A stretch of DNA of 64,000 nt from assembly GCA_037783545.1 (NCBI GenBank), contig JBBELK010000297.1, positions 1,674,001-1,738,000 on the forward strand. Direction: 5' to 3'. This document shows positions 1 to 64,000 of this stretch, one piece after another. Each line of letters starts with the position of its first letter. The stretch's first letter is position 1. Source of the DNA: Henricia sp. BOLD:AAB3569 (taxonomy: Eukaryota > Echinodermata > Asteroidea > Spinulosida > Echinasteridae). A program made the position numbers and the translations under genes. A model generated the notes under the pieces. That model did no database searches. It was not told the origin of the DNA and was given only the letters and a program-made list of their open reading frames with translations.

Positions 1-285
1 TTCGAATTTTCATACTTATGTTCAACTTTGTTTCATACCTGTATAAATAGTCTCTCTTTTGTCAATTACTTATAAATATTGGGGGGAGATCAGAGTTGAA
101 TTTTGTGCAGTTCTGCAGTAAGAAACTTTCATGCGGCTGGACACGAAACTAACTCGCAAGACCATGTGACTTTTTGGAACCAGAAATGGTTCCGAAAAGT
201 CACGTGACCTGAGGCAAACAGATGTTTAGATTGGTTCCCGATCCCTATACACCAATCCGAGCTGCAAAGTCATGGTCCGTGTACG

Positions 286-499
286 TCCGCCATAGCTGGG
301 GGCCATCCAGTGCCATGAACTGTGTGTTTTGTTTTGATGATATGCTGTTACATTATGTTGTCACTTCGAACAATTTTGCGCGTTTATTTGCTTGCGAAGC
401 CTGTGTACGCGTACGCGTTGTGCGCTGTTCTATTTAACAACAAGACAAAGCGCCCATGCAGTGCATAGCAGCAGTGGATGGCCCCCAGTAATGGCGGGC
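286..499. repeat. Foldback element
   Basis: Inverted ends CTGGGGGCCATCC (296-308) and GGATGGCCCCCAG (476-488), with flanking similarity (ccgccat / atggcgg), bracket about 200 bp. It looks like a short non-autonomous DNA transposon. Confidence 0.7.
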
Positions 500-1332
500 T
501 TGCAGGGAAGGAGTCCTTAGCAACCGGATTCGTGTATAGATTGGTTCGCTTATTGCGAAAATATAGATTAGCCAAACGTAGGCGCCATAACCGTGCACGC
601 CGAAACCTCATTAATCAGCAAATCTGTTGATGGAAACACTATCAAGAAAACCCGGTCCTTTATTTGGATACAATTTTTCAACAACCAAATTAAAAGAACT
701 TCAGTCTTTGCAATATATTACATGTAATCTCATGTAAACTGGGGAACAAACGACTATGAACATCAAATCAAACATTTTTGAAAAGCAGATGTTCCCACCA
801 TCATTTCTTAGATTAGTTGGTACAGCCTATTATGCAAGAGTCCTCAAGTCAAACAGGAATCTACATATCTGGCATTATGCATCAACCAATATGATTTTTA
901 ACACCATTTTATCCACGTATTTTTCCAATACCGGTAGGAAATAATTTTGTGACTTGACTAGTACAATCAAACCAGTGCATTTGTCGGTTTGGTTTTTTTT
1001 TTTTTTTTAGGTTAGTTTGTTATTGTTATTGTTTTTTTTTTTTTCTGGAAAATTAAATTAAATATGTCTGTTGGGTTCGATTCCACCTTAGTGCAAGTGA
1101 AATTCCAAGTCTGTTAAGGTCGTTTGTTCCCTCACGGGGTGGAGCCGGGCCTATGCACAGGCAATTAATAGTTAGGTAATATTTGGTGATATAGGTTTGT
1201 TTGTTTGTTTTTTATATATAAAATATACATTTGTATAAATTCTTGTACATTTTTGTCCTACAACTTGAGTACAAGTACATAGTTTGTTCTATTTTTGCTA
1301 TTTCTTGCATTGTTTTTCGAAAGGAATTACAA

Positions 1333-1667
1333 GAGAGCACGTGTGGTCTAGTGGGTATACAGCCGTGCTCGTGATCGAAGGTTTATGGGTTCGAGCCCCA
1401 CTTGTGCCAACGTGTTTGTGTCCGTGGGCAAGACACTTAATCTCAATTGCCTCGTCAACCCAAGCGATATATGGGGAGCTGTTATGGGAAATGCCACAAT
1501 CTAACTGCTGATAGGGTTGTGCGCCTTGGCCAGGCTGCCACCTAGTTGAAGCGAAATGGTTCTAGTGATTTCCTGATGGCAGCGGTGATAATGGCAACAG
1601 CGCCAGGAGCACCCCCGTGGGGCGGACATGTGCGCTATATAAGTATCCACCATTATTATTATTATTA
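1333..1667 (+). mobile_element. tRNA-derived SINE
   Basis: The head has a box A-like tggtctagtggg and a box B-like gggttcgagccc, as in tRNA genes and RNA polymerase III SINEs. A body with gtgggcaagacactt and gtgcgccttggccaggc follows, and the tail is (ATT)n. The body recurs at 31310-31560. Confidence 0.85.
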
Positions 1668-4158
1668 CAAGAACATGTATATTCTTAAGTTTTGCAGCTC
1701 AATTACAATTAGTTAATTTTCTTTCTCGCGTAGACTTGTTTTGTTTTCCTTTTCTTGGTGTTATCCTGATTTGCTCTAGTTCATCCTTAATTCCATTTTT
1801 GTAAATTTATGTTGATATAAGTATTTATCGTTACGTTGTTTTTTTAGTTATATTTATCAAATAGTTATTTTATGCATCATTTTATTTATAAATTATTTAT
1901 TTTAATTTCTATTGTGTGTGTTACATGTAGCTCTTCAAGTTGGGATCGAAAGGCTTTCGAGTCAAAGTGTTTCATTATACTATTGTCAGTCCTGGCCAAC
2001 TTGGATAGTGTTGTTTTCTTGTTTAGTGTATTTTGGAATTGTATGTTTCACTTTGTACTTTGTACCCTGTTGTAGAAGGCCGAATAAATAATATTATTCA
2101 ATACAAATGTGGACAATCTGGTTGCAGTAAAAAAAACAAAAAACTTGGCTCGATCACTGCATCCAGATTTCCCAAACTCATGGACATTTGTCTACATTTA
2201 TATCAATTTATTCACCCCGGCGGTCCCTTATTCATATACATGTAATATTATTTTATGAAATGATAAACCAAGAAATAATGGAGTATGACACATCCTGAGA
2301 TCTCAGGGTATTTCCACTTTGATAAAGGCTGTTACAATCCCCTGAGGAAATACAAGCAAATCTTTGAAGTTAGGTGGCTGTTCCGTTTAGCGAACACACA
2401 CATGAGTCGCTTTGATGTAATTTAAACAATCTGGCCATGTTTCTTTAACGCTGCATTACACAATTTCTAAAGAAAAAATGCCTAAACCTTCACGAAATTG
2501 GTTTGAGTTTTTGTTCTTTATGACTATCCCTTCCTACCGAAATTTCCTGCGATGTTTTTATTTACTTTGCAGTTTTTCATATTAATAAGAGGTATGGAAA
2601 ATTACTAACATTTATGGAATGGAATACCCCTGTATGCTTTAAATAGCAACCAATCACGGAGCGCGCCCAGCTAGCACGGACATAGATCAACGCTACTGCT
2701 GCATTACACAGTATTGTGTTTACTGTCTATGCACATGCAGTGAAATTTGAATGCCCACAATGTACTGCCAAGCGTCCTGATTGGGTGACAAGATTTCTGT
2801 CGCTGCTTCCACAGCAAAATGGGGCCAGTTTCAACAGGGCCTCGGAACGCACGATTAGAGGAGTGCGTTAAAGAGGCACGGTTGCAAGAGGATAGTATAC
2901 ATATTAGTGGTGTTTCATCTACGTATCCTCCAGCAGCAGTGCAATTACTTATCAGCACAGACTGTGCTTGTGTCATGGGGCCTTTTACTGTAGACAGTAT
3001 TATTGCACTTTCTTCATAATTCTTTAGTTCTGAAACTAGTCTTAGGGGCTTGCTATGATAACAAGTACTTCTTGGCGAGGTACTGAGCTCGCTTTTCAAA
3101 TGCAGCTGACTTGATTGGTGTACTCGGCTCGTAGAATGGATTCATGGAGTACTGTTCAACAAAATGGAGAGAAAAGATAACATGAAAATTCATCACAAAC
3201 AATGGTTAGATGTTATAAAAGGAACGAACGCAACATCTGGTATGGTGCCTGATCACCACTGTGAGGAAACAACCAAACTTGGGATGAGGCCAATATAAGG
3301 CCTTATCGGCTAAGGCTGTGCCTAATTAACGAATCGAATATTCTAATAGCATTTTACCGAATCGAATATTTGGTATGTGCTTTTCCACTCCAAACCAAAC
3401 ATGTCATTCAGTTAAGAAAAGGTGGAAATCTCTTTTCCGTCGCCGAAACAGTCGCTTTGATGACATTTGCATCAAATTTTGAGTCCAGTGTACAGGATAC
3501 TACACATTGAACACAAGGTCTATGGTTAGAGCAGACGATAATTTTTACAAAAACTCTTCGGGGGAGAGACCATTTTGCTAGTTACAACAGAGGGCGCTGC
3601 GCGCGCGCGTGAATGGTTATCTTGTGCACTAACTGAAGGCAATTTTTGAAGAAGAAAACGTGATTTTTCTACAGAAAAGCAACATTTGCGACAAAAGTGC
3701 AAGTGGGAAGTATATCTTAAAATCTTTGTTCAATGTATACGAAAAAAATACCCCGATAAGTCCCCCAGGCTCGACTGTCCCCCAAAGACGACTTTGCCTC
3801 GTACTCAACATTTGCACAATTTAGGTTTGTTTAACTTAATCTTTAATGTCTATCAAAAACAAACTACATGTACATGTAAATTAATCATAACTAAAAGGGA
3901 AACTTTTCTGTTACCTTGATGAAGATTTCATAGACTTCTGAAAAGAAGTTTTTGATGCCATCTTCATTCTTGATATCATGAAGAACGATGAAACGAATTC
4001 GTGATTGGCTAATTAAGGAAAAACACTTTGAAGCGTGAATATATGTAGCAGCAGCCTACATAAATCATGTAAATGTGAAGATCCCCTGATTATAAAACAT
4101 TGACTCAACCCTTTGCTTTCTATAGAGCAGTTTTACACTGTCACGGGTCAATAAACAT

Positions 4159-4263
4159 CTCCCGTGTTTGTCCTCCAAATCGGGAACAGACTAATAAGAG
4201 CCACGTGCGTTTCCCCATGTGGCTCTATTGTTCTCTTCCCGATCTGGAGGACAAACACAGGAG
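4159..4263. repeat. Near-perfect 105-bp foldback
   Basis: Arms of about 45 bp, ctcccgtgtttgtcctcc and its inverse ggaggacaaacacagg, flank a tiny loop near 4210. A direct duplication of gtgacccgcgacagcgtg follows at 4270-4308. Confidence 0.85.
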
Positions 4264-5813
4264 GGCTTGGTGACCCGCGACAGCGTGCGGTGACCCGCGA
4301 CAGCGTGCAATGGCTTCATATTTTATGTTACATTATAGCTCCATGGTTACAATAAGCTCAATAAATGTACAAATGTATGTGGTGTACTGTCACTTTAATT
4401 CTATGTAGGCCAGATCCATGGCCCATATGCCCTTGGGCAAGGCACTTTGCCATAAATCTTGACCCAGGAGTAAATGGGGTAAAACAAGGGTAGCGTGAGC
4501 AGCCAGGATTGCATACTCCCCAGGGAATTGAGGTTTCTAGATGGTATTGTGTTTCGTGTACCCGAGTCTGTAAATGTAAAATGCAAAAACAATTTTTTTT
4601 AAAAACTATTAAAAAAGGATATTTCCTGCTGTGACAAATGCGGAAACAAACCATTCATTGAATTTGTCCACTGTCTTAAGATACCTGCAAAACGTACAAG
4701 AACCACTGGTCATTGATGAACTAATCTTACAACTCCACCAAGAATGTAGCAATTACAGTCAAATCTGTCATTAGAGCACTGTTAATACAACATTCTGCTT
4801 ATAATAAGGACAAGTATTAGGTCCCCATTCCTGATACATGTAATACAATGTTTCTGATTAAAGTGATGTATGTAAAAAGGTTTAAAGTCCAAATCTGCAA
4901 AGTCCTATTTAATATTGGGGTTCAACTTTACACAAGTTTTGTGCTTCATATTTCCCGAATGTTGTTTCATACATGTTGTTTGTACGCCACATGTGTTCAT
5001 CAACCAAGTCCAATGCTGCATGGGCAATAAACTGGTTGAGATGACGATGATCTTCCTTCTGAAAGAAAGAGAAACAAAACGGCCATGAGCATGATGAATT
5101 CTAATGACTACGTAGCCTACTACTACTACAGAACGTTGTCCAATGTTTCAAGATACCGTAGATGGCCAAATTGACGATTCCGTAAGCGTTACCACTGGTT
5201 ACCGTTATTTTATGAAACAGTCACTAGACTCTCAGGTGTATGTGAAAGTGCTCTGGTCTGATGTGCTTCGGACGATTTCATTTGTAGTGGAACTTTCTCG
5301 GATTTCAGCAGTTTAAAACTTAGCACCCATAAGTCAGATTAAAAAAGCGAGCCCTATTTGTGGGGCTCATGTGCTAGCACCATTTGTGCGGGGATGTTGG
5401 TGGAACGCGGAACCGTTCCGTTCCACTGTACCATGTTCCGCATTCTGTTCCACCCCACCCTTCCGTTCCACGTTTTACCAACGTCCCTCGTGCGGGTGTG
5501 CCTCGCTAGTTTCTTGAGCCTCGAGTGTCGAGGTAGGAAAAGGTTTCTCCATACCTTCGTAGTCTCAACTCCCTTTTGCTGAGGACTCAATTCCATTTCA
5601 AAGACGGGATTATCATGATGACCAACAATCACAAAATAATAGCTACCAGACATTGTGACAACTGTCTTTTTATGATATTTTAGCGGTATCGTTTGTTCCA
5701 AATTCTACGAAAATAAAAAACCACCGGTACGGTCTGGCATCCGCTGCGTTTACATTTATGATATGCATCTATGGAAGTTTAATCGGAACCAGTCTAAAGT
5801 AAAGAGACCTGAG

Positions 5814-6338
5814 GTGCGTTCGATTAGCTTACACGTACAGTAATTTACACTCGTCGATGTCCATCACGACCACGTCACGTGATATTTGTGTCGATCCAGT
5901 GCATAAAGAATCAACTGGTCTCAATCAACTTCATCCCTGTTAAGCATAATCAATGTCATCAAGAATGGGCAGGTTTCGGTCGCATACGGTTAGGCAAAAC
6001 GACGACTATTTGTTGTTTTGTTGTTTACACTGAAAGAAACGCCTCTACACCTTAGTAATAAACGGACAGCGAAAGGTAACGGTTTTGAGATTTGGCTAAT
6101 CGTAGTCGTAATCACTAACCGTGCACACCGAAACCTCACTAATAACTGAAACAAATGAAATACACGCAGGTAAGACAGAAAATTGCAAAGACCTAGCCTG
6201 GACCCAAAATTATAGGCACAGGCTCGTCAGCAATTTAATGCCAATTTCGTGCCACGAAATATGCAGCTCCATTTCGTGGCACGAATTTGGCGATCGCGCA
6301 TTGCTGAGGAGCCTGTGCCTTTAAGCTAATCGAACGCA
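5814..6338. mobile_element. TIR element with a nested foldback
   Basis: Terminal inverted repeats gtgcgttcgattagctta and taagctaatcgaacgca bound about 525 bp. A second palindrome (6213-6321, gcacaggctcgtcag / ctgaggagcctgtgc with cgtgccacgaaat arms) lies inside. The inner part is related to 21540-21674. Confidence 0.85.
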
Positions 6339-7880
6339 TTGTGAAGTGGGAATTATTTGACTGTTTTATGTCTAGAAGATCTGAGATACGCAACAGCCGT
6401 ATATTATCAATAGCCAATCAAACGGCGTCTTTCATAAGGGTTCCGCGCCATACTGGGCCGTATTACTCTACAAAATATTCAACATCCGCAGAAATAAAAA
6501 CGTCCTTTTTCTAGAAAAGGTTAATCTTTTAAAGTTTCATCAAATCAACTCTAATTGAATTAGTATAACTTGCACGTTTTCCAACAATGTACCGTTTGCT
6601 TATCCAAACTTGTTTATTTTTGTCGACATACTTACCCCATCACGCTAATTAGATATTTCTCCGCTCCCTCCATAGTAAATTTTCAAGATGGCCACCTTTT
6701 CTTGGTGATCGAAAATTTAGGTTGGATTTGTGGCAGTCCAAATTTCTCCAAAATTAAAGACTGTAGTTGTTTTACATCTTTCGTGAACGTAAGCTGAATT
6801 ATCCAACAACTTATAAATGTCTCTTGTTTCAGCTGTTTTGTCATAATTTTCTCAAGTTTAACCTCTAAACGTCAACGGTTGTCATGGGGATTTCCCAAGC
6901 GGGAAGTATAGGGCCTAGAAAATAAAGGGTGCGGAATGCATGTCTGGTGGGATTGTGATTTATTATAGCAATCTTTGTACGTTTAGCCTCTTTAGTACAT
7001 TTTCCAGTTAGAATTGAGAAGTTGATAATATATTGTTGGTTATCAAGCATCAATAACTAGCTTAAAATAGCGATTTTGTGGAACAACCGTAATTTAAAAG
7101 TGAAAAATATTTGATGTTTTTAGGCTAGGCCCAGCATGGCAGCAGGGCAGTCATGCCTCATATGGCAGTAGGCATGGTAGGCGGCCTAGCCCAACTTGAA
7201 ATACTATAGGCCTACCATGATTACTAGTGCTGTAAATAGCTCGCTTTTCAAATCTGACTTATTACAGTCGCAAAGGCCGCCTACGTACTTTTTTAAAAAT
7301 TTGTTTTGAACAGCCTGTCTTACTTGGTCCATAATATCTAGACATGCCCCATCAGGATGATAGAGCAACGCTTGGTCATAGGCCTAGGCCTATTTATTTA
7401 GAAGGCCTAGGCCTATTTTTATGATTTTGTACACTCATAACACTAGGCATGCTACTTGCTAGGACTCCTACTAGCCCAAGGTCTGAAGCAATGGTCAACT
7501 AGGCCTACTGAATTATTGCCGTTAGTTGGGCTAATTTAGTAATTAAACATTGTTAAACAGACATTTGCGGGGTTTTTTCCCCATCATGCCCATGCCATGC
7601 ACAATGCATGTCAAAGGTCCGTATATATATACCAACATCTTGCAACAATACCCCTTTAACGCAATCCCCTTCTCGTGCGTACCATAAAAAAATGACTCGG
7701 GCGTGTGTTTGCTGAATGCAACAGCCATCTTACTACACAGATTTGCGTAGATTTCCTAGGGGGATTGTAACGTCGCTTAGCAGAGTGGAAATTCCCTGAG
7801 ATACATGTATCTCAGGATGGTGTACTAATAGACTACATATGTACTGATGTAGTCTACATTGCAAAACGCCATATGGAAAG

Positions 7881-8079
7881 AATAAACCCTTACACGGTTA
7901 TCGACGCCATATTGTTCACGGCGCACTTCGAACACGCGTTGCCATGTGCGTGCGCGGATCGTAAGTAATGCACAGTGACCTAACAATGCATTCGTATACG
8001 ATCCGCACACGCAGACAGCAACGCGTGTTTGGACTGCCCCGTGAACAACATGGCGTCGATAACCGTGAAAGGGTTTATT
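7881..8079. mobile_element. 199-bp TIR element upstream of PCM1 exon 1
   Basis: Ends aataaacccttacacggtta and taaccgtgaaagggtttatt form arms of over 40 bp. Internal gttcacgg and acaacatggcgtcg are also inverted. It lies 340 bp before the first coding exon. Confidence 0.88.
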
Positions 8080-8417
8080 GAGAAGTTGATCATGGCTTCA
8101 GTCCTTGTGTTCAAAACATATGAAATTTTGAAGTTTTTCCTCACAACATTTTAAATTTTCCACACTCGAAAAATGTTTTCCTATTAAATCTGTACATTCC
8201 ACTGCTAGATGAGTAATTTTAAAGAAAAAAATTGCTGATCAACTTCTCAACTTTGAAAAGGTCCATGGTACGTATATGTTAGGATACAAAATACAAACGG
8301 CTACTGCTAACAGTCAAAATAAAAGACATTTTAAATCATGCCATCCAAACCCCAAAATGGTCTGAAAAAACAAAAATGATACTTTTGATAGTACAGTCAC
8401 TTGTCTTTATTTAACAG

Positions 8418-8592
8418 TGCTCTACAGCAGACGATGGCTACAGGTGGCAGTTCCCTGTTAAGGGGCATGGCCACTGAGCCAAGAGTACGAGCTTCAGGGT
8501 CTAGGGTCAACCGTCCCCTAGGAGGAGGAGTAGATGATAACTTCCGCTTTAACTGGATTGGTGACAGGGATGAGGACAGGCCAAACAACTAT
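8418..8592 (+). CDS. PCM1: PCM1 exon 1 (first coding exon)
   Basis: The acceptor ttatttaacag precedes 16 untranslated bases and ATG at 8434. The protein begins MATGGSSLLRG; human PCM1 begins MATGG. It ends RDEDRPNNY before gtaatg, in phase 0, comparable to human DDRLNN. An acceptor ahead of the start codon means at least one 5' untranslated exon lies upstream. Confidence 0.88.
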
Positions 8593-11500
8593 GTAATGCA
8601 ACACTAGCTCTAAGCTGCAGCATTTTTTGCATTTTGAAGTGATTTCAAATCTATAAGTTTAATTAGAAGCTGTGGCTATTTAATTTGACCTTTTCGTTGT
8701 TTAGGTAGAACACATCATTTGCAGCGACCCCAATTTGTTTTCTTGATGTGACTAAAAAAACGTACTAAAAGTGTTAATAACAATAGTACTGAACACCACA
8801 TGATTTTATTTCAGTCCAAAATTGTATTTTGGGTGAGAAATTAACAACTAGTAAGGTAGTTTTCTAAAAAAAACGGCTTTTGGAGAAAAAACAATTTCAC
8901 CATTCAACTCAACACAAAAAATACCCATAGGTTTAGTGCATGGGGACCCAGTGAGTGTCTGCATAGGTATTGTTTTTTCATTATGGACATTTAACTGTAA
9001 TAAATTTTAAACCATTATTTTTTCGAGCCTTTATTTTGTTGTAGTAGTCATGCAAATTGCTTTTTTGCCCCAATGCAGTGGGATTGGAAGCCGAGCTCCA
9101 CGTTCGCCGACTTACCTTCAGAAAGACCATCAACAGCAGCAGGAACAGCATCAGCGAAGAAATCCAAGACTAAGAATAAGGATCGTGAGAAGACCAAGAG
9201 TGCTTCAGGAGCAACACGCTCTGCTAAGTCAGCGGCCGCGTCTATACCTGATGAGGCCTTGTCTACACCATCTAGCAGGGAGGTGGGGAGACGCCACACG
9301 CCTGCAACATTCCCACGCACTCGCAATGTAGCCAGTGCTATGGATAGGGTTGAGTTGGAGTTGCTCAGGCAACAACTTATATTTAGTGATCCTGATGATG
9401 TAAGTACACAGAAAACATGCAAGTAATGAAGTATTTATTTATTTTGGATAAGATTCCATACACGTTGACCATTAATTCTTCTTTATATGTGATATAATGC
9501 ACTAGAGAGTGTAAATTTGGTGGGAAAAAAAAAATTTTTTGCAATGAGATAATTTATATAATGGGGTATATGATAGGATTGACAATTATCTTGTGTTTCT
9601 AAAATTCATCTCTAAATGAGATAATTCAAGTTTTCCTTTGAAAACACAAGTTTTACAATGTATATCATTCTTATCCCTAACGGAACCAAATCATCCGTTT
9701 TGGTTTTACATGATTTTCCTTATGACCAAGGGGTTAGGGTTAATACTATAATAGTCTTAGGCAATATCTGGTATGGTGCCTAATCACCATGGGATAGAGG
9801 CCCTTACAATTTTCTCTCTGTCGAATGACAGGTACTTTTTGTTGTTCTATGGACGCCAACTATAGTTTTATGTTAACTGTAGTTGAACTTGCCTTAAGTC
9901 ATTTAAATATATTTGTTGGCCTGTACTTTTAAATTAATTTTTGATTGATTACATTAAACAGCAGAGTTCAGATGGCCGTGCTGTTGCAGCTAATAACGTG
10001 CGTCGTGACGTCAGGTCAAAAGCTAAGAAATCCCCTACTCAGATAAACCATAGTGATGAGGCATCTCGTAATAGGGATATCAATCAGCATAGAACACGCT
10101 CTGCTAAGGAAACTACCAATGTCAATGAAATGGTAAGGAGATTAATCAATAATGTATTAATAGCCTTTGTGTGTTACTGGGTTTACACTAAAACCAGTCA
10201 ACTGTGCTTTAGCAATAGACGATTCAGATTACCAGTGAATACTTAGGGATCACACTTTAGTTGTCTATAGGATGAAGATTGTTTTATTCCTTTGAAGATG
10301 TCTTATTGATTTTCATAGCACTGCTTTGCCAAAATAATTTAGGTAGGCTGGTGTGATGTTAATCACTAAATTACTTCCAGAAATGTCATTTACAAGATGT
10401 GTCGGTGCTGTAGTATACCTTTAGCCAGCTAATTTGGTACATGTATGTACAGGAAAAATGAAATATTAACCGAAATATTTCAGAATTCAAAATGTTGCAT
10501 TTTAAGTTTGTTCAGGACGTGTTCTGTTTCAACTCGGTTGTGAAATATTTGTTAATTTTCCTCCATTTTATTTTTCAGCCTGACAGAAACCAGATTGTTG
10601 CAAGACTTATGCAAATTAGGGTGAGTTGGATTCTTATGTATTGTTCCTGTGGAAAGCAGGGTTATCAGCTGGTCATTAGCTTGTCCAGGTGCGGTAAGCA
10701 GCGCCCTCATTTGTTAAACACTCACCAACCCATTGGGTTCTGTTCAAAACAGGTGCATGCACCTGTCATGGCTATGCTGACCCATTGATTGGGTTGCTGA
10801 TGCGACAGATATGTCTGGAAAGAGAATTATAATGCAGAGGTCGAAATTAACCCTGTTCCTGTGGTCCGAGACCAGTAAAATATCAGCGAACCACTAGATC
10901 TGTCAATAGCACTGGTCCGATGGACCAGTGAAAACATTTTATGACTCGTTGAAACATTCTCTGATGCCTAATCCACAGTAAACATTTCTTACTCAATGCA
11001 AAGAATTCATGGTTACCACAAACAATTCCTGATCGCTTTAGACATTTTCAGATAACTACATTTCTTTCTCCGATCTCTCATACAGTACTAGTGTTGGATC
11101 AAAAAGAAATCCAATCCATCCTGCACTCAATGACCTTAAACCATAAAGTGTTGCAGTATCTCGGTGCCATTTTAAAAAGCACCGGTGGACCACCAAATTT
11201 TCAGCAGGACCAGTAGAGTTCTCTAATCTACTGGTCCTTCTGACCAACATAAATTTCAGGTTAATTTCGACCCCTGTGATGTCGCCAGCAGCCCTCAAAT
11301 CATGTTTGGTGACTTTACGCCTCATTTTGGAATGACTCGGCTATACTCCTTTGTGTTTTTTAGATGGCAAATTGATTATTTTGGTCCGAGCGGCTGAAAT
11401 TTTGTCCGAGCGGCAACGTTTTGTCCAGACGCTAATGGCACCGCTATTGATTTTGTCCGAGCAGTGCGCCACTATAGATACTTCCTCTGTATTATGTTGA

Positions 11501-14500
11501 TGTTGCCTTGGCCGGCTGTGTGTTGTGATTTTGAATGTTACTTTGTTATTACCATCAGGACTACATGAAGCAAGCTTCGTCCATGATGGCCAACCTTAAC
11601 ATATCCCCAACGGATTCTGATGAGCAAGCTGATAAACTGATGCGACTACAGCGCCACCTACAAGAGCAAGAACGTGGCTATCTAGCGCTGCTTGAGCAGA
11701 TGCTATCTGACGAGGCTACTGTCACCTCACAGGGACGTAGTAGTCATAATTCCAATGAGTCACAGTCGACATCGGTTGCTGAGAGTGCGTCCATTAATAT
11801 CGATGCGGAGTCGGATGTATCTGATGCTACTACGGTAAGTAGGAAACCATCCGTTAAGGGCTGTCTAAAGTTGTCAACATTTGCACAGTTCTACAAAGCA
11901 TGGAAGGGGTGTTGAAGGCTGTGTGAAGTTTTGTGGTACTGGGATAAAAATGTTAGGGAAGGTAGGTCTTGAAAAAGACTACACTCTGTAGGACTGGTAA
12001 AATGTTGACGGGTTTACACTATGAACATCTAACAATGGAAATTGGGCACACACCATTGTTACTAACAATGGGGTTACAATGAACATGTACATGTTTTTGC
12101 TCATAGTGTTAGATGGTCACTAAATGGTTAAAAACTATCATGACATTTCACAATACTTTTCATTTGTCAAGAAGTGGTCACATGGAGTGAAAAATAACCC
12201 TCTTTAACTCTACTCTTAAAACAAGAATTACAATTTTTTTATGCATAAAACGTAAAAACAAATAATACTCTAGAAAAGAGATGAGCAAGTTTCATTTTGC
12301 AAAATGTAGAAGTTGTTGAATTTGCCAGCGTTAGGGTGATGTCACTTTGTTGTTAACTCGTAGGATAATAAGAAATGTTACATACATTGGTATATCGCGC
12401 TAATTACAGACAGGTAATTAATATAAAGCATGTCTTCATTGTGAATAGTATTTCATACATACGTTAACTTCAACAGCATGTACATGTAATTAATCCTAAC
12501 TCATCCCCCAATCCCCTGCAATCCACTGCAATCCCCTGCAATGTGTTTTTATTTGCAATCCCACACGTAAACCAAGGAGGGAACGTTTACTGCTCGCACA
12601 AGACCAAAGATAGAAAGTCATCTAGGCCACTACCCATCTCACGCTGAATACGCCAGCGAGCCCGAGATATCGCTCAGACTAGGGGACGATGCTTTGTCTG
12701 TTGGTAGTCAGAACTCGGCATTTGGGACGATGGAGCTGCATGAACAGTTCAGTGCCATGCTCAGGAAGTATGAAGATCAAAGTGGCGAGGTCTCGGGTGT
12801 CATGGATGCTGTTGCTAAGGGACGAGTTGAGATGGACGAGGAGGAGGCGGAGTTAGCATCAGCCATGTCGACCCTGACTGCGCAGTCCGTACAACCAGCC
12901 GAGGTATGGATGTCATGCTTGACTTAGCCTGTGATTCAGGGGTGAGCCTGGTTTCTAGCCTTTGGGATGGATGGAGATACTCTGAAGGTGTGGATGGTAT
13001 GCTGCATGGGGGAATGCCAGGCTAGCAGCATCTTGACATGCTTCATAAGGCATTGTGTTGCACAGGTGTTCTGGAATAAATCTTGGGGATGTGTTGCTTT
13101 GAGTTTGTGAGGATTTCTGAAGGTGATTTTGTGTCTTTGATTGTGTCATCTTATGGATAATCTTTGCTTTCACTTCTATGCATTGCACAGTATGCACAAG
13201 CACATACAAAAAAAACACAAGTTAATAATACCAGCATCATGATGAAATTTTGCATGTTTATTTTAAGCACTGCATGGTTTTCATAAATAACCAGTCTGAT
13301 ATTTAATTACTGAATTTGCTTGATTATGCTATAAATGTTGTAATTTATTTGTACTTTTCTTGGATCAACTTATTTCTCATTACCTGCTCCAGATCAATTC
13401 TATATAGCAATACACCATCACCATCATATTGTTAAAAAAACGTCTTTTGATATTCTCCCTGTAACAGTTTTTGAAGTTACCACCATGGATACAATGGTTT
13501 TTAATTTGATGCTGATGCACATTCACAGATGCATGCATCGCAACAATATATTGAGTAGTCTCTATCAGTTAACATGCATCAGATGCATGCATTGCAACAA
13601 TATATTGAGTAGTCTCTATCAGTTAACATGCATCAGATGCATGCATTGCAACAATATATTGAGTAGTCTCTATCAGTTAACATGCATCGCAACAATATAT
13701 TGAGTAGTCTCTATCAGTTAACATGCATTGCAACAATATATTGAGTACCGGTAGTCTCTATCAGTTAACATGCATCAGATGCATGCATTGCAACAATCTA
13801 TTGAGTAGTCTCTATCAGTTAACACCTTTGCATCCTAAAGCTTTTAAGTTTGAGGATCTTTCAAGAGTCAACTTGGATGTTTTCTTGTGATGTTTTCGGT
13901 TTCATCTAAGATTCTCTGCATATGTGCTCATGTTTGTTGGTTTGAAATGCATAATTCCAAATTTGGTCATTATCTTGAAGGTGGTACCAACTATTTTACC
14001 TTTGGATCATAGAATTAAAAATGACTGCATATTTAAATCGTTCTTATCCCATGAAGGACCAGTCTCACCCCAGAATCTGCATTCATATACGACGGTCATT
14101 TAGAAACGTTCTAAGCCTCGCCCAGAAAGAAGAGTGTTAACTAAAACATGTTTTGATTATACCTGGAAAAAGGTGAAACCATTATTGGGGAGTATGTGCA
14201 CCAGTAGACAGAAGCTATCGGGAGAAAACGCAGGGGAAAGCTGTGATTGGACATGTTGCTCCAGGCCAATGCTTCTGTCCGCACAGTGCACGTGACAGTG
14301 ACTAAAGCTTCCAACTGTGGTTCTTAATTGTTGCCTCATACCCCTTTACCCGTTTCCTAAGCTGAAATCCCACCCTCGGAGTCGCCTTATTAGGTGCAAA
14401 AAATAAAGTCATTCATGTCGTTTAGAAGTATTTAGAGGACCAGATACAACAACATTCTTCCCTGATGGGTAAATAGCAATGCTTAAATATCGGTGGACTG

Positions 14501-17500
14501 AGTACACTAAAGGGGCTGTGTCACGGTTTGCGCATGCGCCAAATCCTTTACATTTTTGACATAGGTGCGCGCTCAGACGAATGTAGTGCAATTTCGTTAC
14601 ACAACGCCATTGGTTCGTGTGCGTAAATGTACATCGTGTACTTAGCACGTGCTGCATGGGCAGTGTGTGTTCGTTCATGAGTGTTTACAATACACAGAAT
14701 TCAACTACATAGTACATCGTGTTGTGCATGTTCGTTCGATTTGGCATCGCGCATTGCTGTTAGGACCAAATAAGCATACCAGTTTGGGTGGAAATCAAGG
14801 TTGAACAAATTGCATGTTATTCATATCATTTGATGTCGTTTTTGTCATGTTTTGTCGAGTTTATTGATGAGATGAAAAAACTTTCTTTCAAATGACGGCC
14901 GCACACCTGGGGCCAATTTCATGGCGCTGCTAAGCACACAAATTTGCTTAGCACAGGATTTGTTTGCTTTATTTTGCAAAAATGGATTGCCAGCCAAAAT
15001 CAAAATCGATGTGTACTGATCGGTATTCTCCTACTCTTGCGAAGAACACAAGTTTGCGTATAATTTTAGCTTGTAATCCATTTTATAAAGCAAATAAACC
15101 CTGTGCTAAGCAAATTTGTGCTTAGCAGCGCCATGAAATTGGCCCCTGGTGATGTTGATGTTTGACGGCTTAAAAATACAGCAAACAGCGCCATTTTCAG
15201 TAAAAGGTAATGCATCAGGACAACCTGGGCGTTGACAAGTACACCACTGCCAAAATTACTGAAGAATTATAAGGGATGGCAAATATTGAATAGGAAATGC
15301 AAACTACAGCGACAAAATTTAAAAAAGTTAGTCCAACTTTTTCAAGTTTTGCTGCGCATGCGCAAACTGTGACGCAGCCCCTTTAAAGTTACATGTAGGT
15401 ATAGCTGTGTTGTAAAGTAGTGCAAGAACAATGCGTTCTGGGCGAGGCTTATTTTTAAAAATTTTTCAATGACCCTTGAATGTACTCTTACAATCATCAT
15501 TAGCACAAACGTTCACTACTGCAAGACAAATATAATTCACAACATTTATTCTACCTGTAGTTAGCCTGCAATAAGTACATGTACATTTTAATTACCCTAA
15601 CAGTCAAGCTCTTTCTGATTAAATTGTACAGTACCTTTCTTTGAAATTGTTACGAACCCCTGAAATTGTTTGTGCATGCAGCGCCCTTAACAGGTGAACA
15701 CAATCGCCACTTGAGGGCCGTTATTTTTATCGACACGGATTTGGATCGCCAATCAGATAGATGTAACCGAAGCTCTTCGAGTCGAGTCCGCAGTACGCTT
15801 GTGCTACAAGTACAGTGACCGAGTGTGTATGTATGCTGTTCTGCATGGCATTTAGGAGTGTTTGTGCATTCACGTGTATACATTATTTCACTTCAGTATC
15901 TTAACACGAAGAGCCTCGTTATCAAACCCGGAAGTGCGCAGAACAGTCTGTAATTCGTTAAATTAGGATTCGTCTATAGTGCTGACTTGGCGCACTGACT
16001 ATTTGACATTCTTTGCTTTATGTTATTATACCTACAGGGTAACATGGACGTCAAGACTCGTATGGAGGAGCTGGAAGGCCTTAGACAGCAGCATGAACTA
16101 CTACAGAAGATGCTTCAGCAACAAGAAGAGGTACTCCGCATTAAGACTTTTAGATTTATACTTCAAGATGCATATGTTACAAAGCAAGGATCAAGCAGGG
16201 ACTGAATGTAACCAAGTGGTATAATCAAATAAACGGGTGGTTCGACTTGTACAAACAGAGGCTTTTGCACCAATTTTAGAATTGTATACTTGTTGTTAAA
16301 ATAATTTGTTTTAGGTTGTATGTACATTTTGCCTGCATTTTTATAGTACATGTACTACTAGGTTGAAAACGCCTACAATAGCCATAGTTTAAAAGCAACA
16401 ATTAATAAATTACGTGAAACATTATTAACTCTCTGCAACAAAAGAATTCCAAGCCTGCCAGAAAGTACACAATCAAGTAAAAATAACAATGTTAAGTATG
16501 TTATGTGTTTTTGCCCTTACACAACGTAATTATTAACACTGTATACTCAGTGCTTTCCCGAGACACTATGAAAGACTTCATAGCGTGCTCGGGTGAGACT
16601 TGAACCCACGATCTCCTGCAAACAAGGCAGACGTCTTAACCACTCGACCACCGAGCTAGCCGGTATTGAATGGCCGGTTCGAATCAATGATTCGAACCAG
16701 CCATTCATTGAGATAGCTTAAAGGAGCGTGACCAGAGTTTCTGGAAAATAGTTTTCGATGTAACTTACCAATATCAAGTAACTCCCATACACACCTCCCA
16801 TGTCCCAAAAACCCGAAAACATTCGCAATTTTCAGTAAAAAGTTGAACAAAACTATCGAGTCGGCTTTCAGCGGATAAACGTTGATACTGGAAAATTAGT
16901 TTACAAATACTTGGTGGATTTTCGACGATATCCTCGGAAATATGCGGCCTAGAAGCGCGGGAGTTTCAGTTTCGTAATCATAAAAATATAACGGATGTTA
17001 TGATATAAAAATCTCATGACCCATAAGGTAAGTCCCGGGGAGTTATGGGTAAAAAAAAGTGATCTGGTCACACTCCTTTAATTGCTAGAGTACTGATGCT
17101 CTAATTCAAAGGCTTGAATTTGAATGTGGATTTGACAAAATTTTCATTGAAGTTGAATAAAAAACCGAAGATCTAATATTCCACTGCCCATGGACAGCTG
17201 TTTAAGGATGCCTAACGTGGAGAAAGTTTTGTCTAATAACATTCAAGTCTTTAGAAATGTTTCCAATTGAGTTTTCCTTGACTGAAAATGTTTCCCCAGC
17301 TGCGTGCTCTTCAAAATCGACAAAGTGCTCTGATGAAGTTACAGGAAGACATCGAAGGAAAACTGCAACAGTCTGAGGACCAAAATGCTGATACAAGTAA
17401 GATTCTGTTTTCCGAGATAATTTTGAGTTGATTTTTTGCGGGACAGCGATCACATTTGAGAGGGAGTGTGCACTAATTCCCCCAAAGCGGCCGGCACATA

Positions 17501-20500
17501 CAGTTTCACAAACTGCAAATATATTTGTGGGAGTGCATAATAGACGGCAGTGTCTACGTTAATAGACCTTTATCATGGTGCGTCTATCTTTGTCTTGTTC
17601 CCCATAGTATGTGTCGGGTACAATCGGTGCGTCTGCGCGACCGCACGATATAGCACGTCTAATCTACATTGTTGTTTTGAGAGAATCGCTGTCCGGGCTG
17701 CGTGTTTTCTCGCACACAATGAAAAATTTGGTTACGTTTATTTTAATAGACAATAAGGGAAGATGGCTGCACCTTGATAAAGGTGTATTCGGTCTAAACA
17801 ATTGCTGGTAATCTGAAATGTCTATTTACAGAGCGCAGGGAAACAGTTTACTGGTTTTAGTGTAGACCCAGTAACATTGGCAACACACAAAGGGTGACGT
17901 TTTCACTTTTGTACTTGTTGGGGGTACGACTTATTTTGCAACACCCCTTTCTCATGCCCCCTTGGCAATGCATACCCTAGTACTAATCTGTACTCTACAC
18001 TGTTTTGTGACAGCTTCACACAGCACACTTGATATGAGCGTCCAATCAGAGCACACGGATGATCCATTATCAGCCCCGTTGGCACCGTTTGATCGCAGCA
18101 GAGGGGGACTGCCAAGCTTGAATGAGCAGCGTCGCGAATTACTCATGAACATTCTCTCAGAAGACTCCGAACGTCGATCGTCTGACATGCAGAGAGCTAG
18201 GATGCTGGATCAATTAGACTTGGCCGACAGAGAGCAGGTATACCCCCTCCCCCAGTTCCTCACCTCCCCGCAGTGGCTGTTGTGTTGCCAGGTCATACTT
18301 TACTGATATCCCAAGGCACAAACACAGTAAAGCCGAGCGTATATCTACCATGCAACTGGAAGCAACTAGTGGCAACTGATGTTTCTGGCAACTAGAAGCA
18401 ATTCGCTATCAGGTTCGTCGATGTACATGTACTTGCAACTGGTTGGTGTCAGTTGAACGTGTGTGTCTTATCACATGCATAAAGGGTGCTCGACAGTATT
18501 TTGAGACCTCTGTAGGATGTCGTCAAGGCGCCCTCGATCGGCAGCAAATGCGAAAAACGATCAATAGGTACGAATTCATGTGTCTGCTCCAACAGCATTT
18601 CCCAGAGCAGATGCGCCCCATGGCTAAACTCGGGCGAGTGGGAAACTGTGATTATGCGAAACACATCAACGGCAACTGTTATTTTGGGCTGCTTCCAATT
18701 GCAAGGTCGATGTACCCTGGGCTTAAAAGGAGCAAAGATGATAGTGTCATTAGACATGGCTGAGAGAGAGAGCACGTTTGCCCCTACCTCGTAAACAGTT
18801 TTGCAAATGGCTGTTGTTTCCAGCTCATAATTTATTTAAATTGTAAAGTACAAAACAATGTAAAAGGGGCCAAGATGCTAGGCTGACAGGAAGCCAATAT
18901 ACCCCCCTAGAAATCAAACACCAAAGTTATGCAAGTACATCTTGCGTTGCCAGCTCATAATGTACTGAAATCGTGGAGCACAAACCACTTTAAGGGGTCA
19001 GTAATTTCGTGTAATGTTCGCCTTTTTCTAATGGCATTTTTTTCTGAAGTCAAATTATCAGTATCTTTGCTGTGGGAATCACTTTGTTATAAAAAGCTTA
19101 GTTCCCAAGTAGCCCTAGAAGAGCAGAAACTCAGGGATTCACTTTAGGCAGAGTGGTGCACTCTACCTCAGTGGCTCTTCAAGAGTCTACTTAGTCATTT
19201 CCCAATTGGTGTTCATACACGTTACTGACCGATAAAATATTTTATATATTTCAGCCTTCTTGATATTTTGGTATATTTCCATTTTTGTTTGTTTGTTGAA
19301 CCATATAGAAGGATTCGCCTGCCCTGAGCAGTGAGCATGAACACCTGTTGAGCACCCTGGAAGCTTTACAACAGAAGAAGAATCACATGGATGAACTGCT
19401 CCGACAGCTACAGACACTCAGACCCAGTATACCAGGAGCAGTAGGTGAGTTATCTCAAAGCTTGATGCTCATACTCTCTGGCTATGTGGGGACTGAGCTG
19501 CACTGTGACACATGCAAGTGTCCTTCTTGAAACCGTGCAGTACTTGCATAACTTTCAAAGTTTTGAATAAGTGCTTGAGAAGAAGGGGTACCTCTGACAT
19601 AAATCGTGCTTTGTATGGAAGCAATTTGTGAGTACTTTTATATGCTTTTTTGTAATGAATTGAGTGCCTAAAGGAAGCAAGTAACGGACAAAGTCTGGCT
19701 TCACTTATTAAAATGTACAGTTCCATATCTAAGAGGAGGAACATTGCCAGTATAAACTGGAACGGAGTGGTTTATTCCAGTTCTCTACCATATCGATCCG
19801 AATGTCGTTTTTATTTCTCTCTAGACACTGATTGTGCAGTGAGTGCTGCATCTTCCAGTCAGCTAGTGAACCCAACTCAAGAACAACATACTGAGCTAAA
19901 ACATTGCCAGTATAAACTGGAACGGAGTGGTTTATTCCAGTTCTCTACCATATCGATCCGAATGTCGTTTTTATTTCTCTCTAGACACTGATTGTGCAGT
20001 GAGTGCTGCATCTTCCAGTCAGCTAGTGAACCCAACTCAAGTACAACATACTGAGCTAAAACATTGCCAGTATAAACTGGAACGGAGTGGTTTATTCCAG
20101 TTCTCTACCATATCGATCCGAATGTCATTTTTATTTCTCTCTAGACACTGATTCTGCCGTGAGTGCTGCATCTTTCAGCCAGCTAGTGAACCCAACTCAA
20201 GAACAACGTACTGAGCTAAAACATTGCCAGTATAAACTGGAACGGAGTGGTTTATTCCAGTTCTCTACCATATCGATCCGAATGTCGTTTTTATTTCTCT
20301 CTAGACACTGATTCTGCCGTGAGTGCTGCATCTTCCAGTCAGCTAGTGAACCCAACTCAAGAACAACATACTGAGCTAAAACATTGCCAGTATAAACTGG
20401 AACGGAGTGGTTTATTCCAGTTCTCTACCATATCGATCCGAATGTCGTTTTTATTTCTCTCTAGAAACTGATTGTGCAGTGAGTGCTGCATCTTCCAGTC

Positions 20501-23500
20501 GGCTATTGAACCCAACTCAAGAACAACATACTGAGCTAAAACATTGTCTGTATAAACTGGAATCAAGTGGTTTCTGTTCTAACTGAGCACTTAAAGCCGT
20601 TTGTTGTTTTTCTTCAGACACTGATTCTGTCGTGAGTGCTGCATCTTTCAGCCAGCTAGTAGACCCAGCTCAGGAACAACCAACCGAAACATTGACAGTA
20701 TAAATTAAGATTGAGTGGCTTTCTGTTCCAAACGAATATTGAATGCCTTTTTTCTTTCTCTTTCTAGACACTGATTCTGCCGTAAGTGCTGCATCTTCCA
20801 GTCAGCTAGTCGACCCAGCTCAGGAACAACCAACCGAAACATTGACAGTATAAATTAAGATTGAGTGGCTTTCTGTTCCAAACGAATATTGAATGCCTTT
20901 TTTCTTTCTCTTTCTAGACACTGATTCTGCCGTGAGTGCTGCATCTTCCAGTCAGCTAGTCGACCCAGCTCAGGAACAACCAACCGAAACATTGACAGTA
21001 TAAATTAAGATTGAGTGGCTTTCTGTTCCAAACGAATATTGAATGCCTTTTTTCTTTCTCTTTCTAGACACTGATTCTGCCGTGAGTGCTGCATCTTCCA
21101 GTCAGCTAGTCGACCCAGCTCAGGAACAACCAACCGAAACATTGACAGTATAAATTAAGATTGAGTGGCTTTCTGTTCCAAACGAATATTGAATGCCTTT
21201 TTTCTTTCTCTCTCTAGACACTGATTCTGCCGTGAGTGCTGCATCTTCCAGTCAGCTAGTCGACCCAGCTCAGGAACAACCAACCGAAACATTGACAGTA
21301 TAAATTAAGATTGAGTGGCTTTCTGTTCCAACCGAATATTGAATGCCTTTTTTCTTTCTCTTTCTAGACACTGATTCTGCCGTAAGTGCTGCATCTTCCA
21401 GTCAGCTAGTCGACCCTCCTCAGGAACAACAAGAGGAAGTGAAGGAGGCACAAGTTGTTGGGTCATCAGATGAAAATGAAGCTATGGATAAATTAAGGTA
21501 GGATTATGCTAGATTCATACTGAGCCGTTTCACGCAGTAAAGGCAGAGGATCGTCAATGCACGCGTAAGACCAAATTCGTGCCATGAAATACGCAGCTCC
21601 ATAGCAAAGGCATGGAGCTGCATATTTCGTGGCACGAATTTGGCCTTGCGCGCGCATTGACGAGCCTCTGCCTTCAACGTGTGTAAATTTGACGTGCATC
21701 AAAAACTTGGCGCAGAGAGAGTATTAAAGGGGAAATGATGCGATGAAAACCACAGAATCAACTACAGCATCAACTACAGCTCGCCTTTTGGTGATTGTGA
21801 TTCTCAGTGCCTCCCCTCGCACCAAATATCCTCTGTGCCGCTTTTTCTCACAGCGACACACGTCAAAGTAACACATGCTGAGGGCAGCATAGTTAAAGGT
21901 AGAGTACATCATTTGCAGTGACCCCATTTGGTGAGGGCTGCATGCTTAAATTTGCAGTGACCCAATTTTTTTTTCATGAGTTGACAAGAAAAACATTACT
22001 AATAGAATTTATTTCAGTCCAAAATGGTATTTTGTGTGAGAAATTAACAACTGAAGGTGGTTTTCTATAAAAAAAGTCTTTTACAAAAGACTTCACCATT
22101 AAACTCAACACGAAAACCATGCATGGATTTTTCAAGTTTTCTTCAGTATAACCGCACCTATGTGGTTGAAATTTCTACAGGGCAGTTTTCTGAACATGGG
22201 CTTTTAATCACGAGTTGATATAACATCCTTTGTAACAGTTTACCAATCATGTACTCTATTTTGAAGGACTACTTTGTTGTATTTCAGGAGAATGCAGGAA
22301 GTCCGTCAGCGCCTGGATGATTTACGTGACTTGGTCCAGCAATACCAGGGTTTTGAGCAGAGTTTACCCGCTGCGTCATCATCCACTCTTGCCGCTGGGG
22401 GCAGCGTGGACGAAACCGGCGATGCTAGAAAGACATCATCGTCTGTAAACTTTGAAGACCCTGAGCTGATGAGTAATTTAAGACGGTTAGAGAGAGGGGA
22501 GCCGGTGGGGCAGTTTAGGCAGAGAAACCAGGAGTTAGGACAACAGGTAATGGGCTGTAAGGCGAAGCGTCACAATTATTTTACCCGTTTGCCCGCGGGC
22601 TGAACGCGAGTGGCGGGCCGGAACGGGGTTATTATTTTTAATACCCCCGGGCGCGCGCGGGAGCCCGCCCGATCCCGGCCCCGTTCCGGCTCGCGTTCCT
22701 GTATGAGAGCAGCGATCACGGTGTATGAGCACACGGGAGAAGCAACACAACGGAAAAAGTATCCGATGTATTGTAGGCCTATATGTCGGCATATTTGCAG
22801 GGTTCAACATACAAGGCATTGTACACAAAGAAAAACCGACTTCAGATAAATGTATTTAGATTTGAAACGTTTCTTTTTTTCTACTGCAGGTACATGAAGG
22901 GGGCAAAAGTCGGTCGTTGAACTTCGATCGAACAGGAATAATAGGAAATTTTTTTACAAATTTGAGGCTGTGCACTTTACGTTTTAAAATAATTATTGCT
23001 GGTTTACGATCGATCATGCCTCGGGGGTGGGGGGTTGGAAGTTGAAGCAGCAATTATCAGTACGCGTAGTAAATCTTTTTCTCGGAATCACCCAGAGTTC
23101 GTTTTGAGTATTATACTATTAAAACTTGCGAGCACGCGGCTCACTTTCTTTTTTTATTATTTTTGTTTTTTGTAGATGTGCATAATCCTACCGACAAAAA
23201 CCAGAATACACCCTTTCCATGCTCGTTGTTTAGGGATGAACCATTCCTTTTTCCGTCAGTTGTTTGGAGTTGAGTAGGCAACACCATACGGAACTTTATC
23301 CCTGGTGGAGCTAATCTGCGAATCTGGTTCTTGTGCGTGCATATTTAACCTACTTTCCCAGTTCCTCGTATCGTTGGCTAATTCCCACACAACGTTCTGT
23401 AGTACAGGGTGGTATTGCGTGTACAGGGTGGTATTGCGTGTACAGGGTGGTATTGCGTGCTCAGGGGAAAATCCCTTTTCGTGCACAACGGCTGTTCCCT

Positions 23501-26500
23501 GTACAAATAACTGAATGCCTTGCTACAAGCGCAGTATAGCGGGAATGTGATATAGTGCATAATTGTACTTTTGCATGGTTGTTTGCCAAAACCTACTAGC
23601 ATGGCCGCTATATACATATGTACATAACATCACGTAATCATGTAGTGGCTAGTGTACCTGTTAATAATATTTACAATGAATGTGCATATTGTTTCGTGCG
23701 TTTCTTGTTTACTTTTCTATTAGAATGACTCCTGGCATATTACAAACATTATTACCCACTGAAAAGCAGATACGAACTTCAAAAAGAATGACAATGACAA
23801 CGAACTTTGCGATCGCTTTTCAAGGGATAATATACGAAAAACGGTCGAGTAGGTCCACAAAGTAATATAAAAATTGGGCCGGATGGTGTGACAGCCATAA
23901 AAATGTTTGTCACAATGTATAAACGCCCCTCTCCCCGAGTTGTCCACACAATAACAAACCCCCGATTTCCCTCGAGGGAAGTTCGTTCACCGAGTGCGTC
24001 CACACTTCCACAAATTCCTGAGTTTATTTTTTAGTTTAATAGTTGGCGCGGTGTGCTTGCTGCATGCATGTACCCAGACTGGCACAGTGCAGTGAACAGT
24101 CGTCGGGATTGTAAAAGAGCACGTGCGCAAACAAGCTTCCTGCACTGTGGCGTGGGCGCGGCGAGGACCGACCCTGGATGATTTTCAGTACCACTGTACT
24201 GTATGTACCAGGGTCCGCCAACAATGTACTTGTATATAGGCCTTATACAGTGGTTCAACTTGCGTGCAGGGTTTAAAAGATTCTAGGGCGCTACAAAAAC
24301 ATGCTGAAAAATGCAAAAACGATTACCTCATAATTTGTATTGACATTTTGCGACACATATCCACTTCGGACCAAGCAATGTTAAACATGGATTCTCATGA
24401 ATTTTCTCTTTCAGTTTTGTGTTTTTATTAAAGTAGATTTGACAAGCTTGGTTTAAAGAGATAAAAATCCTTATCGGTACACAAAGCTAGAATATTTGTA
24501 CACGAAAAATGTACATCAATATACAGTGGCGGGGTACGAAATGTGCCTTCCTAAAAACGCAATTAAAAACACCACTGCTATTTCTGGATTCTGGCTTTGG
24601 TTATAATGATGTCTTCGGGAGGTACAAAGTCAATCAAGTCGAAAGATGTTTCCGACGAACTTCGCTTGAGAAGGCAAAGGAAAAGATAAACCCGGCGTTT
24701 CTGCCTGGAATTTTACCTACGAAATCCGTATTATATCGTACATGCGTATTCAAATCAACACACAAACAGTCAAGTTTCCACTTCGAAATCAAACATACCA
24801 ACAATTATAAAAAGGTTTATTTAATAATACAGAACTTGCCACTACACTGTTCAGAAAGATTATCGAGCATATTTAATAAACAATCCGGGTCCAGCAGTGC
24901 CAAACATCACTTTCACATTTCTCAACATCTTCGGATACTGTTGCTGGCGTGCTTGCCCGCGGGCGGTACGCTCAGTTGTCGTGTTCACTGACGCACGCAT
25001 TTTGCCCGCTCTAGCCCGCCGCCTGGCTGAATTTGTCCCGCTCGCGCCCGCTGGATCCCGGGCCTATTGTCCGGTATAATTCCATCCCGGGCAGAATGTT
25101 AGAGAACGCGGGCGCGCGCGGGCGAACGGGTAAAATAATTATGACGCTTCGCCTAAACAAACGTGTGATTAAATGTGATTAGTGCGTAACACTGTCTCGA
25201 GACAGTGATAAGGGGCGTTCACACTATCGCGGAAAAGTGGCTTTGCGCGCACCTGTTCTATTGGTTTGTGCAGGAGCTGGTTTGCCGCTTGTGCCCGGCC
25301 TCTCACGATGCGCAAAACATTTCAAGCTTTGTCAAAGTTAAGATTTCTTGAACTGTGAGCGCGGTGCGCTGACCTTTCCAACACGCGGCCAATGAGGTAT
25401 CAGACCAGCCCCAAGTTACCGCAGTGGAATTTCCAATTTGGTATGATTGGCGATGAGTTGCCATGAGCACAGCGCGACAGCATGGTTTTTCCTCGATAGT
25501 GAACACCCCTTTATGGTGGGACAGGGAAAGAATTTCACAGAGACCTTTTCCCTCGATGTAACAACGTCCATTTCCCTCTATGTAACAACGTCCATTCCCC
25601 TCGATGTAACAACGTCCATTTCCCTCAATGTAACAACGTCCATTTCCCTCGATGTAACAACGTCCATTTCCCTCGATGTAACAACGTCCATTTCCCTCGA
25701 TGTAACAACGTCCATTTCCCTCGATGTAACAACGTCCATTTCCCTCGATGTAACAACGTCCATTTCCCTCGATGTAACAGCGTCCATTTCCCTCTATGTA
25801 ACAGCGTCCATTTCCCTCGATGTAACAACGTCCATTTCCCTCAATGTAACAACGTCCATTTCCCTCGATGTAACAACGTCCATTTCCCTCTATGTAACAG
25901 CGTCCATTTCCCTCGATGTAACAACGTCCATTTCCCTCAATGTAACAACGTCCATTTCCCTCGATGTAACAACCTCCATTTCCCTCGATGTAACAATGTC
26001 CACTTCCCTCGATGTAACAACGTCCATTTCCCTCGATGTAACAACGTCCATTTCCCTCGATGTAACAACGTCCATTTCCCTCGATGTAACAACGTCCATT
26101 TCCCTCGATGTAACAACGTCCACTTCCCTCGATGTAACAACAAGAAAAAATACACTTAACGCTGAAATGTGTACTTGCTCGCAGCTTGACGCAGCAGACG
26201 ATGGCACCTCATCCCAACAATCTGAGGATGATTCCCAACTAGTGACTACAGACAGTGAGAGTAACCACAGCTTGCTGCAAACTTGGGGAGACGATCCAGA
26301 GATCAGGGGAAAAATAGAGTAAGAATTATTTCCTTATTGTTTTTAAGGGGCCTGCTTAGTTGTAAACATTTTCACAAAAGGGGATGGGGTCGAAGGCTGC
26401 TTAGGACATTACATGCACTGTAAAATGTTGACATTTCATGGTACTGACAGAAAAATGTTAAGTACTATTTGGTGGGCGGAGGGGAAGGGGGGCGGGGGTG

Positions 26501-29500
26501 AGGGGGGGATGGAGGGTGGTCTTGAAAAATACTACTCTTCATAGAACTATGAGAATGTTGACAACTTTGGAATGTTGACTTAAAAATGTTTTAAGTCGAT
26601 CTAATAAGTCGATCCAGAGATCAGGGGGAAAATAGAGTTATTGTTTCCTGATTGTGTTTAAATCTGTTAATTAAACATAAATAAATCAGAAATACTTTCA
26701 GAAATGATTGTTTTGTCTGCCATAACAACACAGACAGTCCAGAAACTCGCTCAGTGAGTCCAGATGACCAATCTATTTGATCTTATACGCATAAATACAA
26801 ATATTGACTAGGAAACTACAAGATGCCAAGCGTAAGCTGCGTCAACTGCAGGAACTGGTCAGCATGGTTCAGATGAGCCCTGAGGCAGCCATCAATCTTC
26901 CTGATGACCTGGCTGGATTAGCCGCTGGTCTGCAAGATGAATTCGCTGAGGCTTCATCCTCCAAGGCGGAACAAGACGATCAGGATTCAGAAGACACTGA
27001 GGAGGAGGAGGAAGAGGAGGAGGAGGAGACCAATCCAACAACCTCTGAGATGAGTGAAGGAGTGCCTCAAGTCAGCCAGGAAACTAGGTATGGATGTGGT
27101 GGAGAGGTTTACCTGACCGATCCCATCCAGTAGTTCGGGGTAGGGTTGTAGTCAAGTCATTCACAAGCCTTCACAAGTCCCTGGGTCTTAAAAATCATTT
27201 ATTTTGGAATAGTAATTAACAGGGCTAAAGATATAAAACTTGCCAATCTTCACACCCCCACCCTAAAAATAAAACAAAAATGCTCAGCCCTTATTGGTTA
27301 GTTTTAATATTGAAAGTAACCAATATTTGTTTGTTTTGTTGACGATCTTAGGGAGGCATATTTTGAAGCTAAAATGCAGCAGCAACGACGTGAGTTGGAC
27401 AAACTGCAAGAGGAACGCCAGAGACTCTTGGCTGTTCAGCAACAACTACGGGAACTAAACCAGCAACTGCCTAGAATGCAACAGGTAGGAATGATTATGT
27501 ACAGTTATCAATTGTCTCCTAATCCTCCCCTTCCCCCTCCCCCTTCCCCCCTCCCCCTTCCCCCTTCCCCCCTCCCCCTTCCCCCCTCCCCCTTCCCCCT
27601 TACCCCCTCCCCCTTCCCCCCTCCCCCTTCCCCCTTACCCTGCCCCACCAACGATGTGAGTTGGACAAACTGCAAGAGGAACGCCAGAGACTCTTGGCTG
27701 TTCAGCAACAACTACGGGAACTCAACCAGCAACTGCCTAGAATGCAACAGGTAGGAATGATTATGTACAGTTATCAATTGTCTCCTAATCCTCCCCTCCC
27801 CCTTCCCCCTCCCCCTCCCCCCTCCCCCTTCCCCCTCCCCCTTCCCCCTTACCCTGCCCCACCAACGATGTGAGTTGGACAAACTGCAACAGGAACGCCA
27901 GAGACTCTTGGCTGTTCAGCAACAGCTACAGGAACTCAACCAGCAACTGCCTAGAATGCAACAGGTAGGAATGATTATGTACAGTTATCAATTGTCTCCT
28001 AATCCTCCCCTTCCCCCCTCCCCCTTCGCCCCTCCCCCTTCCCCCTTCCCCCCCTCCCCCTTCCCCCTTACCCTGCCCCACCAACGATGTGAGTTGGACA
28101 AACTGCAAGAGGAACGCCAGAGACTCTTGGCTGTTCAGCAACAGCTACGGGAACTCAACCAGCAACTGCCTAGAATGCAACAGGTAGGAATGATTATGTA
28201 CAGTTATCAATTGTCTCCTAATCTCGCTCCCCCCCCCAATCAACGATGTAAGTTTGACAAACTACAGGAGGAACGGCATGTGTATTGCAATCAGTAGGTC
28301 AACTCAAAGAAGACCGATTTGGCATGTTGTGGTGTTGAATTTCAAAGGACACTGAGGCCAACTGGAGATGTACCAAAGTATGTGGTTTGCGGTAGCACCA
28401 TGTGAATCTCTTTTGTATATGTGTGTGGTTCAGAAAAGAACCGGTGATATGAGTGTGAACTCAACGTTTCGAACAGTGTGCTTTGTTTATCTTCAGGACA
28501 TTGATGTGTTTTATATTTGATTCCTTGATAGGGATTGAAGTCTACAAATACAACAAGGCAGAATCCATCAATGTTTGATCCAAGGCAGTCGTCTGCCTCC
28601 AACGTACAAGGTGAGAGTAGAACATGCTTGCATTAAATGTAAACCTTGTTGCTTTGCTTGTCATATGTGACCTGCCACGGCATAATGAGAAATGTCCCCT
28701 AAATATTAAAACCCCGTAATCGGTGCCTGAAATTAAATATACGTGAAAAATGTGTCCACAAGCAATTTCTTTTTTGTTTTGCATATTTGCATTCATAAGT
28801 ATTCTAGATTCATCCTAGAGTAGTTGGTTTTGTCAAAATGTTAAATAAACCTGTTAAAAAGGAGATTTTCTGATTTTCGTCTGCATCAGCTGTGTAACAC
28901 AAGTTTTTTTCAAAGTAGTTTTTCTCGAAAAGTCTTTCTGGTAACGACAACGCACGGAGTCATCTTTGTTGTGTCGTATTTCCAAAATGCAGTAAGTTAC
29001 AGAAACAAATTTGGTGTCATTGGAAAGCTGAAGAACTAGTCTTTCTTCTCATACGTAAACCTCAAAAAGGCAAACGTGGGGGACATTCCTCATTATGCCG
29101 TGGTAGGTCACATATATTAGACTTTACTTCAGCCCTTCCACTGTAAAATATTTGCTGCGATTTACACACATTTAGGTACAATTTGGGAAAGATGTATAAA
29201 AAGAATCTTGCTAACATTTTGACTTTCTACGTGAATTACATTTTACTCTTGAATTGATTGAGTGCATCACAGAAAGGACTGAACCCAAATGAATGTCCTT
29301 GGTCCAGTAGATATTTCAAGCCCTGAATCTCAAATTAAAATGGCTTATTTGTCATGGATGCAAGCTTGTTTCTTTTGTTACAGAAGTTTCTTTATTGTTA
29401 ATCTTTTCAAGATATGTCGACTTCAAACCGAGAGACGTTAATAGTGGAGAAACTGAGACATCGCCGTTTGCAGACTGAACTGAAACTAAAACAACAGGAA

Positions 29501-32500
29501 CTTGCTGCACTCATGGACCGTGTCAAACGCAATAATACAGTCAGTATCACACCATATCCTATCATAGCTCTAGTTAGGGGTCAGTTTGACATGTCATGAG
29601 TGCTCGAATCCATTGCAATTCGCTGAATGCTTCATAAGGTTGTGACTGAACTCAAACTAAAACAACAGGAGCTAGCTGCACTCATGGACCGTGTCAAACG
29701 CAATAATACAGTCAGTATCACACCATATCCTATCATAGCTCTAGTTAGGGGTCAGTTTGACATGTCATGAGTGCTCGAATCCATTGCAATTCGCTGAATG
29801 CTTCGTAAGGTTGTGACTGAACTGAAACTAAAACAACGGGACCTAGCTGCACTCATGGACCGTGTCAAATGCAATAATGCAGTCAATATAACACTATATC
29901 CTATCATAGCTCTAGTTAGGGGTCAGTTTGACATGTCATGAGTGCTCGAATCCATTGCAATTCGCTGAATGCTTCGTAAGGTTGTGACTGAACTGAAACT
30001 AATACAACAGGAACTTGCTGCACTCATGGACCGTGTCAAACGCAATAATACAGTCAGTATCACACCATATCCTATCATAGCTTTAGTTAGGGGTCAGTTT
30101 GACATGTCATGAGTGCTCGAATCCATTGCAATTCGCTGAATGCTTCGTAAGGTTGTGACTGAACTGAAACTAATACAACAGGAACTTGCTGCACTCATGG
30201 ACCGTGTCAAACGCAATAATACAGTCAGTATCACACCATATCCTATCATAGCTCTAGTTAGGGGTCAGTTTGACATGTCATGAGTGCTCGAATCCATTGC
30301 AATTCGCTGAATGCTTCGTAAGGTTGTGACTGAACTGAAACTAATACAACAGGAACTTGCTGCACTCATGGACCGTGTCAAACGCAATAATACAGTCAGT
30401 ATCACACCATATCCTATCATAGCTCTAGTTAGGGGTCAGTTTGACATGTCATGAGTGCTCGAATCCATTGCAATTTGCTGAATGCTTCATAAGGTTGTGA
30501 CTGAACTGAAACTAAAACAACAGGAACTTGCTGCACTCATGGACCGTGTCAAACGCAATAATGCAGTCAATATAACACTATATCCTATCATAGCTCTAGT
30601 TAGGGGTCAGTTTGACATGTCATGAGTGCTCGAATCCATTGCAATTTGCTGAATGCTTCATAAGGTTGTGACTGAACTCAAACTAAAACAACAGGATCAT
30701 GTCAAACACAATACTATTGTCAATATACTTGTCCTCCAACAACAGATTGCACTTTCTTTGCATTTAATTTTGTGATACTCCTTGCTGTAAAAAGGCAGGT
30801 CACAATCCTGCATGTTTCATATCTACCTTTTCATTTCTCTAATGCAGGGGAACGTTAATTCAGACAGTAGTTCTGCTCAAGGGGATAGCAACGATAACGA
30901 TCTATTCCGGTGAGTTGAATATTTTACATTAGTGAGCTAAATGGTGATTACATGAAAATCTTGCTGAGCCACGACTGAAACATGTGACGATAATACATGT
31001 AATGAATGATTCTTGCTGAATCCATCCAACACCGGCTAGCTCAATGGTCGAGTGGTTAAGACGTCTGCCTTGTTTGTAGGAGGTCGTGGGTTTTAGTCCT
31101 ACCCGAGCATGATATGAAGTTTTTCATTGCGTCTTGTGAAAGCATTGAGTATACAGTGTTAATAGTTATGTCAGGAAAGGGCGAAACAAACTCTAATTAA
31201 CATGTTATAGCCTAAAATTATTGAAATGAAATGTTGAGAATGTTAAATCATTTCAACCACTTAAAATTATTTTGAGCGCCTAAAATATATGCCACAATTT
31301 AAGTGATGACAGGGTTGTATGTATTGGTCAGACAGCCATCTAGTTGAAGCAAAATGGTTCTGGTAATCCCTTGAAGCCCGCGGTAATAATGGCAACAGCG
31401 CCAGGAGTATCCTGTAGGGGGAATACCACAATCTAACCGCTGATAGGGTTGTGCGCCTTGGCCAGGCAGCCACCTAGTTGAAGCAAAATGGTTCTGGTGA
31501 TTTTCTGATGGCAGCAATAATAATTGCAACAGTACCAGGAGTATTCTGTGTGCTATACAAGCACAATAGTTCGAAATCAGACTTTTTAATCTGGGAGAAT
31601 GACATTAGTAGTATAGAAAGATACATGCATTAGTAGTATAGAAAGATACATGCATTAGTAGTATAGAAAGATACATGCATTAGTAGTATAGAAAGATACA
31701 TGCATTAGTAGTATAGAAAGATACATGCATTAGTAGTATAGAAAGATACATGCATTAGTAGTATAGAAAGATACATGCATTAGTAGTATAGAAAGATACA
31801 TGCATTAGTAGTATAGAAAGATACATGCATTAGTAGTATAGAAAGATACATGCATTAGTAGTATAGAAAGATACATGCATTAGTAGTATAGAAAGATACA
31901 TGCATTAGTAGTATAGAAAGATACATGCATTCTTCAGACTTTTTCTTTGATTGACAATCTCATCCCTGGTTATTGTATGTTTTGATGTGATTGGTTTAGT
32001 GTCAGCATGCGTAGTGCCGATGTGACTGCCGCTGCCTCATGGGGAGGTTCTACACAGCAAAGTGATGGGGATGACGATGATGCGTATCCTAGCGACGGAA
32101 TTCTTCAAGTGGAAGAAGAAGAGGAACAGGTAAACAAAACTTTTTTGTTTGTTATCGTTGTGCATTCAATAGCGCAATACGTTTGCATATCGACAATACC
32201 TTCAAAGGTATAGGAAAATACCCAATACAGGGATGTAATTGTTACCGGTTTCCCCTCAACTTTCTTTTGTCTCGGTGGTTTGCGATAGAGACTTTTCTGG
32301 GAAAAACCGGAACAAATAACATCCCTGCCAATACCAGCATACGTATTGTGCCGATGAATGTGCTCCAGATCTTAGTCAGGTGTTGGTGAAAGTTCTAGTT
32401 ATATCTTTTATAAAAGGACAAATGTCTGTTTCCAGTTATGTATGCAACTTTGAGGTGTCGTTTCTTGATTTATAAAGTGTTTTTAGACTTACTCTGTCCT

Positions 32501-35500
32501 TGGTAAAGAGAACTAGGATTTTGGAATTATAACGTTATAGAGCTGGGTTTGACTCATTGGTCAATCTAGCTTTCTTTGCTCAATTTCGGTTTTTTTTTTT
32601 ACTGTTCTTTTACAAACTCCATGTTTTTGTTCATCATTTTTTTCTTTTTGTCAGTAGCTATTTGACAGTCGACAGTTTTTTCTTTGTTTTTAGAGTGGAC
32701 ACAATAAATCGGCTAGAAATGTTATAGTTTACTTTGAAAATTCTTTTAGTTTTTAGTTTTTCAATGCTCACTTTCACGGATTATTTGACTATTTGCCAGG
32801 ACCAGTCTCTTGCAGGGACAACCAGTACTTACACAGTGGAGGCTGCGTATCGTCAACCAACTCAGCGACCTAATTCCTTCCCTGGTCAAGCGATTAGGAA
32901 CAACACCGATCTGGAAGCACTCCATGGGATTCGCTATCCTAAATGGGTCTCAGACCCTAAGATGATGTCTGCTAGGCGTCAGCAGGTGGGTCATGCATAT
33001 TCATACCTTTTGCATATTAATCAAGATTGTGTCACTCCTTCCCTGGTCAAGCGATTAGGAACAATACCGATCTGGAAGCACTTCATGGGATCCGCTATCC
33101 TAAATGGGTCTCAGACCCTAAGATGATGTCTGCTAGGCGTCAGCAGGTGGGTCATGCATATTCATACCTCATGCATATTAATCAAGATTGTGTCACTCCT
33201 TCCCTCGCAAGGAAAATGACGTAAGGAAAGACACACAAATCTAACCGCCAGTACTGCCCGCACAAAGGGAGGAATATTGTGGTTTCTCCCTTCGTGCGAC
33301 AGTACTGCTAAAAAAAACCGCCGGTACCGACAGTAGCGAAGCGCCTACTTTACAGTAGCGAAGTGCCTACTTTACAGTAGCGAAGCGCCTACATTACAGT
33401 AGCGAAGCGCCTACATTACAGTAGCGAAGCGCCTACTTTACAGTAGCGAAGCGCCTACTTTACAGTAGCGAAGCGCCTACATTACAGTAGCGAAGCGCCT
33501 ACTTTACAGTAGCGAAGCGCCTACATTACAGTAGCGAAGCACCTACGACGTCAATTTTTACTGACCAACATTATAGACCTTTATCACGGTGCGGCATGTT
33601 CCCTTTTCCCCTATTCAAATGAACATAACCAATGCGAGGCTGTGTTGAAATTGTTCATTGTGTGTGTCACAATGATACACGTCCAGTGCGATCAAATCAA
33701 AGGTAGATTACATGCGTGCATTTCACAGTCGCGTTGACACACTGATCGTGCCTAACACATACTATGGGAAACAAGACAAAGATGGGCACACAATGATACA
33801 CGTCTAGTGCAACAATTCAAATGTAGATTACATGCGTGCATTGCACAGTCTCGTTGACACACTGATCGTGCCGATGCACTGATTGTGCCTACGCACGGAT
33901 CGTGCCTAACACATACTATATGGAACAAGACAAAGATGGGCACACAGTGATAGAAGTCTATAACCCGTAGTTCATTTCATTAGAGTACTCCAAACAATCC
34001 CTTGAAAATCTGTGTGTGTCATGGATTTGTTTATATTGTTGATGTCATTTCTCATTCTTTCCATTGTGTATTGTTTCATTGGCAGAACTTGCGAGCAGCT
34101 GAGGAACTGATGTCTGGGGACGACGGCGGGAGAGCAGCTCCGATACCTGGCCCAGAGGCTGATAGGAACTTCTACATGTACCAAATACATCAACTACAGC
34201 AACAGCTGCAGAATAGCATTAATCTGGCACAGTCTATGATGAGAGACCAGCAGAGTATGAACAACATGCTACAGAGCTCCATGTCAGGTTAGAGACTGTG
34301 TGTGGGGAGGGGGCAGTGGCTGATTGGGGGAGGGGGTGGGGACGGGGACAATCTGGCACAGTCTATGATGAGAGACCAGCAGAGTATGAACAACATGCTA
34401 CAGAGCTCCATGTCAGGTTAGAGACTGTGTGTGGGGAGGGGGCAGTGGCTGATTGGGGGATCGAGAGGGTGGGGACGGGGACAATCTGGCACAGTCTATG
34501 ATGAGAGACCAGCAGAGTATGAACAACATGCTACAGAGCTCCATGTCAGGTTAGAGACTGTGTGTGGGGAGGGGGCAGTGGCTGATTGGGGGATCGAGAG
34601 GGTGGGGACGGGGACAATCTGGCACAGTCTATGATGAGAGACCAGCAGAGTATGAACAACATGCTACAGAGCTCCATGTCAGGTTAGAGACTGTGTGTGG
34701 GGAGGGGGCAGTGGCTGATTGGAGGAGAGGGTGGGGACGGGGACAATCTGGCACAGTCTATGATGAGAGACCAGCAGAGTATGAACAACATGCTACAGAG
34801 CTCCATGTCAGGTTAGAGACTGTGTGTGGGGAGGGGGCAGTGGCTGATTGGGGGAGGGGGTGGGGACGGGGACAATCTGGCACAGTCTATGATGAGAGAC
34901 CAGCAGAGTATGAACAACATGCTACAGAGCTCCATGTCAGGTTAGAGACTGTGTGTGGGGAGGGGGCAGTGGCTGATTGGGGGATCGAGAGGGTGGGGAC
35001 GGGGACAATCTGGCACAGTCTATGATGAGAGACCAGCAGAGTATGAACAACATGCTACAGAGCTCCATGTCAGGTTAGAGACTGTGTGTGGGGAGGGGGC
35101 AGTGGCTGATTGGGGGATCGAGAGGGTGGGGACGGGGACAATCTGGCACAGTCTATGATGAGAGACCAGCAGAGTATGAACAACATGCTACAGAGCTCCA
35201 TGTCAGGTTAGAGACTGTGTGTGGGGAGGGGGCAGTGGCTGATTGGAGGAGAGGGTGGGGACGGGGACAATCTGGCACAGTCTATGATGAGAGACCAGCA
35301 GAGTATGAACAACATGCTACAGAGCTCCATGTCAGGTTAGAGACTGTGTGTGGGGAGGGGGCAGTGGCTGATTGGGGGAGGGGGTGGGGACGGGGACAAT
35401 CTGGCACAGTCTATGATGAGAGACCAGCAGAGTATGAACAACATGCTACAGAGCTCCATGTCAGGTTAGAGACTGTGTGTGGGGAGGGGGCAGTGGCTGA

Positions 35501-38500
35501 TTGGGGGATCGAGAGGGTGGGGACGGGGACAATCTGGCACAGTCTATGATGAGAGACCAGCAGAGTATGAACAACATGCTACAGAGCTCCATGTCAGGTT
35601 AGAGACTGTGTGTGGGGAGGGGGCAGTGGCTGATTGGGGGAGAGGGTGGGGACGGGGACAATCTGGCACAGTCTATGATGAGAGACCAGCAGAGTATGAA
35701 CAACATGCTACAGAGCTCCATGTCAGGTTAGAGACTGTGTGTGGGGAGGGGGCAGTGGCTGATTGGGGGAGGGGGTGGGGACGGGGACAATCTGGCACAG
35801 TCTATGATGAGAGACCAGCAGAGTATGAACAACATGCTACAGAGCTCCATGTCAGGTTAGAGACTGTGTGTGGGGAGGGGGCAGTGGCTGATTGGGGGAG
35901 AGGGTGGGGACGGGGACAATCTGGCACAGTCTATGATGAGAGACCAGCAGAGTATGAACAACATGCTACAGAGCTCCATGTCAGGTTAGAGACTGTGTGT
36001 GGGGAGGGGGCAGTGGCTGATTGGGGGAGAGGGTGGGGACGGGGACAATCTGGCACAGTCTATGATGAGAGACCAGCAGAGTATGAACAACATGCTACAG
36101 AGCTCCATGTCAGGTTAGAGACTGTGTGTGGGGAGGGGGCAGTGGCTGATTGGGGGAGGGGGTGGGGACGGGGACAATCTGGCACAGTCTATGATGAGAG
36201 ACCAGCAGAGTATGAACAACATGCTACAGAGCTCCATGTCAGGTTAGAGACTCTGGTGGGGAGGGGGCAGTGGCTGATTGGGGGAGGAGGTGGGGACGGG
36301 GACAATCTGGCACAGTCTATGATGAGAGACCAGCAGAGTATGAACAACATGCTACAGAGCTCCATGTCAGGTTAGAGGGAACTATTGATATTTACATAAG
36401 ACTCTCAGGACATTAGACAATATCATGCATCAGACAAAACTCTCTCAGGGATTACAGCCCTTGTCAGCTCACACTCCCACCCTTGGCTCTACCACCCCAA
36501 CCCCTAAACCAACAGCCACCCTCGTATGACCAATCTAATGAATTGTGTTGATTGCTGCAGGTGGATTTGGTGGATTACAGCCCTTGTCAGCTCACACTCC
36601 CACCCTTGGCTCCACCACCCCAACCCCTAAACCAACAGTGACCCTCGTATGACCAATCTAATGAATTGTGTTGATTGCTGCAGGTGGATTTGGTGGATTA
36701 CAGCCCTTGTCAGCTCACACTCCCACCCTTGGCTCCACCACCCCAACCCCTAAACCAACAGTGACCCTTGTATGACCAATCTAATGAATTGTGTTGATTG
36801 CTGCAGGTGGATTTGGTGGATTACAGCCCTTGTCAGCTCACACTCCCACCCTTGGCTCCACCACCCCAACCCCTAAACCAACAGTGACCCTCGTATGACC
36901 AATCTAATGAATTGTGTTGATTGCTGCAGGTGGATTTGGTGGATTACAGCCCTTGTCAGCTCACACTCCCACCCTTGGCTCTACCACCCCAACCCCTAAA
37001 CCAACAGCCACCCTCGTATGACCAATCTAATGAATTGTGTTGATTGCTGCAGGTGGATTTGGTGGATTACAGCCCTTGTCAGCTCACACTCCCACCCTTG
37101 GCTCCACCACCCCAACCCCTAAACCAACAGTGACCCTCGTATGACCAATCTAATGAATTGTGTTGATTGCTGCAGGTGGATTTGGTGGATTACAGCCCTT
37201 GTCAGCTCACACTCCCACCCTTGGCTCCACCACCCCAACCCCTAAACCAACAGTGACCCTTGTATGACCAATCTAATGAATTGTGTTGATTGCTGCAGGT
37301 GGATTTGGTGGATTACAGCCCTTGTCAGCTCACACTCCCACCCTTGGCTCCACCACCCCAACCCCTAAACCAACAGTGACCCTCGTATGACCAATCTAAT
37401 GAATTGTGTTGATTGCTGCAGGTGGATTTGGTGGATTACAGCCCTTGTCAGCTCACACTCCCACCCTTGGCTCCACCACCCCAACCCCTACCAACAGTGA
37501 CCCTCGTATGACCAATCTAATGAATTGTGTTGATTGCTGCAGGTGGATTTGGTGGATTACAGCCCTTGTCAGCTCACACTCCCACCCTTGGCTCTACCAC
37601 CCCAACCCCTACCAACAGCGACCCTCGTATGACCAATCTAATGAGTGATTACAACATGAGACTACAGCATCAGCAACTACAGCTCAATATGAACTATGCT
37701 TACAACCAGCTGTACCAACAGCAGCTTGAACTACAACGTGTACAGGTAAGATTTGGACTTTGTGGCACGGATATCGAGCTCGCTGTGCGTAAGCACTAAA
37801 CGCGTAGTGAAATTTCAGATTTATAGTGTTTTTCCTCATTTTTCGTTGCGTTTACTTAGCCATCTTGAAAAGAGTATTAATTACGAATGTCTACGAATTT
37901 TTTGTGCATTTTAAAGCTTTGGATTAAATGTAAAATTAGTATCAAAGCCGTGTTGTGCCGGGTAGTTTTCCCGCTGTCGGAAATGGACACCTTTTACTAG
38001 TTTTAGCTAACACGCTGTAGTTTTGAAGTTGCAAAACCACGGAAATGCCACTAACGGTTACGGATAGTTAAACGTATGCGTACGCGTCTCCATCGACTTG
38101 CGAAACCTCACTATTATAAGCCATCTTGCAATATTATTGACTTGCAATATTGTAAATGAAGACTTTATGACACTAATTCAACTGTGTTCCTTTAAAGGCT
38201 CTAAATTAATCGATTATGTGAATCTTTATGGTTATAGACATTGTTTTTTTAATCAAAAGTTCAATCTTTTATTTCATAGGAAAGAAAAACTTAGCTTGAC
38301 TCTGCACTGTAAAGTCCTGTCTTGTTTCCCAACGGAATGGAGCTTGTACCCATAACACTGTTTTGTGTCCAAAAATTGTTGATTTTTAGTTCCATGGAAA
38401 ATAAATATTAGTTTGACTCTGCTCTGTAGTTTGTCTACAGTTTTACATTTAGTTTGACTCTGCATTTTTTTCTCACCAGAATGAAGCCTTTGCCCCTCCT

Positions 38501-41500
38501 AGTAACGGAGCATTTGGTTTTGAAGGAAGCGGAGAACCCAACATGAATAACAACAGAATGAATGGGCTACCTGGTTATGACTCGCTTGGCGCCACATCTC
38601 CATTTGGTGGAGGGATGCATCAGCCTGGAGGTGAGGCTAATAGACAATTTGCATAGCGGCCATCTTAGGGGGCAATCACATTAACCTGTGTCATGTCAGG
38701 GTAGGCACTTTGTGGATCTATTGTAATATCACTAATAAGAAAATTGGCCCCTTAACATGGGAGCCAGTGCAAACGTTCTATACTGTATTGGATTTGTTCT
38801 AGAAAGAAGTTTTATTTTTGCCTAATGGTACAAATTGCAACTGACCCTACTATCATTGTTGATGTACAATAATTCAATTGACTAAATAAATGTTTAGTAT
38901 GTAATTAACACAACTTACTCTAATGCTACATTTTGTGTTTCAACCTATTTATACATTTCTTGATTCTTTTTTGTCCAATCAGTCTTCCCCCAACCAGGTC
39001 CTCTCGACTACCCCTCCCCATACAACCAGATGTCGGCTGAAGCCTCCCGTTATCGTCGACAGCAGCAACAACAACGCGACTACGACGCATACGCACGACA
39101 CCGCCAGGAGCAAGACGCGCGACAAAGGGACTATCACGTTCCTCCAAACACCGCCCAGGGCAGTGTGGACCAGTTGGAAGATCGCGGTAACTTGACTAAC
39201 GATTATGACAGGGTTCCCTATGTGTACGCAGAGAGGGCGCCAGATGTCGGTGCGCATGGCCAGGCAGGCAGAACCACTCAGCCGTATGTGCCTCCTCTAA
39301 ACATCCAAAGACTTGTGGAACAATCGTAAGTCTGTTAACATTTTCTTAATTACTTGTACTGCTATCTATGCTTAAATTGGGATACATGTGCTCGTACTCA
39401 AATGTGTGATAACTCTTTTCCCTCAATTATTCTGAAATTTGTTCAAATGAATAAATGTTCAGGCTTTCTTGATTTTTTTTTTTTTCCCAGTGATAGTAGG
39501 TACTTTTATTCTCAAAATCATGAATTAATAATCCAAAAATTGACTGAACTTTAAGCTAAATATTCCATTCATATATATCACAGAGTCCTCACCCAGCTTC
39601 AAAAGTTTATTTCGAATCCGAAATACAACTAAAAATAAGTTCCACTGCTTAATTTTAAGAAAATGTTATTTTTTTCAACCTTTAATTTTGAATTTCTTTA
39701 ATTTTGAATTTCTAAACATTTGATTATTTGATTAAAGTGAGAAACGTCGCAGACTAGCTCAGCAAGGCAGTGCGTCAGCATCCAAAAAAGATGGCAAGAA
39801 AACAAGTGAGTTGTATTTTCAAATTAATTCTTGTTGTAACTGCGAGCTTGGCCACAACGTAATACCTAAAACGTTGGCTAGAAAGGGTTGAATTCATTCA
39901 AACATGTATAATTGTTTGTGAAAGTTAAGCATGGGGAGAAGCTCCAGCAAAAGAAAACGTTTGCTATTTTCAGACACATTTATTTACCACATCCAACAGC
40001 GGAGAGACCGCCAATTACAGGAATGGGAGCAAGTGTGGTTGAGTGCCTTGCTCAAGGGCACAGGTGCCACAACCCGTCGCGGCCCGGAATCGAACCTACA
40101 TTCTAGTACTAGCACAGGAACTTAAGTTCGACGCACTAGACCGCTCGGCCATAACACCCCACACATTGCTTACCCTTTATTTTGAGGGGGACACACAAAG
40201 CAGTTTACACATACAGTCTTGCAAATGTCAAATCTCATTTAGGGGCCGGTGGCAGGACACTTTTTCGGGATGAAAAGAAAGGCATGTGCCCGTTGGGTGT
40301 AGTGGAAGTTGACCCCCAGGTTACTAGCAAAAGATTCCTTAATCACTTGACGCCGGAGGACTTGTAGACATGCCAAGATACTGCAAAAACTTGACCTCGC
40401 CTGCACGACTTTTCCAGAGCGGGTCACATGTTTCCAATAATAGCATTAAAAATCCAGTAAACTAATTTTATCCAGTTCCATAAATCACACCAACCTCTTT
40501 GCTTCCACATCCAAATTGGGAATTTGATTGGATAGTATTTTTGGGAGGTATTTTATATGGTTGTTAGGTTAGAACGAAATCCATTTTTTTGAAAAATCTG
40601 CTCGTGCTTCTATAATTGTACCCCTATAATTGTACCTTCTACACCAATCACAGACCCAAAGACGGATTCTAAGGACTCCAACCTGATGAATCAAATCAGA
40701 CCTGTCACCAAACAACCTCCTGGCCGTTAATTGTACCCCTATAATTGTACCTTCTACACCAATCACAGACCCAAAGACGGATTCTAAGGACTCCAACCTG
40801 ATGAATCAAATCAGACCTGTCACCAAACAACCTCCTGGCCGTTAATTGTACCCCTATAATTGTACCTTCTACACCAATCACAGACCCAAAGACGGATTCT
40901 AAGGACTCCAACCTGATGAATCAAACCAGACCCGTCACCAAACACTCTCCTGGCCGTTAATTGTACCCCTATAATTGTACCTTCTACACCAATCACAGAC
41001 CCAAAGACGGATTCTAAGGACTCCAACCTGATGAATCAAATCAGACCCGTCACCAAACAACCTCCTGGCCGTTAATTGTACCCCTATAATTGTACCTTCT
41101 ATACCAATCACAGACCCAATGACGGATTCTAAGGACCCCAACCTGATGAATCAAACCAGACCCGTCACCAAACACTCTCCTGGCCGTTAATTGTACCCCT
41201 ATAATTGTACCTTCTACACCAATCACAGACCCAATGACGGATTCTAAGGACTCCAACCTGATGAATCAAACCAGACCCGTCACCAAACAACCTCCTGGCC
41301 CCAGACCAGGACTGAGCAGTTCGTTGAGTGGTACTGCTTTCATGGATATCGCTAGTGTGACGAGTACCATGTCAATGTCTAGCATGCCGGGGGACGTGGA
41401 ACGACAAACTAAGCTGCCGGATACGCAGAGAGAGGTCATGACAACGAGCGAAATGTAAGATTGTTGCTTTATGAATATTAGTTATAACTGAAGTAAGGGA

Positions 41501-44500
41501 TTATTGAGTCGGTCCAAATGATGTTAAATGGATGTAATTTGTCCATACATGACGCGGTACTTGCACTGTACTAAATAGTAAATACGTCTTCCTAGTGTGC
41601 AGGAGGTCGTGGGTTGGAGTTCCACGTGAGCGCGCTAGGAGTTTTTAGCGCATTATCGGGAAACACAGTATATAGTGCACGTAGCGCGTCGTATAAGAGC
41701 AAATTACATCCATTTGAAATTAGTCATATCATTTGTAAAATGATACTAGACGCATAAATAGTGGCAATATGGACGCAACATAGTTAATAAGAATGCTGTA
41801 ATCGAACAGACGAACCGAACAGGACCGAAATGAACATTTCACACAGTTCGGCTGTTCGGGAGTGGTTCACTTTGGATTTCACATCTTACATATTTTAACT
41901 GTAAATGTGAAAGAGAGCCGGCTTCCTGAATGTCAAAAACGCACCCAAATAACTTCTTATACTTGCAAAAATGCTTCGTATTTAACTGTCATATGGGTGT
42001 TTCTATAAATTAGGGGTCCAAAAGTGTGACATTTGGTGTCCCCCGTTACACCTGATATGTGTTATTTTTTATTTTGTATATTTATATTAATTGTACTTTA
42101 TGTACTCACTCTTTGAGATGGAAAGTATTTAAAGAATGTGCCTGAATTTACAAAAACAAGATGTAAAATGTAACGGGGGACACCAACACTGGACCCCTAA
42201 TTTATAGAAAGACACATATGCACTGTACAAAGTAATTCTTGTGCCGAACCAGATCCGACATTTTGAGCCTGGCGCCAGCACCCACCGTACCGACATGCAT
42301 GACATGACTTAAAGGGCCCCTTATTTAGGATTTTTATCAATGAAATCTATGCTTTAAAACCACTCTACTCAGTTAAAGTCATAAAAATCCTATTTGGAGC
42401 TTGCTTTGGGGGTTAAAACGAAGGTTTTTAATTTTTATGCTAATGCAAATATGCATATTCATGACCAAGGTCACTATGTCACAAGAGGCACAGACAGGAA
42501 AATCACATACAATTGTGCACAAACGATTCCACTTTTTTCTCAATTTTCCTGAAACTTTTGTAATCCATGGCTGTTTGAGTTTGATTTACATGTTGCCTGC
42601 TGTAAGCCATGATAACAGTGGGGGTAGAAACTGCAGCAATTTGCCACAAGTCCAACTTGAAGTCTTATGTTTTTTCTTAACTTTTCCCTTCTGTCTTCCT
42701 TATGTGATGCACTCAAAACAGCGCCCTCTGTCTGTGATTTATTGCAATGAAATCTTCAAAGTTGCAAAAGGCCACCTTTTATTGATTTTACATCCAAACG
42801 AACAATAGTATGTCTTGCTGAACAAGTATTCCATCATTATGAAGCAAAGCTTAGGCACAAAGTTATTTTGGATGTCACAGGCCCTTTAACGATCAATATC
42901 TACACGGATGATGCTCGATTGTATATGTTGTATTGGCTTCATCGCAGCAACATGCCAAAGATATATAGTTACCACGCAGTACGCATCTGCACGATGTGCT
43001 GATAATTGTCGATTGATCGGTTTGATTGCAAACATTTGCATTGTGAAAATGGCGTATTGGGAGTGAATTCTCCCGGCAGTGAATTCTCCCGGCAGTGAAT
43101 TCTCCCTCTTTGTAGCCCTATGTGAGTCCATCTACTCGGAGGTTGCAACCCTCATCTCCCAGAATGAAGCCCGCCCTCACTCACTCACTATCTGTTTGAG
43201 CTATTCCGTGAGCTTCAGATGCTCAGTTTCTGTTCACCAATGTTTGTTTGATACCTTCTTTACTCCTCAGGGAGTCGGATGCAGCCAGTGAATTCTCCCT
43301 CTTTGAAGCCCTACGTGAATCCATCTACTCGGAGGTTGCCACCCTCATCTCACAGAATGAAGCCCGCCCTCACTACCTAATTGAGCTGTTCCGTGAGCTT
43401 CAGATGCTCAACTCTGATTACCTCCGACAGAGGGCGCTCTACTCGCTGCAGGATCTCGTGGCCAAGTTCCTGACGGAAGAGGGGGGTCAGGTCCCGACGG
43501 AATCAGCTGCAGGAAGCTTGGTAAATCACATGTTGTTAATTGATACCCTCGTGTTCCAATACTGCCGATATCGGTTGTGCGATACACAATAAATGCAGAT
43601 GTGATGTAAAACATCCTGTTCCCAAGTGGTTGAAATTCTGAATTGCTTAGTCTTTTAAGCCAAAATATTTTGACTTTACCTAACTTCTGTATTGGGGAAC
43701 AGTGGGCCTACTTTCTTAAGATCACATCTGGGTAATACTTCACAATGTCACCTCAGGGGCTGTCCATAAAGTACGTACGCATGAAATGGCAACTTTTTAG
43801 ACCCTCCCCCTGTACACAAAATTTGTGATGTCACCTATATACTTTAACAGTGGGTGTACGCAATAGCTCTAACTCGCCCTTCCCTCCGCCTCTCCCCTTT
43901 CCTCCCTTTCCCTCCCCCCACCCCCTCCGTGTGTACGTACTTTATTGTGAAAATTCAATTTTTGACAACTGGAATTTTTCATGAGCAGCAGCAGCATGAA
44001 CAACAGCAGCCTTCCGATCCTCGCATGTTGTGGCATTTATCAACCACGGCTTCAGAACAGACACCCAGTGAGAGCATGATCACATCAGATGAGGAAGAAA
44101 TTAAGGTAGTCATCTGATTAAAAGCCCTACATTGTCATTATTCTTGTCTTAATTTGACAATTTCTTCAAAAATTCTGGTGTCGCTGAATTAAACCAAAAG
44201 CTTGACAATAAGACTGGATCGACTGGCTTCAAACTGTAGTCATATTTTGGATGTGTTCAAATGAACAAACCAAAAGCTGTCCACCTTAAACTTTTGAAAA
44301 TTTGGTTTCCGATATAAATGTTTTTTTTGGTATAATTATGGAGCAAAAAAAAAAATAGTACTATCGCCTTCATGTTCTCATTTTGACAGTCTTTTTGAGG
44401 GAACTTTCTTTGGCCCAGTTTGTCTAATCTATTACAAAGTTATCCTAACATTTTTAACTTTGAATAAATTCTGCTGGGGTTGGAATGTTAGGCCAATTAT

Positions 44501-47500
44501 TTTGCAATGTGATTTTACAACAGGTTGGTATTTGTTTCATGTATTATTTGTTTTGCTCTTCGGCTAATTTATCTTTGAATCTTTAAACAACGGGCTTAGG
44601 TTTGGGTCCTGGCTTGGCCTAGATTTCTCTGCAAAGTTCAAAATTTCTCTTCATAAATATGCCATAACCCTTTAACCATCGATAGGACAAATTTAATAAC
44701 TGTATGCATTAGAAAAAATGACGGTTGAAAGTTTATTGTAATATTTTGTGGACAAAATGTTTAAGTTGTTTTGTAATAAGCATGATAAAGGAGCGTGTCC
44801 AGATTTTGATACCATAGCAATTGTCATATTTTTCTCAATACCATTCTAAAATTTCGCGTTCTCAATATATATATTTTCTAGGATATTGTCAAAAAACCAC
44901 AGATGTTTTGTAAACTAATTTATCTGGTTCCATAAAGCAGTGCAGTGATTACTCTAACCTGTTTGCTTCCACGTCCAAATTAAAGATTGCAAATTTCCCG
45001 TTTTCTTCCCATAGATAGTACTTTGGGGAGGCATTAATTTGTGGAGCGAAATTTGTTTTCTGGAATAAACTGAATACACTCCTTTAACTAAAGAAAATGC
45101 TTTATTTAATTGGCAGGCGCAGGTGTACAGCACCAACCCTAAGAAGAAAGACAAAACCCCAGTGGTACAATCTCTGGGCTCGTTAGACGCTGAAGAATAT
45201 GATTATGTGGAAAGCGTTGGGTCTGCAAGCTCCCTGTCAACACCGCCTTCGTTTAGTCAAGACTTTGGATTCGCTAATGATGAGTTGGGAGACACGGTCA
45301 TACATTTAGACAAGGCACTACAGGTATTAGTGGCCATTTGTTAGATAGATGTCAAATACTTTGGGCAACACTTCGCATTTAAAGACCTTTTTCTTCTGGT
45401 AAAGAAGGGATTGGTCTTATGGACCCCCTGTGTGGCCCTGTTTCCATCAGCCTTGGGGAAAAAATATTGGACCACCTACATGTATAAACTGACAACAAAA
45501 ATTAGTACATAACATTTTGTTATGGGAAGTTTTATAGCAAGCCTCCTGAGCTCTGTATTTTTAAAACTTAAAAACAGTTTTGTTTTTTTTTATTCTGAGG
45601 CTCGATAATTATATGCAACCATAGTTTAGTTTAGTTTTTCTGTTGTGTCCTTTTTTATTTGCACAGAGGATGCGTGAGTACGAGCGTCTAAAGGCAGAAG
45701 CCGAAGCCTCAGCCGTCGTTTCATCAGAAGCTTTAGCCTCAGCTGATAACAAAGCTGCCGTTAGCAGTGAAGTGACTAGCGACAGCTCAGCTCAGGATGT
45801 CGGCAGTGAAAGCTCCTACTCAGATCTGCCTGTAAGTAGGAACACGGCGTTGTGAATAGTAAAGGTAGCTCACGGTAAAGTAGTTTCATAAGCCTGATGA
45901 GGCGTTATAACAAAGCTGCCATTAGCAGTGAAGTGACTAGCGACAGCTCAGCTCAGGATGTGGGCAGTGAAAGCTCCTACTCAGATCTGCCTGTAAGTAG
46001 GAACACGGCATTGTGAATAGTAAATGTAGCTTACGGTAAATTCGTTTCTTAAGCCTGATGAGGCGCTATAACAAAGCTGCCGTTAGCAGTGAAGTGACTA
46101 GCGACGGATAGTTAACTATTGTCCTCGTTTTAACTTTCTCAAGGACTAAAGTTGACTAAGTTTCACTTCATTTTGTTGACAGTACCCCCGCATTGACACG
46201 CGGCAGTTGGACCTTCAGATTAAGAGCATCATGCAAGAAGTCATTCCGTATCTCAAGGAGCACATGGACGATGTTTGCTCCCCACAGCTCCTATCTTACA
46301 TCAGACGTCTTGTACTCACTCTCTCCAAGCAACGTGATGACAGTCGGGAGTTTGTGCGATTCTTCAATCGACAGTTGGGATCAATACTGCAAGATTCACT
46401 GGCCAAATTCTCAGGAAGAAAGTAAGCATGGTGAAAATATGTCAATAAAATGTGTCCTTCCCGTAATTAAAGTTATATTGTCTGTGGTTTTAAGAACGAA
46501 TTTGTAAAGCTTTTCCCCAGTACCTTTCCTCATCCATTTATCTGCCATTGCACCCTTTATTCTCCTAGTGGCTTTCTACTCCAGTGTGTTTTGCTGCTAG
46601 ACTGTCTCCCCTTGTGTTCTGCCTTAGCTGATATTTGTATGCACAGCATTTCGTTTGCCTTTTGTAAAACTCCGTTAGGCCAAGAATGTTAATCCATTAT
46701 ATTTTTGAGTGAGTTATTAACAAAGTTGTCATCCTTTGGTTGCTTTTGCCTCTCCAGAATGCGAGAATGTGGTGAAGACCTCCTTGTGGACATCTCTGAG
46801 ATTCTCTTCAATGAGCTGGCATTCTTCCGTCTGATGCAAGACCTGGACACGGCTGGCAGCAAACTGAGACAGGAAGGGGAGAATTTGGAGGAGGAGCCAG
46901 AGGAAGAGGGAGAGGAGGAGGAGGAGGGTGAAGAAGGGGAAGATGGGGCTACTGGAACCGAGACGGGGAATGAGACGGGAACAGCAGCTGAGGAAGGATC
47001 GGAAGGTAGGAAGTGATTAAAAGACTGATAAAGCAATAGAACCACTGGCAATCTCAGATGAATATTCTCAACCATAATATACAAATATTGACTGCAATGA
47101 GGGGCATGGTTAAGATTATAGGCCCAAGGTAATCTCGAAGCCATGACCATGCCCCGAGGCGGAAGCCGAGGGGCATAGTCATGGCTTCGAGATCACCGAG
47201 GGCCTATAATCTTAACCATGACCCGAATAAACAGCAGTCAATATTTGTTTTATATACCGAATGTGTAGATTTTTGTCATCTGGTTGGTTAAAAGTAACGA
47301 TACATCATACGTACAGTCATGACAGTGGTCCTTCGAGTTTCGATTTCGGAAGTTGGTCTACGGCGGAAAAGTTGTATATTTACAGCAAACATTTGTAGCA
47401 TAATCACCTGGCACTTTAGTAGCACATTTCACCTGACACAGTTTTCACTGTAGGCCACTTCTCTCACTTTCTTAAGGACTTCATCATCTACGACAGACGT

Positions 47501-50500
47501 CGAAATTCCGCCATTACCGTCCTGATGAATGTTTACGTGAAGCGCCCAGCTGCATAGTTGGTGCACAGCTATGCTAACACATGTAATGCGCGCGTCCGGA
47601 ACCCGCTAAATGACTATGCCCGGGGCATGGCAAAGACTATTGCCCGGTGGGCATATACGCGCCGGGTCTAGCCGATTCAATGCCCCCACTTTTAACCAAT
47701 CAGATGACAGGAATCTACGCATGAGGTATATAACTAGAGATAGTGACTGGTTCACTGGTGTCATCACTGGTCAAATTAGCAAAGGCTGCGTTCGGGCGTG
47801 CAGTTCTCGTTACTTGGGAGTAATGCGTGCGCATTGCACTCGGGTCACATCACGCGAACGGCAAGTCCGCAGTCCGCGTGCGCGAATAGCAATCATTGAA
47901 GATGGCCGTCTCTTAATGCCATCACTGCACAAGAAACGCCGTTTAAATGCTCACAAGAAACTGAGGAAATACAGGCCGTAAGTCGCGAGAACCTTTGATG
48001 CCGTCCAAAACAAACCTTAGTGAGTTGTTGTTTCAGTTATTGAGTTGACACGTTGAGCAAATTCACCTAAAATCCCACCCATATTTCGCCGTCTTCGTAC
48101 AAATCACATGACTCTCGTTGGGAGTAAGAGCACACTCCCCATTTGTTGGGGAGTACTGAGAGCATACTCTCACTGACCCGAGTGTCGTTATTCTTGCCGT
48201 TCGCGCGCGCAGGAGTATAACTCGTGTTAACACGAGTACACGCCCGAACGCAGCCAAAATGTCAGCAACATGTTTCTGGTGAAAAACGTTCCTGGATCGG
48301 TGTATTATTTTAGCATGCGCACGTATCTCAAAGATACCAATAAACATCTGTCACAATTTGAACACACACAGGTAGCAGTTCTGAAGGTGAATCTGACTCT
48401 AGCTTGTCAGACGATAATAATGAAGCGCCCTCTACTGGCAATCAGCCGCCAGCTGCTCCACAACCTCAACCGAAGCCGTCTTTTGATGAAGCAGCGTTGG
48501 AGACGGCCATGGACATTGCAACGTCCAGGGAAGAAGAGGAATTGGGAAAGGTATACCTGCAGTTAGGTCACTTCACGTACAGTGGTGTCTATGTCGCAGT
48601 AGATAAGATATAACCAAACATGGGACATTACACCCATCACCCAAGGGGGAGGGGACGTTGGAGTAAAGGTAGTTAGGTCACTCCACGTACAGTGGTGTCC
48701 ATGTCGCAGTAGATAAGATATAACCAAACATGGGACATTACACCCATCACCCAAGGGGGAGGGGACGTTGGAGTAAAGGTAGTTAGGTCACTCCACGTAC
48801 AGTGGTGTCCATGTCGCAGTAGATAAGATATAACCAAACATGGGACATTACACCCATCACCCAAGGGGGAGGGGACGTTGGAGTAAAGGTAGTTAGGTCA
48901 CTCCACGTACAGTGGTGTCCATGTCGCAGTAGATAAGATATAACCAAACATGGGACATTACACCCATCACCCAAGGGGGAGGGGACGTTGGAGTAAAGGT
49001 AGTTAGGTCACTCCACGTACAGTGGTGTCCATGTCGCAGTAGATAAGATATAACCAAACATGGGACATTACACCCATCACCCAAGGGGGAGGGGACGTTG
49101 GAGTAAAGGTAGTTAGGTCACTCCACGTACAGTGGTGTCCATGTCGCAGTAGATAAGATATAACCAAACATGGGACATTACACCCATCACCCAAGGGGGA
49201 GGGGACGTTGGAGTAAAGGTAGTTAGGTCACTCCACGTACAGTGGTGTCCATGTCGCAGTAGATAAGATATAACCAAACATGGGACATTACACCCATCAC
49301 CCAAGGGGGAGGGGACGTTGGAGTAAAGGTAGTTAGGTCACTCCACGTACAGTGGTGTCCATGTCGCAGTAGATAAGATATAACCAAACATGGGACATTA
49401 CACCCATCACCCAAGGGGGAGGGGACGTTGGAGTAAAGGTAGTTAGGTCACTCCACGTACAGTGGTGTCCATGTAGCAGTAGATAAGATATAACCAAACA
49501 TGGGACATTACACCCATCACCCAAGGGGGAGGTGGGGGGGGGAGGGGGGGATAGGGGATAGGGGGGGTTGGGGGGGGTAGGGGATAGGGGGAGGGGTAAT
49601 GTAGTTGGGTCATTCAGAACAGCAGTGTCCATGTAATATTATAATGAGTTGTCTTAAAGGAGTGACCAGGGGTCGATTTCACAAAGATTTGTGACGCGTT
49701 GCAAGTACCAAATTGCTGTAACTCGTTGAAACCGTGGAAACATTACGTAGGTTCTTTGTGAAATCGACCCCAGATCACATTTTTGAACCCACTTTTTTCC
49801 CTATGGGTGTTGAAATTTGTATATATCATTTGGGGGCCGTCCATAAAGTACGTACACACGGAGGGGATTGGGGGGAGGGGGGGTGGTGGAGGGGGGAGGG
49901 GGAAGGGGGTTTCGAGCCAGTGGATGGATGATGTCACAAATTTTGCCAAACAAATGTGTACTGGGGGGAGGGGGAGGGGGGAGGGGAGGGGAGGGGAGGG
50001 GAGGTGGAAGTCTAAATAGCCGGTATTTTGTGCATACATACTTTATGGAAGGCCCCTTTGTCATATTTTTCTCATTACCATTCTGAACTTTCACGCTCTC
50101 AATCCGTATATTTTCAAGGATATATCAAGTTTATCCGGTTCCATAAAGCAGTGCAGTGATTACACCAACCCTTTTGCTTCCACATCCAAATTGAAGATTG
50201 CAAATTTCCTGTTTTCTTGCAAATTTCCTGTTTTCTTCCCATGGATAGTATTTTGGAGAGGTACTTTATGATTGTTATAGGTTATCTGGAAAAATCTGAA
50301 CAAGCTCCTTAAAAAAAACCTTTGGATGACAGAAAAAAATTACATGGGCCTTCATGAAATTTGAATTGGTTGATGATGTTCCTTTGCCAACAGACACGAG
50401 ATGACGATTTGGCAAGAAAGCTAGAAACGAGTGACAAAGATGAGTAAGTCTGACAACCTGCATTGCAACTTGCCATAATCTTTGCAACCTTAAAACATAG

Positions 50501-53222: not shown

Positions 53223-53880
53223 TGATAGGCACAAGTAATAGATATGGGTCTTTTTTCAAATCTCAACTTGGGCTCAGGCTCCGGCTCCATGTAAACCACA
53301 TGGAGATGAAGACAGAGACGAAGCCGAGATTTGGAAAAGACCCCTAGTCTTGTTAAAGGTTCCCTCTTGTTAGGTTAAATTTAGACTGAAATTGTCCTTT
53401 GTTGAAATCAAAGGGACAATCAGGGGATAATATTGATACAAAACTAAAGCAGAGTCAAGCAGAATGGTACATGTGTATGTAGTGATAAATAAATCTCGTG
53501 TCTAACAAGGTTTCCCCTTGTCAGGAGTCTTAAAATATTACCACATTCTTGAACGTCATTGGGTTAGATGTAGAGCGTAGAATTGTTCGTTGTGAACATC
53601 ATGCTGCATGGGGGACGATACTGCCACAAAATCAAGGGATTGGGCACAGTCAAGGAGAATGGTACGTAGTTATAGATCTAGTGTCGCAAAAGGTTCTCTC
53701 TTGGTTAAAATATAAAAATATTGCCACGTTCTTGGAGTTTTCCATCAAATCTCACTGCAAAATTAGCGGGCATATGTTCCAACACTTGCAGTCTCCTTCG
53801 AGGGCAAAGTGACTCGGACATGCAAAAAACCACATCAAAACTAGAATGGGTTGGAACAAAGGGTAAGTCAGGGGCTGGGG
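53223..53880 (+). repeat. PCM1 3' flank with decayed copies of exon 38 tail and a foldback
   Basis: The exon 38 tail (caggggataatactgcc to gagaatggta) recurs in decayed form at about 53419-53490 and 53605-53690. A small foldback with gggtcttttt-type ends lies at 53246-53343. A possible polyadenylation signal AATAAA is at 53488-53493. Confidence 0.75.
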
Positions 53881-54337
53881 GGTGAACAGTACGGGGATTA
53901 GTGTAGTTTCAATTAAAGTTGGGATTCATGTAGTTGACTTGGTGAAGCACATGTACCTGTATTAGTACTATTAATATCACAGGTTGTAAATATCGTTTCC
54001 AAACAGTTGTTTGAAAAATTTGAAAGTTTGAGTGTTAATGTAGAAGTAGACACAAACAATTCCAATTGAGAGTATATCGGTGGTATATTCTGAGTGGTCG
54101 TTTTATTATGTTTTTTTGCACACTCGATGGTTATACATCGTATCGGCTAACATTCTAAACTGGGACCACCTTCCTGTGTAAAAGTTGCTGCATTTTGAAA
54201 ATTTGGTTTAGCAATAATGACAACATCACTGGTCAAATTATCATACAATACAAGTCATTGCATAAACAAAACTTTGCAAAAAAAAAACTAAAAAAACAAA
54301 ACAAAAAAAAATGCCCAAGGCACTGGCATTGAACATT

Positions 54338-54850
54338 TAAAGGTAGTATACATGATTGGTATTAACTATTGCAAATAGTTTCATTCCCCTGTGTGATTGA
54401 AGGTATGCATGATAAAAACCAACCTGAGCAAAATTCAGCTCCATACTTCGTCTAACATTTGAGAAAACAGTAACAAAAATGGTTTACAGTCACTTTGCCC
54501 CAAAACTACTTCGCCCTGAACCACGGCCTGTGCACAAAGTTGTTTTGGGGCGAAGTAGCATTTGGGCGAGGTAGTGTTTGGACGGAGTGGTTTGGTGGCA
54601 AAATGGCCTTTAGGTGGAGTGCTTTAGGGCGAAGTGCTCCAGGGCGAGGTGGTTTTGGGGTGAAATGAATTTATGTCTCGCGAGACAAAAAAATGTATTG
54701 TTTTGCTCATTTCTCAAAGACTATAGCACTTCAGACAAAACCATTTCAGGGGAAGTTTTCTGCCGTCATCATGTTTATATTGTGTAAGTTATGTGTAAAT
54801 CTGTGAACATTTCTTATTCCTCGAGATACCAATCATGTATTCTACCTTTA
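54338..54850. mobile_element. TIR element (ttaaaggta family)
   Basis: Ends ttaaaggtagtatacatgat and atcatgtattctacctttag are inverted, with tggta / tacca extending the arms. The interior includes degenerate gggcgaagtg repeats at 54490-54665. Confidence 0.87.
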
Positions 54851-55849
54851 GACCCATGTACACTGAGTGAATAATGTATTAGTGCAGTTGTGTGCAAACT
54901 ACCCAAAGGGGTAGGAATCATACAAGTATACAAGCCCTCTATGTGTGTGGCATTTACACTACTCACAATAAGTTATGGATATTAACGCAGATATTTTATT
55001 ATGAGTATAAACTATGCATTCCGCTTAAATGATTTGTATATGATTATAAATTGTATCTGCATGATAGACACTCCTTGTCACAGGAATAAGGAAACAAGCG
55101 GTCATTTGAAAAGAAAACAAATTCCCAAAACACAACATACTAATATCACTAACTTACACCCGTTTCATACTGGCGCACCAGACTTATTGTGAGTAATACA
55201 GTATAGTGATAATTTTGTACTCCAAAATAAAACGTTCCTGTACATTTGCATCACCAAGTGTGAGATGAATTATTAACCACATTCCTTTTCTATGCATGTT
55301 TTAGTTGTTTTCAAGTTATTTTTGCAAGTTCTCAACAAAAAATATAAAAAAGCACAGTGCTCAGTAGTATGATAATGTGTAAACGTCGTGCAGCAAATAC
55401 ATGTTCTGTAATTAGCTGGGAAACACTGATGAATAATACACAAATATTAAATTGTTTATCTTAAACTTACAGGTATTCAGTGCATGCTATAGCTATTATT
55501 ACACACCAAAATGCCTTTGCACATACATGTATAGTGTGAATGAGTGGTATAATCTATTAATGTCTTTTATTTAACCCAATCCCGTCCATTATATGTGATG
55601 TGAAAAGTATAAAATTCATGTTTATTATGAAATAAGTACGTGCTATTTACATATGTACATTTGGTGCATGATATGAGACCGAGTGACTCCCGTTCTGTTT
55701 GTTCCCCATTGTGTGTCAAATATCCAGGGAATTTCCTTCCAAGTTTCAGGGGGAAGTCGTGTGTTAACAAGAGGGAAGAGTGTATTGAGGTATAGAAACG
55801 TTGGGGAAATTAACTCGGTCTTATATTATCCAGCATATAGCTATTTAGC

Positions 55850-55945
55850 CGGAGGTCGTAGGTTCGAGGCTATGAAGTTTTTCATAGTGTCTCGGGAACC
55901 ACCGAGTATACAGTGTTAAGAATTACGTCGGGTAAGGGAGAAAAC
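55850..55945 (+). mobile_element. Partial SINE (family 2)
   Basis: The sequence ccggaggtcgtaggttcgag, then gaagtttttcatagtgtctc and gagtatacagtgttaaga, matches the family 2 middle and tail. Confidence 0.75.
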
Positions 55946-56643
55946 AAACCCTAATTAACATTCAGAAAATACCTCTTAGCAAATTTATGGCTAAGCAAAC
56001 ATTTTTTTGTCCCTAACATGAAATGTCAAAATTTTACAGTGCATGTAAAGTCCTTCCTATGCTTTGTAGAACTGTGAAAATGTTGACAACTTTGGACGGC
56101 TTCTAAGCATTTCTATGGAAAAGTGTGTAGCTTGCGCAACTTTTGAAAATGGCATAAGCACCATAGGCTTGCGTGATATTATCACAGGAATGTTGCGCAA
56201 ATTGGCTTACGCAGTGCTTAATGTTTCATGAAATCGGCTGCTGTAAATGTTGTTTGCAGAGTTAGCGTTGTATAGAGTTAACGTTGTATAGAGTTAACGA
56301 GGAATTTTGCGGAGATTTTCGAAACCAAATCCATAAATCCATAAGCTGTGTTTAATTTTATTCATACCAGATTGCGGTAGTTTTGGCCTCAATTGCTGCA
56401 TTTTGTAACGACTTTATAAACCTGTAGTATAAGCAGAACTTTAGCAAAGGGCTTTCAGATTTCACATACTGTAGTTGCATGTGTATAGACGTTTACAAAA
56501 TATTCACAAATTACATGTATTGTAAGGAGACATGCATGAATTTAGATACAAACTTAAAATGAAGTTGTACGTGTTTTTCTAAAGATGTGTCTTGGAAAAA
56601 TGTTCATAAGGTATTCATGTTTCTTGGAGTATGTATACCTGTA

Positions 56644-57083
56644 TGTGGGTCTGTCCACGGTAATGGGGTACAATTCTGTAACATTCAAGATCTTAGGTCC
56701 CAATTCACTCCAAATGTCTTAATTTTATCTTTAAATTATCAAGATAAACTGAGCAAATAACTTTTTCACCAAGGAGTAAGAAAAATAGTCCTACAACATA
56801 CATTTGTGAAAACCTCGTGCACAAATTTTCCTATTACGCATGTAACAAAGACGGAAAAAGATGTCACAAAATTGTCTGTCCATGTTACATGCGTAATAGG
56901 AACATTTGTGCACTTGCTTTTTTAAAATGTATGTTGTGGCATCAATTTGTTACTTTTTTGGGCAAAAGTTATCTCCTGAGAACAAAACAAAGACATTTCT
57001 TTAATTCTGAGATAAACTAAAGACATCTGAAAGGAATTATTGACTTATTTTTCAAATGTACCCCATTACTGTGGACAGACACA
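56644..57083. mobile_element. TIR element with an inner palindrome
   Basis: Ends gggtctgtccacggtaatgg and ccattactgtggacagaca are inverted. Centrally, 56815-56920 carries tgcacaaattttcctattac and gtaataggaacatttgtgca, with gcatgtaac / gttacatgc extending the arms. Confidence 0.87.
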
Positions 57084-58029
57084 TGTCCATTTCAGGAAAG
57101 AGTAATTGTTGTATACTGTAACTTGAAAAAAAACACTTTTGTTTAAACACTCGGATAAGACTTGATTGACATAAAATTTCAAATTTTAGTATTTCAAAAA
57201 TACTACCTTGTTTTCACCTGAGCCACTTACTTTTTTTAAAATATTGAGATAAAAATCATCAATGTCTAAAGACCTGATAAATTTCGGTTGATGTTTTTTA
57301 TAACACTTTAAAAGAGGTTTCATTGCTTTTTTCCCAGGGGCCAAATTAATATGTAGATGGGAAACGATATGCTTTAAGCTCAGTTCATACTTCACGCGAA
57401 AGCAAATCTGACATAAATTTGACGTCAACATTTCGCGGCGAACATTCGCACAAGATGAAACTAGTTAAACTTTCTGCGAATTCGCAGCACAAAAACTTCG
57501 CTGTGACATCAAATTCTCATTTGTGTTCACTTTCACGCGAAGTAAAATATTTCTCCAATCCATTATATATATGCAAAAATATTTCCTGCTTAGCAAATGT
57601 CATGCATTCATAGGCCACTTAATTAAATGTTTAAAGCCAATTGGTAATAAAAGTCCTGATGCATGGCATATCCAATTTAAAATTTACATAATGGGCAAAA
57701 TAAAATTGTATTTTATGTAAATATTTGAGGCATCTTTGATTACCAAGAGTGCTTTATATAGTTGACGTGAGAATTTTTTTTCCTATAATTTAATCGTTTT
57801 AAAAAAAAATCTGTTGTTTGACTTTAAATGCAGCAAATGTCTTGCATGTATATCCCCCGTGTTGTAAATTTAGTGAAAGTTTTAGGTTTTTCCGGAGTGC
57901 AATTATTTTTTTGTCAGTAGCATAGAGACATTAATTGGATGTGAACTTTTCCAAGATGACGGAATTTGGTGCACCATATGTGGCAGAGGGTACACCCCTC
58001 CATTGTTCCCCATTGTCTCAAATATCTAA

Positions 58030-58545
58030 GACATTTTAAAGGAATTCCTTTCAAGGGTAGTGCGTTAACAAAATGGAAGTGTGTTGAGGTATAGGGGAAG
58101 TCCCTTTGTCACATATCGTGTGCAAGGTAGGGCAGAGGGGGTGGGTGGGAGGTGTAGTGCGTTAACAAAATGGAAGTGTGTTGAGGTATAGGGGAAGTCC
58201 CTTTGTCACATATCGTGTGCAAGGTAGGGCAGAGGGGGTGGGGGGAGGGGGTGGGTGGGAAGTGTAGTGCGTTAACAAAAGGAAGTGTGTTGAGGTATAG
58301 GGGAAGTCCCTTTGTCACATATCGTGTGCAAGGTAGGGCAGAGGGGGTGGGGGGAGGGGGTGGGTGGGAGGTGTAGTGCGTTAACAAAAGGAAGTGTGTT
58401 GAGGTATAGGGGAAGTCCCTTTGTCACATATCGTGTGCAAGGTAGGGCAGAGGGGGTTGGGGGGTTGGGAGGTACAAAAGGGAAGAGTGTGTTGAGGTAT
58501 AGGGGCAGTAGGGGAAGTGTATGTCACATATCGTGCTGGGTGTAG
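58030..58545 (+). repeat. Tandem array of about 95-123-bp units
   Basis: Five copies contain gtgtgttgaggtataggg, gaagtccctttgtcacatat and gtgcaaggtagggcagaggg. Copies differ in the number of gggggtggg blocks. A distant relative lies at 55705-55800. Confidence 0.92.
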
Positions 58546-58979
58546 ATAAAAGCCAAATAAGTGTGGTATCATAAAGAATTGAGTAGTTGTTCATGGGTTC
58601 AGGTCCTGTGCACAAAACATCGGACTGGCTCACATTTTTTTAAAGTGTTTTCTAAAAACAAATCTTAAATTTTTCCCACTCCTAAATTTGTTTTTTGGTA
58701 TTAATCTGCACTTCTTGATGACTTATAAGTCATTTCAAGAAGATATTCATGATCAACTTCTCAATTCTTACCATGATATCTGTTATTCATACTTCATATT
58801 GCTTACTTTGTTGCTTTGAAATTCCTGCTTAAAGTAATGTTACTTGTGTTAAATGAATTTGTATTTGAAATGGTTAGAAATTACTTGTGATGAGTGGATG
58901 TTTGTAAAATAGAGGCCTGCAGTTTTGCCAAATTGTTGCAAAAGAAAAAATACTGCAGTTGGACCTCGATAATAGACCC

Positions 58980-59118
58980 TTTCCACAGTGGCCATGACAG
59001 GGGGCAGTCGCATTGTCACAGTGCGTCAGCATGAGTAGGCACTTTGGGGATCTATAGTTTCACATCATTTCAATATGAAAACCTGCCCCCTGCCATGGCT
59101 GCCGATGCAAAGAGTGTA
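58980..59118. mobile_element. 139-bp inverted-repeat element
   Basis: Left gtggccatgacagggggcag and right ctgccccctgccatggctgc are inverted, with a central cactttggggatctata. Same family as 38645-38775. Confidence 0.8.
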
Positions 59119-59244
59119 TAATTATAAGAGCACTGCTTATAACAAGGAAAATTGTAGGTCCTTGGTTGTTTGAAATTTGATACATTGCAATCCCCTTCGT
59201 GACCTGTACATAATGTTCGGGTTTATTGTTCAACCATGAGAGCC

Positions 59245-59388
59245 TTTGCATGGGCGACCATTAAAGAGGGGCGTCACATTGTTACAGTATGTCAAGCACG
59301 AGTAGTCACTTTGTGGATCTATTATCACAACATTTAAATATGAAAACTAAAACTTGCCCCCTGTCATGACCTCCAGTACAAAAGCTCT
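59245..59388. mobile_element. 144-bp inverted-repeat element
   Basis: Central gtcactttgtggatctatta and right gccccctgtcatgacctcca match the neighbouring copy at 58980-59118; the left arm is more worn. Confidence 0.75.
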
Positions 59389-60825
59389 ATATAATGGTTT
59401 ACAGTACAGTGGTACTAGGGTAGATTCAAGTTGGGAACTTGGTTTTCTGCTCAGACTAAACATTGTGAATAGGCTGGGCTTGGTTTCAACATTTGTAAAT
59501 GTGCCGAATGTTGCTGACTACAGACCCTATTCATGTCCCCTAGCTCAGTTTCATAGAATACAAACGGCCAATTGAAAAGTTGCCTGTCGTATCCACTTCG
59601 ATCACATGTGTACATGTTTCTTGAAAGGGATTTTTTTAAGTGAATATGTACATGTGTATGCACTACAATTTGTTTCTTTAAATATACCCTCATTTTAGGA
59701 ATCTGTACAAAAGTTTTATGTTTCAAATGATACATTGGCACTTTTGCTAACTGTGGTCATGCCAATCTATTGTTAGGATCCTTCAGTATTTAGTTCACTA
59801 AAAACAAAGACAGACATTTAGAAAGTAATCAAAACAAATTTAGGAAGAGACTACAAGAGTAAAAATTATATAAGTCCCATTTTAAAATTAATATGTATTT
59901 GATAGCACAGCTTGACCCAGTATGTATGTTACTGTTTACACAGCATTTTGGACTCGTCTCTTGTTGAAATACCTAACTGAAGAGGGGCGACGGGTTCAAC
60001 CTATCCATTGAGTGGTTACTGAGCAACGACTGTGTAAAGGATACAAAGTATTGTTATCAGCAGAGTTGTTGGGTGTGTGTGATTGCCCCCATCAGATTTA
60101 AAGGTGCAGTGTATCATTTGCAGATGAGTTTTTGTTTTTTTTACGAATTCCAAGAACAGCAGCTTTACATTTATACTAAAGAGTATAATGTTGATATAAT
60201 GCCTTGTAACAATTTCAGCCACATGCAGCAATACTTCAGAAAACCTGAAGCATGGTTTTTGTGTTGGTAAATAGATCGTTTGCAAAAGATTTATTTGAAA
60301 AAAAACACCTTCAGTTGGCAATTTCTCGTCAACTCAATGAGGTAAAATTTTGGGTATTGCAAATGCTACTCTGGCCTTTAACATTTCACCAGTTTGCCTA
60401 GCTTATCATTAGACAATTGGTAATAGACGAGTGCACTTTGGATTGTACGAGTGCTGTCTTATTCAGTTTTTGACAGTATGTTTTTTCATGTTTAATATGC
60501 TATAGGTTTTGAGATAGTCCACACGTTCTTAACTCTCAGTGCCTTTTCTGTATGATACTAAGTATGCCAAATGTGTTGAGAGTTTAAATAAGTGTGTACA
60601 GATCGGTTTCCTGTTTGCTTTCTACAAATAAATACAATATTCCAGTTGGATATTTCTGTGTACTTGCCTCTTTTTCAACAAATCTTTTCTCCCAAACTAA
60701 TTATAAGGTGTGTTTTTATACAATATCTTACAATTGGCACATAATTCAGCTGTTTTAAAACTTTACACTATTAAATGATATGAATGCGGAAGAACTTAAA
60801 CAGTTAAGTGCACCCTGATTAATTC

Positions 60826-61728
60826 TCATCTGTAATTTGGTCTTGATAGAAATAGAGCTTCCCTGTTTCTGAACAGCACCTCTTTGCTGCTATAGAGGGG
60901 CACATTTCTCTTTGTGTGTTTATATATTGATGTCATGGAGTGCAGTGAATCATCCTTGACCATCCTATCAGAACTACAGCTGCTGTTGGCTCGTCTCAGA
61001 CTCGATGGACTGTCTCGACGGAGTTGTTCAATCGAAGTAAACGGCCCCGAAAAATCGTCAAAAATATCATCGACTGATTGTTGGGGAACCCTGCAGATTT
61101 GGTATTGTGATTGGAGATGGTTAGTCTTGGCAATACTGTCTGCGCTATCATTGAGTTTACCACCGTGGACTCCTAAGAGTGTCGATAGTGAGTTATCATC
61201 GTTAGCAAGTTGGTGGCTTACAAGGCCTCGCTGAATTCTTAACTTATGGTGCTTTCTGGTGTTCTCATAGAAGTGAGCCGTGGATCGCTGTAGCTTTAAT
61301 CCACCCAGATGGAGTGTACCCATAGCTTCAAGGCCGCTGATCCATTTCAGGTCTTCTGGTAGATTAGAGTCCATTCGGCTGAAAACGGACTGCTTGTCTA
61401 AAACGGCAAGCTGACGTGAAGTGTTGACCCGAGACTTGGCTGTGCTTAGAGTACCAGGAGTTGACTTCTGCCGATTTGGAATTGTCACGTTTCGATCTTT
61501 CACAAATTCCGGGCTGTCTTGAACAGAAGTAACCTCTTTCTGTGGTAATACTGGAAGTTGAGCAGCTTTGGTTTTTTCAGCAGGGTTAGTTGTTGAGGGG
61601 CGATAGGAACACGCTTCATGTACTGCCTTGATATGGGCGTTATTTCTGGGTGAAGACGGTTGAGTCAAACCAGCTTTCTTGCATACGACTGGCTCAAAGT
61701 ATATGTTCCCTTTGTACCCTTTCCAAGC
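60826..61728 (-). CDS. Unrecognised gene, last exon (minus strand)
   Basis: On the minus strand the acceptor tttcattttag at 61729-61740 is followed by AWKGYKGNIYFEPVVCKKAG and then about 280 further codons to TGA at 60826. The tail includes DLKWISGLEAMGTLHLGGLK, HLQSQYQICRVPQQSVDDIF, SSLRRANSSCSSDRM and RNREALFLSRPN. It is polar and serine-rich with no obvious domain, signal peptide or membrane segment. I do not recognise the family. The phase fits the exon at 62368. It is convergent with PCM1. Confidence 0.8.
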   Translation of the reverse strand, partial: AWKGYKGNIYFEPVVCKKAGLTQPSSPRNNAHIKAVHEACSYRPSTTNPAEKTKAAQLPVLPQKEVTSVQDSPEFVKDRNVTIPNRQKSTPGTLSTAKSRVNTSRQLAVLDKQSVFSRMDSNLPEDLKWISGLEAMGTLHLGGLKLQRSTAHFYENTRKHHKLRIQRGLVSHQLANDDNSLSTLLGVHGGKLNDSADSIAKTNHLQSQYQICRVPQQSVDDIFDDFSGPFTSIEQLRRDSPSSLRRANSSCSSDRMVKDDSLHSMTSIYKHTKRNVPLYSSKEVLFRNREALFLSRPNYR

Positions 61729-62367
61729 CTAAAATGAAAAACAAAGTTTGAAAACTTGCAAAGTATACAAAATCTTGACTTGGCAAGAAGATCATATGAG
61801 ACTTTTATCGTGGAAACAATATACAGGATATTAACGCCCCCTCCTATTTTGTACTGAAAAAATATATTTTCCGTACATTGAATGTTGAATGTAGTAAAAC
61901 AAGTCTTTCTGCATGAAATGAACACACTTACTAAAGTAGCTGAGCTGGAATGTTACATTTAAGATCTGGTATGTCACAACAAATTACCCACAATATTATT
62001 ATTATTTATTCGGCCAATACATACAAAAAACAAGCACACACAAATTACATGCTGTGAACAATAAACAAAAGTTACATAATAAAGTGCAATTTACGATGTA
62101 ATACTAAATAATGCAAGAGAAAAACAGACAGGAGTGAACTAGGACAAAACAGTCCAAGCCGGCCAGGGTAAGCAAAAGTGAACCTAAACAATAAATCCCT
62201 GATGAAATGACCCATACAGTGCCATGATTCAAATATTTTATAAATTTTTCATTTTGATGTTAATTGCAATGAAAGTATTTTTCATCAATGATTTAGCTAT
62301 GATTTTGTGTCCTAAATGGTTTTCAATATTGCACTCTATTGTGATGGAAACTGATGTAAAATCTCAC

Positions 62368-62675
62368 CTTAACAGGAGGAATAGGCTGCTGCCTCCTTTG
62401 TGTGACATAAATGAAACAATTTGCCATTTGTCCAAGAGGAGACTTATCCATGTTGGCTACAATAGCTGGAAGACTGAAGTTGGGGAAAGTCGTTCCGTCT
62501 TCTTCAACAATGTTTTCTGGAGTCTTTTGTCTGACAATGTTGTCTGGAGTCTTTCGTCTGTGGATGAATTTACGAGGATTTGTCGTGGTACGGTTCGTCT
62601 TCACACAGCGTTTCTTCATAATAGATATGGCATGCTGGTAGATGTTATCTTGAGATGAGGTGGTGAGGCCTCTAC
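62368..62675 (-). CDS. Unrecognised gene, internal exon (minus strand)
   Basis: The exon runs from about 62675 (after attcaag) or 62692 (after cttcccag) down to 62368 before gtgaga. It encodes RGLTTSSQDNIYQHAISIMK, a repeated KTPDNIV / KTPENIV pair, then FPNFSLPAIVANMDKSPLGQ and RRQQPIPPVK. Start 62675 matches the phase of a donor at 63235 in the upstream exon; 62692 would not. Confidence 0.72.
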
Positions 62676-62782
62676 CTTGAATTTGATGGCAGCTGGGAAG
62701 TAAGAAGGATGTGTGCAGGAAACTAAATATGGTACACTGAGGACTGAGCATCAAATGTTATATAGTACTATACCCCTTGCAC

Positions 62783-62900
62783 CGGCGGCCATATTGAAAT
62801 GTGACAATAGATTCACAAAGTGCATACCGTACCGGTACTCGTGCATAATGCACAATGACAAGGTGACGGCCCCCGTCATGGCTGCCTGTGCAAAAGGTCT
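62783..62900. mobile_element. Inverted-repeat element, opposite orientation
   Basis: Sequence gcggccatattgaaatgtga with agattcacaaagtgc and gacggcccccgtcatggctg is a member of the same family lying between exons of the minus-strand gene. Confidence 0.75.
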
Positions 62901-63234
62901 ATACCCAAACTTTAAAAATTGAAGGATAACTAAATATTGTGAAATTCTGTACAGTTGAACTTCGATAATAAGAACACTGAACATTTTAGGTCCCAATTCA
63001 TTCTTCATTGTTTTCATTCCTGATAATACAAGGTTTCTGTTATAACAAGGTGTAATCTACAAAGTCCTAAAGGACCTGTTATTAGCGAGGTTTGACTGTA
63101 TTCTCAATGATTTTTCTCAAGATCTACATTTAGTTTTGGGTATAACTATAAGGAAACTGATTTCATTTCCTAGTCTAATCTTTCTACATACATGTAATCA
63201 GTCAACCCTGTGACTGGTGTATTGGTCGTTGCAC

Positions 63235-63730
63235 CTTGCCCGCATTCATAAGGATCAAACGTAGCTTGGTCTTTGCTTGCTCCACCCGCGGCCCTGGCTA
63301 ATTCTGAATCCAGCTCGTCCATTCCGACTGGGGCTGAGAGGTCGACACTCTTACTGATGTCAGCCCCCGAGTCTCCATCCACTGTATCAATGACCCTGCT
63401 GTGGGGTTCCTCCATTCTTTCAGAGTTCTTAAGATCAATGATGATTTGATGTGATATAGAGCTATTAATCGGTTGCTGTGGTAATGCACCATCTGTACGG
63501 TTACAGGGTTTCTCTGTTCTTGAATCCTCTCCAGGTTTGCACAAGGAAACACTTGTTCGTCTTCTACCAAATTTAGGTCCATGTTCTTCCTGTACAGGTG
63601 ATTGTCTATCCTGACCCATGTTACCATGTTCTTGAGAATGTATTTGTTCCTCCTTGGTTTTCATCTTTGCAGCACTGATGTTTTCATTTCTACTCCATGA
63701 GATGCCTTGGGCAACATCTTTGCTTGACAT
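63235..63730 (-). CDS. Unrecognised gene, upstream exon (minus strand)
   Basis: An open frame of 165 codons begins MSSKDVAQGISWSRNENISA and includes HGPKFGRRRTSVSLCKPGED and VGMDELDSELARAAGG, ending YECGQ before gtgcaa at 63234. The frame would stay open to 63170 without splicing. It is highly polar with no recognised domain. The ATG may not be the true start; see the adjoining segment. Confidence 0.65.
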
Positions 63731-63849
63731 TATGCATCCTGAAGACTGAATTCATTTGCATCAATGGATTCATCATTTCGTGTCTTCTCCTTGAGAGTTT
63801 CCTCCAGATTTTCTAGCAACTTTTCTTCTTCTTTTTGTCTCCATCTTTG
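63728..63849 (-). CDS. Probable 5' continuation in another frame (minus strand)
   Basis: Immediately upstream on the minus strand another frame reads SQAQRWRQKEEEKLLENLEE then TLKEKTRNDESIDANEFSLQ and DA followed by TAA, which overlaps the ATG of the next frame (gcataatg). Codon content is typical of a charged coiled coil. It is probably the same gene, separated from the next segment by a one-base difference or an unrecognised splice. A possible acceptor lies at about 63850 (ataaaag). Confidence 0.5.
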
Positions 63850-64000
63850 AGCTTGGGACTTTTATCCTCATTCCTGATTCCAATTCCGGATCAGATTTGT
63901 GGCATCTGAATATTCATCAGTGATTCTTGTTTAATTGCATCATTCTTTCATCTCTGCCTCATCACATCATTCTGAGATCCGCAGAGTCACAGATGCATCA

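Follow-up and report, generated by a model that had tools for sequence, protein, structure and literature searches.

The window analysed here is a stretch of 64,000 nucleotides (C297:1674001-1738000) from an assembly that was searched as 740.7 Mb in 2104 contigs. It contains a PCM1 gene whose 38 coding exons can be read through without an internal stop to give a protein of 2264 aa, stop excluded (Table 1). The name PCM1, first given to the gene in a sequence-only reading of this DNA, was confirmed both by a 467-aa C-terminal query, which retrieved 67 proteins with Pfam PF15717, many of them named PCM1, and by full-length homologues. Specifically, the best matches of the whole protein were from sea stars (Patiria miniata 72%, Acanthaster planci 69%, Asterias amurensis 67% and A. 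rubens 69%), and a full-length alignment with these four relatives gave 70-75% identity. On these matches the host is a sea star, probably of none of the four species, and amphioxus was rejected as a host. The 3' coding end in the window reads GAG AAT GGT ATG TAG and the four relatives end in ENGM or ENGT, so that exon 38 is terminal. Positions 52812-53119 within this exon consist of coding repeats of a IVSGEAALAGDP-like motif, a stretch mostly absent from the PCM1 proteins of the other four sea stars, which indicates that the protein itself has been altered by tandem duplication as well.

Copies of exon-intron junctions were searched for with 300-nt queries around each exon edge, a copy being counted when it lay within 4 kb and extended 6 nt or more to each side of the junction (E 0.01). 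Junction-crossing copies were found at 9 of the 74 PCM1 edges, amounting to 51 copies, and affected three acceptor edges (exons 11, 22 and 26) and six donor edges (exons 13, 15, 17, 20, 21 and 30). About twelve exons had been proposed to be accompanied by copies of their own edge; nine of the twelve stood, and exons 27, 33 and 38 did not. The upstream copy at exon 27 has its start some 15 nt within the exon, and the junction-copy test found no copy spanning the junction of exon 33, although the end of the exon 33 array unit, TTGGAGTAAAG/GTAG (the slash marking the boundary), resembles by eye the end of the exon, TTGGGAAAG/GTAT, across roughly twelve bases, a resemblance which may be the source of the exon 33 entry in the sequence-only reading. 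Exon 38 was rejected as a donor-bearing exon; it is terminal, and its “donor” copies are therefore degenerate copies of the coding end. TRF listed arrays in the window with periods matching those given earlier, arrays that multiply only donors and arrays that multiply only acceptors both exist, and every edge array corresponds in sequence to the edge of its own exon, as would be anticipated for independent local expansions and not for a single dispersed, introner-like family.

Table 1. The PCM1 coding region and its repeat arrays and copies, in positions of the window.
Feature	Position	Strand	Description
PCM1 coding region	8434..53222	+	38 exons, 37 GT-AG introns, stop TAG 53220-53222
Exon 11 (21368-21497), mirage-like acceptor array	19740..21431	+	10 extra copies, periods 160 then 150
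Exon 13, donor copy	26607..26661	+	Single, degenerate; 58 aligned columns, 84%
Exon 15 (27352-27484), mirage-like donor array	27380..28237	+	3 extra copies; about 105 nt exon plus C-rich intron
Exon 17 (29412-29539), mirage-like donor array	29473..30696	+	6 extra copies, 171 bp; 2 with weakened donor
Exon 20 (32800-32985), mirage-like donor array	32875..33205	+	1 extra copy, 161 bp; flanked by 9-nt direct repeat TCCTTCCCT
Exon 21 (34086-34287), mirage-like donor array	34221..36377	+	16 extra donors, 129/133 bp
Exon 22 (37543-37745), mirage-like acceptor array	36449..37644	+	8 extra acceptors, 123 bp
Exon 26 (41229-41454), mirage-like acceptor array	40613..41300	+	5 extra acceptors, 115 bp
Exon 27, interior, degenerate upstream copy	about 43093..43225 (end approximate)	+	87%; no junction copy
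Exon 30 (45667-45831), mirage-like donor array	45746..46105	+	1 complete extra copy and 1 truncated, 161 bp
Exon 33, intronic array	48561..49532	+	110 bp; begins 11 nt past exon; fails junction-copy test
Exon 38, coding end, degenerate copy	53601..53675	+	77 columns, 80%; no splice donor here

The eight strong PCM1 arrays share a common layout, in which the unit consists of 63-111 nt of exon together with adjoining intron (about 64 nt of exon and 85 nt of intron in the case of exon 11). In all eight, the reading frame is kept by the exon-proximal copy, i.e. the first copy in donor arrays and the last in acceptor arrays. At their intron-side ends several arrays are ragged by eye, being truncated within a unit or fading to diverged copies, as in the tail of the exon 15 array, which fades into a degenerate copy. 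The duplication at exon 20 carries the identical 9 nt TCCTTCCCT at both of its bounds, one in the exon and one in the intron, as expected if a short direct repeat had seeded the duplication. Array and exon coordinates further showed that 3184 of the 3255 nt of intron 21 (98%) are copies of the donor side of exon 21 and the acceptor side of exon 22. An intron made up almost wholly of copies of its own two edges raises the question of intron gain, i.e. that the present introns were created by tandem duplication of AG/GT segments, and the copies of exon 22 begin with CAG/GT, which can be read as an acceptor or as a donor. However, the array units include intron sequence, so that the intron probably existed beforehand, and we regard intron gain as quite improbable here. 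In the intron gain by tandem genomic duplication described in the available excerpts of PMC3443670, the process likewise involves tandem duplication at AG/GT, but in that process an exonic segment is duplicated and the intron is new, whereas in PCM1 an existing junction has probably been copied with its intron.

The PCM1 arrays are young and homogenised. Mean identity between adjacent copies ranges from 0.92 to 0.98 per array, and the exon 11 array is divided into sub-families, with four copies at 96-97% identity to the real one and six at 69-74%. The sub-families and homogenised neighbours show concerted evolution within the arrays, from which the end copies are left out, the intron-side ends of several arrays being degenerate or truncated by eye. 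Among the decoy copies, exonic parts were better conserved than intronic parts in four of the eight arrays and less well conserved in the other four; there was no consistent excess of exonic identity that would point to selection on the exonic parts across these eight arrays, and hence no sign of coding use.

The position of the arrays relative to exon edges was examined by reducing each array to a single unit and distributing segments randomly over PCM1. Depending on length, 17-31% of random intronic-or-edge segments crossed one junction. Among the high-identity PCM1 arrays with a period of at least 110 bp, eight of nine cross an edge against 2.07 expected (P 4.9e-5), and when four weaker duplications were added, with their probabilities typed by hand, the count became nine of 13 (P 4e-4); both values are post hoc, since the gene had been picked for its pattern. 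As a background, 20 random stretches were drawn, of which 15 were obtained (five contigs were too short) and three of the 15 were set aside as satellite of 273-297 bp; stretches L010, L012 and L018 consist entirely or almost entirely of such a satellite, with matches of 98-99%. In the 12 non-satellite stretches (120 kb) TRF reported no array with a period of at least 100 at 85% identity, as compared with nine arrays of that class in the 44.8 kb of PCM1. A looser self-alignment of the same 120 kb gave 19 clusters with a period of at least 60, which shows that tandem duplications are not rare in this genome and that it is the clean multi-copy arrays of long period that are.

Because PCM1 had been chosen for its appearance, an independent sample was taken from kinesin genes. 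A kinesin-domain search of the genome gave 128 matches, and 13 compact loci holding 48 of them were fetched, picked for the compactness of their exons and not for repeats. The sample comprised 49 exons (the 48 matches and one exon recognised later), 98 edges and 74.1 kb, with exon ends taken as the ends of the HMM matches; exons outside the kinesin domain are unseen in this scheme and may touch arrays that were counted as “non-edge”. The late exon, which ends at position 2199 of locus L027, was added because its array drew attention. Junction copies were present at six of the 98 edges, in four of the 13 loci, and the other nine loci had no edge copies. L020 has a copied acceptor (146 bp, 95%; the upstream copy is partial), L021 a donor with six junctions (162 bp) and L022 two copied acceptors (one of 83 bp, 97%, the other of about 170 bp, 75%), while in L027 the donor after VDLAGSECV is present as ten junctions (171/180 bp) and a second donor is also copied (110 bp, 87%). 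The phenomenon is therefore not confined to PCM1. With 9/74 edges in PCM1 and 6/98 in the kinesin loci, a difference with a Fisher P of 0.18 in what is a small sample, the idea that PCM1 holds an unusual concentration of such arrays was not supported by comparison within this genome, and PCM1 is not supported as a unique hotspot.

The kinesin loci also allowed the position of arrays to be examined in genes unselected for repeats. Five of ten clusters (period at least 60, identity at least 85%) cross an edge against 1.3 expected (P 0.004), or four of ten when the late exon is left out (P 0.03), these probabilities, like those that follow, being partly interpolated by hand. Restoring five clusters below 85% identity, one of them at an edge, gave six of 15 (P 0.009), or five of 15 without the late exon (P 0.04). 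An edge excess outside PCM1 is modestly supported by these counts, and the expectation that arrays lie at edges more often than random placement would allow is upheld by PCM1 post hoc and by the kinesin loci to a modest degree. The simplest rival is chance placement, according to which duplications arise anywhere, those within exons are purged, those in introns or at edges survive equally well, and a gene that happened to be rich in the latter was noticed. Such an account would be in keeping with the sizeable share of random segments that cross an edge, with the presence of tandem duplications in random DNA, and with the existence of non-edge arrays both in PCM1 (33668-33960 and 48561-49532) and among the kinesin clusters (five of ten). 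It is, however, at odds with the excess seen in PCM1, post hoc as that is, and again in the kinesin loci, and we consider it unlikely. The edge excess is not explained by tolerance alone.

Differences in copy number were seen between contigs. For the donor array of L021, six junctions were counted on contig C359 and two on C7. Sequence flanking the array on either side can be aligned between the two contigs, in pieces of 90.6%, 94.5% and 98.0%, of which the first takes in part of the array; C359 and C7 are alleles or very recent paralogues. The L027 donor is present as ten junctions on C821 as against two on C195, with two and at least three, respectively, at the exon next to it. C821 and C195 were dropped as a second allelic pair and prove nothing about alleles, because about 2 kb upstream on C195 has no match to C821. 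C195 thus carries the copies of the L027 exon next to an unmatched stretch (L034:1-2046, compared with L027), which may reflect inserted sequence, a rearrangement or a paralogue that is only partial. When the exon 11 array of PCM1 was used as a query against the genome contigs, only the contig of the window itself was matched. Elsewhere, one kinesin-domain segment was matched three times on C181 (about 1005480-1010664) with a spacing of 2462 bp and twice on C124 (about 614056-616873), a pattern that is possibly due to a larger tandem duplication containing an exon, with a copy number that differs on similar contigs. That stuttered reads were assembled into false tandem copies is extremely improbable, given that the copies differ from one another in a structured way, that similar arrays occur on several contigs and that one locus has different copy numbers on two contigs whose flanks align.

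The splice signals of the copies were scored with a matrix built from the 37 introns of PCM1 itself. GT or AG was retained in all 51 copies, and 48 of them differed from the real site by no more than 1 bit in score; the three others are the copy at exon 13 and two of those at exon 17. The sequence would thus allow decoy or alternative splice sites, as had been suggested for these arrays. Use of a decoy in place of the real site would introduce a stop into the lengthened exon in 49 of 50 cases (the exon 13 copy being left out) and shift the frame in the remaining one, so that decoy use would mostly destroy the message; overall, 32 of the 50 decoys shift the frame. For 36 of the 50 decoys, the best site of the opposite type within 250 nt on the exon side had a score under the 10th percentile of real sites; for the other 14 (exons 15, 17, 20 and 22) it lay above that percentile and below the median. 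An argument from exon definition is consequently plausible but not clean, 14 of the 50 decoys having a partner above the 10th percentile. The near-identical splice scores of 48 of the 51 copies, and the stop codon that nearly always follows from decoy use, as in a switch based on unproductive splicing, could be taken to mean that the multiplied sites are selected as a splicing regulator, e.g. by making some transcripts unproductive. We judge this very improbable: high scores are simply what young arrays would have, and three copies have decayed; moreover, 32 of the 50 decoys shift the frame, unrelated genes are affected, and copy number at one kinesin locus differs between six and two.

In the sequence-only reading no described case of such arrays was known, but amphioxus “mirages” are already in the literature (PMC3087553, PMC3902484). 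The available excerpts of these papers describe mirages in Adh3 and the globins BflGb6 and BflGb9 (PMC3087553), with PGBD5 added and TnC cited in PMC3902484. As in PCM1, the tandem unit spans an exon-intron boundary on its 5' or 3' side, GT or AG is kept in many copies, and evolution within the array is concerted. The globin mirages have a unit of 150-160 bp, a size that agrees with the arrays here, and six versus three units between haplotypes (PMC3087553), to which the difference between contigs C359 and C7 at the kinesin locus, as alleles or very recent paralogues, may correspond; somatic instability is reported for the Adh3 mirage. According to the data reported in the excerpted part of PMC3087553, regular splicing is apparently undisturbed by the mirages, and the same text calls the generating mechanism unclear and proposes mirages as a route to intron gain. 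The PCM1 arrays differ in coming from another phylum, in affecting nine edges with 51 copies within one gene, and in reaching up to 16 copies per edge. In the features that can be judged from DNA, they would appear to be of the same kind as the amphioxus mirages, in a second phylum; literature searches limited to open-licence papers found no report of an echinoderm mirage.

Other systems are less close, as far as the excerpts at hand describe them. Genes of human segmental duplications contain variable tandem repeats at exon-intron boundaries that are able to change splicing (PMC2812944), and they share with the PCM1 arrays their position at such boundaries, but their mean unit is about 30 bp, repeated 4 times, half of them are in coding exons, and in the excerpted account they are not described as copies of one junction. 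The fourth-exon duplications of earthworm metallothionein (PMC12783039) are exon copies near the gene that are not seen in the final transcript; the tandem repeats analysed there are in intron 1 and, in the available excerpts, are not described as junction copies.

Taken with the evidence on the alternatives, these likenesses favour the reading, to which we give a probability of about 0.78, that the PCM1 arrays are mirage minisatellites, that is, tandem duplications across exon edges that were expanded by unequal exchange, are tolerated and act mostly as passive decoys. A junction-crossing segment of 110-215 bp would first undergo tandem duplication, with short direct repeats as the seed, an origin that the sequence suggests for exon 20 only and that we infer for the other arrays. 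Copy number would then rise and fall by unequal exchange or slippage, accompanied by local homogenisation, and meanwhile the intron-side end would fray by truncation and mutation; the contig comparison at one kinesin locus points to such changes, which may be presumed for PCM1. Splicing would pair an exon's own two sites and so make use of the exon-proximal junction, and this is the proposed reason why the arrays are tolerated. As an outcome, introns would grow out of exon edges.

In a further extension, which is possible but which on balance we doubt, exon-intron junctions throughout the genome of this sea star would be hotspots of tandem duplication, owing to some process linked to exon architecture, such as nucleosome positioning, co-transcriptional structures or microhomology at splice sites, and this may be an old deuterostome feature, since the same is known in amphioxus. 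The rate observed is about one edge in eight in PCM1 and one in sixteen in the sampled kinesin loci. Such hotspots, if real, would drive intron growth and supply raw material for new exons and introns. More immediately, the arrays take a little-known oddity of amphioxus into another phylum and suggest that more than one gene is affected there. With up to 16 near-identical donors, or eight to ten acceptors, beside the true site, they offer a natural test of splice-site choice and, in PCM1, of intron growth from an intron's own edges, and genes with such arrays may be mis-annotated or mis-assembled.

In addition to the edge arrays, the window contains several other repeats. An array of 24 bp with about 25 copies occupies 25547-26141 and ends 43 nt before the start of exon 13 (26185), and a 25-bp array at 31603-31931, with 13 copies that are 100% identical by TRF, is probably very recent. 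The 134-bp non-edge element at 31292-31549 has, by eye, the same family look as a sequence in reverse orientation at a kinesin locus (L025:7426-8000) and is probably a dispersed repeat that is not derived from an exon. Two intronic matches resembling tRNA-Thr (16585-16657 on the minus strand and 31038-31110 on the plus strand) are probably tRNA-derived repeats. Downstream of PCM1, a 109-bp array with a G-rich linker is located at 58057-58509.
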